Below, piece after piece: positions 1-64,000 of a DNA stretch of 64,000 nt. Positions within the stretch are counted from its first letter, which is position 1. Every line of letters begins with the position of its first letter. A program made the position numbers and the translations under genes. Source of the DNA: an uncultured Verrucomicrobiota bacterium (GTDB lineage Bacteria > Verrucomicrobiota > Verrucomicrobiia > Opitutales > Opitutaceae); NCBI GenBank assembly GCA_903904685.1, contig CAIVDS010000092.1, positions 1-64,000 on the forward strand, given 5' to 3'. The notes under the pieces are model-generated. The model was not told the origin of the DNA. It worked only from the letters and a program-made list of their open reading frames with translations, and searched no databases.

Positions 1-204
1 GGAGTTGCGGAAGTGGAGGTGAAGCTGGGGATACCGCGTGCGGTAGAAGGCCTCGATGTAATTGGTGTGGAGGCGTTGGGCGGTGATGCTGTCGCCCGCC
101 ATCACCCAAGTGTCGTTGTCCTTGAGGGCGAAGGACGGTTCGGCGGCGGAAATCCGGCTGCAAAATGCAGCGAGGAACAGGAGGACGAGAGGTTTCATTT
201 TCAT
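1..204 (-). CDS. Secreted SGNH/GDSL-type hydrolase, N-terminal fragment (cut by window edge)
   Basis: Only the first 68 codons lie in the window. The protein starts MKMKPLVLLFLAAFCS, a clear signal peptide ending near ISAAEP, and then reaches WVMAGDSIT. GDSIT is block I of SGNH hydrolases, with the nucleophile Ser. The residues after it (RLHTNYIEAFYRTRYP) follow the pattern of rhamnogalacturonan-acetylesterase-like SGNH enzymes. A second in-frame ATG at 198 could also start it. It lies 14 bases downstream of giant protein A on the same strand, so it is probably co-transcribed. The expected role is an extracytoplasmic esterase acting on ester groups of a glycan. The family call is good; the substrate is unknown because the rest of the gene is missing. 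Confidence 0.75.
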   Translation of the reverse strand, partial: MKMKPLVLLFLAAFCSRISAAEPSFALKDNDTWVMAGDSITAQRLHTNYIEAFYRTRYPQLHLHFRNS

Positions 205-218
205 AGGGTGAGTGATGG

Positions 219-3200
219 TCAAGGTTTCGGTGGCGTAGTCGAGAATCGCAATGGCCAGAGCTTGTCCGGCGACCCTTTGAGCACCAAGCCGGCATTGAAC
301 GGCGCGAAACCGAAGCAGTATCCGCGAAACATAACTTGGTTCCAGCCCGGGCGCAGGGAGAGTGTCTTGGCGGCCACCTGGTAACGGATATTATTGGAGG
401 TCTTGAAATCCGTATATTTGCCGACGTTGATTGGCTCGCCGTTCACAAACCAACGCAGCGGGGTCATGAGGTGACCTTGAAAATCAAATTCAACTTCCGT
501 CGCGGCGGGCGCGTAGATCCAGGTGACGCCATACCAGACCTGTCCTCCGGTTCCGAGTTTCACGCGGGTGTCGAGGTCGGCGATGGTGGCGGGCTTCCAT
601 GTCACCGAGCCGAGATGATTCCAATACCCTTGGATGATGTCTCCCTGATAGACGGCGGCCGTGTCCACTTTGTCATCGGGCGGATATTTCTGGGCCTCGC
701 AGAACTCCTGCGTCGCCACTTTCCAATCCTTGTTGGTGCCGGGCATTTTTCCGTTGGGATCCTTGGTCAATTTTTCTGCGCCGGGACCGCCGAAGGGTCC
801 GCAAATCAACCATTTTTTAACGGTGATGCCGTCTTCGATTCCGGTGAACTGCACGGGAGCCCAGGAACCCGGATAAAGGCGGGCTTCGCTCGGTTCGTCG
901 TAGGTTTCCTTGCTGGCGGTCGCGTCGCTGTTGGCCCACCAGAATTTATTATGGCCTCCGAAATTGGCGCTGAAATTGATGAGCGTATGAAGATCGCGGC
1001 CAAACGGCGTCTTCAACGAAGGCAGGGCTGCGCGGGGAATCGCCGCGACCAGCACGAGACCTTTGTTATCCGCATCGATGGAGTAACCGTAGCGTGCGTC
1101 CGCAATGGCGCCGACGTGCGCAAAGGAAACTTCGCCGACGGGAGTGCGATAGGTTTGCGGACTGGCCGGCAACCTGCCTTCCCACGAGGGATACATGCCC
1201 ACGCCAACAGGCTCGACCTTGGTGCCATTTTTGAAAACTCCAAAGACGAAGCGCGTGTCTCCCGGTCGACCGTTGGAGGAACCGGGTTTGGCTTCGGGAT
1301 TGCCCTGGAAGTAGAAGTCGAGGGTGTGGGAAAGCTGGTCGTGCGTGAACATGCGCTGCAGGGGAGGGAGCGGCTTGGGTTCGAAGACATCGCTGAATCT
1401 CGCATGCCAGCGCAAATAGAGATGGTCGGCGTCGTAGAGGCAGCGCACTTCCACGGTTTGGTCCTTGTCGGATTGATATTGCACCGGATCGCAGGATTCC
1501 CAGCCTGTCAGGGAACCGTCCAGCACGGCCCCGCCCAATGCGGGCGCAAACCGGGCAATCTTGGCGGTGCCCGCGCCGCCGCGGATGGTGAGGGCGATTT
1601 CCGGAGGCGCGGCGATCTGCGAAGAGGAGAGCGAAACGGTTTGTTGCAACGCCGTGAGGGGCTTGACGGGATTTTCCGTCAGCGACCATCCTTCCGTTTC
1701 AAAGAAGGTGGGAGTGTATTTGCCAAGGCCGAGATAGATTTTCCCGTTATTCTTGTTGGGAAACACCGACCCGGTGAAATACTCGCCCGGCAACAGGAAC
1801 AATCCTCCTCTGGCCGCAGAGACGCGCCTGCCATCGGGGAAAAGGGTATCCACATAGAGTCCATCCTGCGTGTAAAGGAGGATTCCGCAGCGCGATTGAT
1901 CGGTGACGCTGAGGAGTCCGTTTATCGGACGGTGGATGCGCATGCCTCCATACATCTCGCCCGAGCGCGCCGTCCATTGGAGGGCGGTTCTTCCGACGCG
2001 CCATTTTTGCCTAAGGTTCCCGTCCTTGTCGGGCGCGTAGAAGGAGATTTTATGCTGCGCCCCTTCGTTGGCATTGAAGCTGTAGCCGCTTCTCGCCTGG
2101 ATGTAGATGCCTTCGGACGAACCGTCCGCCTGCGTCCAGTCGCTGGTAAAACGATCGCCGACTTCATTGCCGCCATGCAGGGCGTCCACGACTCCTTTGG
2201 ACCGCGCCTCGAAAACGGGGTCCGTCAGCACTTTCGTCCATTCCTTAAAGACGGGGTTGCCGTGGGCATCGAAGCCTTCCGGGGAAACACGCCATGCATC
2301 GCGGCCGCCCATGTTGATGGCGAGGAACGAGAGGTTTTCGAGCCAGTTCTGGCCGTGAGCCGTGACGAAGTTCACTGGCAGCGGAGTGGGGGTCAATTCG
2401 GCTTCGTCCACGATTCCGTTCCCGTTTGCGTCGTGCCAGAAGGCATATTTCGCGTCTTTACCCTCCCCGGCCTTGATCAAGGCGGCGGAGAGCGCGCAGC
2501 GTTCGGGAGTGACGTGAAAGACGACAAACCGCGTGGCGCTTACGATGTAGAGCTGACCGTTGGCGCGGGACAGGAGGAATTTACCGGGGAACGTGTCGAG
2601 ACGGTCGGGGTTGATCCCCAAGTGCGGATCTGTTTCCAAAGGCCACACCGCATTAACGGCGCAGGTGTGTTTTTCATAATCCATCTTGAAGCGAACGAAC
2701 CAGCCTTCCTGCCCTTGGATATACAAATCCTCCGGATGCTCGGGATCGACCGCATACCCGGAATTATTGGTGAAGGTCTGGTAGGTCTGAAAATCCCTGA
2801 TCAATTCACCGGTGTCCGGATTCCATTCCGCCACTCGGTTCGGCCCCGCTTTTTCAACGATGATCAACCGGTCTTTGCCTTCCGCATCCTTCCAAGTCGC
2901 CAGCTTGCCGGGCGCCATCAGAGTCATCGGGTCATATGCGCCTGGTTTTTGCGCGGCCATTTTCCCGAATGTGCGCAAAATCTTTCCGTTCGAATCCAGC
3001 TGATAGACTTTATTGGCTTTGGAATCGCTGAGATAGAAGCGGCCTTTGCTGTCCGCCTTGAGGTCGAACGGATTGATATCGGCTGAAACTTTAAAGGTGG
3101 TTTGCAACGGCCCTGAGGGAAGTCCGTTTTGAAGCGCCATCGAGCTGACGAGGAATCCTTTCTCATCCGTGTGGAGAACATACAGGCGGCCTTTTTGAAC

Positions 3201-4178
3201 GAACAACCCCTGGGGTTTGGAAACCGGAATGGTGGCGAGCACCTTTCCGTCCGCGCCTTCATGAACGGTGATCAGGTTGGCGAAGTCGCTCTCGCTTTCG
3301 ATGTGCCTTGTCCAATTTTTGAGTTTTTGCGGAATGATTTTCCCGCGTTGGGCGATGTAAACAAGAGTGCGTTGGGCGGCTTCATCTTTCCACGCCGTCA
3401 TGGACGTGACCCAGCCTTCGGGAGGGTAGGAGTTGACGCGGTTGCATCCCGGGCTGCTGCCGAACGATTTGCCATCCGCCCGATAGACAAACTTCGGGCC
3501 TCCATCGGTGCTGAACGCCCACACGGTTTCCCCATCCGTCGCCACGCTCGACCCACCCGCCGCGCCGCCAGAAGTGAAGGATTTGATGAATTGATCCGGC
3601 GATACCCCGGGCTTCGTGAGATCGACCATCGGGCAGTTCAGGCCGTTCTCGAGGTATTGGTAATAAAAAGCAGCGATTCCATTGGACGCGACAGACACAT
3701 CCCCGAAGGGTGCGGAGACAGGATCACCGCCGAACGGCACTTTCAGCTTTTCCGCCGGCGCATCCACCCGAGGCCACCACCCGGAGATCGCTCCGGCATA
3801 TTTGGGAATGATCGCATGCCATTCGTCGTCGATTTCCCACTTTTTGGCGGGCATGTAAATCCCCTTGACGGCGTATTGGCCGGGAGGGAGTGGCATGAAG
3901 TTCTCATCCAGACCATCCCATGTTTCCGTAAAGCGGCCACTGTTTTCAGCCGTGACGGTGCGCGGAGCCCCGGCAACAAACGTGCTGAGTATCCAGTCGG
4001 TGTTTTTGGGGTCCACGATGGCAAGGGTGACCAGGTAGGTGCGTGGCAATGAGCCGTCCGCCGGGAGTTGGTAGGTGACCGGAACGCCGATGGGGGTTCC
4101 AGCGGAAGATGGCGACGCGGCTCCGGCCCAACTAAAGGCCAGCAAGAGCAGAACGATCCAAGCGAATGATGATTTCAT
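219..4178 (-). CDS. Giant secreted FlgD-Ig / beta-propeller / CBM9-like protein, paralogue A (1319 aa)
   Basis: No enzymatic function is recognisable. Residues 1-21 are a signal peptide (MKSSFAWIVLLLLAFSW). Residues about 33-110 resemble the FlgD Ig-like fold (FTETWDGLDENFMPLPPGQY). About 150-860 is a repetitive NHL/propeller-like region (for example KADSKGRFYLSDSKANKVYQ). Within it a 12-residue EF-hand-type loop DANGNGIVDEAE sits at 583-594. About 878-1100 is a CBM9/DOMON-like domain (VLDGSLTGWESCD, CLYDADHLYLRWHA). About 1120-1319 begins WLICGPFGG and reads as a beta-sandwich of the LRPGWNQVMFRG type. It is closely similar to B throughout and less so to C. Only 13 bases separate it from B, so it is probably the product of tandem duplication in one operon. 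I infer a secreted or surface glycan-binding scaffold. Confidence 0.85.
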   Translation of the reverse strand: MKSSFAWIVLLLLAFSWAGAASPSSAGTPIGVPVTYQLPADGSLPRTYLVTLAIVDPKNTDWILSTFVAGAPRTVTAENSGRFTETWDGLDENFMPLPPGQYAVKGIYMPAKKWEIDDEWHAIIPKYAGAISGWWPRVDAPAEKLKVPFGGDPVSAPFGDVSVASNGIAAFYYQYLENGLNCPMVDLTKPGVSPDQFIKSFTSGGAAGGSSVATDGETVWAFSTDGGPKFVYRADGKSFGSSPGCNRVNSYPPEGWVTSMTAWKDEAAQRTLVYIAQRGKIIPQKLKNWTRHIESESDFANLITVHEGADGKVLATIPVSKPQGLFVQKGRLYVLHTDEKGFLVSSMALQNGLPSGPLQTTFKVSADINPFDLKADSKGRFYLSDSKANKVYQLDSNGKILRTFGKMAAQKPGAYDPMTLMAPGKLATWKDAEGKDRLIIVEKAGPNRVAEWNPDTGELIRDFQTYQTFTNNSGYAVDPEHPEDLYIQGQEGWFVRFKMDYEKHTCAVNAVWPLETDPHLGINPDRLDTFPGKFLLSRANGQLYIVSATRFVVFHVTPERCALSAALIKAGEGKDAKYAFWHDANGNGIVDEAELTPTPLPVNFVTAHGQNWLENLSFLAINMGGRDAWRVSPEGFDAHGNPVFKEWTKVLTDPVFEARSKGVVDALHGGNEVGDRFTSDWTQADGSSEGIYIQARSGYSFNANEGAQHKISFYAPDKDGNLRQKWRVGRTALQWTARSGEMYGGMRIHRPINGLLSVTDQSRCGILLYTQDGLYVDTLFPDGRRVSAARGGLFLLPGEYFTGSVFPNKNNGKIYLGLGKYTPTFFETEGWSLTENPVKPLTALQQTVSLSSSQIAAPPEIALTIRGGAGTAKIARFAPALGGAVLDGSLTGWESCDPVQYQSDKDQTVEVRCLYDADHLYLRWHARFSDVFEPKPLPPLQRMFTHDQLSHTLDFYFQGNPEAKPGSSNGRPGDTRFVFGVFKNGTKVEPVGVGMYPSWEGRLPASPQTYRTPVGEVSFAHVGAIADARYGYSIDADNKGLVLVAAIPRAALPSLKTPFGRDLHTLINFSANFGGHNKFWWANSDATASKETYDEPSEARLYPGSWAPVQFTGIEDGITVKKWLICGPFGGPGAEKLTKDPNGKMPGTNKDWKVATQEFCEAQKYPPDDKVDTAAVYQGDIIQGYWNHLGSVTWKPATIADLDTRVKLGTGGQVWYGVTWIYAPAATEVEFDFQGHLMTPLRWFVNGEPINVGKYTDFKTSNNIRYQVAAKTLSLRPGWNQVMFRGYCFGFAPFNAGLVLKGSPDKLWPLRFSTTPPKP

Positions 4179-4191
4179 AAATGAGAGGATT

Positions 4192-7100
4192 TTATGGCGC
4201 GGGAGGCTGGCCCGAGAATCGTAACTTCCAAATGGCCGCCGGATCTCCTTTGATCACCAATCCGGCGCGCGGTCCATAGCCGACGGAAAATGTGCGAACC
4301 ATGATCTGGTTCCAACCAGCCTGCAATTTTACCACTTGGGTGACATCCTGCGGCGGAACCTTCGCTTTCCCTTTGTCCAGATTGAACGGCTGGCCGTTAA
4401 GGTACCAGCGCGTGAGATTCATCTTGAAGCTCTGAAATTCGACGGGAATTTCGGCGACGGTGGAGGAGTAAATCCACGTGGTGGCAAACCAGACTTGCGC
4501 ATTTGTTCCAAAATGAAGCCGGGTGTCGAGATCGGCAATGGTGGAGGGCTTCCAACGCAAATTGGCGGGGCTGCCCCAATAGCCGTTCACCATCGGTCCC
4601 CTGAAAACTTCGTTCGGGTCCATCTTGCCGCTGTCCGGCGGGTAAACGGCGGTTTCGAAAAACTTCTGGACCTCATTTTTGTCACGTGGACTCCAAGAGA
4701 ATTTCTCCGCACCTGGGCCGCCAAACGGCCCGCAAACGAGCCAATTGCGAACTGGGGCGCCATCACTTATCCCCTGGAACGTCACAGGAGCCCAAGAACC
4801 GGGATAGAGCCCTGCCTCGGTCGGTTCGTCATAGGTCTCGCTGCTGGCCGAGCCGTCGCTGTTGGCCCACCAGAATTTATTGTGTCCGCCAAAAGTGGCT
4901 TCAAAATTCACCAGTGTCCGCAGGTTGTCATCGAACGGTTGATTCAAGGCGGGGATCGCCGCGCGGGGAATTGCCGCCGCGATCACAAAGCCTTTGCCGT
5001 CCGGGTCCAGCGCATATCCCATCTGCGCGCCGGAGATCGCTCCAACGTGGGCAAACGAAGTTTCACGAACGATCGTGCGGTAAGTCTGCGGTTGGCCTGT
5101 TCCCGGCCATGTAGGGTAATACCCGACACCCACCGGTTGAAGGGAGGTGCCGCTCTTGAACAACCCGAAAGCAAAGCGCACATCGCCTGGGCGACCGCCC
5201 GGCGCACTTTTAGACGAAGCGTTCGTATTGCCCTGAATGTAGAAACTGAGCGTGTCAGCCAGTTGATCGTGGGTGAAAATCCGAGGCAGCGGCGGCAGCG
5301 GCTTGGCTTGGAAGGTGCCGCCGAGGCGGGCGTGCCAGCGCAAATAGAGATGGTCGGCGTCGTAGAGACAGCGGGCTTCCACGGTCTGATCCTTCCCGGC
5401 GCTGAATTGCACCGGATCGCACGATTCCCAGCCGGCCATGGAACCGTCCAGCACGGCACCGCCCAACGCCGGCGCAAACCGGGCAATCCTGGCGGTGCCC
5501 GCGCCGCCCCGCAGCGTGAGGGCGATCTCCGGCGGAGCGGCGATCTGCGAAGAGTTGATCGTCAGTGTCTTTTGGACCGTGGTAAGCGGTCTCACTGGAT
5601 TTTCCTTCACCGACCAGCCCTCGACCTCGAAAAACGTCGGTGTGTATTTGCCAACGCCAATGTAAATCCTGCCGTTGTCCTTGTTCGGGTAAACGATACC
5701 CGCAAAAAATTCTCCGGGCAGTTGATAAATGGAACCCCGCCGGTCTGGCATCGTTTTCAGGTCCGGGAAAAGCGTGTCTACGTAGAGCCCTTCGTCTGTG
5801 TAGAGCAATACACCGCAGCGGGTCTGATCAATTACGCTGACAAGCCCGTTGATCGGCCGGCGTATGCGCATGCCACCATACATCTCACCCCTTTTCGCCG
5901 TGTCTTTAATGACCGCACGACCCACCCTCCACCTCTGTTCGAACTCGCCGTCAGGTTTCGGCACATAGCGTGAAATTTTGTATTGCGCCCCCTGGTTGGC
6001 GTTAAAGCCCGGACCGCTTCGTGCCTGGACATAGAGATCGCCCTTCGGCGTCTCATCCGCCTGCACCCATGAGCCGAAAGTGTCGCCCAACTCATTGCCT
6101 CCATGGAGAGCGTCCGCTTTTCCCGCAGCTCGTGCCGCGAAGGCCGGATCGGTGACCACCTTTTTCCAATCCGTGAAGATCGGATTGCCGTGCCCATCGA
6201 AACCACTCGGCGAAAGGCGCTGCACATCGGCGCTGCCGTTAACCACCGCGAGGTAGGAAAGGTCGGATGTCCAATTCTGGCCGTGATAGCTCAATGGGCG
6301 CTCCACCGAACTGGGTGTCAATTCGTCGTCGTCCACACGACCATTGCCATTCGCGTCATGCCAAAGGGATATTTTCCCCTTTTCGCCTGCGACAAGGCCC
6401 GCGGAAAGCACCCAGCGGTCCCCGTCGAGACGATAAACATTATGGCTTCGCTCGCAGGCAAGGTAAGTGCGGTTGTTGACACGGATCACCCGCGGTTTCG
6501 ACAAGCCCGGCAGCCGGGGATCATTGCCGACGTCCGGCCAGACAGCGTCCACAGTCCACGTCTGTTTGTCGAGGTCCATTTTGAACCGTGTCAGCCAATT
6601 GCGATGTCCGAGAATATACAAATCTTCGGGATGCTCATCATCGATCGCGTAGCCATCGTTCGCCTTGGTTTGATAGGAGGTGAACTCGCGCAGCAGCTTG
6701 CCGTCCTCGGCGTTCCATTCGCTCGTTCGGTTCGGTCCCGCCATTTCCACAATAATCAAGCGGTCGTGTCCCTCGGTATCGCGCCACGTCGCCAGCTTCT
6801 CGGGTTCCATCAACGTTTCCCGGTCGTACGCACCCGACTTTTGGACCGCCATGTTTCCAAAGGTGCGAAGCACTGCACCCGCAGTATCGAGTTGATAGAC
6901 TTTGTTTGCCTTTGGATCGCTCAAATAAAAGCGCCCGTGGCTGTCCACCTTCATGTCGAATGCCTTGATGGCGGCGGGCACCGCGAACACCCGCTGCCAT
7001 TTGCCATCCGGCACGCCGGCATTAAGCGTGGCGGCACTCACCGCCAGCCCCGCGCCGTCCGCATGCAATGCATAAAGCTTTCCGCCCTGCACGGAGAGAC

Positions 7101-8073
7101 CCTGAGGACGGGACAACGGAAGCGTTGCTAGGACCTTGCCATCTCCGCCGTCATGAACTGTGATGATATCCGCGAAATCCGTGTCGCTCGGGGTGTATCT
7201 TATCCGAGTGATGTGCCCCTTCTTTTGCTCCGTGCCGACGAACTTCCCTCCCTGCGCGACATACACGAAGGATTTGCCGGAAACCGGCTCGCGCAATGCA
7301 GCCATTGACGTTACGAATCCCTCGACCAGATAACAGTCCCTGCGATTCGCGCTCGGGCTGCTGCCGAAGGGTTTGCCATCCGTACGATAGACAAACTTCG
7401 GTCCGCCGTCGCTACTGGCCGCCCACACCGTCTCACCGTCCGTTGCGACACTCAGCCCACCTGCAGCCCCGCCGGAATTGAAAGCGCACAGGAATTGGCC
7501 GAAGCCAACCGGCTTTTTCAAATCGATCATCGGCGCATTCAGCCCGTTCTCGAGGTATTGGTAATAAAACACCGCCACGCCATTCGGTCCCACCGCGACA
7601 TCGCGCATCGGGCTCCCCACCGGATCGCCACCGAAGGGCAACCGCGCGTCAGGCGCATCCGTTGCTGGAACCCAAGCCGAAATCCCGCCTGCAAATTTCG
7701 GCGTAATCGCATGCCAATCTCCATCCACCGCCCATTGGCGGGCTGGCATGTAGATGCCTTTCACAGCGTAATCTCCCGGAGGCACCGGCATGTAGTTTTC
7801 ATCCAGACCATCCCATGTCTCCGTGAAACCGCCCTTGTTCTCGGCGGTTACGGTGCGCGGAGCCCCGGCGACGAACGTGCTGATGATCCAGTCGGGATTT
7901 TTGGGGTCCACGATGGCAAGGGTGACAAGGTAGGTGCGGGGCAATGCGCCATCTGCCGGGAGTTGGTATGTGGCGGGAACTCCTCCGGGTGACGTAGCGG
8001 AAGCTTGCGACGCGGTACCAGCCCAACGAAAGGTTAGTAAGATCAGAACGATCCAAGCGAATGATGATTTCAT
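4192..8073 (-). CDS. Giant secreted FlgD-Ig / beta-propeller / CBM9-like protein, paralogue B (1293 aa)
   Basis: Domain order matches A: signal peptide (MKSSFAWIVLILLTFRWAG), FlgD-like Ig domain (FTETWDGLDENYMPVPPGDY), propeller repeats, an EF-hand-type loop DANGNGRVDDDE, a CBM9-like domain (VLDGSMAGWESCD, CLYDADHLYLRWHA) and a C-terminal beta-sandwich starting WLVCGPFGG. The first bases of the coding sequence are identical to those of A for about 30 positions, and long stretches around the FlgD and CBM9 parts are near-identical. This points to a recent duplication or gene conversion. A 156-base gap precedes it, the longest inside the cluster, which could hold a secondary promoter. Function is inferred as surface glycan binding; no catalytic residues are recognised. 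Confidence 0.85.
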   Translation of the reverse strand: MKSSFAWIVLILLTFRWAGTASQASATSPGGVPATYQLPADGALPRTYLVTLAIVDPKNPDWIISTFVAGAPRTVTAENKGGFTETWDGLDENYMPVPPGDYAVKGIYMPARQWAVDGDWHAITPKFAGGISAWVPATDAPDARLPFGGDPVGSPMRDVAVGPNGVAVFYYQYLENGLNAPMIDLKKPVGFGQFLCAFNSGGAAGGLSVATDGETVWAASSDGGPKFVYRTDGKPFGSSPSANRRDCYLVEGFVTSMAALREPVSGKSFVYVAQGGKFVGTEQKKGHITRIRYTPSDTDFADIITVHDGGDGKVLATLPLSRPQGLSVQGGKLYALHADGAGLAVSAATLNAGVPDGKWQRVFAVPAAIKAFDMKVDSHGRFYLSDPKANKVYQLDTAGAVLRTFGNMAVQKSGAYDRETLMEPEKLATWRDTEGHDRLIIVEMAGPNRTSEWNAEDGKLLREFTSYQTKANDGYAIDDEHPEDLYILGHRNWLTRFKMDLDKQTWTVDAVWPDVGNDPRLPGLSKPRVIRVNNRTYLACERSHNVYRLDGDRWVLSAGLVAGEKGKISLWHDANGNGRVDDDELTPSSVERPLSYHGQNWTSDLSYLAVVNGSADVQRLSPSGFDGHGNPIFTDWKKVVTDPAFAARAAGKADALHGGNELGDTFGSWVQADETPKGDLYVQARSGPGFNANQGAQYKISRYVPKPDGEFEQRWRVGRAVIKDTAKRGEMYGGMRIRRPINGLVSVIDQTRCGVLLYTDEGLYVDTLFPDLKTMPDRRGSIYQLPGEFFAGIVYPNKDNGRIYIGVGKYTPTFFEVEGWSVKENPVRPLTTVQKTLTINSSQIAAPPEIALTLRGGAGTARIARFAPALGGAVLDGSMAGWESCDPVQFSAGKDQTVEARCLYDADHLYLRWHARLGGTFQAKPLPPLPRIFTHDQLADTLSFYIQGNTNASSKSAPGGRPGDVRFAFGLFKSGTSLQPVGVGYYPTWPGTGQPQTYRTIVRETSFAHVGAISGAQMGYALDPDGKGFVIAAAIPRAAIPALNQPFDDNLRTLVNFEATFGGHNKFWWANSDGSASSETYDEPTEAGLYPGSWAPVTFQGISDGAPVRNWLVCGPFGGPGAEKFSWSPRDKNEVQKFFETAVYPPDSGKMDPNEVFRGPMVNGYWGSPANLRWKPSTIADLDTRLHFGTNAQVWFATTWIYSSTVAEIPVEFQSFKMNLTRWYLNGQPFNLDKGKAKVPPQDVTQVVKLQAGWNQIMVRTFSVGYGPRAGLVIKGDPAAIWKLRFSGQPPAP

Positions 8074-8229
8074 GGAAGAATGGGGGAAATCAGAAGTCGG
8101 GACGGGGTCGGATGCCGTCGGAGTGTTTGATGGTGATGGCGTTCATTGGGCGCGGATTAAATGACGGGCCGTGATCGCGGTGCATTTTTACCGTGCCAAA
8201 AGCATGAAGTTTTCTCTTTTTGCGCTCGG

Positions 8230-9168
8230 CTACTCGCCGAACAGTTTCTTTAAGGTCGGCTCCATCGCCTCGGCCCAGACCTCGTAGCCCTTGGGGGTGG
8301 GGTGCAGAAAGTCTCCCATGATGTCTTTTGAAATCGTGCCGTCGGCGCCCAGGAACTTTGCGCCGATGTCGAGGAACGTGATGCCGTCCCGGCCGTCGAA
8401 CGCGGAGATGAGTTTGTTGATCTCCTCGAGTTTTTGCCGGCCCGCGTCGGGTTTCTCGCCGCGGGGGAATATGCCGAGAAGGAGGATTTTTGTCGCGGGG
8501 GTGCGCTGATGGATTTCAGTGCAGATGGCGCGGATGCCCGTTGCGATGTCGGCGCTGGAATTGCTGTCGCGATTGTTGGTGCCGATCATGACCACGGCGA
8601 CCTTTGGGGAGTATCCGTCCAATTCCCCCTGTTGGAGCCGCCAGAGCACGTTTTCAGTCATGTCCCAGCCAAAGCCGAGATTCACGACATTGCGCGGTTC
8701 GTAATACTTTTTCCACACGTCCTTTCCCTCCATGAAGTGGGTGATGGAATCCCCGATGAAGATGAGCGCGGGCTTGCGTTCGCGAACAAGCGCGCAGCGG
8801 GAGTTGTGCCGCTGTTCCCAGTTGTAACTGGACCAATTGCGATTTTGGGTGACCGGGATGACGGTGCGAGGAGGGGTGGGCGCGTCTCCCTGCGCATCGA
8901 GGGTGGTCGTGGCCACGGGGCTGCTGTCGAAGGACCGGGCTTTGACGACGGCCTTGCAGGGCAACTGGAGGGGAGCGAGGTAGACGCCGGCACCTTTCTG
9001 GTCAGGGTCGGAACCGTTGATCGTATAATAGATGACGGCACCGGGTGCGGCGGTGATCGTCACCAGTCCCGTGGCGTCACGCTGAATGACGGGCCGGGCG
9101 ATTTCGGCCTGGGCGGCGGCGGTCGCAAGCAGCGAGACAGCCACCAATGAGAGATAGGGGTTAAACAT
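8230..9168 (-). CDS. Secreted SGNH/GDSL hydrolase with N-terminal chitobiase-C-like domain (312 aa)
   Basis: A signal peptide (MFNPYLSLVAVSLLATAAAQA) is followed at about 25-100 by a small beta-sandwich with the CHB_HEX_C pattern (AAPGAVIYYTINGSDP). The SGNH esterase domain follows at about 120-312. Its blocks are visible: FIGDSITHF (nucleophile Ser), NLGFGWDMTENVLWRLQ, VVMIGTNNRD (Asn of block III) and MGDFLHPTPKGYEVWAE (Asp and His of block V). It resembles the PAF-acetylhydrolase/GDSL-like group often found in polysaccharide loci. It lies 27 bases downstream of giant protein C and before B on the same strand. The likely role is removal of acyl groups from an extracellular carbohydrate; the exact ester is unknown. 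Confidence 0.85.
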   Translation of the reverse strand: MFNPYLSLVAVSLLATAAAQAEIARPVIQRDATGLVTITAAPGAVIYYTINGSDPDQKGAGVYLAPLQLPCKAVVKARSFDSSPVATTTLDAQGDAPTPPRTVIPVTQNRNWSSYNWEQRHNSRCALVRERKPALIFIGDSITHFMEGKDVWKKYYEPRNVVNLGFGWDMTENVLWRLQQGELDGYSPKVAVVMIGTNNRDSNSSADIATGIRAICTEIHQRTPATKILLLGIFPRGEKPDAGRQKLEEINKLISAFDGRDGITFLDIGAKFLGADGTISKDIMGDFLHPTPKGYEVWAEAMEPTLKKLFGE

Positions 9169-9195
9169 AAAGATATGGATGAATGATGTGCCGGT

Positions 9196-12100
9196 TCAAG
9201 GTTTGGCCGGTGCAGGCCCGCTGATTTTCAGTTTCCAGAGCACCGCCGGCTCGGCCATCAAAGTTGCCCCGAGGTTCATTTCGCCCCAAATGACGTCCCG
9301 GCGGATCAGCAGCTCATTCCAGCCTGCCTGGAGAGAGAGCGGCTTTGAGGCGTCCAAGTGTATGGCTCCTTTTTCCGTTACTTGAGGCAATGGGTTCCCA
9401 TTGAGTTGGCCGCCGATGAAGGATTGCCCATGCGGCTCGGAGAGTTGCAGCATCAACTCGGCGGCTTGCGGCGTGTAGATGTGGGTCACGAGATAGCAGG
9501 TTCCCTCATCATTGAAGCCCGCCCAGTTCAAACTCTTTCTCAAATCGACCAAATCGACGCTTAGCTCCACATTTTTCCATGCCAGTTTGCGCTGGGCGAT
9601 GCGGGTCCGCGTGTTATCTCCGTCGTAGGTCGCCGTCAAGTCGCGCCTACTATCGGGAGGAAAGACAGAACCGCAGAGCGTCTTGATGATTTGAGCGCGG
9701 TCCTTGCGAACATCCAGCTTTCCAATTTCTGGAAAGCCAAACGGACCGATGGCCATCCACGAGTGAATAGGCAGAGTGTCGATGGACATGAACTGGACCG
9801 GCGACCAACAGCCGGGATAGAGTCGGGCCTCGGTCGGTTCATCGAAGGTTTCGCGGCTTGCGGACCCATCGACGTTGCTCCACCAGAAACGGTCAACCCC
9901 GCCCAGGTTGGCGTCAAAATTGCCCGTCGTGCGCCAGCCATTCAGCTCGGGTGCGCCGGGGATCGCTGAGCGGGGCAGCGCCGCAGTCAGGACAAAGCCC
10001 TTACCATCTGCGTCGATCTTATAGCCGACGGCCACACCAGGAACGAGACCGACATGGGCGAAGGATGCTTTGCCCACCGGAGTGGTGTAAGTGACCGGCG
10101 CAGCGCCGCCGCCGGTCCATGTCGGATACATGCCAAGGACGGCGGGCTTGAGAACCGCGCCATCCTGGAACAGGCCGAAGACAAAGCGAACATCGCCGGG
10201 ACGGCCTCCCGGTTGAGTGGATCCGGGTTTGGCGTTGGGATTGCTCTGGAGAAAAAGCCCCAGGGTATCGTTGCCGCGATCATGGGCGAACAGGTGTTGA
10301 ACGGATTCGAACGGTTTGGCCTCGAACTTATGACCGAGCCGCGCATGCCAGCGGATATAGAGATGGTCGGGGTCGTAATAGCAGCGCGCCTCGATTTTCT
10401 GGTCCGCGCCGGAACTGAATTGGACCGGGTCGCATGCTTCCCAGCCATTCATCGTTCCATCCAGCGCGGGACCGCCGCCGGGAGCGGGATAAAACCGGGC
10501 CACCCGCGCGGCAGCCGCGCCACCGCGGACCTGGAGGGCAATCTCCGGTGGGAGCGCGATCTGATTGGCGGACATGGTCACTTCCTTGTCGAGATTCGCG
10601 AGCGTCTTAACCGGGTTGACCGAAGACGACCAGCCTTTGACCTCGTAGATTTTTGGCATGACCTTGCCCAAGGCCAGGTAGATTTTCCCGTTGTCGCGAT
10701 TGATGTAATAATAACCGGAAAAGTATTCCCCAGGCTGCCAATAAGCGCCCATGGCATCGTGCGTCATGATGCGGGCGTCCGGAAAGAGCGTGTCAACGTA
10801 GAGGCCGTCCTCCGTGTAAATTTCAAGCCCGGCGCGGCAACTGTCCACGATACCGATCAGTCCGTTGATAGGGGAGCCGGGGAAAATCGAGCCGCAAGCT
10901 TCGCCTGAGCGGGCGTTGCCCTGAATGGCCATCCGCCCGACGCGCCAGCGTTGCACGTATCCGCCTTTGCCATCGGGAACATACCGGGAAAGCTTGAACT
11001 GAGCACCACAGTTGGCCGAAAAACTGGGGCCGAAGCGCGCGTTGACATAGATATCGCCGTCGTGGCCGGCCGAGACATCGGCCCAAGCGCAATCATAGCC
11101 ATTGCTGGCAGCCTCATTGCCGCCGCGAGTGGCGGTGGCGGTCCCGGCTTTCTTGGCAACAAAGACATCGTCCGTCAAAACTTTCTTCCAGCCGAGGGGA
11201 TCGAAGAGCGGCGTCCCGCGGCTGTCGAAGCTCGGAGGCGCAAGACGCCAGATGTCGGACGTCCCGCCGCCGATGGCGACAAGCGAAAGATCGTCGAACC
11301 AGGTTTCCCCAAAATAACGGAGCGTGCCGGGAGGTGGCACGGTCTCGAAGGGAAGATATTCGTTATCCTGCACCTGGCCGTCTCCGTTCACGTCACGCCA
11401 GAGATAATAATGTTCCTTCTTGTCAATCTTCTGATGGAGAATCGCGGCACAAGGCCGACACCTGTCCCCCTCGAAGTGGTAAATGGCGTAGCCGTTCGCG
11501 AAGGCGAGATAGGCTTCGTCGCCGCGATAAAACAGGCGGGGATTGGCAAACGACATGAGGAGCTTGCCGCCGAATCCCCCCTGGCCTCCATGAGGCGCAC
11601 CGACGTTGGACCAGACCGCATTGGGCTTCCACTGGCCGGTTGCATAATCAACTTTCCAACGCACGAGGGTGTTAAGCTGACCGCACAGATAAATCTCGTC
11701 GGGATGGCGTGGATCAACCGCATAACCATCATTGGCGTTGGGTTGCGGAATAACCCACTGGCGGATCAGCGCGCCTTCGTCGCCGCTCCATTCGCTAAGC
11801 CGGTTGGGGCCACCCTGTTCGACGACAAGAAGACGGTCTTTCCCCTGCGCATCGGTCCAGCAGGCAAGCTTTTCAGGTGCCATGAAGGTTTGCGGGTCGT
11901 AATGACCTTCCTTCTGCACATCGAGATTACCGTAGGTGCGTAGTTGTTTGCCTTGGACGTCGAACTGATAAACGTGGTTCGCGGTGGAATCGCTCAGGTA
12001 AAAGCGCCCATGACTGTCAACCTCGACATCGAAGGGGATGATGCCTTTAGGAACAATAAAAAGCAAAGAAAATTGCGCCTGCTTCCAGTTGCCATCGAGA

Positions 12101-13134
12101 GGGAGGGAAAGAACCTCGAAGGTGCCGTTGGAACCGTGGAGGACATAGAGCTTCCCTCCCCGAGCCTTTACGCTCAGCGGATGATCGACCTTCCACGTGG
12201 TCAAAAGGCTGGCATCATTTCCGTCAAGGGCGATGACCTGGTTGATCCTTTCGGTTTCACTTTCCTCCGCATATCCATCCTTGCTACCGGGCTGGGGAGG
12301 GAGATTTTTCCCGCGCTCGGAAACGAAAACGACGCTGTGGCCCAACTGCGGGTCAGGCCATGCAGTAAGGCCGGTAGCCCAGCCCTCGGGGAAATAGACA
12401 TTATAAAAATACGTTGCCTTCTGGTGGCCAAAGGGCGTGCCATCGGCGTGCAAAATGAATTGCTTGCCCACGTTGCAGAGTATCCAAGCCTGCCTGCCAT
12501 CGGTGCAAGCCGAGAAACCACCAGCCCAGCCGCCAGAGGCATAGCCTTTGAGCAACTGATCATAGCCAATCGGCTTGGTGAAATCGATCAGGAAGGCGTT
12601 GGTGCCGTTTTCGAGGTATTGAAAATAGGCAACACCCATACCATTGGGCGCGACATCGACACATCGGAACGGCGAGCCCACCGGATCGCCCTCGATCTTA
12701 TTTGGCAGGGCATCTTGCGAGGGCGACTGGCCCCACGAACCACCCACGGAGGCCAGCTTGGGGATGATCGTGTGGGATTGGCCGTCGATGGACCACGTTT
12801 CCGCCGACATGTAGATCCCCTTGATCGCATAGGTTCCGGGAGGCACCGGCATGTAGTTGTCGTCAAGGCCGTCCCAAGTCTCGGTGAACTTGCCCTGATT
12901 TTCCTCCGTCACCGTGCGAACTACCCCCGAGGCAAAGGTGCTGATGATCCAGTTCGCGTCCTTCGGATCGGCCGCCGCCAATGTCACACGATATGTTTTC
13001 GGCAAGGGACCGTCGGTGGGCAGTCGATAATGGACGGCGACGCCAACTGTATTTCCAACGGAAGCTTGCGGCGTAGCCCAAGCCCAACTGGAAGCCAGTA
13101 TGAGCAGGCTGATCCAAACAAAGAGTGATTTCAT
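9196..13134 (-). CDS. Giant secreted FlgD-Ig / beta-propeller / CBM9-like protein, paralogue C (1312 aa)
   Basis: This is the most diverged of the A/B/C group but has the same plan. It has a signal peptide (MKSLFVWISLLILASSWAWA), a FlgD-like Ig domain (FTETWDGLDDNYMPVPPGTY), a long propeller region, an EF-hand-type loop DVNGDGQVQDNE, a CBM9-like domain (ALDGTMNGWEACD, CYYDPDHLYIRWHA) and a C-terminal domain (SWMAIGPFGFPE, LQAGWNELLIRRDV). The C-terminal part differs most, so its ligand specificity may differ. A gap of 103 bases separates it from the upstream oxidoreductase gene, and the SGNH esterase gene follows after 27 bases. I infer a secreted or surface carbohydrate-binding protein; no enzyme motif is seen. 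Confidence 0.84.
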   Translation of the reverse strand: MKSLFVWISLLILASSWAWATPQASVGNTVGVAVHYRLPTDGPLPKTYRVTLAAADPKDANWIISTFASGVVRTVTEENQGKFTETWDGLDDNYMPVPPGTYAIKGIYMSAETWSIDGQSHTIIPKLASVGGSWGQSPSQDALPNKIEGDPVGSPFRCVDVAPNGMGVAYFQYLENGTNAFLIDFTKPIGYDQLLKGYASGGWAGGFSACTDGRQAWILCNVGKQFILHADGTPFGHQKATYFYNVYFPEGWATGLTAWPDPQLGHSVVFVSERGKNLPPQPGSKDGYAEESETERINQVIALDGNDASLLTTWKVDHPLSVKARGGKLYVLHGSNGTFEVLSLPLDGNWKQAQFSLLFIVPKGIIPFDVEVDSHGRFYLSDSTANHVYQFDVQGKQLRTYGNLDVQKEGHYDPQTFMAPEKLACWTDAQGKDRLLVVEQGGPNRLSEWSGDEGALIRQWVIPQPNANDGYAVDPRHPDEIYLCGQLNTLVRWKVDYATGQWKPNAVWSNVGAPHGGQGGFGGKLLMSFANPRLFYRGDEAYLAFANGYAIYHFEGDRCRPCAAILHQKIDKKEHYYLWRDVNGDGQVQDNEYLPFETVPPPGTLRYFGETWFDDLSLVAIGGGTSDIWRLAPPSFDSRGTPLFDPLGWKKVLTDDVFVAKKAGTATATRGGNEAASNGYDCAWADVSAGHDGDIYVNARFGPSFSANCGAQFKLSRYVPDGKGGYVQRWRVGRMAIQGNARSGEACGSIFPGSPINGLIGIVDSCRAGLEIYTEDGLYVDTLFPDARIMTHDAMGAYWQPGEYFSGYYYINRDNGKIYLALGKVMPKIYEVKGWSSSVNPVKTLANLDKEVTMSANQIALPPEIALQVRGGAAAARVARFYPAPGGGPALDGTMNGWEACDPVQFSSGADQKIEARCYYDPDHLYIRWHARLGHKFEAKPFESVQHLFAHDRGNDTLGLFLQSNPNAKPGSTQPGGRPGDVRFVFGLFQDGAVLKPAVLGMYPTWTGGGAAPVTYTTPVGKASFAHVGLVPGVAVGYKIDADGKGFVLTAALPRSAIPGAPELNGWRTTGNFDANLGGVDRFWWSNVDGSASRETFDEPTEARLYPGCWSPVQFMSIDTLPIHSWMAIGPFGFPEIGKLDVRKDRAQIIKTLCGSVFPPDSRRDLTATYDGDNTRTRIAQRKLAWKNVELSVDLVDLRKSLNWAGFNDEGTCYLVTHIYTPQAAELMLQLSEPHGQSFIGGQLNGNPLPQVTEKGAIHLDASKPLSLQAGWNELLIRRDVIWGEMNLGATLMAEPAVLWKLKISGPAPAKP

Positions 13135-13237
13135 GAATAGGAGAATCTTACGTTTTTTGGGTTTCGCCTGAAACTCGCGCCGGTCGGATGGCTGCAGAAT
13201 CGGCCTTGCCCACCAGCACGGTGCATATTGGGGATAA

Positions 13238-14572
13238 TTAAACGAAGGCGCCCTGGTTTCGCAGTGTCTTGCGCAAAAGAGCCGGGTCCAGTTGTCGCGT
13301 GGAGTCGAGTCCCTGTTTTACGCAAAGCGCCGCCGCGGTTCCAGCGCCTTGGCCGATGGCCATGACTTGCGGTGTGATGCGGATGGCGGCATGCGCCTCG
13401 TGGGTCGAGTCGATGCAGCGCGAAGCGATGAGCAGGTTGTCAATTCCGCGCGCCCGGATGCTCCGGTAGGGGATCTCATACCATTTCCCAGCGGGCGGAT
13501 GAATGTGCTTGGTGCCCGCGCCTGTGGGATTGTGGATGTCGATATACCAATCGCCACGCGCGATACAGTCCTCAAATGAGGTCACCTGGATGATGTCATC
13601 GGCGGTGACGGTATAATCGGCGGCAATCCGGCGCGATTCACGAACGCCGATGTGCGGGGCGGTCTCTGAAACCACTGCATTTTCAAAACCAGGGACGTAT
13701 TTGCGGACAAAGGTGGCCGTTCCCTCCACCTGTCGTCGCGCCTCGATCATTGCCGCCGTCACGTCGCCGACCTTGGTGGCGTCGCGGCCCAGAATGCGGG
13801 TGGTATTGAAATTCCACTCTCCCTTGCGAGGATTGGGGCTGGTCAGAATACCTTCCTGCGGGGCGGTCAATTCACCGCGTTGCTTGGCCAATTGACAGGC
13901 CCGTTTAAAGTCGGGGTCTTCCTTTTGGTAGGCTTGGGCCACCTCGGTATCGACGCCGGCCATCTTGAAAATCATCGTCATCGGTTGAGTCGCTCCGTCA
14001 AACTCCCGGCCGATCTCGAAAGGCACGCCGGCACGCGCACAAACATCCCCGTCGCCCGAAGCGTCGATGATTTGCTTCGCCCAGATCACCTGGCGGCCTT
14101 CCTTGGATTCCACGATCACGCCATCGAGACGATTTCCGGTGCGGATCACCTCCGCAAACTGCGTGAAGAAATAAGGGATGACGCCTGCATCCAACACCAG
14201 CGCATCCAGTACGCGTTTGGCACCTTCGGTGTCATAGGTGCCTCCCTCGCCGTAAGTCGTGACATCCCTCCATGTCCATTGCCGCCAACTCAGACGCGCC
14301 TTCAAGCCCTCGATCACCTCGGAGAAAATTCCCCGCACAAACGGGAACGGCATGATGGCGCTCAGGATGCCGCTCGTCCACGTGCCGCCGAAGCTGCCGA
14401 AGCGTTCCAGCAAGATCGTGCGCGCTCCGTTGCGCGCAGCCGCCACGGCAGCGCCGATTCCGCCGGGGCCGCCACCGATCACCAACACGTCGGCGTGATC
14501 CAGAACAGTCAGTTTTCGGGCGGGTTCTTCGTAGACAGAGGGTGTCGGGTTCATCGGTGGAGGTCCATTCAT
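13238..14572 (-). CDS. FAD-dependent oxidoreductase (FAD_oxidored family, 444 aa)
   Basis: The N-terminus carries the Rossmann FAD motif VLVIGGGPGGIGAAVAAARNG, then the FGSFGGTWTSG segment typical of the FAD_oxidored group. A second conserved block reads IIDASGDGDVCARAGVPF, and near the C-terminus SRCIDSTHEAHAAIRITPQV and AIGQGAGTAAALC close the flavin site. There is no signal peptide, so it should be cytoplasmic, unlike its neighbours. The start ATG overlaps the stop of the upstream sialate-esterase-like gene (ATGA), which implies translational coupling; an alternative ATG lies at 14554. Members of this family sit in many carbohydrate loci without an assigned reaction. I infer oxidation of a sugar or sugar-derived intermediate, with low certainty about the substrate. 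Confidence 0.82.
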   Translation of the reverse strand: MNGPPPMNPTPSVYEEPARKLTVLDHADVLVIGGGPGGIGAAVAAARNGARTILLERFGSFGGTWTSGILSAIMPFPFVRGIFSEVIEGLKARLSWRQWTWRDVTTYGEGGTYDTEGAKRVLDALVLDAGVIPYFFTQFAEVIRTGNRLDGVIVESKEGRQVIWAKQIIDASGDGDVCARAGVPFEIGREFDGATQPMTMIFKMAGVDTEVAQAYQKEDPDFKRACQLAKQRGELTAPQEGILTSPNPRKGEWNFNTTRILGRDATKVGDVTAAMIEARRQVEGTATFVRKYVPGFENAVVSETAPHIGVRESRRIAADYTVTADDIIQVTSFEDCIARGDWYIDIHNPTGAGTKHIHPPAGKWYEIPYRSIRARGIDNLLIASRCIDSTHEAHAAIRITPQVMAIGQGAGTAAALCVKQGLDSTRQLDPALLRKTLRNQGAFV

Positions 14573-16347
14573 TTGCCGCCGGAGGAGGCGCCCGGCGCTG
14601 GCGCGGTGGAAGTGGTCGGCTTGGTTGTAGCTTTTGGTGCGACCGCCGGCTTGGAGGGTTGCGGTGTGATCTGAAGCCAGTCGTCGGTGCGAAAAGGCGA
14701 AGCGGGCAGGTTTTCCTTGTTATAGAGATTGCACTGCGGGGCATTGGCCCAGGCATAACGCACCGCGACCGGCTGAGGAACATTGAGACTCGATACGATC
14801 ACCGAGTTTCCCTCGATCTTGGCTTCCGCCGGGAGCCAATTTTTGTCCGCGCCGGCAACAGTAAATCCGACCAGCTTGTCGGTCGGCAACGGTTCAACCG
14901 TCGCTGGTATCCATGGTGCTGTGCCTATGCTCAGTCCACCACCTGTTTGCGCGAAACTGACCCGGATTGCGCTCCCTTCCACCTTCATGGAGTCGAAAAT
15001 AGGACCGGAATAAATGACCTGCTGCCCGTAGGCCACGTGCTTCGCCGCCAAGGCCAGACGCAATCCCACATCCAGCTTATCCTGCGGGTGGATGTTCTTG
15101 GGATCACCAATATCGACTGCGGAAGCCATGCCGGTATTCGGCAGGGCGAGCGTCTTCAACTGCGATTCACGAAGGAAGGGCCATGTATCACGGGGGCCGT
15201 TGCCTCCGAAACCCGCCAACTGAACGAAGAGGAAAGGGAAATCGCCCTCGCCCCACTTCTCCCGCCAATCGGAGATCATCCGACCAAACAATATCCGGTA
15301 TTCTATGGCGCCCGCGCTGCTTGCGTTGGATTCACCCTGATACCAGATCACCCCTTTGATGCCATAGGGAATCAGGGGCGCTACCATTCCGTTGAACAAA
15401 GTGGTCGGGGTTTTATTGTTGCCGTTAGGATCGACCGGCGGAATCGGCTTGGGCCTCGATGGCACGGGCTGACGAGGAACAGGCTGCCTGGCGATCTTGG
15501 CTGCCGCCTCATCTTTTTTCCAGGCTTCAAGAAGCGGATTGTAAATAGCACCCACTTCTTTCTCCCATGCCGCTGCGTCAGCCTGGTAAGCGGACAACAG
15601 GGCGGGATAAGCCGCGATGGCGGCAGGGAAATCGGTCGCCATTTTTTCATGCATGACGACGTATTGACTGAGCTCGGCGTCCTTTTTCAAACCGGAGAGA
15701 CTGGTCCAGGCCTGCGCGGTTGAGGCTCCCCAATCCGTTTCTATCAAGCCGATGGGCCTATTGAGGGTTGAGCGTAAGTCTCTCCCGAAAAAGTAACCGA
15801 CAGCGGTGAACGCGGCGGCTGTTTCCGGCGTGCAAAGCTCCCACTTGGCCGTCACGTCGTTTCGCGGATCAATCGTCGACTTCTTAGGGACGTGGAAGAG
15901 GCGAAGCTGCGGATCGCCGGCCTTGGGAACTTCGTCATGGGCGTTATGGGCCTGAGACAGGTTGAACTCCATATTCGATTGTCCGGAGCAAACCCAGACA
16001 TCGCCCACGAGCACATCGCTGAAGGCCAGCGTGTTTTTTCCCGTTACGGTCATCGTCACCGGAGCGGTCCCGGCGGGCAACGCGGTCAAGGTTACCCGCC
16101 ATTTCCCGTCGGCGCCGGCGGTTGTGCCGCCGGTTTTGTTTCCGACCGTCACGGTCACTTGTTCACCGGCATCCGCCATGCCCCAAACGGGCAACCCAGC
16201 CTCCTGCTGCAGGACCATGTGATCGCCGAAAATGGACGGCATCGTGACGTCGGCAATGACGGCGCCGGTCCCGCCCAGATAGACGGCGGTAACCAGGCAG
16301 GCTGCGAGGCGTCGATGACCGATCCAAAATTCGTTCTTTCTATTCAT
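14569..16347 (-). CDS. Sialate O-acetylesterase-like secreted esterase (592 aa)
   Basis: A signal peptide (LAACLVTAVYLGGTGAVIA) precedes the family's N-terminal beta domain, beginning VTMPSIFGDHMVLQQEAGLPVWG. The catalytic SGNH block is CSGQSNMEFNLSQA, with nucleophile Ser near residue 124. GVIWYQGESNASS is the conserved mid-domain block, and DIGDPKNIHPQDK supplies the Asp and His. This is the usual arrangement of the sialate O-acetylesterase family, which also deacetylates xylan and other glycans. Unusually, the protein ends in a tail of about 30 residues rich in Pro, Thr and Ala. It sits between giant protein D (57 bases upstream) and the FAD oxidoreductase (overlapping stop/start). Its likely role is removal of O-acetyl groups from the glycan handled by this locus. 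Confidence 0.9.
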   Translation of the reverse strand: MNRKNEFWIGHRRLAACLVTAVYLGGTGAVIADVTMPSIFGDHMVLQQEAGLPVWGMADAGEQVTVTVGNKTGGTTAGADGKWRVTLTALPAGTAPVTMTVTGKNTLAFSDVLVGDVWVCSGQSNMEFNLSQAHNAHDEVPKAGDPQLRLFHVPKKSTIDPRNDVTAKWELCTPETAAAFTAVGYFFGRDLRSTLNRPIGLIETDWGASTAQAWTSLSGLKKDAELSQYVVMHEKMATDFPAAIAAYPALLSAYQADAAAWEKEVGAIYNPLLEAWKKDEAAAKIARQPVPRQPVPSRPKPIPPVDPNGNNKTPTTLFNGMVAPLIPYGIKGVIWYQGESNASSAGAIEYRILFGRMISDWREKWGEGDFPFLFVQLAGFGGNGPRDTWPFLRESQLKTLALPNTGMASAVDIGDPKNIHPQDKLDVGLRLALAAKHVAYGQQVIYSGPIFDSMKVEGSAIRVSFAQTGGGLSIGTAPWIPATVEPLPTDKLVGFTVAGADKNWLPAEAKIEGNSVIVSSLNVPQPVAVRYAWANAPQCNLYNKENLPASPFRTDDWLQITPQPSKPAVAPKATTKPTTSTAPAPGASSGGK

Positions 16348-16404
16348 AAGATTTTTAATCCCAAAGTTCCGATTGGTTTCGATTTTTTCGGAATGAGGCG
16401 GGCC

Positions 16405-19400
16405 CTATTTTTCAAACACGAAATCGCCCCAGTTCTTTGGCACCATCTTCAACTCGTAGACCACGTCGTTCACCAAGCCGGTTTCCTGATTGCTCAGGTA
16501 AGTGCGCAGGCTGGTGCGCGCACCCCCGGCATTGCCGTGGGTCACGCCGATGTCGCCGTGGTATTTCACACCGGGAACGGGGGTGAATCCCAAAGCCAAC
16601 CAGGGAATGGCGGCTTCGACGATGTAGCCTTTCTTGTCGGGACGGATGATGGCCGTGATTTTCGCCTCGGACACGACATCGACGTAGTCCATCTGATAGC
16701 GGGCGACGAGACCCGAGGTGAACGACTTCGGTTTCTTGACCTGGGAAACCGCGCGGTAAAGCACCGCGGTCGGCGCGCCGTGGAAATTGCCGATGGAGAG
16801 TCGGAAGTCACCCGCCACGGCTTCGCTGCGTTTGGCACTGGCCTTGGTGTCGGAACCGAACTGGAAGTCCACCGTGTCGCCCCCGACGTACATCTGGGCG
16901 GCTTCGGTGGCTCCGTTGACCCACGGGGTGTTATCAGTCACGTCCCACGCGAGGTAGAGTGCTTGATCATCCCAAGCCGTATAGACGCGCACGGCGGAAT
17001 CGGCGTTTTTCTGGAAGCTGGTCTGCATCACGCCCTTGAAATCCTGATTCAGGTTGCCGGTGAAGGTCGGGGTGAGGCGTTTGACATCGATCTGCTTGGT
17101 GCCGACGGCAGCCTGCATTTGGGCTTCCTGCTGGGTGCGGGCGAGCACGACTTCCTCGGGCTTGATCTCGACCTTGCCACTGCCGATGGCCGCGACTTTT
17201 TCGAATCCCGTGACGAGGACGTTGCGGTAGGAATGATCACCACATTGGACATAGACTTTGCCGTCTATCCCCTGAATCAGGGATCCGCCAAAATCTTCAC
17301 CGCCTGCGCCGCAAGGCGTATTGGTCATGTCGGCCCCGGGAACCGCTTTTTCAGGGAAATGAACCTTGAGGGAGTCACCTTGGAAGAGATGACCGAGGTA
17401 ATATCCCTTCTCATTGAGAAGATACCATTCGCCGCAGTTGCCGTTGATGGCCCAGACGGTGCCGGTTTCGGGGGTCTTGAATGTTCCGATGAGACCGAAC
17501 GCGCCGCGTGTAAGTCCGGGCACGGGCGGAGGTGCCGCGTGGGAGCCATGCACATTGGCAAAGGTGTTCGGATAAGACCAGAGGAGCTTGCTGTTCTGGG
17601 TCAGATCGTAGCACTTGAAATCGTTGGCTTCGACGGTGACCAAGAGACGGTCGTCCTTGGAAGGCAACATGCCAAAGCTCGCATTCCGTAAATCCATGCT
17701 CCAGACGCCAGCCAACTCCTTGGGATGCTCCAAGTCCCATTTCGGCGCGCCGCAAGCGGTGAAGCCGCTCAGGCTGAACTGATACACCTTCTGGAAAACG
17801 GTCTGGGTCAATTTCACGTCCGAGTTGGAGCGGAGCGCGGTCTTCGCTTGGAACTTGGCACCCTGTTCGTCGGTCACCCCGCCGTAAACCGTCAGAGTAT
17901 ACGGATTGAGGTTCGCCGACCAATTGTTGCCTCCGGCAATCCCCAGCGTGTAGGGCAATGTGGTGACTTCGTTGGCGTCCTGCTTGCCGTCGCCGTTGAT
18001 GTCGGACCAGACGGTGGTGGTCTGCGTTCCGTAGTCGACCTTCCATTCCGCACGGAGCCGGTAATCGCCTTCGCCAACGCGTTCAAAAATCCGCATTCCG
18101 GCGGGTCCGTGATTCACGCCGAAATCCGTGATCGCCGCAACATATAGCCGACCGTTCGGAGCCGGGCAGAAGGCGGCGAACCCATGGGTGAAGCGTTCCA
18201 GAATACCGGTGAGAGCGGCACGTCCCGTTGCGGGGTCGAGCTTCCATTCGCAGCCGATGCCGACCATAATGTTTGGGTCGAGGGGATTGATCGCTCCACC
18301 CGAGGCGCCATAGTGGGCGGGACCGAAGAAATCTTTGACCAGTTGCCCGGTGCCAATGTCCCAGACGCTGACGCGCTTGGGATAGAAATCATCTTCCATC
18401 ACCCATAGGCGTTTGTTGACGTTGTCCACGGCAAGCGCTGCGGGCGAGTAAATCCCGTCAGGCTCCCATTTCCCGACAAGCGCGTGACCGCTTTTCTTGC
18501 CGATCTCGCCTACTGGTTTACCGATAGCGGTGAACCGCTTGATTTGCTGGTCCGTGCCCGCCACCGCGACGTAGAAGTTGCCTTCGGCGTCGCAGGTGAA
18601 ATTCGTCGCGTGGTCCAGACCGGTAATCAGCGGTTTGATCATGCCGATTTGAGGATCGAGCACCATGAGGGCTGCACCGTCGGCGAGGAATGCGACGCGA
18701 CCATCGGCGAGGGCGTGAATGGCTTGCGAATACTTCGCATCCACCAGCTTGAGAACCTGACCCGACTTGGCGTCGGCGATGGCAATGAAGTTGGTTTTTC
18801 GCGAGCGAAGCGCGGGAGCCAGCGCCTTTTCAAGGGCATTGCGGTTGGCTTCCCGACGGGCGACAGGCGTCAGTTTATCGGACCCCGGCGACAAGTTGGT
18901 GGATTCAAGCAGGGCGTTGAGCTGCCTGACCACATTCGTGTCGAAGCGCGGGCCGCCCGCCCAAGTCCTGAACGCATCTTCCTGGGGCGTTTTGCCTTCC
19001 AGAAATGTTTTGAGCCGCTGCGTGGTGCGAGCATCAACTTTGGAGAAAATTCCTTGGGCCAGCGGATCGGTGCCTGAGGTCAGCTTCGCCACCAACGCCT
19101 TCCAATCTGCGACGTCATCAGGATAGAAGGTCTGGTCAGAAAATGTGAGGTAGAGCTTCCCGTTCTTGGCGTCCATACCGTTGGCACTGACCGGCCAAAT
19201 GGCTTTGTCGGTCTTGTCGGCCCAGAGTTCGTTGATGCGAATCGTGGCGCCCGCGCGGCCTTCCCAGTCGTCATATACGCCGTCCTTGGACCGCAACCGG
19301 GTAAGCCTGCGACCGCTCCCCGCCTCGTTGCCGAGAACAAAAAGCGTCTGACCGTCGATGGCGAGATGTTCGGCACTCTCGATACCCGAGCCGACTTTCC

Positions 19401-20661
19401 AGATGATCGAGCCCTCCAGATCGCAGCCGATGATCGGGCTGCCTCCCTCGGCAAAACCCCAGCCGAGATAGATTTTTTTGCCATCCGTCACCACGGCGTC
19501 CGGTTTGCCGTGATCGCCGCCCCAATCCGTCGTGGGGCCGTTGTTCCACGGGGTGTTGCCGCCTTGGTCTGCCCAGCCCCGCAAGGTGATCTGGAACGCC
19601 GGATGCGAGATGGCTTCCCATGTGTAAGCTCCTGGCTCAACGGGAGCGCTGGGCGTTTTGTAGCGGGGCGTCATCAGACCGTCCCATTTCACTTCGTGCG
19701 GGCCTTTTTCGTAGGAAGCTTCATTCAGAAGCTGGCGAATCACTTCACCCTTGGCGTTCTTGATGTTCAGGGAGACGTAACCGTCGGCGGGTGCGGTGAA
19801 GGAGATCGTCTTAAAGCCGGGCATTTCTTTCTTTTGGATCAATCCCGCCCAATCCGAAACGAGATAGCCGTCTTGGATTTTCACGGGGAATTCCCGTTCA
19901 TCGGAGAGCCGCACCGGAGCCAGCGCCAGGTGCCCGCTCTTTTGCAGAGCGCCTTCGCCCCACTGGTCGTAGGCACGGAAGGTAAAGACACGATCAGGGA
20001 CGGCTCCCGCCCGGAAGATATCGTGAATATTGGCGCGGCCACCCGGTCCCGCGGTGAAGTTCGGCTCAAGCGCCATGCGCAGACTGTCTCCGGCGACCAA
20101 TGCCCGGCCGCCGGTCGTCAGCAGCTTCCATGGGATGGCGATCTCCTGCGCATACCCCTTTCCATCCGCATCAATCAGGAAAATCTGCTTCGCACCGTTG
20201 TTGATGGTGTTGTTCAGACTGGGCCCCTTGAAATCCCGGTCATACTGCACACTGAGGACGCTGATTTCGTCCCGGTCGCGCCATGCCATCCAGTGCGAAA
20301 CCCGTTCTTCCGGCGTTTTGAACCCTGTGATAAAACGGATTTGCATACAGTCGCCCGCAAATCCGTGCCCCCCCTTGCTCGACTGGGTGTTGTTGAGCGG
20401 CGTTTGGTCCTTCACCTTTAGCAAGAGGTAAAGGTTTTCCTTGTCATACATCGCGTAAAAACTCACCGCGAACTGGTCCCGGAGCCGCTCCACATCATCA
20501 CAGGCGAAGATGCCACCGGAGAGGTCCCAGTCGTCGATTTTCCCATCGATAGTCACCGGACCGGGCGCGGGAACGATGCGCAGGACGTTGTTTTCCGTTT
20601 GCGTCGCCTGGAGCGTCCAAGGCAGCAGTGCGAGCAGGGCAAGCAGAGTTTGCTTTTTCAT
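16405..20661 (-). CDS. Giant secreted protein D: CBM9-like / FlgD-Ig / propeller / CBM9-like (1418 aa)
   Basis: The ATG at 20661 gives a good signal peptide (MKKQTLLALLALLPWTLQA); a TTG at 20679 is less likely. Residues about 28-235 form a CBM9-like domain (VTIDGKIDDWDLSGG, AMYDKENLYLLLKV). About 285-360 is FlgD-like (HEVKWDGLMTPRYK, VEPGAYTWEA) and about 380-1110 a propeller. It contains a helical, charged insertion at about 515-625 that E lacks and an EF-hand-type loop DINGDGKQDANE at 887-898. A second CBM9-like domain occupies about 1190-1418 (WDDQALYLAWDVTDNTPW). It lies 29 bases downstream of E and is clearly its paralogue. No enzymatic motif was recognised. I infer surface glycan capture, possibly bridging two sites through the two CBM9-like ends. 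Confidence 0.85.
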   Translation of the reverse strand: MKKQTLLALLALLPWTLQATQTENNVLRIVPAPGPVTIDGKIDDWDLSGGIFACDDVERLRDQFAVSFYAMYDKENLYLLLKVKDQTPLNNTQSSKGGHGFAGDCMQIRFITGFKTPEERVSHWMAWRDRDEISVLSVQYDRDFKGPSLNNTINNGAKQIFLIDADGKGYAQEIAIPWKLLTTGGRALVAGDSLRMALEPNFTAGPGGRANIHDIFRAGAVPDRVFTFRAYDQWGEGALQKSGHLALAPVRLSDEREFPVKIQDGYLVSDWAGLIQKKEMPGFKTISFTAPADGYVSLNIKNAKGEVIRQLLNEASYEKGPHEVKWDGLMTPRYKTPSAPVEPGAYTWEAISHPAFQITLRGWADQGGNTPWNNGPTTDWGGDHGKPDAVVTDGKKIYLGWGFAEGGSPIIGCDLEGSIIWKVGSGIESAEHLAIDGQTLFVLGNEAGSGRRLTRLRSKDGVYDDWEGRAGATIRINELWADKTDKAIWPVSANGMDAKNGKLYLTFSDQTFYPDDVADWKALVAKLTSGTDPLAQGIFSKVDARTTQRLKTFLEGKTPQEDAFRTWAGGPRFDTNVVRQLNALLESTNLSPGSDKLTPVARREANRNALEKALAPALRSRKTNFIAIADAKSGQVLKLVDAKYSQAIHALADGRVAFLADGAALMVLDPQIGMIKPLITGLDHATNFTCDAEGNFYVAVAGTDQQIKRFTAIGKPVGEIGKKSGHALVGKWEPDGIYSPAALAVDNVNKRLWVMEDDFYPKRVSVWDIGTGQLVKDFFGPAHYGASGGAINPLDPNIMVGIGCEWKLDPATGRAALTGILERFTHGFAAFCPAPNGRLYVAAITDFGVNHGPAGMRIFERVGEGDYRLRAEWKVDYGTQTTTVWSDINGDGKQDANEVTTLPYTLGIAGGNNWSANLNPYTLTVYGGVTDEQGAKFQAKTALRSNSDVKLTQTVFQKVYQFSLSGFTACGAPKWDLEHPKELAGVWSMDLRNASFGMLPSKDDRLLVTVEANDFKCYDLTQNSKLLWSYPNTFANVHGSHAAPPPVPGLTRGAFGLIGTFKTPETGTVWAINGNCGEWYLLNEKGYYLGHLFQGDSLKVHFPEKAVPGADMTNTPCGAGGEDFGGSLIQGIDGKVYVQCGDHSYRNVLVTGFEKVAAIGSGKVEIKPEEVVLARTQQEAQMQAAVGTKQIDVKRLTPTFTGNLNQDFKGVMQTSFQKNADSAVRVYTAWDDQALYLAWDVTDNTPWVNGATEAAQMYVGGDTVDFQFGSDTKASAKRSEAVAGDFRLSIGNFHGAPTAVLYRAVSQVKKPKSFTSGLVARYQMDYVDVVSEAKITAIIRPDKKGYIVEAAIPWLALGFTPVPGVKYHGDIGVTHGNAGGARTSLRTYLSNQETGLVNDVVYELKMVPKNWGDFVFEK

Positions 20662-20690
20662 GGGATTTTTAAAGGGCAATGCCGGGCAGA

Positions 20691-23600
20691 TTATTTTTCG
20701 AAGATGAATTCACCCCAGTTGAGCGGCTCGGGTCGCAGTTCGAAGACCACGTCGTCAACCAATCCAGTCTGTTGATTGGCCCAGTAGGTGCGCAACCGGG
20801 TGCGCACACCGGCGGGATCGCCATGGGTGACGCCGACATCGCCACGCAGGGTGAGCTTGGGCGTCGGCTTGATGCCGAGCGCGGCGAGGGGAATCGCCGC
20901 CTCGACGATGTAGCCCTTGCCGGCGTTCACCTTCACTTTGATATCCGCCTCGGCGATCACATCGACCCAGTCGACCTGCCAGTTCTGGACCACGCCGGAG
21001 CTGAAGGTGCGCGGTTTCTTCTGGTCGCTTACGAAACGGTAGAGCACCGCCGTGGGTTTGCCCTTATAGTTGCCGATGGAGAGGCGCAGATCGCCTTTCG
21101 CCGCTTTGGTGCGCTTGGCGTTGGCCGCAGGATCGGTGCCCAGTTGCAGATCAACGGTGTCGCCGCAAGCATACATCTGGGAGATGTCCTGGGCGCCGTT
21201 GACCCACGGGGTGGCGTCCTTGACCTGCCAGCCGATGTAGAGATTCGTGTCATCGTAAGCCAGTGCCGTGCGCACACTGGCGTCGTCGCTTTTCTGGTAG
21301 GAGAGGGGAGAGCAACCCTTGAAGTCCTGATCAAAGTTGCCGCCGAGGGTAATGGTCGCTTGGTGCACGACCAGAGAGCCACTGGAGGTCCCTTGGAGTG
21401 TTTGTTCGCGCAGTGTCAGCGCCTTCTTGGCATCGGCCTCGCTGATCTGCAACTTGCCGCCCGGGATGACGACAGTCTTCTCAAGTCCGGCAAGGGCGAC
21501 GTTCCATACTCCGGCTTTGCCCGCTTGAATATATACTTTTCCATCCTTGGCCTGTGTGATGGAACCGCCGAAATCCTCGCCCCCGCTGCCAGCAGGCAGG
21601 TTGGTCATATCGGAACCGGGGAGCGGGTTGGCAGGCCAGTTCCATTCGAAAACATTCCCGTTGAACAACCGGGTGACGAAGAATCCTTCGGAGCTAAGCA
21701 CCCACCATTCGCCAAGATTTCCATTGATCGCCCAGAAGCCGCCCACGCCCGGCAAATTGGCCGTTCCGACCGGCCCGAAAGCTCCGCGAAAGAGGCCAGC
21801 CTCCGGTGCCGGTGCAGCATGTGAGCCATGCACCTGGAAATACGGGTTGGGGTAGGTCCAGAGCAACTTGCCGCTGGTGAGTTCGAAGCAGTGCCAGAGG
21901 AAGCCCGCCGGGTGATCTTTCACCGCAAGGTTGATCAGGATGGTCCGGTTGTCGGCGCTTGGCATGGCGCAGCTGTAGTTGGTCTTGTAGCCCTCGCTCA
22001 TGGCGTCCGGCATGGTCTTGAGTTTCGAGAGATCGTATTTCGGCGCGCCGCCGGTGGTGAACCCATCCGGGGTGAGCGCCTTCAATTTCTTGTCCTGCGA
22101 ATCGAAGCCGTAGAAGGTCAAGTCTGGGCCAAGATTGAGTGACCAACTGTTGCTACCGGCACAGAAAAGTTTTTCAGGCAACTGCTGAACCTCCGTCGGT
22201 TGCCGCTGCCCATCCCCCTTCAGGTCGGTCCAGAGTTCCGTCCCTCCCTTATTGTTACTCAACTCCGCCCGCAGCGCATATTGGGCGTCGCCCAAGCGTT
22301 CCCAGACTTGGATGCTGCCGCTGCCATATGTCATCTTGTTGGTAACAAGATAGAGTTTGCCATTCGCGCCCTCGCGGAAAGTGGCGAATTCGTGATAACT
22401 CTTGTCAAAGGTGCCAAGGCAAACCGCAGGGCCGCCCTTGGGATCGATCCGCCATTCGCAACCTTCGCCGACCATCAGATCGGGGTCGCGCGGGTTGATC
22501 GCTCCCCCCGAAGCACCGTAATGAGTGGGTCCAAAATATTCCTTCAGCAGCGTTGTTTGGGCCGGAGCACCACCCAAGCCGTAGGACCAGACGCTCACCC
22601 GTTTTGGGGTTTTGTCGTGCTCCATCACCCAGAGCTTGCCCTTCGGATCTACCGCAATCCCGCTGGGCATCAGCATACGATTGGGCTGCCAGGGGCCGAT
22701 TTGGCGTCCGCCTTTTTCGCCGATGCGAGCGCCAATTTCCTTGCCGTCGGTTCCGAAGATGGCGACCTGATGATCCGGCTCGCCGAGGCTGACGACAATG
22801 CGCCCTTGGGGATCGATGGTGAGGGAACGCGGGTTGTGCAGGCCAGTAATAAGGGATTTGGAAGCGCCGCTGCCGAGATCGACCGTGCGCACTTCGTCGC
22901 CGCAAATAACATAGGCGGTCTTGGCATCCAGCACCTTGATCGCCGCCGCCAGTGGCAACGGGAAATGTTTCTGCATAGCACCGGTCGCACCATCGAGCAC
23001 CATCAATTGATTGTCGTCGGTGGTCGCGTAGAGCAGACCATCGTGGGCATCGAATCTAACTATGTGAGAAGCTCCAATGCCGGCGTCGGCCGGGCTCAGA
23101 ATATGGTTTTTGCGAGTAGGCCATGTTTGGTAAGCCCCGGTTTTTGCATCCACGCGGGTCATAAGCACCGGCGACTGACCGTGGGTGGTATGCAACACGT
23201 AAACGATGTCGCGATCCACGGCGATCACCTCGGGATCGGCTCCCCCGGTGGTGTTCTGCAGGCTCCAGATCAACTTGCCGTCAAAATCCGTGGCGATCAG
23301 ATGCCGTCCGCCTTCGGCTCCGTTGCAGGCAAGATACATGCGCTCGCCGTCGGTGACCACCGCGCTCGGCACGCCGTGGTCGCCCAACCAGAAGTCATAA
23401 GGGGTGGCCTGCCAAGGAGCCCGACCGCTAAATGAAGCCCATCCGCGCAGGCTGAGAGTGACGCCAGGATGGGCGATAGCCTTCCAGGTATAATTGCCCG
23501 CTGGCACCGGCTGGCCCGGGGTGCGGAAGGTGGCATCGGTCAGGCCGTCCCACTGCACTGTCACGGGCCCCTTCTCGCGAGCATCTTGATTAAGCAAATG

Positions 23601-24566
23601 GCGCACCACCGTGCCATTTTGATCGATCAGATTCAGCGAAACGTAGCCGTTCAAGGGCATGTCGAACGTGATGGGTTTGAAGCCCGGCCACTCAAAGCGG
23701 CGAACCAATCCGGTCCAATCCACCGTTGGCAATCCTTCGCGCATGTTCACCGGGAAACTGCGCCCATCGGCGACGCGCACCGGTTGCGGCTGGACCTTGC
23801 CTTTAGGTTCCAAGGTCGCCCAGCCCCAGTCCTTGAAGGCGCGGAAGGTGAATATCCGGTCTGGGGTCTTCGCGTCATCGGCGAAGATGTCCTTGATGGT
23901 GATCCGTCCGAATGCTCCCGCGGTAAAGTTGGGCTCGATGGTGAAGCGGAAACGCTCGCCGATTTTTGGAGCATGGCCTGCGGGGCTGAGCATCTTCCAA
24001 GGGATGGCGATTTCTTGCGCGTAGCCCTTGCCGCCGGCATCCACTTTGAACGCCTGCTTCACCCCTTGCTCGGCGGCGTTATCCAAGGCGGGCATCAGAT
24101 TGTTGTCTTTGGCCCCGTTGCCAGCGCCGGGACTGGAGCGTTCGACCACCGACCGGCCTTGGTTGTCACGCCAGGCATCCCACCAGGTGATGCTCTTTTC
24201 CGATGTGTCAGGATAAAGGATACAACGGAACTGGAAGCAGTCGCCATTGAAACCGTGTCCTCCGAGGGACTCGGGGTTGTTGAGCGGAGTGGGATCTTTC
24301 CAACGGGCCAGCAGATAGAGATTTTCGCTGTCATACATCGCGTGGACCCACACCGAGGAGTTGTCGCGCAAGTGTTCCAGTTCGCCGCAGGCGAAGACAC
24401 CGCCGCTGAGATCCCAGTCGGCATACTGGCCGTCGATCGCAACCGGCCCCGGTGAGGGGAGAACCCGCAAACCGTGGTTTTCGGTTTCGGTGGCAAACAG
24501 GGTCGTCGCAACAAGCACAGAGGCGAGCGCGACAAATCCGTGAAGGATATTGGATCGGGGTATCAT
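20691..24566 (-). CDS. Giant secreted protein E: CBM9-like / FlgD-Ig / propeller / CBM9-like (1291 aa)
   Basis: The frame stays open further upstream into the preceding gene, but the ATG at 24566 starts a proper signal peptide (ILHGFVALASVLVATTLFA) followed by TENHGLRVLPSPGPVAIDG, which aligns with the mature start of D. The order is N-terminal CBM9-like domain (AIDGQYADWDLSGG, AMYDSENLYLLARW), FlgD-like domain (TVQWDGLTDATFRTP, VPAGNYTWKA), propeller, and C-terminal CBM9-like domain (YDDTNLYIGWQVKDATPW). The EF-hand-type loop is degenerate here (DLKGDGQRQPTE, Lys at position 3). It lacks the helical insertion of D, which explains most of the length difference. It is 58 bases downstream of G. 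Predicted role: secreted or surface glycan binding. Confidence 0.84.
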   Translation of the reverse strand: MIPRSNILHGFVALASVLVATTLFATETENHGLRVLPSPGPVAIDGQYADWDLSGGVFACGELEHLRDNSSVWVHAMYDSENLYLLARWKDPTPLNNPESLGGHGFNGDCFQFRCILYPDTSEKSITWWDAWRDNQGRSVVERSSPGAGNGAKDNNLMPALDNAAEQGVKQAFKVDAGGKGYAQEIAIPWKMLSPAGHAPKIGERFRFTIEPNFTAGAFGRITIKDIFADDAKTPDRIFTFRAFKDWGWATLEPKGKVQPQPVRVADGRSFPVNMREGLPTVDWTGLVRRFEWPGFKPITFDMPLNGYVSLNLIDQNGTVVRHLLNQDAREKGPVTVQWDGLTDATFRTPGQPVPAGNYTWKAIAHPGVTLSLRGWASFSGRAPWQATPYDFWLGDHGVPSAVVTDGERMYLACNGAEGGRHLIATDFDGKLIWSLQNTTGGADPEVIAVDRDIVYVLHTTHGQSPVLMTRVDAKTGAYQTWPTRKNHILSPADAGIGASHIVRFDAHDGLLYATTDDNQLMVLDGATGAMQKHFPLPLAAAIKVLDAKTAYVICGDEVRTVDLGSGASKSLITGLHNPRSLTIDPQGRIVVSLGEPDHQVAIFGTDGKEIGARIGEKGGRQIGPWQPNRMLMPSGIAVDPKGKLWVMEHDKTPKRVSVWSYGLGGAPAQTTLLKEYFGPTHYGASGGAINPRDPDLMVGEGCEWRIDPKGGPAVCLGTFDKSYHEFATFREGANGKLYLVTNKMTYGSGSIQVWERLGDAQYALRAELSNNKGGTELWTDLKGDGQRQPTEVQQLPEKLFCAGSNSWSLNLGPDLTFYGFDSQDKKLKALTPDGFTTGGAPKYDLSKLKTMPDAMSEGYKTNYSCAMPSADNRTILINLAVKDHPAGFLWHCFELTSGKLLWTYPNPYFQVHGSHAAPAPEAGLFRGAFGPVGTANLPGVGGFWAINGNLGEWWVLSSEGFFVTRLFNGNVFEWNWPANPLPGSDMTNLPAGSGGEDFGGSITQAKDGKVYIQAGKAGVWNVALAGLEKTVVIPGGKLQISEADAKKALTLREQTLQGTSSGSLVVHQATITLGGNFDQDFKGCSPLSYQKSDDASVRTALAYDDTNLYIGWQVKDATPWVNGAQDISQMYACGDTVDLQLGTDPAANAKRTKAAKGDLRLSIGNYKGKPTAVLYRFVSDQKKPRTFSSGVVQNWQVDWVDVIAEADIKVKVNAGKGYIVEAAIPLAALGIKPTPKLTLRGDVGVTHGDPAGVRTRLRTYWANQQTGLVDDVVFELRPEPLNWGEFIFEK

Positions 24567-24624
24567 AAGATTGAGGGAGAAGGTTTGGAGAAATTCGGTA
24601 CTCTGGTCGGGCGGGGCTGGCGTC

Positions 24625-26343
24625 CTATTGGTCTTTGATCTGCAGCTTGACCAGGCGCTGGTTGCCGCTGTCGAAAACCACCGCTCTTTGACCGCGAGCG
24701 GCGATGACGCGCGGGGTATTGAGTTTTGAGAGATCGTCACCCGCTGCATCTTTCGCCCCAAAGGCGGCCAGTTCCCGACTCGAGGAGAGATCAAAGCAGA
24801 CAACGCGATGCCGCGCCGAATCGGAGACCCACAATTTCCCGGCGTCGGCGGAAAGCCATACGGGACCGGCGAATTGCTGGGCGGCGCCCGCCCCCCAGGT
24901 TTTCCAGCGGCGGGTTTCTTTCCAGCCGTCTCCGTCCCGTGCCAGCTCGATGACAAATCCATCCCCGGCAGCGACCAAGGTATCGCGGCCTGTCGCGGCG
25001 AGAGAGGTCCACTCTTTCACAGGCGTTGAGGTGAGAAATTGGACCGTACCAACGTCGCTCTGAAAGTCGCCGGTATTGGAAATATTGACCGCCGTCGCGT
25101 CGCCTTTCTTTTCAAGCACCAGCAAAATGGGACGCTTGTTCAATTCGATAACCGCCGCCGCCATTGCGTCCTTGGGCAGCGCCGTGGGTGTGTCGATGCG
25201 GTTGATGCGAACTTCCTTGTCCATTTTGCCGAATATCATGGCCGGCTGGCCCCACATCTGGCCATAGCCGACCACGACGTCGGAGTTCTGCGTCGTAGTG
25301 GCAAAAATATCGGGTTGCGGGATGCCGAAGTGCAACGGCGTGGCCGGGCCGTCGTTCCAATTCCAATTGCCGGATAGCCACCAAGTGCGGCCTTGGCTGT
25401 CGAGTGTCAGGGTGCGGCAGACAGGAATGGCGCCAATCCTTCGGAATGGATCAAAACGTTTCTCCTTCTCCTGCCATTTCAGCAGGTGCAGCGTGCCATA
25501 TATACCTGAGACGGCGAACAAGTCCGGTCCGGCCTTCGCCATTCCGCGAGGGTTCACGACTTCGGCCTGCTCGTCGACATGGCCGATGAACGACCCCGAA
25601 TTGCCGCCCAGCACGACGCCGGGAGCAGGTTGCCACTCCGCGTCAAAGCGTCGGAGTGTGCTGTGTCCGCTGGCGCCATAGACAAAGCCGCCCAGGAACT
25701 GCGTGCGCTCACCAGGAATCGTTCCCACCAAGGCGAGGCCGTCGGGAGCATTCGCATCGAGTCGGTGGGCTTTCCCATCCTGAATGATGAACACGGTCCC
25801 GTCGGGGCCCATGTCGATGCTGAATGGCTCTTTCTTCAAGGTCGCCACCGATTTTTTATCCCCAGCGGTGTTCACCAGAAACACCTCCGGGCCTTTGGAT
25901 GCGGCGATCCATCCGTCATGGCTGGAGAACGCAAGGTGCTCGGCCTCGATCTTCAAGGGAGTGGAAGGCGAACCCGCCGGAGCGTCGATGGAGAGCGTGT
26001 GAAGCCCTCCATCAAGACAGAGCAGGAGCGTGTCGCCCAAGATGGCGATGGAGTCCCGGTAGATATCCGGGCGGTCGCCGGGAATGCGATAGGCGGCGAG
26101 GAGGCGTCCATCGGCGGCATAACGGTTCAGCACACCTACGCCTCCGCGATCCCAAAATGCGCCATAACGGTCAACCACGACACCGAGTCCAGCGGCTGGT
26201 TTTACGCCGAAGCGGACAAGCGAGGCGCCCTGTTCACCGGAATTTCCAAGAATACCCGCACATTGAATGACGTCGGCGCGCAGCGGCAGGCCGGCGAAAC
26301 CGCATATTATCACGGCCAAAACGCTTTGAATCTGTTTTTTCAT
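24625..26343 (-). CDS. Secreted beta-propeller protein G without CBM9-like or FlgD parts (572 aa)
   Basis: The ATG at 26343 overlaps the stop of F (ATGA) and is preceded by a strong GGAGG about six bases upstream, one of the few clear ribosome-binding sites in the cluster. It also gives a signal peptide (MKKQIQSVLAVIICGFAG), so it is preferred to the longer frame starting at 26373. The mature protein is made of short beta-repeats (SIDMGPDGTVFIIQDGK, TLTLDSQGRTWWLSGNWN, QFAGPVWLSADAGKLWVSD) consistent with one or two NHL/YWTD-like propellers. There are no CBM9, FlgD or EF-hand elements, unlike its neighbours. Translational coupling to F suggests the two act together, perhaps as a stoichiometric partner. 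Specific function unknown. Confidence 0.8.
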   Translation of the reverse strand: MKKQIQSVLAVIICGFAGLPLRADVIQCAGILGNSGEQGASLVRFGVKPAAGLGVVVDRYGAFWDRGGVGVLNRYAADGRLLAAYRIPGDRPDIYRDSIAILGDTLLLCLDGGLHTLSIDAPAGSPSTPLKIEAEHLAFSSHDGWIAASKGPEVFLVNTAGDKKSVATLKKEPFSIDMGPDGTVFIIQDGKAHRLDANAPDGLALVGTIPGERTQFLGGFVYGASGHSTLRRFDAEWQPAPGVVLGGNSGSFIGHVDEQAEVVNPRGMAKAGPDLFAVSGIYGTLHLLKWQEKEKRFDPFRRIGAIPVCRTLTLDSQGRTWWLSGNWNWNDGPATPLHFGIPQPDIFATTTQNSDVVVGYGQMWGQPAMIFGKMDKEVRINRIDTPTALPKDAMAAAVIELNKRPILLVLEKKGDATAVNISNTGDFQSDVGTVQFLTSTPVKEWTSLAATGRDTLVAAGDGFVIELARDGDGWKETRRWKTWGAGAAQQFAGPVWLSADAGKLWVSDSARHRVVCFDLSSSRELAAFGAKDAAGDDLSKLNTPRVIAARGQRAVVFDSGNQRLVKLQIKDQ

Positions 26344-29300
26344 GGTGCAACCTCCAACATGACGTCGCCCCATAGGTTCGGGGTGAGCATGATTTCTCCC
26401 GGCACGTCGTTGACCAGCCCGGTGGCTTGGTTCGCCCAGTAGTTGCGGAAAATATTCGTCGTGCCTTCGGCGTCGCCGTAGATGACGCCGAAATCACACC
26501 GCAGAGGCTTGCCGATAGCGGCGGCGTCCAACCCCAACTCGCTCAGCGGCACCGCCGCTTTGACGAGGTAGGAATTCCCGCTGCGGGAGACGGCAATTCT
26601 GGCCGATTCGAGTTTCCTCACCGAATCTACTTTCTCGCTGCGCCACGGGCATTGGAAGACGACGCTGTCGATCGCTCCCGGCAGGCGATGACGGTAGAGC
26701 ACCGCGATGTTGCCACCCTGGAAGGGGGCGATGAGGAGGCGCAAATCGCCGGGGACGGGTGCGCTTCGCTTCGGGTTGGCTTTCGGGTCCGTGCTGATCT
26801 GCAGATCCACGCTGTCGCCAGTCTTGAAGAGCATCTGCCAATCCTTGCCGTTGTTGACCCATGGAGAGGCGTCTTTGACCGAGTATGAAAGATAAAGCGT
26901 TTTGCCATCGTGAGCCGCCCTCACCATCACGGGGAACTGCCCGCTGGGGCTCCACTGGACCACTGGATCGAGCGTCCATTCTCCCTGCTTCCCGTCCACC
27001 GCCGGAGCGACTTTGACAAACGGGATTCTGGCGCTGCGCACCGGAGCGGCTGCGGCCAGAATGCGCGTTTTGTTGCGCTCGGCGGCCGCGGCCTGTGCAG
27101 GCCTGACGGTCAGCAGCCCTTTATTGCGAACGGTTTCGCGCAGGCCATCGATACGATAGATCCGGTATTCGATGCCGCCGCCTTGGAAATAATAATTACC
27201 GTCGCTCTTGGAGCGCCCAAAGGTGCCGCCGAAACATTCTCCGCCGAGGATGCCGATACCACCGGCCTGCGGATTATTCATCAGGCGGCAGTCGGGGAAC
27301 ATTTCGTCCACATAGAGGCCGTCGGTCGTCATGACGAAGGCGCGCCCGTGGTTGCCGTTCATAAGGGTGACGTCGGCTTGGTCGTCCAGCGGAGCCACGC
27401 CAGAGAAGAAGAGGACGCCCTGGAGTTCGCCAGCCGTCGGCAGCGGTGAGGAGTGGGAACCGCCAACGCCCACCCAGCGGTTGGGAAAAGTCCAGAGCAG
27501 TCGCCCGTCGGGAGCGAAAGCCCGCATAGGGCTGCTGTTGAACAGAATGTTGTCGAAGCGGTCCACAGTGCTTTCTGCCGATTTGTCGTTGAGCGAGAGG
27601 TTTATCGGGCGGGCCGCTTTCACTGCTTCGTTGAGCGGCGGGTATTTTGGCGCGCCGCCCGGCCACCAGCCTTCGGGGCGCAACACGATCAATACGCTCT
27701 TGCCTGCGACAACTGCCGGAACCCGCATCGTCAAATTCTGGAAGTCATGGCTCCAGCCTGAGCCGGCAAAACTCTCGGCAGCAGTGGAAAATTCGATTTC
27801 ATCCGCCTGCATCTTGCCATCGCCATTCTTATCCACCCACAACATGCCGAACCCGTGGTCCGGTCTGCCGCGCGTGCCCGGCTGGTATTTCTGATCTGGG
27901 TAATCGCGGCTGAACGCATCCACAAATGCCTGCGGTGGATTCCAATTGTGCGCATAGGAATACTGATGCGCATCTGAGAGGCAAGCCAACGGCTTCAAGC
28001 TATTGTCCGGGAGTAATTCCTCAATGTAAGTCACCTTGCCGCAAGCGATGACGAACGTTCGTCCATCCTGCCGCCAAAAACGGTAGGTGCGCCCCTCTTC
28101 ACCACCCAGAATGGAAATCGGTTTGGCGGTTTTTGCGGCAAAATCGAGCTTGAACAGCACTCCCTGGCCGATCCAGTGCGTCGAATCCTCCGGGTCGAAT
28201 CCGCAGTTAGAAGATCCATAGGCCGTGGGCCCAAAAAACTCCTTCCACATGGTCTCCGTTTTCGGATCATAAGCGGCGAAGCGTTTCGGCTGCCAGCGTT
28301 CTGATTCCGTCACCCAAAGGTGCCCATCCGGCCCCAAAGCCAACCCTGCGGGATGGTGCAAGCGCAATGGGTCATACGGCCCCGCCTTCACCTCCGCCGA
28401 ACCCTGGGTGATACCTCCATCCTTGCCGATCTTGCCCACTGTTTTCCCGTTTCTGTCGAAGATATGCACTACATCCAATTGATCGTCGCTGATGTAAAAT
28501 TCCCCCTCTTTATCCACGGCCAATCCGGCAGGGATGCCTGTCAGCGTCACAATCTCCCGGCGGACCTGTCCTGTAGCGGGATCAATCTCCACCAACCGCT
28601 GCCCCGAGATGGCATAGAGGCCATTAGCCCCGGCGGCAAGAGCCACTGGATTCGCCAAGGGGAAAGCGCGACCGACTACTCCGGTTGCCGGATCGATTTC
28701 CAAAACTTCATTTTTGGATTGGTCGCCCAAATAGAGCTTGCCCTTGAAAAGAGCCAGACCCGCCATGGCAATCCGGTCGGGAGCTTTGTTGGGAGAACCG
28801 GGCCCCACCCGATAGGTGCCAAGGATTGCTGAACGGGCGGAGCGGGAATAATCGACGACGTTCCCCGTAACCAGATCGAATCGGAACAGGGTGATTGTGT
28901 TCTCCGCGCTCCAATTCGGCTTACTGCGATCTACTTTCTGGCCCCAGCCGGTGCCGTCGTAGGCGGCGTAGAGGTATTTTTCGTCGGCGGCTATCGCCAC
29001 GCGGTTCAAGCCATGGCCATTCGGGGCGATGTAACCGCGCACCAACTTGCCGTCCGGCTCAAGCTGGGAAATTTCATGGCCTCCCTCGCAAACCGATGCC
29101 CCTAGGAAAACATAGCGCCCATTGCTCGCCGCCGAGTGGAACGTGCCGTGGTTGGAGCCGGGCGCGTCACAAAAGGAGAATACGTATTGCGGCTTCAAAC
29201 CGGGGTGCGAAAGGGAGCGCCATTGGTATTTGCCGGGAGGCACCATGTCGCCGTTGTCGTTCGCGCCGTCCCAGACGATCCGGTGCGTTCCGGCGCTCAT

Positions 29301-29933
29301 CGGCTGACCCGAAATCAGGTTGCGCACGCGGAGGCCTTGCTCGTCCTCGATCACGATGGTCGCCTTCCCCTCCATCGGTTGGTCAAACTGAAAGGCGATC
29401 TGCGAACGGAGGTCCTCGATGGTCCGTTCATATTCGGTCAAGCTGACGAATTGCCAGTCTTCAGGAGAGGCGGAAAGTCCCGAGTGGGGAGCCTTGGTCT
29501 GGGTTTGGAGAAATGTCTCGCGCAGGCGGGATGTCCCGAATGCCCCGCCCGGCCATGAAACGGCGATCCCCATGCGCAGTTTGTCCCAGCCGTCCTTGGT
29601 GTAAACCAGCCTTTCGTCCGGCACGCTGAACTCGTAAAACACGGTCTGGGCGGATGTCTGCACTCGGGCTTCCTTTTCGGAGAGCGTTACCACTTTGTCC
29701 GCAGCCAGCCCGAGCTGAACACCGATACCGCCCGCTTTGGCAGGCGTTTCGAACGAGGCAATGGAAACCTGCACCAGCACAGCGCCCCGTTGATGGTTGA
29801 GGCTGTAAGCCACTTTCGGCGACACTGCGCCTGAGACTACGATCATCTCGTCATCGCCTGCCACCGGGGCTCCCTGCAAGAAGCCCCCTGGATTCCAAAC
29901 CGCCACGATCAGAATAATGAGGGTCTTTTTCAT
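26340..29933 (-). CDS. Giant secreted protein F: FlgD-Ig / propeller / CBM9-like (1197 aa)
   Basis: First gene of the cluster by orientation. A signal peptide (MKKTLIILIVAVWNPGGFLQG) leads into an N-terminal beta-region of about 180 residues with no clear family. Next come a FlgD-like domain (THRIVWDGANDNGDMVPPGK), a propeller (VDKEGEFYISDDQLDVVHIF), an EF-hand-type loop DKNGDGKMQADE, and a C-terminal CBM9-like domain (AAHDGKTLYLSYSVKDASPW) ending NYWANQATGLVNDVPG, which matches the C-termini of D and E. It lacks the N-terminal CBM9-like domain of D and E. A palindrome lies 25-45 bases upstream and a terminator of the preceding unit lies beyond it, so transcription of the whole cluster probably starts just upstream of this gene. 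Confidence 0.84.
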   Translation of the reverse strand: MKKTLIILIVAVWNPGGFLQGAPVAGDDEMIVVSGAVSPKVAYSLNHQRGAVLVQVSIASFETPAKAGGIGVQLGLAADKVVTLSEKEARVQTSAQTVFYEFSVPDERLVYTKDGWDKLRMGIAVSWPGGAFGTSRLRETFLQTQTKAPHSGLSASPEDWQFVSLTEYERTIEDLRSQIAFQFDQPMEGKATIVIEDEQGLRVRNLISGQPMSAGTHRIVWDGANDNGDMVPPGKYQWRSLSHPGLKPQYVFSFCDAPGSNHGTFHSAASNGRYVFLGASVCEGGHEISQLEPDGKLVRGYIAPNGHGLNRVAIAADEKYLYAAYDGTGWGQKVDRSKPNWSAENTITLFRFDLVTGNVVDYSRSARSAILGTYRVGPGSPNKAPDRIAMAGLALFKGKLYLGDQSKNEVLEIDPATGVVGRAFPLANPVALAAGANGLYAISGQRLVEIDPATGQVRREIVTLTGIPAGLAVDKEGEFYISDDQLDVVHIFDRNGKTVGKIGKDGGITQGSAEVKAGPYDPLRLHHPAGLALGPDGHLWVTESERWQPKRFAAYDPKTETMWKEFFGPTAYGSSNCGFDPEDSTHWIGQGVLFKLDFAAKTAKPISILGGEEGRTYRFWRQDGRTFVIACGKVTYIEELLPDNSLKPLACLSDAHQYSYAHNWNPPQAFVDAFSRDYPDQKYQPGTRGRPDHGFGMLWVDKNGDGKMQADEIEFSTAAESFAGSGWSHDFQNLTMRVPAVVAGKSVLIVLRPEGWWPGGAPKYPPLNEAVKAARPINLSLNDKSAESTVDRFDNILFNSSPMRAFAPDGRLLWTFPNRWVGVGGSHSSPLPTAGELQGVLFFSGVAPLDDQADVTLMNGNHGRAFVMTTDGLYVDEMFPDCRLMNNPQAGGIGILGGECFGGTFGRSKSDGNYYFQGGGIEYRIYRIDGLRETVRNKGLLTVRPAQAAAAERNKTRILAAAAPVRSARIPFVKVAPAVDGKQGEWTLDPVVQWSPSGQFPVMVRAAHDGKTLYLSYSVKDASPWVNNGKDWQMLFKTGDSVDLQISTDPKANPKRSAPVPGDLRLLIAPFQGGNIAVLYRHRLPGAIDSVVFQCPWRSEKVDSVRKLESARIAVSRSGNSYLVKAAVPLSELGLDAAAIGKPLRCDFGVIYGDAEGTTNIFRNYWANQATGLVNDVPGEIMLTPNLWGDVMLEVAP

Positions 29934-29957
29934 GGGCGCTTTTTCTCGTTTTTAGAG

Positions 29958-29978
29958 GAAGATTCGGTTCCGATCTTC
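29958..29978. promoter_or_regulatory. Imperfect palindrome upstream of the giant-protein cluster (candidate operator)
   Basis: The arms GAAGATTCGG and CCGATCTTC are complementary except for one extra T and flank a TT centre. The site ends 25 bases before the ATG of F, the first gene of the run, and after the terminator of the preceding gene. It is not followed by a T-run on either strand, so it does not look like a terminator. A transcription-factor operator or a 5'-leader hairpin are both possible. Confidence 0.4.
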
Positions 29979-30043
29979 ACAATCGTGGATGGGATCATTT
30001 TGGGGTAGGAGGGCGCTTCGGCGGCCGGAAGCAGAAAGGGGAA

Positions 30044-30078
30044 AACGGGGTGGCCGAGGTATTCCGGTCATCCCCGTT
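30044..30078 (-). terminator. Rho-independent-type terminator after the SGNH hydrolase gene
   Basis: On the minus strand, starting about 19 bases after the stop at 30097, the arms AACGGGGATGACCG and CGGCCACCCCGTT pair over about 12 positions with one bulged A and one mismatch around a short loop. TTTTCCCC follows. The stem is GC-rich and placed correctly. It separates the SGNH gene from the giant-protein cluster downstream. Confidence 0.6.
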
Positions 30079-30096
30079 CACGTGGGGTAAAATCAA

Positions 30097-31335
30097 CTAC
30101 TCGCCGGCGGTGCAGACGCTTTCGATGTGGAGTTCGCCGTCGGGGTTGTCGGGGTTGAGTACCGGCTCGATTTCCAACGTGTGCTTGCCGGGAGCAAGGT
30201 GATTGGAGATCGAAATCCACGAGAACAAATGCGAACTCTTATCCGGCGCAAAACGGGCCGTGTTATTGGGCCAGGCATCAAACGTGATGGAAGTGCCCTC
30301 TCTCTTGTCTTCCACAACGTAGGGCACCGACTTTCCGTCGATTTTGACCTTAAAGGAGAGTCCGTTGCCGGCTTTCTCGCCAAAGATGCCCACGAATGTT
30401 CCGGTGAATTCGACCTTCAGCGGCTCGATATCGGTGACCGCCTTCTTTTGATCCTTTGCCTTGCCGCCAGCCACCGCCATATCCGTCATCCAACGGCTCG
30501 GGAGGCCGTCATACCAAAGCGCGGTGCGGTAGGCCGTGGCACGGCGCCATCCTTTCGGCAGCGTGCCGTCCACCAATACCGTCCGAGTCACTTGGTTGAA
30601 TTTGTCGGAGAAAACGGGCTTTTCAGGAACGACGCAAACGCGTCCGTCGGCAATGGCTTTCTCGAATCCGTCGCGCACGGCGTCAAAGAACAGCGTGTAA
30701 CCGTAATCATACGGATGCGCCATATCGGCAGGCCAGATGTCATTCTCGGGAACCTTGCCGGAATGCACCAGTTCGCAAACAGAAGCCATAACGTCTCCGG
30801 TGCCCGTATGGTAGGCCTCGGCTAGCTTTTTGTGGTCCAGATATCGCTGGAGTTTATACGCCTCGGGCGCTCTGTAAAACTTGAAGGTGAAGAACTCCTG
30901 CACCACCGGGATGCCCGCGCCGATCATTTTGCGCAGGATGCCTTCATAGCTCGCCAGCTTCTCAATGTCCGCGCCGTCCGCGCCGTCATTCACGGTGAAA
31001 TCGTAAAACACAAGGTCTGGCTTGTTCGCGAGCACATCGCGTTGGAGTCGGAACATGCCCAGATCCGACCCCGTGCCGCCGATCGCCGCATCGCGGAACT
31101 TGAACGGCGTCCCCGGATATTTCTGTTGCAGATAGGTCATCATCAACCCGCGCCAGCTCGTGATCTCGGGATTGCTGGCGTTGGCTCCGAAGGTCAGTGA
31201 GCCGCCGAAGAAGACGACCGAGAGCGGTTCATGGGCGCGCGCCTTGCGGTCAAATTCGGCAAAGGAAGCCGATGGAGCGCCAGAAACATTCATGACGCCA
31301 AGAATCAAGAGAGCTAGGGTTAGGAGAGATTTCAT
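30097..31335 (-). CDS. Secreted SGNH hydrolase with C-terminal beta-sandwich (412 aa)
   Basis: The ATG at 31335 starts a good signal peptide (MKSLLTLALLILGVMNVSGA); a longer frame upstream has no such leader. SGNH blocks are visible: VVFFGGSLTFGANASNP (nucleophile Ser), AAIGGTGSDLGMFRLQRDV (Gly), FYDFTVNDGAD (Asn) and WPADMAHPYDYGYTLF (Asp/His). After about residue 215 comes a beta-rich domain (VEFTGTFVGIFGEKAGNG, APGKHTLEIEP) that may bind carbohydrate. It lies downstream of the nucleoside hydrolase and GH4 genes on the same strand after a gap of 263 bases and is followed by a terminator. Expected role: deacylation of an extracellular carbohydrate. Family certain, substrate unknown. Confidence 0.83.
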   Translation of the reverse strand: MKSLLTLALLILGVMNVSGAPSASFAEFDRKARAHEPLSVVFFGGSLTFGANASNPEITSWRGLMMTYLQQKYPGTPFKFRDAAIGGTGSDLGMFRLQRDVLANKPDLVFYDFTVNDGADGADIEKLASYEGILRKMIGAGIPVVQEFFTFKFYRAPEAYKLQRYLDHKKLAEAYHTGTGDVMASVCELVHSGKVPENDIWPADMAHPYDYGYTLFFDAVRDGFEKAIADGRVCVVPEKPVFSDKFNQVTRTVLVDGTLPKGWRRATAYRTALWYDGLPSRWMTDMAVAGGKAKDQKKAVTDIEPLKVEFTGTFVGIFGEKAGNGLSFKVKIDGKSVPYVVEDKREGTSITFDAWPNNTARFAPDKSSHLFSWISISNHLAPGKHTLEIEPVLNPDNPDGELHIESVCTAGE

Positions 31336-31598
31336 GATCAATGTGGCCGCCGTGGGGTTACAAACAGCGCGGAAGGCCAATTTCATCATCAAAGCAGACA
31401 ACATCCCTCATCTGCAATGGGAAATCATCTGTCTGCATTGCGTATTTTCAATCGACGAAGCATCGGCATGCCTGTCCTCTCAAAGTCTCCCGGTGGGAAG
31501 TCTTCTTCTTCACACCTGCCCATGCACGAGATAGGCCACGCGTTCCAAGCTTTGTGCCAGAATGCAGTTGGCACGCGGATCGCCGGGCTGAAAACGGG
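31336..31598. other. Gene-free spacer with a possible coding remnant
   Basis: No gene with a credible start is seen. On the minus strand, overlapping the 3' end of the nucleoside hydrolase gene in another frame and ending with TGA at 31510-31512, an open stretch reads protein-like (ARFQPGDPRANCILAQ, then SLERVAYLVHGQV). It has no start of its own. It could be a remnant of an older gene end or chance. The promoter of the downstream SGNH gene may also lie here. Confidence 0.35.
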
Positions 31599-32486
31599 CT
31601 AGGCTAACAAGCCGAGAGCCTTCGTTTTTGTATAAAAATCGGCGAAGATAGCATCGCGCTCAAGCTGGCGGGCAATGCGGATCTTGCGACGGTCGGTGCG
31701 GTCGCCCCAGGTGAGGTCGTCATTGAGCAGTGGGCTTTCCTCTTCGACGGTCCGAATCCATTTGGGGTTGATGAGCGATGCGCTCACGGCGATGTCCCAA
31801 ATGACCTTCGACCAGCCGGGCGCGTTGTTGCCATAGGCGCGGACGATATCCGTGAGATAGGTTCCGAGTGCGCTGTAAGGTGCGAGGTGAGCCTCCAACT
31901 CGGGGACTGTGACAGCCAAGTGCGAGGCGACCGGATCGCAGGGGACCAGCAGAAAAGGCGCGTCGGTATCAAGCAGAACGCGCGAGGCATGGACATCCTG
32001 TCTCAGATTGAACTCATCGGTGTTCGACCAATGCGGGGCGTGGCCGCCGAGCCATGTGATGGTGATGCGGCCGGCGATCTTTGGCTCCATCAGCAAGGCC
32101 GAGGCGACGTTGGTGCAGGCGCCGATCGCAAGGACGTGTAGTCTGCCTTGGCGCTGGGCCAGCGCCCTCTCCACCAAGTTGCGTGCGGCGGCGCTTTCCA
32201 CGGGGATGCGCGGTCCGTTGAGATAGGTTGTGCTGCCGCGATAGACGGACGGCTGCGTGGCCGTGCCTCCGACGAGTTTGAGCACGCGCAGGATTTCCCC
32301 GTAGCTTTTCTCCATACCCTCGGCCGGGGTCGCCGCGCGGTCATTGGAAAACGGTGCGGCATAAACCGCTTCCAAGTTCACCTGACTGGGAGAGAGCAGG
32401 AGATGAGCGAGCGCGAATTGGTCGTCGACCTCGTTGAACGTATCTGTGTCCAGAACGGCTGCGGGGAGAGGGAGCTGGGTGGGCAC
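31599..32486 (-). CDS. Inosine-uridine-type nucleoside hydrolase family protein (295 aa)
   Basis: The N-terminus AAVLDTDTFNEVDDQFAL matches the Asp-rich calcium-binding motif of the family but with TFNE in place of the usual PGx, a variant. Further family features are HVLAIGACTNVASALL and DEFNLRQDVHASRVLL, close to the conserved EFN..D..AA segment. Length is normal for the family (about 300). The start is a GTG at 32486 with no clear ribosome-binding site. It lies 65 bases downstream of the GH4 gene and is probably co-transcribed with it. Such proteins hydrolyse N-glycosidic bonds of ribonucleosides, but the variant motif and sugar-locus context leave room for another N- or O-riboside. It has no signal peptide and is cytoplasmic. 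Confidence 0.85.
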   Translation of the reverse strand: MPTQLPLPAAVLDTDTFNEVDDQFALAHLLLSPSQVNLEAVYAAPFSNDRAATPAEGMEKSYGEILRVLKLVGGTATQPSVYRGSTTYLNGPRIPVESAAARNLVERALAQRQGRLHVLAIGACTNVASALLMEPKIAGRITITWLGGHAPHWSNTDEFNLRQDVHASRVLLDTDAPFLLVPCDPVASHLAVTVPELEAHLAPYSALGTYLTDIVRAYGNNAPGWSKVIWDIAVSASLINPKWIRTVEEESPLLNDDLTWGDRTDRRKIRIARQLERDAIFADFYTKTKALGLLA

Positions 32487-32551
32487 GGGAGGAAGCTAAC
32501 TGGAATTGGCAGAATGGCCTTTCTGCGCAACTCCAATTCCATTAAGCCGCC

Positions 32552-34021
32552 TCAGTGTCCGCCGCGCGGGTTGGACTTTTCCTTGCGGAGTTCGGCGAGC
32601 GAACGGGTCTTTAGGCGGGCGGCGCCGGTGGTTACCTTGGTCTTGATGCGCGGTCCCTTGGCAAGGCGGGACTTGGCCGCCTTGATAGACTTCTTGTATT
32701 GCGGCAGCCATTTCTCCCCGGCGACAAGCATCTCGTCCACGAGCTGCCATATTTCGGGGGGATTGCAGACCGCGCCGGTGAGCGGATCGAGCATAAAGGC
32801 TTGGCGGAGGAGGGTGTCGTCGCCCTTCACGGCGGCTTCGACGGCGAGGCGCTGCACGCTTACGGAAACATTGCACACTGCGGCGCAGCCGAGCGGCAGG
32901 TCGCCGACTTGGGGCATGTTGATGCCGTTGCGGTCGACGTATCCGGGCGCCTCGATCACGCAGTCGCCTGGAAGGTTGGTGATCGTGTCGTTGTTGATGA
33001 CGTTGAAGTGTCCGCGATAGACGCGACCGGTTTCCAGTCCCTCGATGATGCGGGAGCCATGCTCCTCGGAACGTTTTTCGGGCGTGTAAGAAAGGGGTTC
33101 GATCTTGCGGGCGGCGCCGAACTCTTCCTCGAACCAGTTGCGTCCTTCGGTGCAGATACGCAAGTAGCCGCCGGTCTCGCCGTTGATCCAAGAACCCATG
33201 TCGATCCAGTTTTTGATCTCTGAGGTGCGCTTGCGATACCACGGCACGTATTCGCTCAGATGGCCGTTGGACTCGGTGCTGTAGATCCCGAAACGGCGCA
33301 GCATGTCGATGCGCACTTTTTCCTCCTTGGCGTATTTGGGGTGTTTTTCGAAGGCGGCGAGGAGCTCTTCGCTGTCGATCAGGCGGCCTTGATACTGAAC
33401 CTTCACATACCACGTCTGGTGGTTGATGCCGGCGCAGATGATGTCGACCTCGGTCTTGGACTTGGCGCCGAGGACGTTGACGATCTGCTGGTGGCCGCCC
33501 TGCACGCCGTGGCAAAGGCCGACGCAGCACACGCCGCCGTAGGTGTTGGCAGCCCAGGTGAGCATGACCATGGGGTTGGCGTAATTGAAGAGGATGCAAC
33601 CGGGGGCGGCGACTTCGCGGATGTCCTTGCAGAAGTCGAGCATGGCGGCGATGCCGCGCTGGCCATACATGATGCCGCCGGCGCAGAGGGTGTCGCCGAC
33701 GCATTGGTCGATCCCATATTTGAGGGGGATGTCGATGTCGGTGGCGAAAGCTTCGAGTCCGCCGATGCGCACGACGACGAAGACATATTTCGCGTCCTTG
33801 AGGGCGTCGCGGCGATTGGTGGTGGCGGTGATGGTCGCCTTCAGGCCGTTCGCGGCGATGTCGGTGCGGCAGATGCGCGCAACCATGTCGAGGTTGCGTT
33901 TGTTGATGTCGGTGAAGGCAAATTCGACGCCGGAGAATTCCGGCACGGTGAGAAGATCGGCGACCAGTTTGCGGGTGAAGCCGATGGAGCCGGCCCCGAT
34001 GAAGGCGATGCGGAAGGACAT
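32552..34021 (-). CDS. GH4 family alpha-galactosidase-like glycosidase (489 aa)
   Basis: The start chosen at 34021 gives MSFRIAFIGAGSIGFTRKL, the NAD-binding GxGS motif at the very N-terminus as is usual in GH4. The 12-codon longer start has no support. GH4 hallmarks follow: EFAFTDINKRNLDM, FNYANPMVMLTWA, the metal-binding segment GLCHGVQGGHQ with its Cys-His pair, and ICAGINHQTWYV. The family uses NAD+ and Mn2+ in an oxidation-elimination mechanism. The CH pair and overall sequence favour the alpha-galactosidase (MelA/AglA-like) branch, though alpha-glucuronidase or related activities cannot be excluded. It is cytoplasmic. It is divergent from an AraC regulator across 94 bases containing a palindrome and leads into the nucleoside hydrolase gene. 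Confidence 0.9.
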   Translation of the reverse strand: MSFRIAFIGAGSIGFTRKLVADLLTVPEFSGVEFAFTDINKRNLDMVARICRTDIAANGLKATITATTNRRDALKDAKYVFVVVRIGGLEAFATDIDIPLKYGIDQCVGDTLCAGGIMYGQRGIAAMLDFCKDIREVAAPGCILFNYANPMVMLTWAANTYGGVCCVGLCHGVQGGHQQIVNVLGAKSKTEVDIICAGINHQTWYVKVQYQGRLIDSEELLAAFEKHPKYAKEEKVRIDMLRRFGIYSTESNGHLSEYVPWYRKRTSEIKNWIDMGSWINGETGGYLRICTEGRNWFEEEFGAARKIEPLSYTPEKRSEEHGSRIIEGLETGRVYRGHFNVINNDTITNLPGDCVIEAPGYVDRNGINMPQVGDLPLGCAAVCNVSVSVQRLAVEAAVKGDDTLLRQAFMLDPLTGAVCNPPEIWQLVDEMLVAGEKWLPQYKKSIKAAKSRLAKGPRIKTKVTTGAARLKTRSLAELRKEKSNPRGGH

Positions 34022-34071
34022 GAGGATTAGGGTTTGATGGGGTTGGATCGTGCTCAATCATACGGTATCGT

Positions 34072-34091
34072 TTCCTAGGTTGCCATAGGAA
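34072..34091. promoter_or_regulatory. Palindrome between GH4 gene and AraC regulator (candidate operator)
   Basis: Perfect 6-base arms TTCCTA and TAGGAA flank an 8-base spacer. The site is central in the 94-base gap between the divergent GH4 start (34021) and the AraC GTG start (34116). Position and symmetry suit control of one or both genes by the adjacent regulator; this is inference. Confidence 0.45.
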
Positions 34092-34115
34092 GAGTGTGCC
34101 ATTTTAGGTGTTTTT

Positions 34116-34976
34116 GTGCTGAACCGACTTTCTCGCATCCCTTATGGTGAACGAATCACATACTTCGACACCCGTCCGCTGCCGCTACACGCGATGCTGG
34201 GCAGCCTGGGGCATGCGAGGGAGACCTCAGCACGTTACGACTGGGACGGGTTGAAGCGCGGCCGGCATGAGTTTGTCTTGTTCCAATATACGATTTCCGG
34301 CTGTGGGCGGCTGAGGGTTGGCGAAGTCGAGCACGAAGTTGGTTCAGGGACGGCGATGCTGCTGCATTTCCCGGCGGAGAACCGTTACTGGCTGCCCGCG
34401 TCGAGTGCGCATTGGGAATTCATTTATCTCTGTCTGCACGGGCGAGAGGTCATGCGGCTTTGGTCCAAGCTGGAGAAAGGGCATGGACCGCTGGCAACGC
34501 TGGCGGCGGATTCGGCGCCGGTGAAACAGGCGGCTGACATCATTCGGACGGCGTTGCGCGGCGAGCTAGGATCACCGTTCGCGGCGTCGGCCCTGGCCTA
34601 TCGATGGCTGATGCTGATGCTTGATGCGGCGCCGAGAAAGGAGAGGGCGAGTCCGCATGCGCCGGCGCTGGAGCGGGTGCGGCGTTACGCGGAGGAGCGC
34701 TTTGTGGAGCCGCTCGGAGTGGACGATCTGGCTAAGGTCGCCGGGTTTTCGCGGTTTCACTTCACGCGGCTGTTCACCGCCCATGTCGGATCGTCGCCGA
34801 CCGCCTGGTTGGTGGAACTGCGCGTGAAGGAGGCGGCGCGGTTGTTGCGCGAGACCCGGCTGCCGCTGAAGGAGATCGCGGTGAGGAGCGGCTTCAAAGA
34901 CTCCGGTTACCTCGGGAAAGTGTTTCTTGCGAGGACCGGGCAGCCGCCGGGCAGCTACCGGCGGAGCGGAGTTTGA
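34116..34976 (+). CDS. AraC-family transcriptional regulator (286 aa)
   Basis: The N-terminal half is a cupin-like sensing domain (YTISGCGRLRVGEVEHEV, FPAENRYWLPASSAHWE). The C-terminal 100 residues hold two helix-turn-helix motifs: VDDLAKVAGFSRFHFTRLFTAHVG and LKEIAVRSGFKDSGYLGKVFLARTG, the classic AraC/XylS signature. The start is GTG at 34116. It is divergent from the GH4/nucleoside-hydrolase genes, so it probably activates them in response to a sugar effector bound by the N-terminal domain. The effector is unknown. No other regulator lies within 10 kb. Confidence 0.93.
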   Translation: MLNRLSRIPYGERITYFDTRPLPLHAMLGSLGHARETSARYDWDGLKRGRHEFVLFQYTISGCGRLRVGEVEHEVGSGTAMLLHFPAENRYWLPASSAHWEFIYLCLHGREVMRLWSKLEKGHGPLATLAADSAPVKQAADIIRTALRGELGSPFAASALAYRWLMLMLDAAPRKERASPHAPALERVRRYAEERFVEPLGVDDLAKVAGFSRFHFTRLFTAHVGSSPTAWLVELRVKEAARLLRETRLPLKEIAVRSGFKDSGYLGKVFLARTGQPPGSYRRSGV

Positions 34977-35171
34977 TGCCGTCGATTTGTTTCCCCAAGC
35001 GGCGCTTGGCGCCTCTGCTGTCAGGTTGGATGCGCATTCGGCAACCTTCTGATATTTGACGTCCGACCTTTCAAACTGCTTCATCACCGTTTGATCGACA
35101 AGAAGTCCGACGGGCCCTTCCTTATTCGATGACGTTCGGTTTTCGTCGCCCCAAAACAATCAGGACATCCC

Positions 35172-36239
35172 ATGCAATACACCAACCTCGGCCGCACCGG
35201 CCTCAAAGTCGCCCGCCTCTGCCTCGGCACGATGAACTTCGGACCTAAGACCAGCGAACCCGACGCCTGCGCCATCATGGACCGGGCCCTCGAGTTGGGC
35301 CTCAATTTTTGGGATACGGCCGACGTTTATGGCTGGAAGAAGGGCGAAGGACTCACCGAGCAGATCATCGGCCGCTACTTCGCCCAAGGCGGTGGGCGTC
35401 GTGAAAAAGTCGTTCTCGCCACCAAGCTCTACGGCGACATGGGGGACTAGCCCAATACCAGCCGACTCTCCGCGCTCCACATCCGCAAGGCCTGCGAGAA
35501 TTCGCTCCGTCGTCTTCAGACCGATTACCTCGACCTTTACCAAATGCACCACATCTGGCGCGAGTCTCCGTGGGAAGAAGTCTGGCAGGCCTTCGAACTT
35601 CTCGTCCAGCAAGGCAAGGTGCTCTACGTTGGCTCGTCGAACTTCGCCGGCTGGCACATTGCCAAAGCCAACGAGGCTGCTCGCCGTCGCAACTTCCTCG
35701 GATTGGTCAGCGAGCAGAGCATTTACCACTTGGACAACCGGGCCGTGGAACGCGACCTCCTGCCGGCCTGCGAGGATTACGGGCTCGGGGTGATTCCATG
35801 GAGTCCGCTGGGCGGAGGCAAACTGGCGGGCGTGCTCTCGGGAGTGGAAGCGGATTCGCGCCGTTCCGGCCTCAAGCTGACCGATGCCGACCGTGCCAAA
35901 CTGGAGAAATGGGAAGCACTCTGCCAGAGGCTAGGGGAGAAACCGGCCGATGTCGCCATTGCGTGGTTACTGCACCAGAAAGCCGTCACGGCCCCGATCA
36001 TCGGCCCTCGCACGCTGGCGCAGCTTGACGGCAGTCTGCGGGCTTTGGAAATCAAACTTTCTGCAGAGACCCTGGCGAGCATCGACGAGATATTCCCGGG
36101 CAACAAACCCTCGCCCGAGGGCTACGCGTGTGAAAGATTTGAGGCTGTGAACGAATGGAAATTGGCGGTGAAATGGCGCGGCATGGCCGCGGGCGTTTTT
36201 GATCTTTCGTTACCTGCCAGGCGATATTCTAGCCTGTGA
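35172..36239 (+). pseudogene. Aldo/keto reductase interrupted by one in-frame TAG
   Basis: The first part (codons 1-92) starts MQYTNLGRTGLKVARLCLGT after an AGGA site and contains the AKR residues Asp48 and Tyr53 (FWDTADVYG) and Lys85 (VLATKLYG). TAG at 35448-35450 ends it after KLYGDMGD. The same frame then continues without any shift (PNTSRLSALHIRKACENSL) to the catalytic His (LYQMHH), and on to VIPWSPLGGGKLAG and the end at 36239. Both halves together give a normal AKR of about 355 residues. One base change (probably TGG to TAG) would restore it. It may be a young nonsense pseudogene, a sequencing error, or a read-through gene. Its 3' end overlaps the convergent transporter gene by 30 bases. 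Confidence 0.85.
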
Positions 36240-37157
36240 ATCAGGAAGCGGGCGGCGGTGGACGCGGTGCAGTTGCCAGGAGTTCCAGAGATTGTGCCAG
36301 AGAATGTAGCATGTGGGGCCGAGGGCGACCAGCGGGTTGGCGTAGGTGAGCGCGAGAAGGAGGGTGAAGCTGGTGTTCTTTTGGCCGAGCGACTGGCTGG
36401 CCTCCGCGCCGTAGGTGCGCCCGCCGATCAGGCGGCCGAGGGCGAAGTTGATGGCGCAAATGAGCAGGGTGACGGCGGCGATCTCAATGATCGCAAGATG
36501 CGATGCGTCGGCCTGCGTGCGCAGGAAATGCGAGGCGTTGGCCATCACGAGAAACAAGGTGACCATCCATGCGCCGAACGAAATGTCGCGCAGACGGGCG
36601 GGCCACGCGACGGCGGGCGGATGGATGCGTCGCACGACGAGGGCGAGTGCCAGCGGCACGAAAATGAGGAACGTAACGCTGCGGGCGATGCGGAGGAACA
36701 ACGTGGCGTCGACCTTGCCGAGCACCCATGGCAGGAGCACGGGCAGGAGGGCGGCGATCACGAGATTGGTAAGAATGAAGGCGGCGGTGACGTAGGTGAC
36801 GTCGCGGCGCATGAAGCTGATGATGACCGGCGCGGCGGCGGCGGTGGGGGCGATGCCGGCGAAGAAACCGGCCAGCGCCAGATCGCGTCCGCCGGCCAGC
36901 CAGCCCAGCGCGAAGCCGACGAAGCCCATACCCAGATTGACGCCGAGGAGGACGAGGTGGCTGCGTTGCAGGCTTGCCCTCGACCAAGCTGTGCCGAGAA
37001 ACACGGGGAAGAGCATGCCCATGATGAGCCATTGGATCACGCCGGCGGCGGCATGCGCCTGCGGAATGAGCGCGCCGAGGAGGAAGGCGATAAGGATGGC
37101 TGCAGTGCGTGCCAGACCGGTGAGCATGGCCACCGACACAATCCAACGTCGGGCCAT
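36210..37157 (-). CDS. Bile acid:sodium symporter (BASS/SBF)-like membrane transporter (315 aa)
   Basis: A very hydrophobic protein with about nine or ten membrane segments. The sequence GIAPTAAAAPVIISFMRRDVTY matches the conserved crossover region of the BASS/SBF fold, and QKNTSFTLLLALTYANPLVALGP the second one. The ATG at 37157 (MARRWIVSVAMLTGLARTA) places the start just before the first helix; a longer frame up to 37217 adds an Arg-rich leader and is less likely. Family members carry organic anions with sodium; substrate unknown. It is convergent with the broken aldo/keto reductase. Confidence 0.8.
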   Translation of the reverse strand: MARRWIVSVAMLTGLARTAAILIAFLLGALIPQAHAAAGVIQWLIMGMLFPVFLGTAWSRASLQRSHLVLLGVNLGMGFVGFALGWLAGGRDLALAGFFAGIAPTAAAAPVIISFMRRDVTYVTAAFILTNLVIAALLPVLLPWVLGKVDATLFLRIARSVTFLIFVPLALALVVRRIHPPAVAWPARLRDISFGAWMVTLFLVMANASHFLRTQADASHLAIIEIAAVTLLICAINFALGRLIGGRTYGAEASQSLGQKNTSFTLLLALTYANPLVALGPTCYILWHNLWNSWQLHRVHRRPLPDSQARISPGR

Positions 37158-37262
37158 GATGCAACGAAAGCGTCTGCGTCTTCCTTGGTTTTTTATCTTC
37201 AGATAACCGAATTGCAACGGACAGACTCATCTTCCCTGACCGTCGCTTTCGCAGACCGTCTT

Positions 37263-40200
37263 TTACGGACGGGTGACATTAAGTCGGAGGAAATACGGGC
37301 CGGACAACAGCGGGGTGCCGCTGTGAGCCTGCAGGAGCGTGGAGGTGTTCTGATCGATGATGACGCCGTTGGTGCTCCAACTGGACGCCGTGGCAAGATC
37401 GTTGGTGCCTTGGATGGAAAACGTCACGTCGGTGGCCGCCGGGTTCTTGGTCACAGTAAGCCGAAGAAAACCCGTGGTGATATCCGGCGTGATCCGGCTA
37501 CCGGTGATGACAGGGACGAACGGGTTGAGGCCGAGCGCATATTTGAGGAGATTGGGCAGGCCATCGGCCGAGGCGATGGCGGTGTCGGCCCCGGCGCCGC
37601 TGTTGGCGGTGCTGCCGAAGTAGGCGTAGCGCCACGATTGCGACGGGGTCATCGCCAGGATGGTGGTGGGGTCGGTCGCCGCATTATTGGCGGAGTTGAG
37701 ATCGCCGCTGCCGGAGACCTGGGCGATGTTGGTCAGGCTGGCGGCGGCGTTGGCGGCTACGCTTACGGTGAGCGTGAGAGGGGGATAACCGGCCCCGGCG
37801 GCGAGAGTGTCGCTGCGGGTGGCGGTGAGGGTGGGCAGATCGGTGGTCCAGCCGGCGCCGCCGAACGCGGTGGCGGTGAGGCCGGCGGGAAGCGTATCCG
37901 TTACGACCACCGTGCCGCCGGTGGGGGCGGTGCCGGCATTGGTCACGGTGATGACGTAGAATTGCGCGGGGTCGGCCTGGGTGAAGCTGCCGGCATGCGC
38001 TGACGCGAGCGTTAGGTCCGGCCACGAGGAAGGCGTGGGCGCCGAGGCGCTGTTGCGCGGGTTGGCCGTACCGATGACGAAATCGGCGGCGTTATTGTTG
38101 GTATTGGAGCGGCCGCTGCCGACTCGGAAATTGGCGCAGTTGTTGGTAGTGAGCTGGGCTGCGCGGCTGCCTTCGTAGGCGTTGGCGGTGCCGTAGCCGA
38201 CGAAGTCGACCACCCCGCTCGCGCCCACCGGATTGGTGACGTTGAGAGTTGTCTGGTTGCTGACGAGGGCGACCTTTTCGCCGGTTGAAGAATCCAGGCT
38301 GAACGTGCTGGAGACGTCGGGCGTGGGCAGAGGCGCGTCGCCGATACCGGCGTTGCCACCGCCAACCAGGTAGTGGTGCGCGGGGGCGATCGTGCCGCTG
38401 AGCGGGACGGACAACCATAGGCGGCTGGTGGCTCCCGCCATCTGCACCGACCATGTGCTGAGATCCACCGTCGTCGTGCCCGCGTTGAAAAGCTCGATGA
38501 AATCGTTCTGATAATTGGAACCGCCTTCGCAGTAAACCTGGCTGATCACCACGGACGACACCGGCAACGACGCGAGGGCAAACGCCGTGGCGCTGGTCGC
38601 AGTTCCGTCGGGCGTGGTGACGCCGATCACGCCGCCGCTCGCCCCGGGGGCGACGGTGAAACCAAGCTGGGCATTCGAGATCACTGTGAAAGGGACGGAG
38701 ACGCCGTTGAGCGTAACGCCGGTGGCGGAGGCGAGGTCGGTGCCGGTGACGACGATCGTGGAATAGACCGTGCCACTGGCCGGGCTGAAGCCGGTGATCG
38801 ACGGCGGCTGGCCGACAAGGGTGGGCAGGAGCACGCCCATGTTGGGCACGCCAAGACCGGTGGCCATGTCGTAGCCGATTGTCGCCCGATAAAGACCGCC
38901 GCTGGTGGGCGTGGCGTTGCTGCCTGTGGTGATGTCGACGAAATTGTTCGTGCCGAGGAGAGGATACAGGCGAGGATTCATCAAACCCAACGGAGCCTTG
39001 CCCTGAGTGGCGCGGGCCTGGTTGATGAGTGCGCAAAAACCGGCCCAGACGGGTGTGCTCCAACTCGTGCCGCCGTAGACCGTCGCCCCGCCGTTGATGT
39101 AAACATAGGCTCCGGTGTTGGGGTTGGCCACGAGGGCGACGTCGGGCACGCAACGCATCGTTCCCGCCGGCACTCCGGTTCCCTTCTGCCAGGCGGGGCG
39201 CGCATATTGGATGCTCACCCCGCCGCCCGTGCCATAAGTGGAGCCGACCCCGCCCCAGGCGCTCTCGCTGGTGCGCAGTCCGGTGGCGGCGTCGACGTTG
39301 AGAGTCGTGCCGCCCACGCCTGTGACGTTGGGGTCGGAGGAGTAGCTTTCCACTTGCAGCGGGCCGTTGTTCGCCGACGAGATGTTGCTGGGCGTGGAGC
39401 CGTAATCGCCGGTGGCGACAAAAACACTTACCCCTGCGCCGGCCAAGGTGGCGAAGAGCTGCGCGTCGGTGGCGAATTCCGCCTGGGGCACCGTCGTCTC
39501 GCCCTCCCCGAGGCTGATCGAGAGCACGTGCAGTTCGGGCTGGGTCGGCAGGTCGTTGATGATTTGTTGGAGGCTTTGGTCCAGCGCGCTGTTGGCCAGC
39601 GAGCCCGCCGCATACACGCGGATCTTGGCGCCGGGGGCGATGCCGCTCGCCCACTCGACGTCGAGGGTCTCTTCGCCGCTCGGAGGGGCCAGCGAGGCAT
39701 TGGTGACGTTGACAAATTCCAGGTTGGCCGAGTTCTGGGCGACGCCGTTGTTGGTCCAGAACGTCGTCACGTCGGAGACGCTGGGAACGGTGTCGATCAG
39801 GATGGCGATTTTTTGGCCGGCGCCGGTCACGCCGAGGTTGGCGGCATTGTAGGCGGTGAGGATTTGTTTGATCGTGTAGGGGGGCGCGTTGTTGGTGAGC
39901 GATTGGGAGATCACATGCTTGCGCCGCTGGTGGTAGGGCTGGAGATGGTTGATGCCCAGCACCGGCCCCGCGATGCTCTGGGGCAGACTGGGCGCGGTGT
40001 CGGCGGCGTGATAGGCGCGACCGCCATTGGCCGTGACGGACACCAGGTGAACCTGGAAACTTTTGCGCACCTGCGGCAACTTTCCGCGCGCATACACCAC
40101 CAGTCGGCTGGGGTCGTCGCGCGTAATGGTGAATCCCTCTTTTTTCAGCCAGGCGACCACCGCGGCATAATCACTCTTCAACGGCAGGTAGGTGCGCTCA

Positions 40201-40502
40201 AGTTCCGCGCGCGGGAGGATTTCCCCCCGGATGATCCGGGCCTGCATCTCCGCATAGTTGCGCAGACGCAGGGCCATGCCGAACTCCATGAACTGGGTGT
40301 CGTCGGCCGTCGGCACCTCCCGCCTGGTGGCAGATATGTGGGTGGGCAACGAAGCCACGCTGCCGGGAAAAGACACCCGGGGCTCGGCGGTCTGCGCCCG
40401 GCACGGCAACGCTGCGCCCGCGATCACGGCGATCAGGAGGACAAGCCGTGGGAAAGGGCCGGCCGGCAACCCGCGCGAATGGACCAGTGGAAACGTCGTC
40501 AC
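37263..40502 (-). CDS. Secreted sedolisin (peptidase S53) with IPT/TIG, lamin-tail and DUF11 modules (1079 aa)
   Basis: A GTG start gives a signal peptide (RLVLLIAVIAGAALPCRAQ). Residues about 45-195 are the pro-kumamolisin activation domain. The catalytic domain (about 205-555) has Glu277 and Asp281 (SGEETLDVEW), the oxyanion Asp366 (VATGDYGS) and Ser480 (YGGTSWSTPVWAG), a complete sedolisin set. Then come an IPT/TIG domain (about 560-640), a lamin-tail domain (about 645-810, VYCEGGSNYQNDFIELFNAG), a DUF11 repeat (about 815-930, FYVITVTNAGTAPTGGTVVV) and a C-terminal module with LPNLLKYALGLNPF, common on secreted Verrucomicrobia proteins. Sedolisins are acid endopeptidases. It stands alone between a transporter and a divergent TAXI-type gene. 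Confidence 0.92.
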   Translation of the reverse strand: MTTFPLVHSRGLPAGPFPRLVLLIAVIAGAALPCRAQTAEPRVSFPGSVASLPTHISATRREVPTADDTQFMEFGMALRLRNYAEMQARIIRGEILPRAELERTYLPLKSDYAAVVAWLKKEGFTITRDDPSRLVVYARGKLPQVRKSFQVHLVSVTANGGRAYHAADTAPSLPQSIAGPVLGINHLQPYHQRRKHVISQSLTNNAPPYTIKQILTAYNAANLGVTGAGQKIAILIDTVPSVSDVTTFWTNNGVAQNSANLEFVNVTNASLAPPSGEETLDVEWASGIAPGAKIRVYAAGSLANSALDQSLQQIINDLPTQPELHVLSISLGEGETTVPQAEFATDAQLFATLAGAGVSVFVATGDYGSTPSNISSANNGPLQVESYSSDPNVTGVGGTTLNVDAATGLRTSESAWGGVGSTYGTGGGVSIQYARPAWQKGTGVPAGTMRCVPDVALVANPNTGAYVYINGGATVYGGTSWSTPVWAGFCALINQARATQGKAPLGLMNPRLYPLLGTNNFVDITTGSNATPTSGGLYRATIGYDMATGLGVPNMGVLLPTLVGQPPSITGFSPASGTVYSTIVVTGTDLASATGVTLNGVSVPFTVISNAQLGFTVAPGASGGVIGVTTPDGTATSATAFALASLPVSSVVISQVYCEGGSNYQNDFIELFNAGTTTVDLSTWSVQMAGATSRLWLSVPLSGTIAPAHHYLVGGGNAGIGDAPLPTPDVSSTFSLDSSTGEKVALVSNQTTLNVTNPVGASGVVDFVGYGTANAYEGSRAAQLTTNNCANFRVGSGRSNTNNNAADFVIGTANPRNSASAPTPSSWPDLTLASAHAGSFTQADPAQFYVITVTNAGTAPTGGTVVVTDTLPAGLTATAFGGAGWTTDLPTLTATRSDTLAAGAGYPPLTLTVSVAANAAASLTNIAQVSGSGDLNSANNAATDPTTILAMTPSQSWRYAYFGSTANSGAGADTAIASADGLPNLLKYALGLNPFVPVITGSRITPDITTGFLRLTVTKNPAATDVTFSIQGTNDLATASSWSTNGVIIDQNTSTLLQAHSGTPLLSGPYFLRLNVTRP

Positions 40503-40744
40503 AAAAAATCAGGTGGGGACGGATGTTATGCTCAATGGGACGGCGGTGAACCTTCTTGGTTCCGGAATATTCGCGCCGAACTTGTTTCTGGCTGCAAGCC
40601 CCGGGAATTCAAGGCCAGTGATGCTCCCCCGCGCCGCGACCGGCGCCGGCCCTCTTGCGAGTAAGATCGAAGGTTCCGGATGACACCGAGCGTGAGACCA
40701 TTGCATCTTTGGGCGTTTTCTTCATCGTTCGGCCTGCGAAATCC

Positions 40745-42097
40745 ATGAACACTCCCAAGGCACGGAAACGATTCCCGCTCGTCGCAATGCTGATTGAAAC
40801 CTTCGGGTTCAGTCCGGCTCTGGCGTCCGCCGCCGCGCTCTTTTTCGCGTTCGTCTGCCTGCTGGCGGTCCTGTGGATCGTGCGGTCCTCGCCGCCGCAC
40901 AAACTGGTCATGACCAGCGGGCCGGAGGGCAGTTCGTTTCAGCGTTGGGCCGACGCCTACCAAAAAGCCCTCGCCAAGCACGGCGTGGTGCTCGAGATCC
41001 GCCCTTCGAGCGGTTCGTTGGACAACCTCAAGCGGCTGCAATCCGCCGCCTCGGGGGTTGATATCGGGTTCGTCGCGGGCGGGATCGAGAAGGATCAGAA
41101 CCTGGACGGCCTGGTGTCGCTCGGGAGCGTGGCCTACCAGCCGATCTGGGTTTTTTATCACGGCGCCACGCCGGTCATGAACCGGCTTTCCCAGCTTGCC
41201 GGTCGGCGCGTCGCGATCGGCGCTCCGGGCAGCGGCACGCGGTCGATCGCCCTCGCCTTGCTTCAGGCCAACGGCATCGCCGGCGCGCCCACGACTTTCG
41301 TCGATCTTGATTCCGGCGCGGCGGCGGCGGCGTTGCTCCAGGGTAAACTCGACGCGGTTTTCCTCATGGGCGACTCCGCCGCGCTTCAGACGCTGCGCGA
41401 ACTCGAGCATGCGCCCGACGTGCAGTTGTTCAGCTTCGTCCAGGCCGACGCCTACGTGCGCCGCAACACCTCCCTCAATAAGATCGAGCTGCCCGAGGGT
41501 TCTCTCGACCTCGGCAACAACCTGCCTGCGCATGAAGTCGTTCTTGTCGGGCCGACGGTGGAGTTCGTCGCGAGGGAAGGTCTGCACTCCGCGTTGTCGG
41601 ACCTGCTGCTCGACGTGGCCCGGGAAGTTCACGGCAAGGCGAACCTGCTTCAAAAGCGCGGCGAGTTTCCCGCGCCGCTCGAACACGAGTTTCAACTGAG
41701 CGACGACGCGCAGCGCTACTACAAATCGGGGCGGAGCTGGCTGTATCGTTCGATCGGCTCCTTCTGGGTGGCGAGCCTGCTCAACCGCATCCTCGTGGCG
41801 GTGGTGCCGCTGGCGTTGGTGATCATCCCCGCCGTCCGGCTACTGCCCACGGCGTATCGCTTCAATATCCAGCTGAAGTTATACCGCTGCTATCGTCCGT
41901 TGCAGCGCCTCGAGCGCGAGAGCTTCGGGTCGCTCACCGCCGGGCGCGTGCAGGAGCTGCTGCGGGAACTCGACGAGATCGAGAAGACGGTCGGCCGCCT
42001 CAGGGTGCCGGCGTCGTTCGCCGAACGCTTCTACAGTTTGCGCAGTTATATCCATTTCGTGCGCGAGCGGCTCAAGGCCACCGCGACGACGGCGTAG
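40745..42097 (+). CDS. Membrane-anchored TAXI-type TRAP solute-binding protein (450 aa)
   Basis: From the ATG at 40745 there is a cytoplasmic stretch, a membrane helix (ALFFAFVCLLAVLWIV), and the TAXI fold: LVMTSGPEGSSFQRWADAYQ, VDIGFVAGGIEKDQN, GRRVAIGAPGSGTRSIALALL and GKLDAVFLMGDS. After about residue 335 comes a second membrane segment (ILVAVVPLALVIIPAVRLLP) and a cytoplasmic tail with a helical stretch (VQELLRELDEIEKTVGRL). Classical TAXI proteins are soluble periplasmic partners of TRAP permeases; the two-helix anchored form is known in orphan copies. No TRAP permease gene is near. It may sense or deliver glutamate-like or other organic acids, but the ligand is unknown. An upstream in-frame start at 40655 adds 30 unlikely residues. 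Confidence 0.85.
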   Translation: MNTPKARKRFPLVAMLIETFGFSPALASAAALFFAFVCLLAVLWIVRSSPPHKLVMTSGPEGSSFQRWADAYQKALAKHGVVLEIRPSSGSLDNLKRLQSAASGVDIGFVAGGIEKDQNLDGLVSLGSVAYQPIWVFYHGATPVMNRLSQLAGRRVAIGAPGSGTRSIALALLQANGIAGAPTTFVDLDSGAAAAALLQGKLDAVFLMGDSAALQTLRELEHAPDVQLFSFVQADAYVRRNTSLNKIELPEGSLDLGNNLPAHEVVLVGPTVEFVAREGLHSALSDLLLDVAREVHGKANLLQKRGEFPAPLEHEFQLSDDAQRYYKSGRSWLYRSIGSFWVASLLNRILVAVVPLALVIIPAVRLLPTAYRFNIQLKLYRCYRPLQRLERESFGSLTAGRVQELLRELDEIEKTVGRLRVPASFAERFYSLRSYIHFVRERLKATATTA

Positions 42098-42459
42098 CCG
42101 CGGGCGACGCCGAAGGCCTGCTCGTCTTGCGCGTTGCCCCGGGCTGAAAGCCAGCCCAATCAAAGCCGGCGTCCGGTCTGGGGTGAATGCCGCAACTCGC
42201 CGCGCCCCTCTTAGCTCGCTTGCCGGCGACGGCACCGTCTGACCCACGCTCGTCAATTCGCTCGTACGCCACGCGATGCACGGCTTCGATTTCAACAGGC
42301 CGCATCTGGGGCGGTGCCAGCGAGGGTTTCACCCGGCGTTGGTTTCTTGAGCCGGACCCGCGCGATCAGATGCGACCGTGCGTCGACAACAAGACGCCGG
42401 GGTCGCTGATGCGGCACCCGGCGGGTGCAATCCCTCGAATCTCGGTTCGCTGGATTGGT
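42098..42459. other. Gene-free convergent spacer of 362 bases
   Basis: It lies between the 3' ends of the TAXI-type gene and an Hsp20 gene. Open frames exist on both strands but have no start signals or recognisable family. A small stem (GGGCTG and CAGCCC, loop AAAGC) lies at 42141-42157, without a T-run. It is GC-rich; nothing else stands out. Confidence 0.5.
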
Positions 42460-42864
42460 TTACTTGATCGCGATCTTCCTCGGCTTTAGCGCCTCGGCCT
42501 TCGGCAGTGAGACGCGCAGCACGCCGTCGCGTAGATCCGCGGCGATCTTGTCGGCATCGATCGCGTTGTCATGGTTGAGGACGAGCTCGAAGGGCACATC
42601 CAGCGATTCACGATAAAGCGCGGTCCAAGCTTCTGGCTGTTTCCAGGCCCGGCGGCCAATGATGCGCAACTCGCCGGTTTCGGCGGTCAGCTCAAGGCCT
42701 TCCTTGGTGACGCTGGGCAGGTAGACCGTGAGGCCGTAGGCCTCGTCGGTCTCCTTGATTTCATACATGGGTTTCAGCCCGTTGGTGTGGTTGCGCTCCT
42801 GGCCGCCATCGCGGCGAGCCAGCGCACGGTTCATCGTGGGAATAAGAGTGTCGAAGTATGACAT
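42460..42864 (-). CDS. Small heat-shock protein, Hsp20/alpha-crystallin family (134 aa)
   Basis: An alpha-crystallin domain spans about 33-134: YEIKETDEAYGLTVYLPSV opens it and DLRDGVLRVSLPKAEALKPR carries the hallmark GVL motif and last strand. The short N-terminal arm (MSYFDTLIPTMNRALARRD) is typical of bacterial class members. It acts as an ATP-independent holdase in the cytoplasm. It follows the second Hsp20 gene by 49 bases on the same strand, so the pair are probably one operon and may form mixed oligomers. There is no C-terminal IxI motif; the end is KPRKIAIK. Confidence 0.92.
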   Translation of the reverse strand: MSYFDTLIPTMNRALARRDGGQERNHTNGLKPMYEIKETDEAYGLTVYLPSVTKEGLELTAETGELRIIGRRAWKQPEAWTALYRESLDVPFELVLNHDNAIDADKIAADLRDGVLRVSLPKAEALKPRKIAIK

Positions 42865-42913
42865 GGTGATTTCTCCTTTTGGTTAAGATATGGATTCGTC
42901 CGAGCGGGCCGGA

Positions 42914-43375
42914 TTACTTGATGGCGACCAAGATCTTCTTGGGTTTGGCCTCCTCGCGCTTCGGCAGCGTGACATGGAGGACGCCATTCTCGTATTGGGC
43001 GCTGACCTTGTCGGTCTGCACGGGCTCCGGGATGCTCACCGAGCGGCTGAAGGAGAAGGTCTCCTCCTCAGTCTTCTCATTGGCGACTTGGGTCTTCCGG
43101 ACAGCGTTGATGGTGAGGTAATCCTCGACCATCTCGACGTTGATGTCGTCGCGATTGACACCCGGCAGCTCAGCGCGGACATGGACGGCATCCTTGTCCT
43201 CAAAGAGATCGACCGGGAAGCGCGAGCCCTGGGTGGAGCCACTGAAGTCGGCGAGCGAGGTTTCGAACAGGCGGTCGATCTCGCTCTCGAGACCAGACCA
43301 CGGGAAGCGCGACATGCCCCCGAGTATGGGGGGCAGGCTGCGATATGTGGGATATGTGTATTGAACAAGTCTCAT
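42914..43375 (-). CDS. Small heat-shock protein, Hsp20/alpha-crystallin family (153 aa)
   Basis: The N-terminal arm includes WSGLESEIDRLFETSLADF, followed by the alpha-crystallin domain: FPVDLFEDKDAVHVRAELPGV, VEMVEDYLTINAVRK, FSFSRSVSIPEPVQ and YENGVLHVTLPKREEAKPKK. This is the classic Hsp18/IbpA-like arrangement with the GVL motif. GGAAATC a few bases before the ATG is a reasonable ribosome-binding site. It is the first gene of the two-gene Hsp20 unit. The leader contains a 7-base stem (43417-43433) about 40 bases before the start. No CIRCE element or obvious ROSE-type thermometer was recognised. Confidence 0.93.
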   Translation of the reverse strand: MRLVQYTYPTYRSLPPILGGMSRFPWSGLESEIDRLFETSLADFSGSTQGSRFPVDLFEDKDAVHVRAELPGVNRDDINVEMVEDYLTINAVRKTQVANEKTEEETFSFSRSVSIPEPVQTDKVSAQYENGVLHVTLPKREEAKPKKILVAIK

Positions 43376-43929
43376 AATGATTTCCTTTATTGATGTAATA
43401 GTTGGTTTGTTGTGAGCGCCGCTTGTAGCGGCGGCATGGTTTACTCCATCGCATAACGGATGCCGCCACGGGGACCGTGCAAATGACGCAGTTTTAGGCC
43501 TTTAGTTTTCAACGACCAACGCCGTTGGGAAAAAACGGCACCTAGCAGTATGTCGCTCGGGAAATTACGTCGCAGCAGGTTGCTGCGACGAGAAACACGC
43601 TCGGTTTCGCTTGTTACCGTGCCACACTACCACACGAGTTTGGCGTGTTGCCCCGTTGCTGTCTTGCCCGGTCGTTCCTCTAGCCGCACAACATCATGAA
43701 GGTTCAACGGTCGAACCCAAGTGGGCGTGGCGAGTTTCGTTGTTTTTATTTTCATGACAAGGTGATGGCCGCTGCACTTGAGTTTTGGCCAAGCCTGCTC
43801 AGGGTCCGCAGGCCGCCCGTCGAAGCCGGTTGAGGCTCCATGGAAGCCGGTTTTGCCAATGGTCGGAGTTTGCCAACCCTCGGCAGAGTGCGCCCGATCA
43901 CCGGGCAAGCCGGTCGGGCGCGGGGCGAA
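43376..43929. other. Spacer of 554 bases with two hairpins and one doubtful small frame
   Basis: Two perfect stems are visible. One is CGCCGCT/AGCGGCG with loop TGT at 43417-43433, in the Hsp20 leader. The other is CGTCGCAGCA/TGCTGCGACG with loop GGT at 43568-43590. Neither has a T-run. On the minus strand, 43627-43755 reads MKIKTTKLATPTWVRPLNLH and ends GQHAKLVW; it has no ribosome-binding site or known family, so I do not call it a gene. The Hsp20 promoter should lie here, but I could not fix its boxes. Confidence 0.5.
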
Positions 43930-45039
43930 TCAGACCTCGACCCATTCCTGCTTGGAGGGATCCATGGGCCGGGGTTGCTTGCAGGTGCTGGTGAGCGTGA
44001 CGGCCCGGCCGGTGTCGGACGCCTCGTGGATGGCCTGCATGATATCGACCGCATGCAGGGCGATGCCGTCGTTGGCGCGATGCGGGCGGCCGGTGTTGAT
44101 CGCGTCAACCATATCGGCGACGCCCACGCCGCGAGAGCCTTCCCGGTAGGGATGCGTGTGGTTGCGCTCGACCCAGTCCTTGTCGCCGGCGCGACGGATG
44201 CGCACGGGGCCGCCGGTGCCGTTGGGATCGGGAACCTGCAGGGAGCCGTTGGTTCCCCAGAGTTCCAGATTGGGAAGGGTGTTGCCGTGGGGAATATCGA
44301 AGCTCGTGGTGAGCGTGCCCACGGTCCCGCAGGCAAATTCAAGAATCGAAACGAGGTGGGTCGGCACCTCGACGGTGACGACCTTGCCGTGCTTGGGGCG
44401 GCTGGTGATGGTGCGGGTCGGATGGGTGGTGCGCGTCACGCCGGTGACCCGCGTGACCGGACCGAGCAGGGTGATGAGGGCGTGCAGGTAATAGGGGCCC
44501 ATGTCGAACATCGGGCCGCCGCCGGGTTGATAATAAAATTCGGGAGACGGGTGCCAGCTTTCGTGTCCGCCGCAGAGCATGTTTCCGCTGAAGCCGACCA
44601 CCTTTCCGATGGCGCCTTCGTCGAGCAGGGCGCGGGCGGTCTGGATGGCGGCGCCGAGACAGGTGTCGGGCGCGCAGCCGACGCGCAGGCCCTTCGCGAC
44701 CGCAGCGGCGACCACGGCCGCGCCTTCGGTGCGGTTGAGGGCGAAGGGTTTTTCGCTGTAGGCGTGTTTGCCGGCGGCGAGGATGCGAAGGTCGATCTCG
44801 GCGTGGGCGACCGGGATGGTGAGGTTGACGACGAGCGCGATGGCGGGATCGGCGAGCAGGGCGTCGATGCCCACGGCGGCGCAGTTGTATTCCTTGGCCT
44901 TGGCCTCGGCGGCGGCGTGCACGAGGTCGGCGCATGCCTTGACGTGGAGAAAGGGAAAGCGGTTGCAGGCCGTGAAGTAGGCCTTGGAGATGCTGCCGCA
45001 GCCGATGATACCGATCTGGGTGATGGTGGGGGTGCTCAT
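43930..45039 (-). CDS. Gfo/Idh/MocA-family oxidoreductase (369 aa)
   Basis: The N-terminal Rossmann fold begins TQIGIIGCGSISKAYFTAC with the NAD(P)-binding GxG motif. The family's EKP motif is AYSEKPFALNRTEGAAV. The C-terminal alpha/beta domain includes GGPMFDMGPYYLHALITLLG, the usual substrate-site helix. Length is typical (350-390). The ATG at 45039 is chosen over one four codons upstream because it fits the family start. These enzymes oxidise or epimerise sugars, inositols and related compounds. It is divergent from an AraC regulator 41 bases away, which probably controls it. A short ATAAC/GTTAT pair (45056-45078) lies in that gap. Substrate unknown. Confidence 0.9.
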   Translation of the reverse strand: MSTPTITQIGIIGCGSISKAYFTACNRFPFLHVKACADLVHAAAEAKAKEYNCAAVGIDALLADPAIALVVNLTIPVAHAEIDLRILAAGKHAYSEKPFALNRTEGAAVVAAAVAKGLRVGCAPDTCLGAAIQTARALLDEGAIGKVVGFSGNMLCGGHESWHPSPEFYYQPGGGPMFDMGPYYLHALITLLGPVTRVTGVTRTTHPTRTITSRPKHGKVVTVEVPTHLVSILEFACGTVGTLTTSFDIPHGNTLPNLELWGTNGSLQVPDPNGTGGPVRIRRAGDKDWVERNHTHPYREGSRGVGVADMVDAINTGRPHRANDGIALHAVDIMQAIHEASDTGRAVTLTSTCKQPRPMDPSKQEWVEV

Positions 45040-45080
45040 GGAGATGGCCACATTGATAACAGTTGCCGTCGCGGTTATGA

Positions 45081-45938
45081 ATGGATGCGCTGACCAAAGG
45101 CATGGATTTTCTGATCAAACACTGGGCGCCTTACCCCCGCCGCTTTCCATCGGTATTCCCGGTGGTGAGCACCGACTTCATCGTGAAGAAAACCAACAGG
45201 GTGGAGTGGACGTTCGAGAGCTGCAACTTTTCCCTGATCCTGCGCGGCGGGGGCGACTTCATCCGGGCGGGCAGGGTGTGGCCGGTGCGGGCGCCGTGCG
45301 TGCTTACGCAGTGGCCGGGAGAACCGCTGTCCTACGGGCCGTCCGGCGAGCACGCGAATTGGGACGAATGCTATGTCATCTACGCCGGGGGCCTGCGCGG
45401 GCGGCTGGCCGAGGCGGGGTATATTCGCGAGGATTGCCCGGTATGGCCCATTCGCAACCTGCCGGCGGTGTGGGAACATTTGAGGGAGCTGCATCAATTG
45501 ACCCGCTCGCCGACGCCCGCGGTCCTGGCCGACCGGGTGGACCGGGTGTGGGAGCGCATCCTGCTGGAGACGCTGCTCACGCCTGCGCCGGCCGACGATG
45601 CGGAGAGCATGATTCACCGGGCGATGGCGAGCCTGCGCGAGAATCTGACGAAGCCGTTCAACATGGATTTGCTGGCGACCGGGCTGGGAGTGTCGGTGCC
45701 GACCTTTCGGCGGCGATGGCTGGCGGTGGTCAAGACGCCGCCGGCCCGTTATCTGCAGGAGCTGCGGATGCAGGAGGCGTCGCGCATGCTGGTCGAGACG
45801 CGACTGCCGGTGAAGCAGATCGCCCGCGACGTCGGCTACGACGACGAGTTTTATTTCTCGCGCCGGTTCCGCGCCCACACGGGCATGCCGCCCAGCGACT
45901 ATCGCCGGGCATTCCTGCTGAATCCAGCGAGGGGCTGA
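45081..45938 (+). CDS. AraC-family transcriptional regulator (285 aa)
   Basis: An N-terminal AraC-type sensing domain (FSLILRGGGDFIRAG, PCVLTQWPGEPLSYGP) precedes the double helix-turn-helix C-terminus: MDLLATGLGVSVPTFRRRW and VKQIARDVGYDDEFYFSRRFRAHTG. The last motif is the hallmark second HTH of the family. It is divergent from the Gfo/Idh/MocA gene, implying local control by a sugar-type effector. It is only distantly similar to the other AraC regulator at 34116, mostly in the HTH part. It ends 41 bases before the convergent queA gene. Confidence 0.92.
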   Translation: MDALTKGMDFLIKHWAPYPRRFPSVFPVVSTDFIVKKTNRVEWTFESCNFSLILRGGGDFIRAGRVWPVRAPCVLTQWPGEPLSYGPSGEHANWDECYVIYAGGLRGRLAEAGYIREDCPVWPIRNLPAVWEHLRELHQLTRSPTPAVLADRVDRVWERILLETLLTPAPADDAESMIHRAMASLRENLTKPFNMDLLATGLGVSVPTFRRRWLAVVKTPPARYLQELRMQEASRMLVETRLPVKQIARDVGYDDEFYFSRRFRAHTGMPPSDYRRAFLLNPARG

Positions 45939-45979
45939 CGCCCTTCCGGTTCGTGCGACAACCTTTGGGAACTTTCCAG

Positions 45980-47074
45980 CTAGAGGATCAACATGGCGTC
46001 CCCGTAGCTGAAGAAGCGGTATTCGCGGGCGATGGCATCGGCGTAGAGTTCCTTCAGCCAGCCGATGCCGTCGGTGGAGCCGGGGGCAAGAAAGGCGGCG
46101 ACGAGGCAAAGGAGGGTGGAGCGCGGCTGGTGGAAGTTGGTGATCAACGCATCCACGCCGCGAAAGGTTCGAGGCGGGTAGATGAAGATGCCCGCTTCGG
46201 CGATATGCAGGTGGTCGAGCGGTGCGGTGTGCCGCGAGAGAAAATCCTCCACCGAGCGCACGGTTGTCGTGCCGACGGCGATACGGCGACCGCGGGGTGA
46301 TGGAGTTGTCGAGGGGAAGAGCGCTTGCTGGGTGGCGACGGGAAGTTCGTAGATCTCGCGATGAATGGGGTGCGACTCGATGGTGTCGGTGGCGATTGGC
46401 TTGAACGTGCCCAGGCCGACATGCAGCGTGACATCGGCGGAACCGACGCCTTGGGATGACAGCATCGCGAGCAACTCCGGCGTGAAGTGAAGACCGGCGG
46501 TCGGGGCGGCGACGGCGACCTGGCGTGCGCGGTCGGCGTAGACCGTTTGGTAACGTTCGAGATCGCGCGGCCGGTCGGCGGGATCGCCGAGGCGCTCGAT
46601 GTAGGGAGGCAGGGGAACGTCCCCGAGGCGATTGGCGACGTCCGCGATGGATTCGCCGGAGGTGGTCGTGAAGTGGATGAGCGCGGCACCCTCGGCGTCT
46701 TTGGCCAGCACGTTTCCAGCGAAATCGTCGCCGTGGGCAAAGGTTGCGCCTATCGGGAGTTTTTTCCCCGGACGCACGAGGCACCACCAGACATTGTCGC
46801 CATGTGCAGGGTCGGACCGGATTAAAAAGCACTCGATGACCCCGCCGGAAGGACGGCGGGCATGCAGGCGGGCGGGGAGCACCGCGGCGTTGTTGCGAAA
46901 GAGAATGTCGCCCGGTTTAAGAAATCGCGGAAGGTCGGCGAAGACGTGATGAAAAACGGCGCGCGTGGCGCGATCCACGACCATGAGACGCGAGGCGTCG
47001 CGGCGCGCGGCGGGCGTTTGCGCGACGAGGCGGGGAGGCATGGCGTAGTCGAAGAGATCGGTGGAAAGTGGCAC
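45980..47074 (-). CDS. queA: S-adenosylmethionine:tRNA ribosyltransferase-isomerase QueA (364 aa)
   Basis: QueA transfers and isomerises the ribosyl part of SAM onto 7-aminomethyl-7-deazaguanine in tRNA, giving epoxyqueuosine. Recognisable segments are the N-terminal FDYAMPPRLVAQTPAARRDASRL (usual DYxLPxxLIAQxP), LKPGDILFRNNAAVLPARL, YQTVYADRARQVAVAAPTAGLHFTPELL, and LHVGLGTFKPI with its HxGxGTF motif. Full length for the family. The C-terminal RSTLLCLVAAFLAP is also typical. It is a single cytoplasmic gene convergent with the AraC regulator; other queuosine genes are not in the window. Confidence 0.96.
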   Translation of the reverse strand: MPLSTDLFDYAMPPRLVAQTPAARRDASRLMVVDRATRAVFHHVFADLPRFLKPGDILFRNNAAVLPARLHARRPSGGVIECFLIRSDPAHGDNVWWCLVRPGKKLPIGATFAHGDDFAGNVLAKDAEGAALIHFTTTSGESIADVANRLGDVPLPPYIERLGDPADRPRDLERYQTVYADRARQVAVAAPTAGLHFTPELLAMLSSQGVGSADVTLHVGLGTFKPIATDTIESHPIHREIYELPVATQQALFPSTTPSPRGRRIAVGTTTVRSVEDFLSRHTAPLDHLHIAEAGIFIYPPRTFRGVDALITNFHQPRSTLLCLVAAFLAPGSTDGIGWLKELYADAIAREYRFFSYGDAMLIL

Positions 47075-47208
47075 GACGGAGAGAGGAGAGGAAAATGAAT
47101 CTCGAGCCTACCCCCTCGGCGAGTTTCTTCCGCTGTTTCAGCAGACGTCGATTCCCCACAGTGGCGGAACAACGCTTTCGCAACCCGCCAGAGAAAGATT
47201 GGCAGGGG

Positions 47209-48276
47209 TCACACGCCCGCCCAGTGAAGCAGCTTGCAGGAGAGGTAACCGATCAGGCCGGTGACCGGCAGGGTGAGCACCCATGCCCAGACGATGCGGG
47301 AAACGAGACCCCACTTGACCGCGCTCAGGCGTTTGGAAGCGCCCACGCCCATGATGGAGGAGGAGATGACGTGCGTCGTCGAAAGGGGAATGCCGAAGTG
47401 CGAGGCGCTTTGGATCACGATGGCGGCGGTGGTTTCGGCCGCGAAGCCGTGCACCGGCTGGAGTTTCACCATCTTGTGCCCCATCGTCTTGATGATGCGC
47501 CAGCCGCCGCCCGCCGTGCCGGCCGCCATGGTGAGCGCGCATACGATCATGATCCAGGGCTCGACTTTGAACTCGGGAGTCCGGAGGAATTCCAGCCAGC
47601 CGGGGAGGTGGTCAAACGAACCGGCCTGCGTGCCGGTGAACAGGGCCAGGGCGATGATGCCCATGGTTTTTTGCGCGTCGTTGGTGCCGTGGCTGAAGCC
47701 CATCCACGCGGCGCTCACGAGTTGTAGCTTGCCAAAGGTGCGGTTGACGAAGTGCGGGGTGGCCTTGCGAAACAGGAGATAAATCAGCCACATCAATAAG
47801 GCCGCGCCCGCGAAACCGATGACCGGCGAGGTGATCATGGGCAGCACGATCTTGGGCCAGAGACCTTCGCCGGCGTGTTTGGCGGGGTTGTAGACCGACC
47901 ACTTCAGCACGCTCCAGTTGTTGTTGGCTGTGGCCAAGGCCGCTCCGCAAAGACCGCCGATGAGCGCGTGGCTGGAACTCGACGGGAGCCCCAGCCACCA
48001 GGTGAAAAGATTCCACACGATGGCGCCGATCAACGCGGCCAGCACGGTGGCCATGGTGATGGTCTGGGCGTCCACGAGTCCCTTGCCGATGGTGGTGGCC
48101 ACGGCCGTTCCCATGAGCGCCCCGAACAGGTTGAAGAACGCCGCCATCATGATCGCCTGCCGGGGGGAGAGCACCTTGGTCGAGACGACCGTGGCGATGG
48201 CGTTGGCGGCGTCGTGGAAGCCGTTGATGTATTCGAACACCAGGGCCGCGAACAGAACGATGAAGAAAAGAGTCAT
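47209..48276 (-). CDS. pit: Inorganic phosphate transporter, Pit family (355 aa)
   Basis: A membrane protein of about ten helices with both halves of the PiT signature. The first is EYINGFHDAANAIATVVSTK near the N-terminus; the second, in the C-terminal half, includes MGFSHGTNDAQKTMGIIALA. GLPSSSSHALIGGLCGAALA is the conserved intervening loop. It imports phosphate (as metal-phosphate with protons, or with sodium). It lies 56 bases downstream of the DUF47 gene on the same strand, the classic Pit-accessory pair. Confidence 0.95.
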   Translation of the reverse strand: MTLFFIVLFAALVFEYINGFHDAANAIATVVSTKVLSPRQAIMMAAFFNLFGALMGTAVATTIGKGLVDAQTITMATVLAALIGAIVWNLFTWWLGLPSSSSHALIGGLCGAALATANNNWSVLKWSVYNPAKHAGEGLWPKIVLPMITSPVIGFAGAALLMWLIYLLFRKATPHFVNRTFGKLQLVSAAWMGFSHGTNDAQKTMGIIALALFTGTQAGSFDHLPGWLEFLRTPEFKVEPWIMIVCALTMAAGTAGGGWRIIKTMGHKMVKLQPVHGFAAETTAAIVIQSASHFGIPLSTTHVISSSIMGVGASKRLSAVKWGLVSRIVWAWVLTLPVTGLIGYLSCKLLHWAGV

Positions 48277-48332
48277 GGAAGGCGGGGCGCGACCGCTGGA
48301 CGCGCCGGGTTTTGGTTACCTCGACGGGCTCC

Positions 48333-48971
48333 TTATGAATATTTCAGCACGATCTGGAAGACCACGTTGCCCGCGTCGCGGCAGCGATCCACAGCCTTTT
48401 CCGCCATCTCAAACAATTCCTGGAGAATCATCGTCTCCTTGGCGTCGCAAGGACCGTTGTAGAGATCTTTGAGCAGCCCGAGCATCATCTTGTCGGCCTC
48501 GCCCTCGGCGAATTGCAGGCGTTCGTTGGCCTCCTGCACTCCCTGGAGTTTTGCGCCGTTGCGCAGTTGTTTCACCATATAAACGACCACCTCGGCAGCT
48601 TGGCTGAGAAGTGCGGCTTGTTTTTGGAAACTTTCACGGGGCAGGTTTCCGGGATAGATGGCAAGGCGCTCGACGAGCTTTTCCACGATCTTGGGGATGC
48701 GATAGAGGGCGAGCGAGAGGGCCTCGATGTCCTCGCGCTCAAGCGGTGTCACGAAGGTTTTGCAGAGTTCCTCGGTGATCTGCTGGGTGATGCGCTTGTC
48801 CTTGCGCCGGCTTTGGATGAACTCGTCCAAGTCGTTGACGGAAGTGAATGACTGGCTGCGCTGGAGGTAGCTGGACAGCAGTTGCGTGCTGGTGAGCGCC
48901 TGTTCCGCGCTGGCTTCAAGAAGGTCGTAGAACTTCTCGTCTTTACCGAAGAGTTTTTTGAGAGAAAACAT
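48333..48971 (-). CDS. DUF47/PhoU-like Pit accessory protein (212 aa)
   Basis: The protein is all-helical and begins FSLKKLFGKDEKFYDLLEASAEQAL, the usual opening of the DUF47 family (TIGR00153), which folds like PhoU. Further segments such as ITQQITEELCKTFVTPLEREDIEAL match the metal-binding E..D region of the family. It is cytoplasmic. Paired with Pit downstream, it is expected to regulate or assist low-affinity phosphate uptake. Length is normal for the family. Confidence 0.93.
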   Translation of the reverse strand: MFSLKKLFGKDEKFYDLLEASAEQALTSTQLLSSYLQRSQSFTSVNDLDEFIQSRRKDKRITQQITEELCKTFVTPLEREDIEALSLALYRIPKIVEKLVERLAIYPGNLPRESFQKQAALLSQAAEVVVYMVKQLRNGAKLQGVQEANERLQFAEGEADKMMLGLLKDLYNGPCDAKETMILQELFEMAEKAVDRCRDAGNVVFQIVLKYS

Positions 48972-49018
48972 GACAACTCATGCCGTAGCATGACTGTGAC
49001 GATTGTAAATAACAGCTT

Positions 49019-49810
49019 TCAGGCTTTGTTGCGCAAACGCGCCCAGGTTAACCCCAGCAACTCGTAAAAAGCCTTTGTGCTGCGCTCCAGGGCGCCGACA
49101 TTCCATTGGATAAATTCCAGCGGCTTTGCCATGCCGGTGTGGGCGGTGTAATCGGTGGGACAGGCCAGCGCATCGAGTCGTTGGTGGCGGCACAAGGCCA
49201 TGGCGCGAGGCATGTGCCCCGCCGAGGTCACCAAGGCCACCGGCGCATCGCCGACGATACGCCGCAACGCCACCGCTTCGTTCTCCGTGTCGCGCGCCGA
49301 GTCGATTTCGATGATGCGCTCGCGGGCCACGCCCAGCGCCACCGCCGTATCAGCCAGCAGGTGAGCGTGGCTGGGGCCGCCGTTGTCAGGATCGGCCGGC
49401 CCGCTGACCACCAGCCGTGCGGCGGGCAACCGGCGGGCGATCCGCACCGCCTCGACGATGCGCTCCAGCGCCGAAGTGCTGAGCTGATTGTTGGCGGACC
49501 ATCCTTCGACGTAATTGTGGCCGCCGCCCAACACCGCGACAAATCGGCAGCGAGTCAACGAGGCAGGCAGCGATGAGTTTTCGCGCAGCTCGGGCATAGG
49601 GGGAAACCGGGTTTCAAGGCCGAGGATGAACAGGGTGCCGATTCCGGCGTTGCTGCAGATCAACAGCCACACCACGCCCGCTATGGTGAGGCCGCGGCCC
49701 AGTCGGCGCTTGCCCGTGAAACGCAGCAAAACAACGCCGACAATGATGAGCGCCAGCGAGAGCGGCAACGGCATGAGCCAGAAACCAGCGACTTTTTTAA
49801 GCCAAAACAT
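49019..49810 (-). CDS. YdcF/ElyC-like DUF218 protein (263 aa)
   Basis: The ATG at 49810 leads straight into two N-terminal membrane helices (GFWLMPLPLSLALIIVGVVLL and LTIAGVVWLLICSNAGIGTLF), as in ElyC; the longer frame starting at 49903 adds a non-hydrophobic leader. The DUF218 domain follows with RFVAVLGGGHNYVEGW, ARLVVSGPADPDNGG, IEIDSARDTENEAVALR and ALVTSAGHMPRAMALC. ElyC affects envelope polysaccharide and peptidoglycan lipid-carrier metabolism; the rest of the family is uncharacterised. It stands alone, with a polyprenyl synthase next upstream on the same strand. Confidence 0.88.
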   Translation of the reverse strand: MFWLKKVAGFWLMPLPLSLALIIVGVVLLRFTGKRRLGRGLTIAGVVWLLICSNAGIGTLFILGLETRFPPMPELRENSSLPASLTRCRFVAVLGGGHNYVEGWSANNQLSTSALERIVEAVRIARRLPAARLVVSGPADPDNGGPSHAHLLADTAVALGVARERIIEIDSARDTENEAVALRRIVGDAPVALVTSAGHMPRAMALCRHQRLDALACPTDYTAHTGMAKPLEFIQWNVGALERSTKAFYELLGLTWARLRNKA

Positions 49811-49977
49811 ATTCGGATAATCTGGGCGCGTTGACGCGGGTGACCGAGCAAAATTATTTACAAAAGGGCGTTGAAAGGCCGCCATTCGCCGCCGACCTCT
49901 CAAAGCCCTTGAGGACGAGACGAGGTTGCAGCGCGCGGCGGGAGAGGTGGCCGACCCGATGCCCAGCCTGCCGGTGA

Positions 49978-50009
49978 TAATACCAAAACAACAATCGACA
50001 TTGGTATTA
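49978..50009. terminator. Perfect inverted repeat overlapping the polyprenyl synthase stop codon
   Basis: The arms TAATACCAA and TTGGTATTA (9 bases, perfect) flank 14 bases. On the minus strand the TAA stop at 50007-50009 is part of the first arm. There is no T-run after it, so it is not a canonical terminator. It may stabilise the mRNA 3' end or help end transcription. Confidence 0.4.
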
Positions 50010-50903
50010 CTTCGCGCGGCCTAGCATTGACTGCGCGAGCTGGAGCAGGAACGAGGTGTCGCCGGGGAGTGACCGGATCGCGGCGAGGGCGGCGTTGGTT
50101 TGTTCTTTGGCCATGCGACGGGCGGCGGCGATGCCGTGGAGGCTCACATAAGTAGTCTTGCCCGACTTGGCATCCTTGCCGGCGGTTTTACCCAAGGTCG
50201 CGCTGTCGGCCGTGGCATCGAGCACGTCGTCGATGATTTGGAAGGCGAGGCCGAGATGGCGACCGGCGGTGCGCAACGTGACCAACGATATGTCATCTGT
50301 GCCACCAACGAGGCCGCCCATGACGAGCGAGGCTTCAAGCATGGCGGCCGTTTTGTTGAGATGGATAAACTCAAGCTCGGCGGCGGTGGCGTCGGCTTTT
50401 TTCTCGGAGAGTAGATCCTGCATCTGTCCACCGACGAGGCGGTCGCCGCCGGCGGCGTCCGCGAGTTCGCGAACCAGCGCGGTCGCGAGGCGTGGCTCGG
50501 CGGCGTAGTGAGTCGATAATAGCAGAAAGGCGTGGGTGAGTAGGGCGTCGCCGGCAAGAAGGGCGGTGGCCTCGTCGAATTGTTTGTGGGCGGTGGGGCG
50601 GCCGCGGCGCAGGTCGTCATTATCCATGCACGGCAGGTCGTCATGCACGAGCGAGTAGGTGTGGAGGCACTCGACGGCGACGGCGGCGGGTAGAGCGTGT
50701 GCGGTTGCGACGGGCTTCAAAAGTTCGGCGGACGCCAGCACGAAGACGGGACGCAGGCGTTTGCCGCCGGCCTGCAGGCTGTAGCGCATGGCCTCATGGA
50801 TGCGGGCGGGACCTGTCTCATTTCCCGTGTGGACGGGGACGAGTTGATCGAGCGCGGTTTCGACCTGTGCAATGAGTTGGCTTAATTTAGTTGTGAAGTC
50901 CAT
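50007..50903 (-). CDS. Short-chain polyprenyl (farnesyl/geranylgeranyl) diphosphate synthase (298 aa)
   Basis: The start at 50903 gives [18 protein letters not shown]; the longer frame has no family support. The IPP-binding motif is [20 protein letters not shown]. The first Asp-rich motif is [19 protein letters not shown] and the second is [13 protein letters not shown], both complete. The [10 protein letters not shown] insertion form is that of bacterial IspA-type farnesyl/geranylgeranyl synthases. It elongates DMAPP with IPP for quinone, undecaprenyl or carotenoid synthesis. It is divergent from a DUF4013 membrane gene across 40 bases, a tight shared promoter region. Confidence 0.93.
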
Positions 50904-50943
50904 CAGTGGGCAGCTATCTTTGACATAAAAATCGCCTGCCGCA

Positions 50944-51555
50944 ATGCCTTCCCTCGAACAAGTTTGCAAACGACTCTTTTCGAACTCCTCGTGGTTCGTA
51001 AAAGCCGTCGTCGGAGCCCTTCTGTTGATCATCCCGGTGGCGCATTTTTTTGCATTTGGCTACCTCTATGCCATGGTGGAACATGCCCGGCGCGGCGATG
51101 ACCTCGAATTTCCTGAGTGGAACGACTGGAGGCGCCTGTTTATCGATGGAGTGTCGGCATTTGTGATCTTTGTGGTGCTGGGAGTTGTGCCCATTCTCAT
51201 TGCGTGGGGGCTGACTTATCCACTGCGGTTGATACCGATGAATTTTGGCGTGTTTATATATCTGCCGCTGGTGCCGGCGTTGATGCTGGCGGGGCCGCTT
51301 ACGGCGGCGGGCATCTACCAGTTTCAGAAGCGCGGGGAATATAAGGATGCGTTTCGCGCCCATGTGCTCGTCGCCATGCTGCGTGCGAGCAAGGCTTACT
51401 TCTGGGTGCCGACCTTTGCGCTGATCGGCTTCATCGTGGTGGGGTGCCCGCTGATGACTTTCACCTTTTTCGTGGGACTGGCGGCCAGCTGGACGTATTA
51501 TGCCGCCTATTTCCGCTTTGTGGAAGAGTCTCGCAAAAGCACGGCGCGTCCTTGA
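50944..51555 (+). CDS. DUF4013-type integral membrane protein (203 aa)
   Basis: The pattern is that of DUF4013: an N-terminal helix (VKAVVGALLLIIPVAHFFAFGYLY) followed by the family segment MVEHARRGDDLEFPEWNDWRRL, then three or four further helices (FVIFVVLGVVPILIAWGLTYP, FALIGFIVVGCPLMTFTFFVGL). Function is unknown in the family; members are small polytopic membrane proteins. It is followed after 62 bases by two further genes on the same strand of unknown function, with which it may be expressed. Confidence 0.82.
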   Translation: MPSLEQVCKRLFSNSSWFVKAVVGALLLIIPVAHFFAFGYLYAMVEHARRGDDLEFPEWNDWRRLFIDGVSAFVIFVVLGVVPILIAWGLTYPLRLIPMNFGVFIYLPLVPALMLAGPLTAAGIYQFQKRGEYKDAFRAHVLVAMLRASKAYFWVPTFALIGFIVVGCPLMTFTFFVGLAASWTYYAAYFRFVEESRKSTARP

Positions 51556-51617
51556 AGTAACCTGTGGTCAGGTGCTCCCCGGTGGAGTTCCGAGTCCTTT
51601 GATTTTCAGCAAACAAC

Positions 51618-52340
51618 ATGGCTTCCTTTTCCAAGACTGAACGTGCATTGAGAGGTCCCGGACTTTTTGAAATTACGCTCGGCGTTGTGCTCAGCATCGT
51701 CCTCGGTGTTGTGCTGGCCGGCGTTCATCTCGTTTTCAAGCCTGTGGAAACGGTCAAGGAAACGCCCAAGGAACCGGTGGCAGGCACCGTGTATTATTTG
51801 GAGGGTTCGACCGATACGAACAAGGCCAAGCAATGGACCCGCAAACGGCAGATGCTCGTGGAAGCCGGCCCGGCGGATGTTTCGTTCTCCGAGGAGGAAC
51901 TGAACGCTTGGATCGCCAGCGTGATGCCTCAAGCCAAGGCCAAGTCCGCTCCGGTTGCCAAGCCAGCCACGCCACCTAAGATCGATGCGGCCAAGGATGA
52001 AGCCAAGGGGTTTTCCATTGTCCCTGATCGTCCCAATTTCCGCATTCACAATGGCGTGCTCCAAGTGGGGATTCCTAGCACGATCAATTTCTTTGGCACA
52101 AGTATCCCGATGGTGGTGCAGGCCCGCGGGCATTTTTCGCAAGGGATCAACGGTTTTATTTTCTATGCGGACGAATTATATATCGGATCGTTGCCCGCGC
52201 AGAGAGTGCCAGGCTTAAAGGACTTTCTGATCCGTCGCGCGATAGCAGCGCAGAATATCCCCGATGACTTACACGCAGCTTGGGGTAAGTTGAAGCTCGT
52301 GGCGATTGAGGGAGCGGTTTTGCACCTTTCGTTACCGTGA
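51618..52340 (+). CDS. Hypothetical membrane-anchored protein (240 aa)
   Basis: I do not recognise a family. The N-terminus has one membrane helix (ITLGVVLSIVLGVVLAGVHLVF) followed by a Pro/Lys-rich linker (KPVETVKETPKEPVAG), so it is probably an anchored periplasmic protein. The C-terminal half contains beta-type segments (FRIHNGVLQVGIPSTINFFG, MVVQARGHFSQGINGFIFY) resembling LptE/AsmA-like or DUF-type envelope domains, but no specific match can be claimed. Its TGA overlaps the ATG of the next gene by one base, so the two are likely co-translated. Confidence 0.75.
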   Translation: MASFSKTERALRGPGLFEITLGVVLSIVLGVVLAGVHLVFKPVETVKETPKEPVAGTVYYLEGSTDTNKAKQWTRKRQMLVEAGPADVSFSEEELNAWIASVMPQAKAKSAPVAKPATPPKIDAAKDEAKGFSIVPDRPNFRIHNGVLQVGIPSTINFFGTSIPMVVQARGHFSQGINGFIFYADELYIGSLPAQRVPGLKDFLIRRAIAAQNIPDDLHAAWGKLKLVAIEGAVLHLSLP

Positions 52341-53533
52341 TGTGCGGCCGCTGGTTGATGGTCGGGTGTATCGGTGTCTTGGCGGTCGGCGGCGATTTAT
52401 CGGCACAATCGACAGGCGCAGCCGAAAAGACGGCGTATAAACCTCCCAGACAGGATGAGACCGTGCGGGTATTTTATACGGGCACCGGACAGTTTGAGAT
52501 CATCACTCTGGATTCAGCCTCGGTCCGGCAGGTTTTGACCCAGGCGAGCGCTGTCTGGGATGCGCTAGAGGTGCCGCTGGGTTTGCCGACAGATGGGTTT
52601 TCATCGGCGATCACGGTTCGCTTGGTGCCGGAATCGAAGTGGTCGGGGCCGGCGGTTTTTTCAGCTGTGACCGAACCCGGCGGCTGGGTGAGCGTGCGCG
52701 TGAGGTGGACGCCCCAAATTGATCCAGGCATCCTCAGGCGGGCATTGGTGCAGGCGCTCCTTCTTCGTCAGGCGGTTTTCTGGCATGGAGTGAACAACCG
52801 GATCAATGTGCCACTGTGGTTGGAGCAGGCATGCACGGCCCTCAGTCTGGTGCGAACCCGCCCGGCCATGTTGGACGCGATGCAGCAGGAGTCGACGCGG
52901 GTGGCGCCGCCTGCGATTGAAGCGTTGCTGCGTTGGCAGCGCGGGACCGTCGATTCACGCGGATGGGAACTGGCGTCTTTTTGGCTGTTGAAACACCTGC
53001 TGACAGACTCCGGAGCTGCGAACCGCCGGACGGTTTTTTTCCGGTCGATTCTCGGGGGAATGGATCCCGCGCTGGCGTTGCAGGGAGCTTATGGAACTTT
53101 GTGGTCGGATGCGGCCACGCGTGAGTTGTGGTGGCAGGTGGGTTTTTACCACCAAAGCCGGGCGCACGGACTTCCGTTTCTAACTCAGGAGGAATCACGG
53201 GCATGGCTGGCTGACCGCAGCCGCTGGCTGGGTTCTAGTCAGGGACGTGAACAGGTGCTGGGACTGCAAACCCTGTGGGCCGAGCGAAAGGAAACATGGA
53301 TAAAAACCGAGCTGGCCGACCGGGTCCGTCAATTGAGGGAAGTGCTGACCGTGATACATCCTTTTTATCGCAACGCCACGATTTCGATGGGGGCGATGTA
53401 TGAGGCGGCTCTGAAGGGCAAGGAGGCGGAATTCAACGCCGCAAAAGCCGCTATGGAACATGATGCGGTCGATGGCCGCGAGCTGGAGGACGCGACCAGC
53501 GCGGCGCTCGATGACATGGCGACTCGGCGTTGA
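52340..53533 (+). CDS. Secreted protein resembling a gluzincin with a lost zinc motif (about 397 aa)
   Basis: The start ATG at 52340 overlaps the previous stop (TGATG); a GTG at 52337 would add one residue. A signal peptide (MCGRWLMVGCIGVLAVGGDLSA) is followed by a domain laid out like peptidase MA-like gluzincins: an N-terminal region ending WDALEVPLGLPTDGF, a helix at the HExxH position (ALVQALLLRQAVFWHG) and then NVPLWLEQACTALSL, which matches the PxWLxEG motif after it. The HExxH is replaced by ALLLRQ-type residues, so metalloprotease activity is not expected. The C-terminal part is helical. Function unknown; it may be a regulator or substrate binder derived from a protease. Confidence 0.72.
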   Translation: MCGRWLMVGCIGVLAVGGDLSAQSTGAAEKTAYKPPRQDETVRVFYTGTGQFEIITLDSASVRQVLTQASAVWDALEVPLGLPTDGFSSAITVRLVPESKWSGPAVFSAVTEPGGWVSVRVRWTPQIDPGILRRALVQALLLRQAVFWHGVNNRINVPLWLEQACTALSLVRTRPAMLDAMQQESTRVAPPAIEALLRWQRGTVDSRGWELASFWLLKHLLTDSGAANRRTVFFRSILGGMDPALALQGAYGTLWSDAATRELWWQVGFYHQSRAHGLPFLTQEESRAWLADRSRWLGSSQGREQVLGLQTLWAERKETWIKTELADRVRQLREVLTVIHPFYRNATISMGAMYEAALKGKEAEFNAAKAAMEHDAVDGRELEDATSAALDDMATRR

Positions 53534-53567
53534 CATTGCAAACTTCACACGCCCACACGCGACGTTG

Positions 53568-54731
53568 TCAGACTTTCGCGAGCAGAGACTCTAGATCGAC
53601 GTGGGACGTGATCAGGTTTTTGATGATCGGGATTTTGTCGGTGTCCTGCGGTTGGGTCTTCACCGTCATGCGGTTGATCGTCGAGGTGACCGTGTAGCTT
53701 TCGCCTGCGGCGGCGATGACCGGGATGTCGGTTTGAGCGAGCAGTTCTGCGAGCTTGGGATGCGGTTGGATATCGTTGGTAAGAATCAGCCCCGCGATGG
53801 TGCTGCCGCCGGAGAGGCGCGCACTGGAAACCGCCGCTAAAATGATGTCATCGCGGTCTCCCGGCGTGATGATGAGCGTGCCGGGCGTAAGGTAATCGAC
53901 GATCCCTTTGGCGGTCATCGCGCCGACGATGACGCGGTGCACGCGCTGCTGGGCGCCACCCTTGCGCCCATTGAGCCACTGGCCGTTGATGTCCTCGGCG
54001 ATCTGGGTGAGGTTGGGTGCGGAAAGCATTTTCTCAACGGGCAACACCCCGAGTAATGGCACGCCGAGGCGTTGAAGCCCTAGGCCGGCGTATTCGCGGA
54101 CCGTGTCCATCTTGTCTCGTTCGACCTTGTTGAGGATTGCGCCGATGACCTCGACCCCGGCTTTGTCGAAAAGGGCTTTGTTGAGGGCGATCTCGTCGAT
54201 GGGGCGACCGATGCCGCCGGGGCACACGAGGATGACGGGGGCCTTGAGGAGTTTGGCGACGCTGGAGTTGGAGAGATCGAAGACGGAGCCTACTCCGGCA
54301 TGTCCGGTGCCCTCGATCAACGTGAAATCTTTTTCCCAGGAAACGCGGTCGAAGGCGCGGCAGATCTTGTCCTTCAATTCGGGGAGGAGCTGGCCGGGGT
54401 TCTTGAGATAGCGCCGGGTGAAGGTGGCGTCGATCGTCACAGGGCTCATGCTCTCGATGGGCACGCGGACGTTATAAATGGTATCAAGAAGGAAGGAGTC
54501 CTCGTCCACCTGCAGGCCCTGCACTTGGACGAAGCGCTGTCCCACCGGTTTGATAAAACCCACACGCGGATAAAGCGACTGGAGTGCGGCAAAGAGACCG
54601 AGGCAAGCGGTCGTCTTCCCGTCGTTCATGCGGGTGGCGGCGACGAAAAGGCGCTTCGTCACCTTGTTGGTCGGTGTTCCGAGCAGGGGCAGGGATGGCA
54701 GGAGAAAAGGATTCGTCGACGATGAGGCCAT
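53568..54731 (-). CDS. BioD-like P-loop / DRTGG protein, N-terminal part of long-form Pta (387 aa)
   Basis: The N-terminus has a P-loop-type segment RLFVAATRMNDGKTTACLGL, then HAGVGSVFDLSNSSVAKLL and APVILVCPGGIGRPIDEIALNK, which match the BioD-like domain of long phosphotransacetylases. After about residue 225 comes a DRTGG domain (VGAMTAKGIVDYLTPGTLIITPGDRDDIILA). In E. coli Pta these two domains precede the catalytic domain in one chain and regulate it. Here they are alone, and the catalytic enzyme is the next gene upstream (65 bases). The protein therefore probably senses a metabolite and controls the neighbouring Pta; direct evidence is lacking. Confidence 0.87.
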   Translation of the reverse strand: MASSSTNPFLLPSLPLLGTPTNKVTKRLFVAATRMNDGKTTACLGLFAALQSLYPRVGFIKPVGQRFVQVQGLQVDEDSFLLDTIYNVRVPIESMSPVTIDATFTRRYLKNPGQLLPELKDKICRAFDRVSWEKDFTLIEGTGHAGVGSVFDLSNSSVAKLLKAPVILVCPGGIGRPIDEIALNKALFDKAGVEVIGAILNKVERDKMDTVREYAGLGLQRLGVPLLGVLPVEKMLSAPNLTQIAEDINGQWLNGRKGGAQQRVHRVIVGAMTAKGIVDYLTPGTLIITPGDRDDIILAAVSSARLSGGSTIAGLILTNDIQPHPKLAELLAQTDIPVIAAAGESYTVTSTINRMTVKTQPQDTDKIPIIKNLITSHVDLESLLAKV

Positions 54732-54796
54732 GGTTGCGAGATTGTGACGTTGCTCGAAAAGCGATGTTGGACGGCGGGAAAACCGCCCGGCTGAAA

Positions 54797-55828
54797 TCAG
54801 GTGATCCCGTAGAGCAGTCGGCGGTCGATGGCCTGGCAGCCGACGATGGCGGCCGCGCCGAAGACGTCGTGGGCGCTCGCTCCGCGGCTGATCTCGGCGG
54901 CGGGCCTGGAGAGGCCAGTAAGAATTTGGCCGTAGGCATTGGCACCGGCAAGATGATGCACCAGCTTGAAGGCGATGTTGCCCGAGTTCAGGTCGGGGAA
55001 CACGAGAACGTTGGCCTTGCCGGTGACGGAACTGGTCACTCCTTTGGTCGCAGCCACGGCGGCGTCGAGGGCGGCGTCAACCTGGAGTTCGCCGTCGATC
55101 TCCAACTCAAGGCCGGCCGCCCTAGCCTTGGCGCGGGCGAGCTCGGTGGCCTGCCGGACTTTGACCAAGGAGGGATGGTTGGATGCGCTTTTGGAGGCGT
55201 AGCTGAGCATGGCCACGCGGGGAGTTTCTCCGGTGAGGTGCCGGGCGATCATCGCAGTCGAGATGGCGATGTCGCCGAGTTGCTCGGCGGTGGGGTCGGG
55301 GATGACGCCGCAATCCGCCAAAAAAAGCGAACCGTCGCTGCCGACTTTTTTCTCGTCGAAATCGAGCACCATCAGGGAGGAGGCGGTTTCAACATGCGGG
55401 AGACGTGGCACGATCTGGAAAATCGGGCGCAGGGCGCTGGATGCACTGGAGGTGGCGCCGGAGATAAGCGCGTCGGCCTGGCCGGCGACGAGCATCAAGG
55501 TGGCGAAATAGTTGACGTTTTTCACGGCATCGCGGGCCTCGGCGAGCTTCAGGCCCTTGATGCGGCGGATCTGTTCGAGATGCGTGACGAACGCTTCAAA
55601 GTCTTCGCTACGCTCCGGTTCGATGATTCGCATCCCTTGGAGATTGATGTCCAGTTTGGCGGCGGCGTCCTTGATGGCGACGCGGTCGCCGAGGAGAATC
55701 GGGACGCCCATGCGGCGCGTGACCCACTGACGGGCAGCCTGCAGGATGCGAGGATCGCCGCCTTCGGGGAAAACGATGCGCTTGGGGTGCCGCTGCAGTT
55801 TTTCAATGAGCTTGGAAACGATAGGCAT
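54797..55828 (-). CDS. pta: Phosphate acetyltransferase, catalytic short form (343 aa)
   Basis: A PTA_PTB-family enzyme spanning the whole protein. Signature segments are RIVFPEGGDPRILQAARQ, ADALISGATSSASSALRP, LFLADCGVIPDPTAEQLGDI and VAMLSYASKSASNHPSLVKVRQ, plus VLVFPDLNSGNIAFKLVHHLAGANAYG near the end. It converts acetyl-CoA and phosphate to acetyl phosphate in acetate overflow and recovery. The usual partner ackA is not in the window. It is divergent from murJ over about 100 bases and is probably transcribed with the downstream BioD-like/DRTGG gene. Confidence 0.94.
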   Translation of the reverse strand: MPIVSKLIEKLQRHPKRIVFPEGGDPRILQAARQWVTRRMGVPILLGDRVAIKDAAAKLDINLQGMRIIEPERSEDFEAFVTHLEQIRRIKGLKLAEARDAVKNVNYFATLMLVAGQADALISGATSSASSALRPIFQIVPRLPHVETASSLMVLDFDEKKVGSDGSLFLADCGVIPDPTAEQLGDIAISTAMIARHLTGETPRVAMLSYASKSASNHPSLVKVRQATELARAKARAAGLELEIDGELQVDAALDAAVAATKGVTSSVTGKANVLVFPDLNSGNIAFKLVHHLAGANAYGQILTGLSRPAAEISRGASAHDVFGAAAIVGCQAIDRRLLYGIT

Positions 55829-55926
55829 AAGATTGGTGAACGGTGTCGTTTCACTTAAGCAGCGTCAATGCCGGTTCAAGGTAAAGAACTTGCTAAGACG
55901 GGCATCCGCTCCGAGAAACGGCGCGC

Positions 55927-57501
55927 GTGCCCAAGAAGCTTAGGAACATAGGAATCATCTCACTGCTCACGATTATTTCGCGGGTTCTCGGGCTCGTGCG
56001 CGATCAGTTGAGCGCGGCGATTTTTGGCACGAGTATGTTCAACGACGCCTTCGTGACGGCGTTCAGCCTGCCCAATCTTTTTCGGCGACTTCTGGGGGAA
56101 GGTGCGTTGACGGCGACCTTCGTGCCTATGTTGCAGGAGGAGTTGCACGAGAATGGGAATTCGGGCGCATTTGACCTGCTAAACAAAGTGGTGAGCAAGC
56201 TTCTGCTGGCGACCGGAGTACTCGTCTCGCTTGCGATGATCATTTTCAGTGAGGCTCGTCTGGTCACCGGATTGGATGAGCGTTGGTATTTGGCGGCGGA
56301 CTTGACCGTCCTGCTTTTCCCCTATCTCGCATTTGTCTGCGTGGCGGCGGCGCTCAATGCCACGCTCAATGTGCTTCAGCGTTTCACCGAGCCGGCGCTG
56401 TCGCCGATCTGGCTCAACCTTGCGATGATCCTGTCGCTCGGCGGCGCGGGTCTGCACTTTGCTCACACTCCGATGGGGGAGATTCGCTGGCTGTGCGTGG
56501 GCGTGCTGGTGGGCGGTTTTTTCCAGATGATCGTGCCTGCCGTGGTGCTGGTCCGTGCGGGCTGGCGTCCGAGCTTCGATCTCGCGCCGTCGCTGCGCGT
56601 GCAAGAGATTATCGCGCTGATGGTGCCGGGCTTGTTCGGCACGGCGATTTATCAGATCAACATCCTTGTCTCCCGGTTTCTGGCGTTTTCACTCACTGTG
56701 TCGGCTGCGACGATGATGTTTTACGCCAATCGCCTGATGGAGCTGCCCATCGGTGTGTTCGCCATCGCGGTCTCCACCGTCGTGTATCCGCTCATCGCGA
56801 AGCACGCAGTCCAGGGGAGATTTGCGGAAATGGCAGACGATTATCGGAAGGGCATCCGGTTGATTCTTATCATCAACGTGCCTGCAGCAGTGGGTCTGGC
56901 GCTGCTGAGCGAACCGATCGTGCGGCTGCTGTTTGAGCGCGGCCAGTTCAGCGCGATGGACACCCGTATGATGGCACCGCTGTTGGCGTTATTTGCGGTA
57001 GGCATGCCGTTTTTCTCGGTGGTAAATCTGACGGTGCGGGCGTTTTACGCGGTGAAAGACACCACGACGCCCGTGCGCATCGCACTGGTCGATTTTGTGG
57101 TGAACGTGGCTTTGAGTCTGATTTTGCGCGAATGGCTGGGAGTTGTTGGGCTGGTGCTGGCCAGCACGACGGCGATCATCGTGCAGATGGTGCTTTTGCA
57201 ACGCGCCTTGGCGCGGCGACTTTCAGGGATGACACTCGCGCCGCTCTGGCCGAGTGTTGGTAAGATCCTGCTTGCTTCGCTGGTGATGGGCCTGGTTGTA
57301 GCGGTGGGGTGGCGATGGATGCGCACGATGGATGCGGTGATTCATATCACCCGGTTCACCGTGCATTCATCCGACTTGGTTGCCTCGTTTGGTCTGATTC
57401 CGCTCGGCATGCTGGCGTATGCGCTTGTGCTTTGGCTGCTACGCATCGAGGGGTGGGATGAATTGCTGGCCATCTTGCGTCGGCGCCGGAATTCGGCATG
57501 A
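55927..57501 (+). CDS. murJ: Lipid II flippase MurJ (524 aa)
   Basis: A MOP-superfamily membrane protein with about 14 helices. Typical MurJ segments are SRVLGLVRDQLSAAIFG and DAFVTAFSLPNLFRRLLGEGALTATFVP at the N-terminus, and NILVSRFLAFSLTVSAATMMF in the middle. ELPIGVFAIAVSTVVYPLIAKHA and VGLALLSEPIVRLLFERGQF are the other conserved pieces. It moves lipid II across the inner membrane for peptidoglycan synthesis. The start is GTG at 55927 with a weak ribosome-binding site. A BASS-type transporter gene follows after 19 bases, so the two may share a transcript. Confidence 0.95.
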   Translation: MPKKLRNIGIISLLTIISRVLGLVRDQLSAAIFGTSMFNDAFVTAFSLPNLFRRLLGEGALTATFVPMLQEELHENGNSGAFDLLNKVVSKLLLATGVLVSLAMIIFSEARLVTGLDERWYLAADLTVLLFPYLAFVCVAAALNATLNVLQRFTEPALSPIWLNLAMILSLGGAGLHFAHTPMGEIRWLCVGVLVGGFFQMIVPAVVLVRAGWRPSFDLAPSLRVQEIIALMVPGLFGTAIYQINILVSRFLAFSLTVSAATMMFYANRLMELPIGVFAIAVSTVVYPLIAKHAVQGRFAEMADDYRKGIRLILIINVPAAVGLALLSEPIVRLLFERGQFSAMDTRMMAPLLALFAVGMPFFSVVNLTVRAFYAVKDTTTPVRIALVDFVVNVALSLILREWLGVVGLVLASTTAIIVQMVLLQRALARRLSGMTLAPLWPSVGKILLASLVMGLVVAVGWRWMRTMDAVIHITRFTVHSSDLVASFGLIPLGMLAYALVLWLLRIEGWDELLAILRRRRNSA

Positions 57502-57520
57502 GTCCTGACGCGTTTTCCCG

Positions 57521-58501
57521 ATGAAGGTGAAATTCGACTGGTTTCCGGTAGGCATGATCGTGGCGGCGGCGCTGGCCTGGACCTTTCCTCATGCCGGTGC
57601 TCGCGGCGGCTGGATGCATCCGGAGCTGCTGAACAAGTCGGGCGTGGCGTTGATTTTTTTCCTGAACGGCATGGCGCTTTCATTCGCGGCATTGAAGGCG
57701 GGCACTTTGCGCTGGCCGCTGCATCTTGTGGTACAGGCGAGCACGTTTTTGCTTTTCCCGCTTATAGGCCTCGGTTTGCTCCGGATCGCAGGTGCGTCGA
57801 TTTCTCCCGAACTGCACCTCGGGTTTTTCTATCTGTGTGCGCTGCCATCGACCGTGTCGTCGTCGGTGGCGATGACGGCGGCGGCGCGCGGCAATGTGCC
57901 CGCTGCGGTTTTCAACGCCACGCTTTCGAGTCTGCTGGGCGTTTTTTTGACGCCGCTGTGGATCAGCTGGATTCTTAGAATCGGTGGTCATGAAACTCAG
58001 TTGGGCAAGGTGATCATCGACCTGATGACGTGGCTTATCCTGCCGCTGATCTTGGGCCAGATCAGCCGGCCATGGCTGGCCGAGTGGGCGACGCGGAATA
58101 AGAAATTCATCCACGTTGTCGATCGCGGCACGATTTTGCTGATCATCTATACGTCGTTTTGTGACTCCATCGTTCGCGGAGTCTGGTCGGGGAAGGGCGC
58201 GAGCACGGTCATCACGGCGGTGATCGGTTCCATCGTGCTATTTTGGTTGGTTTTTATCATCGTCGAGACGGTCATCAAATTTCTTGAATTTAACACCGAG
58301 GATCGTATCGCGGCGGTTTTCTGCGGGTCGAAGAAGACCATCGCTTCCGGTGTGCCCATGGCCCAGCTCATCTTTGGAACGGACCCACGCATCGGCCTCA
58401 TTCTGCTGCCGCTGATGATTTATCACCCCATGCAACTGCTAATCTGCGGCGTGCTGGCCGGGCGCTGGGCGAAACGTTCAAGGGGGGAGTCGCAGACCTG
58501 A
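57521..58501 (+). CDS. Bile acid:sodium symporter-like transporter, SBF-like family (326 aa)
   Basis: About ten hydrophobic segments. The fold's hallmark is visible in FFYLCALPSTVSSSVAMTAAARGN followed by FNATLSSLLGVFLTPLWISW, and in FCGSKKTIASGVPMAQLIFG of the second half. This is the SBF-like subgroup related to YfeH/Rch1, distinct from the BASS protein at 36210. The substrate is unknown; family members transport organic anions with sodium, and the eukaryotic relative influences calcium entry. It sits 19 bases behind murJ. Confidence 0.87.
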   Translation: MKVKFDWFPVGMIVAAALAWTFPHAGARGGWMHPELLNKSGVALIFFLNGMALSFAALKAGTLRWPLHLVVQASTFLLFPLIGLGLLRIAGASISPELHLGFFYLCALPSTVSSSVAMTAAARGNVPAAVFNATLSSLLGVFLTPLWISWILRIGGHETQLGKVIIDLMTWLILPLILGQISRPWLAEWATRNKKFIHVVDRGTILLIIYTSFCDSIVRGVWSGKGASTVITAVIGSIVLFWLVFIIVETVIKFLEFNTEDRIAAVFCGSKKTIASGVPMAQLIFGTDPRIGLILLPLMIYHPMQLLICGVLAGRWAKRSRGESQT

Positions 58502-58714
58502 TTGCGGGAGCAATGGCGGGATTCATGGATGCGGATGGTGATTTTTGGCAACTCGCGCTTGATATTTATCTTTGGTGAACAGGTTTCCCTGTAATGGGAC
58601 GAACCAGCAATGCGAACGAATGTTTGAGTCGGCGGGCGAAGGTAAAAAAAGGAAGGGTTTATTATTTCTCAGAGGTCGGCTTGAACTGATTTTAAGGTCA
58701 ATTAAACTCGTGGC

Positions 58715-59782
58715 ATGTCGTTCCTGTCTTTGCCGCTCCAAGTCGGTGCATTCTTTTTTTCCAACCGTGTTGTCATGGCTCCGCTCACGCGTTGCCGATC
58801 CAGCGCTGGCCGCGTGCCCAACGCACTCATGGCCGAATATTACGCCCAGCGCTCCGGTGCGGGCCTTATTCTGAGCGAAGCAACCGCCGTCGATCCCATG
58901 GGTGTTGGCTATCCGGATACGCCTGGGATATGGTCGCGCGAGCAAATAGAGGGATGGAAGCTTGTCACACGGGCAGTGCATCAAGCCGGTGGGCTCATTT
59001 TGTTGCAACTATGGCATGTCGGGCGCATCTCGCACTCCAGTTATCTCAATGGTCTTGCCCCGGTAGCTCCAAGCGCGATAGCGGCACCCGGTCATGTCAG
59101 TCTCATTCGTCCTCATCAGGCTTATCCTGTGCCGCGTGCTCTGGATCGTTCGGAAATTCCAAACGTGATCGCGGCCTATAGGCGTGGCGCCCAGTTTGCA
59201 CATGATGCAGGATTTGATGGTGTTGAGGTTCACGGGGCTAATGGCTACCTTCTCGACCAGTTTTTGCAGGATGGCACCAATCGGCGCATCGACGATTACG
59301 GCGGCTCCATCGAGAATCGCGCCCGCTTGATGCTCGAAGTAATCGATGCGGCTGTTGGTGTATGGGGGGCTGATCGAGTAGGTCTTCATCTCGCACCACG
59401 CGGTGATTCACATGGTATTACCGATTCTGATCCTGCCAAGACATTCGGGTATGTCGCCGCCGAGGCTGGCCGCCGGAAAATCGCATTTTTGTGCGTACGT
59501 GAATCGCTGCACGGCGCCAAGCCATGTATCGGTCCAGCCCTCAAACGGGCTTTTGGCGGCGTTTATATCGCCAATGAGGCTTTTACCGTTGAGCAGGCCG
59601 AGCAAGTGATCGGCGCCGGCGAGGCTGACGCAGTCGCTTGGGGTAAGCTCTTCATCGCCAACCCTGATCTGCCCGAGCGTCTCCGCCGCAAGGCTCCGCT
59701 CAATTCTCCGGATAGCGTCACATTCTACGGTGGCACTGCTCATGGCTATACGGATTATCCGTTTCTGCCTTTCGGCGTCTGA
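58715..59782 (+). CDS. Old Yellow Enzyme-family alkene reductase (355 aa)
   Basis: A full-length OYE TIM-barrel. FMN and substrate features are visible: NRVVMAPLTRCRS (Thr near the flavin N5), LILLQLWHVGRISHS, VEVHGANGYLLDQFLQDGTN with the HxxN pair that binds the substrate carbonyl and the Tyr donor, RRIDDYGGSIENRARLMLEV, and VAWGKLFIANPDLPERLR. Such flavoproteins reduce activated C=C bonds with NADPH. The gene is flanked by gaps of 213 and 11 bases and is not in an obvious operon. Its flanks are richer in A+T than the window average. Confidence 0.94.
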   Translation: MSFLSLPLQVGAFFFSNRVVMAPLTRCRSSAGRVPNALMAEYYAQRSGAGLILSEATAVDPMGVGYPDTPGIWSREQIEGWKLVTRAVHQAGGLILLQLWHVGRISHSSYLNGLAPVAPSAIAAPGHVSLIRPHQAYPVPRALDRSEIPNVIAAYRRGAQFAHDAGFDGVEVHGANGYLLDQFLQDGTNRRIDDYGGSIENRARLMLEVIDAAVGVWGADRVGLHLAPRGDSHGITDSDPAKTFGYVAAEAGRRKIAFLCVRESLHGAKPCIGPALKRAFGGVYIANEAFTVEQAEQVIGAGEADAVAWGKLFIANPDLPERLRRKAPLNSPDSVTFYGGTAHGYTDYPFLPFGV

Positions 59783-59793
59783 GATGGTAGTAT

Positions 59794-60375
59794 TTACCCA
59801 GTGAAAACAGCCGCTCGTTCGCTGGCGGTGAGTTCGCGCCATTTGCCCGGTGCGAGTTTGCCTAGCCAGAATCCGCCAATGCGCATGCGGATGAGCCGGA
59901 GGGTGGGATGGCCCACGGCTGCCGTCATGCGCCGGACCTGACGGTTTTTGCCTTCGACGAGTTCGAGCGCGATCCAGCCGTCTGGTACGGTTTTCCTGAA
60001 ACGAACCGGCGGATTGCGCGCAGGGAAATGAGGGAAGGGATCGAGAGCGCGGGCCCTGCAGGGCAGGGTGGTATGAGCGCCGATTTTGACGCCACGCTCC
60101 AGTCGGGTAAGCGTGGCGGCAGTCGGGATGCGCTCAACTTGAGCCCAATATTCGCGATGATGGGCGTGGCTGGGGTCGAGCAGTTGATGGTTGAGCCCGG
60201 CTTCGTCGCTCAGCAGAAGCAGGCCTTCGGAATCGGCGTCGAGCCGGCCGAGTGGATAGACATTTGCCGGCAGGCCAAACTCCGCCAAGGTTTTCCATGG
60301 CGAACCTGGTTCGGGCGTAAATTGCGAGAGCACACCGTAGGGTTTGTGAAAGGCAAGTAGCACGTCTTTATCCAA
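59794..60375 (-). CDS. 23S rRNA pseudouridine synthase, RsuA/RluE group (193 aa)
   Basis: Short RsuA-type synthase with no S4 domain. The catalytic motif is YPLGRLDADSEGLLLLSDEAGLNH (catalytic Asp in GRLDADSEG). LLAFHKPYGVLSQF opens the fold and LVEGKNRQVRRMTAAVGHPTLRLIRM closes it. Length and absence of S4 fit RluE (U2457 in 23S rRNA) better than RsuA or RluB. It is convergent with the Old Yellow Enzyme gene and divergent from an MDR gene. Confidence 0.92.
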   Translation of the reverse strand: MDKDVLLAFHKPYGVLSQFTPEPGSPWKTLAEFGLPANVYPLGRLDADSEGLLLLSDEAGLNHQLLDPSHAHHREYWAQVERIPTAATLTRLERGVKIGAHTTLPCRARALDPFPHFPARNPPVRFRKTVPDGWIALELVEGKNRQVRRMTAAVGHPTLRLIRMRIGGFWLGKLAPGKWRELTASERAAVFTG

Positions 60376-60453
60376 CCATCATCAGGGCAACACGGAAGTA
60401 AGGAAACACGGATTTTTTTCGCACTTCGATGTTTCTTTGCTAATGTTTCACGC

Positions 60454-61446
60454 ATGAAAGCCATCCAGTTTAACGCCATCAATGCACTTGCTGTCGAGGA
60501 GATCCCCACGCCTCAGGTCGTGCGGGGTGAGGCGCTCGTGCGGGTAAAGGCGGCCGCCTTGAATCACCGCGATGTGTGGATCAAACTTGGGCAATACGCG
60601 GGGCTCAAGTTTCCAGCCCGTCCCGGCTCCGACGGTGCCGGGGTGGTGGAGAGCATGGGGCCGGACGGGGATCCGCAATGGATCGGCCGCGAGGTAATCA
60701 TAAATCCGAGTTTTGGTTGGGGCAACAATCCACAGGTGCAGGGGGGGCACTTCACGATTCTCGGCATGCCGCGCGATGGCACGTTGGCGGAATTCATCGC
60801 GGTGCCGGTCTCCCAGCTTACGGTGAAGCCCGCTCATCTTTCGTGGGTCGAGGCGGCCGCTCTGCCCTTGGCTGGACTCACCGCGTATCGCGCCGTGTTC
60901 AACCGTGCCCAACTCAAGCCCGGTGAAAAAATCCTCATCAGTGGCATCGGGGGCGGCGTGGCGTTGTTTGCGTTGCAGTTTGCCGTTGCGCACGGTGCAG
61001 AGGTGCATGTCACGTCGAGTAGCGACGACAAAATTGCCCGTGCGGTTACGCTCGGAGCGAAGGGTGGGTTCAATTACACGCATCCGGGTTGGGCCAAGAC
61101 GGCGGGGCATGCCGGCCATTCCTTCAATGTCATCATCGACAGTGCGGGCGGCGAGGGGTTCGAGTCGCTGGTGGATTTGACCGCATCGGGAGGCCGGATC
61201 GTTTTTTTTGGAGCGACCCGAGGGGATCCTCCGGTGCTGCCCATGCGTAAGATCTTTTGGCGACAGATTTCCCTGCTTGGCACGACGATGGGAAGCCCGA
61301 CGGACTGGGCGGCGATGGTCGATTTTGTCGCGAGACACCGCATCACGCCGGTGGTGAGTGAAGTTTATCCTCTTGAGCAGGCCGCCAAGGCGTTTGCGCT
61401 GATGGAGGAGGGCGGACAGTTTGGAAAAATCGTGCTCACGATGTGA
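60454..61446 (+). CDS. Zinc-free MDR/quinone oxidoreductase-like dehydrogenase (330 aa)
   Basis: The N-terminal GroES-like fold includes ALNHRDVWIKLGQYAGLKFP and RPGSDGAGVVESMGP. The NADPH-binding domain has GEKILISGIGGGVALFALQFA with its glycine-rich turn, and ends EGGQFGKIVL. The catalytic Cys ligand of alcohol dehydrogenases is replaced by HRD, as in the quinone-oxidoreductase side of the MDR family. It probably reduces quinones or enones with NADPH. It is a single gene, divergent from the pseudouridine synthase and convergent with a VF530 gene 9 bases away. Confidence 0.9.
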   Translation: MKAIQFNAINALAVEEIPTPQVVRGEALVRVKAAALNHRDVWIKLGQYAGLKFPARPGSDGAGVVESMGPDGDPQWIGREVIINPSFGWGNNPQVQGGHFTILGMPRDGTLAEFIAVPVSQLTVKPAHLSWVEAAALPLAGLTAYRAVFNRAQLKPGEKILISGIGGGVALFALQFAVAHGAEVHVTSSSDDKIARAVTLGAKGGFNYTHPGWAKTAGHAGHSFNVIIDSAGGEGFESLVDLTASGGRIVFFGATRGDPPVLPMRKIFWRQISLLGTTMGSPTDWAAMVDFVARHRITPVVSEVYPLEQAAKAFALMEEGGQFGKIVLTM

Positions 61447-61455
61447 GCGGCGCGA

Positions 61456-61680
61456 TCAGGGTTCGTGCCGGCTTTGCAGGTAAAGCGATTCCACTTTTTT
61501 GCGAGCCCACGGGGTTTTGCGTAGAAACTGCAGACTGGATTTGACGCTGGGGTCGTGGTTGAAGCAGCGGATGTCAATCAGCCGTCCTAGCTCGAGCCAC
61601 CCGTATTGTTCGACCAGCCGAGTGACAATCATCTCCAGAGTAACGCCGTGCAGGGGGTTGTTGGCTTGGGGTTGGGTCAT
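61456..61680 (-). CDS. VF530-type small DNA-binding protein (74 aa)
   Basis: The whole protein matches the VF530/DUF2132 family: [39 protein letters not shown] and [20 protein letters not shown] are the conserved blocks in the expected order. The family is small, cytoplasmic and has a DNA-binding-like fold; its biological role is not established. It is convergent with the MDR gene (9-base gap). Confidence 0.9.
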
Positions 61681-61829
61681 GGCAAATACAATGAGGAAGG
61701 CACGGGGCTGAAAATCACCCGACTGCCTATGCGGGTCAAGACGGGTTGCCGCTCTTTTCAGTTGTCGAAAAACAGCGTGCCGTTGAGATTTGTCGCGCAG
61801 AGGTTGAGCAATTCTGATTCGTTTTTTCC

Positions 61830-62702
61830 ATGCATCCGCTGATCAAAAAACTTTTTCCCGGGCCGGTGGTCACCGACGGCGCATGGGGAACCCAACTCCA
61901 AGCCCAGGGCCTTCGCTCCGGAGAATGCCCCGACGTTTGGAATCTTACGCATTCCGAACGTGTCGAAGCCGTGGCGCGGGCCTACGTGGAGGCAGGCAGT
62001 GCGGTCATTTTGACCAACACCTTCGGCGCCTCGCGACTGCAGTTGAACAGTCACGGTTTCGCCGGCCAAACCGTGGCGATCAACCGGGCCGGCGTGGAGA
62101 TCTCACGTCGCGCCGCGGCCGGGCGGGCGCTTGTTTTCGCCTCGATCGGCCCGACGGGCAAGATGCTCGCCACCGAAGAAACCACCGAGGATGAGCTCCG
62201 CGCCGTCTTTGAGGAACAAACCACGGCTCTGGCTCAGGCGGGTGCGGACGCCCTGTTGCTGGAGACGTTCGCCGATCTCGACGAAGCGCGTGTCGCCATC
62301 GCCGCCGCCAAGCGAACAGGTCTGCCGGTGGTCGCGAGCTTTGTATTCGATTCTGGGGCCAACCGCGACCGCACCATGATGGGGGCGACCCCGGAGCAAG
62401 CCGCGGAGGTCGCCGCCGCCGCCGGTGCCGATGTCGTCGGAGCGAATTGTGGACGCGGCATCGAGGGATTCATCCCCATCTGCCAACGTCTGCGCATCGC
62501 CACCACCCTGCCGATCTGGATCAAGGCCAACGCGGGGCTCCCCGAAATCGTCGATGGTAAAACTGTCTATCGAACCAAGGAGGCGTTTTTTGCCGACAAA
62601 GCCGAAGAACTCATCGCCATCGGCGCCATGTTCATCGGCGGATGCTGCGGCACCAGTCCCTCCTTTATCGCCGCCGTCGCGAATAAAATCGGTCATCGCT
62701 GA
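61830..62702 (+). CDS. Homocysteine S-methyltransferase-domain protein (290 aa)
   Basis: This is the Hcy-binding domain alone, with [17 protein letters not shown] at the start, [17 protein letters not shown], and the zinc ligands in [12 protein letters not shown] and [15 protein letters not shown]. It has the size of the first module of cobalamin-dependent methionine synthase (MetH) or of a stand-alone homocysteine methyltransferase. No pterin- or cobalamin-binding domain follows in the same chain. The convergent neighbour is a corrinoid-reactivating ATPase, so I favour a split MetH-like system. A SAM- or SMM-dependent enzyme is possible. It starts with ATG at 61830 and ends 31 bases before the neighbour's stop. 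Confidence 0.87.
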
Positions 62703-62733
62703 ATCAGCGCGACCCGCAACAGGAGATGGAGCT

Positions 62734-64000
62734 TCAATCGGGCAGCGAAAGAGCGTCGGTGAAGTGATCTCCGAAACTAGCGATCTGGTTGAGCTCGATG
62801 ACGTGGGTGTCGGCGAGAAGTGCGTTGAGGGCCGGGCGCTGGTGCGGGTGCAGCAGCAACGATGCGCCGCCGAGGGAGCTGTTGCCGATGAGCGCGATGC
62901 GGTCGAGCGGCATGGCGGGCAATAGACCAAGGGCTTGCGCGTTGGCCGGTTGCAGGTGATAACCGAAACCACCCGCGACGTAGAGCGTATGCAGGTCGGT
63001 GGCGCGGATACTGGCGAGTTCGAGCAGGGTGGTCACACCTGCGGCAATGGCGGCTTTGGCTTGGAGGAGCTCCGCGACGTCGGCTTCGCTGACGTAGAGA
63101 TCTTCGGTCAGTTGGACGCGCACGCCGGCCCCGGGGGCGGCGTCGGCCACGGTGATGACGCCGGGGTGGCGGCGATTGAAGCGGCCAAACGCATTGATCA
63201 AATCGTCGCGCGCCCCGAGGGCAATGAAGTCCACGTAGGCCGCACCCGAGATGCCGGCCGGACGACCGTTGCCGCCGCCGGTAAGCGTCCAACTCCAGAC
63301 GCCGTTTTCGCGGGTCAAGCTGGAGATGACGCCGGGGCGCGCGGGCGCACCGCAGGCGAGACGGCCACCCTCGAAAGCGGGACCGGCTGCGGTGGCGGTG
63401 GCGAGGTAGCCGCCGGCGTGTTTGAGGAGAATTTCTCCGTTGGTACCGAAGTCGATAAGCAGGGCGGGCGGCTCGTCGGCGAGCAAGCCGGAGGCGAGTG
63501 CGCCCGCCGTGATGTCGGCTCCGACAAAGGGCCCGAGGGCTGGCAACAGATCGAGCGGACAGGCAAACGGCAGGCCGTGGTCGGCGGCGGTCAGGTGGTG
63601 GTCGCCGAGGAAAACAGGATGGAAGGGGAACGTCGCAAGGCCGACAAGTGACGCGCCCGCGAGGGTGTGGAGCATGGCGGGGTTGCCGGCGGCGACGGCT
63701 TGCGTGATGGCGGCGGGCGCAATACCGGCGTCGCGGCAGAGACCGGCGATGAGCGGCCGAAGCGTTTCGTTGAGCAGGGCGCGCCGGAGACGGCCGAGGC
63801 CGTCGGCGTGGTCGATGGAAAAACTGATGCGGGCGACGACGTTGTCTCCGTGGCGGCGCTGTGCGTTGGCGACGGCGGCCTCGGCGAGGCAGCGGCCGGT
63901 GGAGAAATCCCAAAGCGCGCCGGCGACGGTGGTGGTGCCGATATCGAGGGCGAGGCCGACGCCGGGGCGGGTTGGCGGCGGCGGGCCCGGGTTGCGCAAC
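62734..64000 (-). CDS. ASKHA/DUF4445 corrinoid-reactivation protein, C-terminal part (N-terminus cut by window edge)
   Basis: The 421 visible residues belong to the RACo-like ASKHA family. The phosphate-binding segment is GVGLALDIGTTTVAGALWD. ALLIDFGTNGEILLKHAGGY is the second adenine/phosphate block, with CGAPARPGVISSL and LYVAGGFGYHLQPANAQALG at the C-terminal end. The gene is open at the window edge (its first codon here is an internal TTG), and the usual N-terminal 2Fe-2S ferredoxin domain would lie outside. Such ATPases reduce Co(II) corrinoids back to Co(I). Its convergent neighbour is a homocysteine methyltransferase gene, so reactivation of a methionine synthase cobalamin is the most likely job. 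Confidence 0.88.
   Translation of the reverse strand, partial: LRNPGPPPPTRPGVGLALDIGTTTVAGALWDFSTGRCLAEAAVANAQRRHGDNVVARISFSIDHADGLGRLRRALLNETLRPLIAGLCRDAGIAPAAITQAVAAGNPAMLHTLAGASLVGLATFPFHPVFLGDHHLTAADHGLPFACPLDLLPALGPFVGADITAGALASGLLADEPPALLIDFGTNGEILLKHAGGYLATATAAGPAFEGGRLACGAPARPGVISSLTRENGVWSWTLTGGGNGRPAGISGAAYVDFIALGARDDLINAFGRFNRRHPGVITVADAAPGAGVRVQLTEDLYVSEADVAELLQAKAAIAAGVTTLLELASIRATDLHTLYVAGGFGYHLQPANAQALGLLPAMPLDRIALIGNSSLGGASLLLHPHQRPALNALLADTHVIELNQIASFGDHFTDALSLPD

Follow-up and report, generated by a model that had tools for sequence, protein, structure and literature searches.

A same-strand cluster of giant tandem-propeller proteins and esterases in a Verrucomicrobiota genome: a candidate system for capturing and de-esterifying an O-acetylated glycan

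What function could unite a run of very large, probably exported propeller proteins with the esterases encoded between them on one strand? The question is raised by the left part of the stretch of DNA analysed here (the window), which comprises the first 64,000 of the 77,940 bases of its contig. The reading we prefer, with a probability of roughly one half, is that of a regulated gene set that would capture an O-acetylated glycan and remove its ester groups. In the periplasm or on the cell surface, the giant proteins would bind this glycan through their propeller and CBM9 faces, the CE20 and SGNH esterases would strip off acetyl (or other acyl) groups, and the small products would be imported by a transporter encoded elsewhere. 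A GH4 glycosidase and an FAD oxidoreductase would complete sugar processing in the cytoplasm, and an AraC-family regulator would turn the set on. The locus would then be one of many giant loci, each with a different helper set.

Layout and extent of the cluster

The initial annotation described eleven same-strand genes over 30 kb, and an ORF check of positions 1-29933 found every one as a minus-strand ORF at the place given, the last of them truncated at base 1, the contig end. The listed start of giant E (24962) lies too far upstream and was revised to 24566; with revised starts the intergenic gaps among the eleven genes are -4 to 156 bases, which bears out the described packing by short gaps and overlaps. 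The count of seven propeller proteins holds if the NHL protein G is included, only six being giants, and two SGNH esterases, one sialate-type (SASA/CE20) esterase and one FAD oxidoreductase are present as described. The features, with Pfam E-values, are as follows.

1-204, minus strand: partial SGNH gene; signal-peptide-like N-terminus and GDSIT motif, cut by the contig end
219-4178, minus strand: giant A, 1319 aa; two predicted propellers, putative CBM9-like region, extra C-terminal sandwich, weak FlgD-like Ig match
4192-8073, minus strand: giant B, 1293 aa; 60% identity to A
8230-9168, minus strand: SGNH/GDSL esterase; Lipase_GDSL_2 3.8e-25
9196-13134, minus strand: giant C, 1312 aa; 45% identity to A and B
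13238-14572, minus strand: FAD-dependent oxidoreductase; FAD_oxidored (PF12831) 5.7e-115 over 28-437
14569-16347, minus strand: CE20-type O-acetylesterase g05; SASA 9.1e-19
16405-20661, minus strand: giant D, 1418 aa; CBM9_1 1.2e-9 (CBM9 in two stretches), FlgD-Ig, propellers
20691-24566, minus strand: giant E, 1291 aa; CBM9_1 1.7e-7 (C-terminus), FlgD_ig 2.4e-6, propellers
24625-26343, minus strand: NHL protein G, about 570 aa, partner of F; NHL 1e-4
26340-29933, minus strand: giant F, 1197 aa; FlgD_ig 5.7e-10, NHL 1.7e-7
30097-31404, minus strand: SGNH/GDSL esterase g00 (SGNH0); Lipase_GDSL_2 2.3e-12, signal-peptide-like start
31599-32486, minus strand: nucleoside hydrolase family protein (IU_nuc_hydro); 2.4e-21
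32552-34057, minus strand: GH4 glycosidase; Glyco_hydro_4 2e-44, Glyco_hydro_4C 1.6e-47
34116-34976, plus strand: divergent AraC-family regulator; HTH_18 4.7e-22, AraC_binding 2e-10

Position 29933 had been taken as the end of the block, but the set probably extends past it to include the g00 esterase, because a 76% relative of g00 adjoins the relative of E in a Spartobacteria MAG (UBA695). The nucleoside hydrolase and GH4 genes follow on the same strand, and across this wider cluster the gaps are -4 to 194 bases. The statement that there is no glycoside hydrolase stands in so far as no recognised depolymerase is found among the eleven genes, but it overlooks the GH4 gene on the same strand within 3 kb. 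Like other members of its family, this protein has both Pfam domains (151.8 and 162.6 bits against cut-offs of 23.2 and 24.1). Its best PDB matches are 6-phospho-beta-glucosidases (1s6y, 1.4e-32), and it aligns with the alpha-galacturonidase LplD (3fef) at 4.6e-31 over residues 14-429, although it carries a CHG motif where LplD has CHE. By eye it has no export signal, as for a cytoplasmic protein. The AraC gene is probably the local regulator of the cluster. AraC also adjoins GH4 in two other genomes (G003 and G017), in stretches that contain no giants; the GH4 gene is thus not specific to the giant cluster, and membership of the pair is positional only. A promoter and terminator scan of positions 15000-34300 returned fewer sites than shuffled sequence.

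Domains and predicted structures of the giants

All six giants are mutually homologous, with identities of 60% for A/B, 45% for A/C and B/C, 40% for D/E and 29% for E/F, and no Pfam or NCBIfam model covers a whole giant. Their export, like that of the esterases, was judged by eye from signal-peptide-like N-termini. Of the CBM9-like domains that had been proposed, those of D and E exceed the cut-off of the CBM9 model (PF06452), which is 23.4 bits, with scores of 38.8 and 31.8. The other four giants have no Pfam match to this model at E 0.1, and alignment to the same region is what points to a CBM9-like domain in them. The N-terminal region of E may likewise be CBM9-like, judging by its similarity to D. 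Giant F appears to consist of an N-terminal sandwich, a FlgD-Ig domain, two six-bladed propellers (256 to about 943) and a putative CBM9-like C-terminus.

AlphaFold2 models were obtained for F (pLDDT 85.7, pTM 0.81) and for residues 121-1319 of A (pLDDT 77.3, pTM 0.65), and in each two tandem six-bladed NHL/YWTD-like propellers are predicted. Among the fold matches listed, the top ones for both are NHL and YWTD binding domains; compared with an NHL propeller, F gives Z 26.6 and rmsd 2.7 and A gives Z 23.0 and rmsd 3.3, each over 240 residues, this F comparison covering mainly the first propeller. The giants would thus share with NHL and YWTD/LRP6 tandem propellers the six-bladed fold and the tandem arrangement, but they are bacterial and carry FlgD-Ig and CBM9-like domains, and the angle between the propellers appears to differ from YWTD/LRP6, as suggested by an rmsd of 22 A when both are matched jointly. 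The 50 listed matches for F and A, in which the C-terminal parts are barely covered, include no glycosidase, polysaccharide lyase or transporter; as far as these matches go, the structural check agrees with the initial annotation, as does the lack of any transporter among the eleven genes in the Pfam scan.

Binding proteins or enzymes

An unlikely alternative to glycan capture is that the giants are themselves undescribed propeller glycosidases or lyases that depolymerise the glycan; the locus would then be a conventional degradation cluster whose endo-acting enzyme had gone unrecognised. Propeller folds occur in several known lyases and glycosidases, and the amidating lyase PAL (3fvz), an enzyme with such a fold, is among the fold matches (Z 22.4 and 21.3), although the best matches are the binding domains named above and none listed is a glycosidase or polysaccharide lyase. 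An enzymatic role may be compatible with the fold results. It draws further support from residue conservation: one E-P-R group, W-x-D and E-x-F are invariant in an alignment of 24 rows from both subfamilies (A4), and in an alignment of 42 rows 21-65% identical to F (A3), E283, E543, R551, W699, D701, E712 and E899 are conserved in at least 38 rows, H262 in 37 and H827 in 36. These charged propeller residues would suit an active site no less than a simple binding surface. Against the enzyme reading, the WxDxNGDG...E stretch of the giants resembles a calcium loop.

Esterases, oxidoreductase and relation to known systems

For the de-esterification step of the capture reading, one candidate is g05, which has a signal-peptide-like start and matches the CE20 structures 9h4u (Fl8CE20_II, 1.4e-109), 7kmm (XacXaeA, 6.2e-108) and 9ega (PpCE20_II, 8.8e-105), all at E < 1e-104. 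Both the nucleophile block (GQSNM at 122) and the NxH block (NIHP at 418) are present; the CE20 motifs, with the option of Asp or Asn in the DxH block, are described in PMC12313940. When the sequence matches were examined for an ancillary beta-sandwich insertion, g05 was seen to align to all three structures in two separate stretches. Unlike these relatives, g05 sits among giants and not in a xylan or xyloglucan locus. The SGNH esterase at 8230-9168 has GDSIT, GTNN and DFLHP motifs and a signal-peptide-like start, and g00 has the catalytic-type motifs GGSLT and DMAHP. The partial SGNH product (68 aa) is without a Pfam match and is 38% identical over 61 aa to the start of a protein on contig C94. 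No export signal was seen in the FAD oxidoreductase.

No SusC/SusD was matched by Pfam among 22 window proteins scanned, every cluster gene included, and on this scope a standard polysaccharide utilisation locus was rejected. This absence had been presented as remarkable, but according to PMC11980603 five other Verrucomicrobiota strains also lack the pair and yet use polysaccharides. The same source calls neighbouring CAZyme, CBM and CE genes without SusCD or TonB a CAZyme gene cluster, and the present locus is of this kind, with CE20-type and SGNH esterases, CBM9 and GH4 within 34 kb. It resembles the Verrucomicrobiota CAZyme and PUL-like clusters described there in its export-type starts, esterases, carbohydrate-binding domains and glycosidase without SusC/SusD, but differs in consisting mostly of giant tandem-propeller proteins and in lacking any recognised depolymerase or TonB gene among the 22 proteins scanned. 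What had been put forward as an undescribed system is thus better described as an apparently undescribed protein family within a known kind of cluster; no publication on the giants is among the literature matches listed.

Genes that accompany giants elsewhere

Conserved gene order in relatives had been proposed as a check, and it was not found. Close relatives of the genes, some of them as pairs, do stay together in distant genomes, but in a different order: UBA695 keeps close counterparts of SGNH0, E, CE20 and C together, and F and G are adjacent at six loci. The F-G pair is present in Haloferula sp. BvORR071. Outside the contig of the cluster (C92, left out of the test), GDSL esterases are enriched near giants, with 10 of 30 lying within 10 kb against 2.8 expected under a uniform-placement approximation (P 2.3e-4), or 7 of 27 if a four-gene cluster is counted once (P 0.009). 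SASA esterases are enriched less firmly: 6 of 19 lie within 10 kb against 1.8 expected (P 0.006), 5 of 18 if two neighbours are counted once (P 0.02), and a 5-kb limit removes the enrichment (2 of 19, P 0.26). FAD oxidoreductases are not enriched (1 of 4, not significant). For these counts one GDSL match below the cut-off was dropped (34 to 33), SASA halves were merged (33 matches to 20 proteins), and of 16 FAD matches the 5 long ones alone were counted.

Thirty neighbours of giants, hand-picked and non-random, some chosen for a shared sequence cluster, were also scanned. Glycosidases or esterases make up ten of them (GH116, rhamnosidase-type, GH2, GH42, GH10, one CBM9 esterase and four GDSL). 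In seven, Pfam finds nothing at 1e-4, and several are of unrelated kinds (ClpB-like, RmuC, Na/H exchanger, exosortase). The glycosidases and esterases in this set argue against the giants being surface-coat, adhesion or cell-cell contact proteins whose esterase partners edit the cell's own envelope glycans, as does the divergent AraC next to GH4, which suggests nutrition. The resemblance of the fold to the ectodomains of LRP6, megalin and teneurin, the many divergent paralogs per genome and the exosortase gene that adjoins one giant copy would suit such a role, but no C-terminal sorting signal was noticed by eye in the listed window genes, and we consider it quite improbable.

Copies of the giants and their probable exchange between genomes

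The locus is not unique: a giant profile gave 63 matches in its own genome, where one gene often accounts for several of them. The genome carries about 28 copies, which take up about 105 kb, or 3.3% of its 3.2 Mb. Contig C12 is 99.9% identical over 17 kb to the genome of another genus, and, being judged foreign or misbinned, was left out when copies were counted and enrichment was tested. Of 387 genomes sampled across the phylum, 44 match the giants, and a search of the family at E 0.001 gave 75 of 252, mostly through short NHL stretches; at most two candidates were scored per genome in both searches, making copy numbers there lower bounds. With two candidates scored per genome, strong matches are absent from 11 of 12 other genomes of the same genus.

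The nearest relatives of A, D and F are in a Lentisphaerae MAG (GWF2_50_93; 68% for A, 70% over 1403 aa for D), and those of C and E in UBA695 (66% for C, 76% over 780 aa for E). Overall these nearest relatives are 64-76% identical, against 40-45% for one housekeeping control, and horizontal exchange of giant sub-lineages between distant genomes is therefore suggested. A phage or plasmid origin was rejected, A and F having no PHROG match and F matching no plasmid or phage record. It is very unlikely that horizontally mobile giant genes merely accreted beside an AraC-GH4 pair without common function, since the tight same-strand packing with 4-base overlaps, the F-G pairing and the set kept together in UBA695 speak against it, even though AraC-GH4 occurs without giants, the nearest relatives of the giants are divided between two distant genomes, and the giant block is lower in GC (58.8% in 1-31404 against 61.5% beyond 34100) and GC3 (0.67-0.73 for giants, with three backbone genes at 0.79-0.87).

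A broader proposal, which we hold tentatively and think rather doubtful, is that the giants form a new family of glycan-active double-propeller proteins, common to many genomes and horizontally exchanged, with an invariant Glu/Arg/Glu site. In some Verrucomicrobiota and Lentisphaerae it would take the place of SusD-type binding, and perhaps of the endo-acting enzyme as well, and each sub-lineage would be adapted to its own glycan. Being multi-copy, found in more than one class and accompanied by esterases, the family is a candidate for the polysaccharide capture (or cutting) step in Verrucomicrobiota.

Contamination was considered as a source of the contig. MurJ, which this contig also encodes, shows 81-82% identity to its counterparts in three genomes of the same genus; this favours the lineage, with an assembly join less likely. 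MurJ is not a clean marker, because nine other same-genus genomes (51-56%) score below four genomes of other genera (63-69%).

On a tree of giants, the copies of this genome are scattered among those of other genomes, with 18 changes, at least 16 of them forced by well-supported branches, against a shuffled mean of 19.0, and recent duplication was rejected as the explanation of the copies. The tree has 27 own rows, still including that from C12 (identical to the G066 row), and was built without L110, the copy on C26, and L115, a fragment from the end of C1; the copy on C102 (L100) is partial, and other genomes are represented by the copies in the stretches examined. L112 and L114 are flagged as long branches of unsure placement. 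A few groups of own copies are close to one another on the tree, for example L103b, L104b and L111.

Layout and extent of the block

The eleven-gene, minus-strand block at positions 1-29933 is confirmed in the sequence as first described, and can be extended. The contig is 77,940 bases long, the window being its first 64,000, and is part of a 3.23 Mb assembly; the final gene of the series, coding for an SGNH esterase, is cut off by the contig end. The starts of E and G were revised to 24566 and 26343, and gaps within the block range from -4 to 156 bases. Signal-peptide-like N-termini were recognized by eye in the giants (A to F), the NHL protein G and the esterases; none was seen in GH4 or in the FAD oxidoreductase. 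Three further genes lie upstream on the same strand, with a divergent AraC gene opposite them. Positions of these and of some other genes in the window are:

14569-16347, minus, SASA esterase of the block (g05)
26340-29933, minus, giant F
30097-31404, minus, upstream SGNH/GDSL esterase
31599-32486, minus, nucleoside hydrolase
32552-34057, minus, GH4 glycosidase
34116-34976, plus, AraC gene
37263-40502, minus, large protein with pro-kumamolisin activation, TIG, LTD and DUF11 domains

The upstream SGNH esterase is probably part of the block: its relative at 76% identity (398 aa) adjoins a relative of E in the Spartobacteria MAG UBA695. GH4 carries a CHG motif and its best PDB scores are with 6-phospho-beta-glucosidases; the longest alignment among the three best matches is with the alpha-galacturonidase LplD, which hints, weakly at best, at a uronic-acid glycan. 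Relatives keep the GH4/AraC pair: identities are 85%/72% in a genome of the same genus and 79%/61% in one of the same family, and the 16 and 20 kb examined around it there contain no giant genes. This conservation makes the pair look older than the block, and each seems to have had its own history. The block nonetheless adjoins a glycosidase and may be transcribed together with it.

The giants are predicted double propellers

All six giants are homologous to one another. Pfam recognizes only fragments of them (FlgD-Ig and NHL, with CBM9 above cut-off in D and E), and NCBIfam matches are weak and partial. PDB sequence searches reach natural and designed NHL propellers, the A-type giants doing so only above E 0.01. 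AlphaFold2 models were obtained for F (42-row alignment; pLDDT 85.7, pTM 0.81) and for residues 121-1319 of A (24 rows; pLDDT 77.3, pTM 0.65). In fold comparisons, F residues 256-559 resemble six-bladed NHL propellers (Z 26.6, rmsd 2.7 over 240 residues), and residues 272-913 jointly match the double propellers of LRP6 and megalin, with about 430 residues aligned at an rmsd of 22 A, which would mean that the two propellers of F are angled differently to each other. About twelve four-stranded blades can be counted between 265 and 943 in the strand list, and with the joint matches these place a second propeller after the first in the model. Fold comparisons with A give the same picture.

The initial annotation regarded the giants as binding or scaffold proteins, and none of the fold matches listed for F and A is to a glycosidase, polysaccharide lyase or transporter. 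The listed matches do include PAL, an amidating lyase with a propeller, which leaves room for the giants as propeller enzymes. Alignments also reveal charged residues conserved across both giant subfamilies, which in our view exceeds what a simple scaffold would require. The strongest rival explanation, though a less likely one, is that the giants are themselves the enzymes that cut the glycan. A WxDxNGDG...E stretch (giant F 699-712), strongly conserved in both subfamilies and with invariant W and D, resembles a calcium-binding loop in the second propeller.

Esterases accompany giants

We favor, with a probability of roughly one half, a block that would serve to capture an O-acetylated glycan and strip its acetyl groups. 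The g05 esterase is assigned to the CE20 type because it matches three CE20 structures (E better than 1e-104) and has the GQSNM and NxH motifs, described for CE20 in PMC12313940.

Away from the window's contig, giants have more GDSL esterases nearby than expected: 10 of 30 lie within 10 kb where 2.8 are expected (P 2.3e-4), and 9 of 30 within 5 kb (P 1.4e-5). With a four-gene cluster counted once, P becomes 0.009 and 0.002, respectively. SASA esterases are enriched within 10 kb (6/19, P 0.006) and not within 5 kb (2/19), and FAD oxidoreductases are not enriched (1/4). Four SGNH/GDSL domain matches stand in a row adjoining a giant-family gene at 179854-182804 of contig C26.

Thirty neighbors of giants were chosen by hand for Pfam. 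Ten are glycosidases or esterases (GH116, a rhamnosidase-type hairpin hydrolase, GH2, GH42, GH10, a CBM9 esterase and four GDSL), seven have no match at 1e-4, and among the rest are ClpB-like, RmuC, antiporter, exosortase and dehydrogenase genes. The exosortase gene directly precedes a giant gene on contig C90 (L102 5826-7385). On the same stretch a URO-D family protein lies between two giants (12633-13646, by Pfam, the call being for this member only). Its sequence cluster has six members, this one, one in each of three other giant stretches (L106, L113, L053) and two beyond 64 kb on the window's contig (L005); such proteins might point to a corrinoid-dependent removal of methyl groups from methylated sugars.

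The first interpretation, a distinct system of capture and de-esterification, was right in spirit, and two of its supports carry little weight. No glycoside hydrolase is recognized among the eleven genes, but GH4 lies just upstream on the same strand; PMC11980603 reports the lack of a SusC/SusD pair in five other Verrucomicrobiota strains as well. What seems new is a giant double-propeller family with many members per genome, apparently class-crossing exchange and adjoining esterases; no paper on it is among the literature matches listed.

Distribution and history of the family

A D/E/F profile gives 63 matches in the own genome. These resolve into the window's six giants plus 22 at other sites, one of which is a contig-end fragment; together they span about 105 kb (3.3% of the genome). 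This count leaves out the foreign-looking contig C12, which shares 17 kb at 99.9% identity with contig C88 of G066, an assembly from a different genus (stretches L112 and L122), one of the two contigs probably being foreign to its assembly. At E 1e-20 or better, 7 of 251 other genomes of the taxonomic family match (one being G066, sharer of the doubtful contig), as do 44 of 387 in the phylum sample, own genome counted; in the same genus, 1 of 12 other genomes matches the giant profile. Carriers with long matches include UBA695, Verrucomicrobia LW23, a Phycisphaerales MAG, Haloferula and the Lentisphaerae MAGs GWF2_50_93 and ADurb.BinA184. The last two have 43 and 49 matches, respectively, with pieces of a gene counted separately.

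A 56-row tree scatters the genome's own copies: they require 18 label changes, of which well-supported branches force 16 or more, and shuffling gives a mean of 19.0. Copies from GWF2_50_93 are the tree partners of F and D, and two GWF2_50_93 copies also stand with A (support 92, drawn open). C clusters with UBA695, and E joins LW23 and UBA695, the last step having support 80. Identities to GWF2_50_93 are 70% for D (1403 aa), 68% for A and 64% for F, and to UBA695 66% for C and 76% for E (780 aa), whereas the control protein QueA has 40% and 45%, respectively. In same-family G245, QueA is 69-72% identical and giant D only 58%; one control gene is a thin baseline, although the contrast is large. 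The block is also lower in GC and GC3, and taken with this contrast that points to horizontal exchange of the giants.

Conserved synteny of the ordered set had been proposed as a check: the gene order is not conserved among the relatives compared, but smaller sets are kept in distant genomes. The upstream SGNH esterase stays with E, and the CE20 esterase with C, in UBA695; the F-G pair occurs at six loci (own contigs C92, C58 and C102, Haloferula, G158 and GWF2_50_93).

Elsewhere in the window, MurJ (55927-57501) is 81-82% identical in three same-genus genomes. The remaining nine give only 51-56%, less than certain genomes of other genera do, which we read as two MurJ types within one genus.
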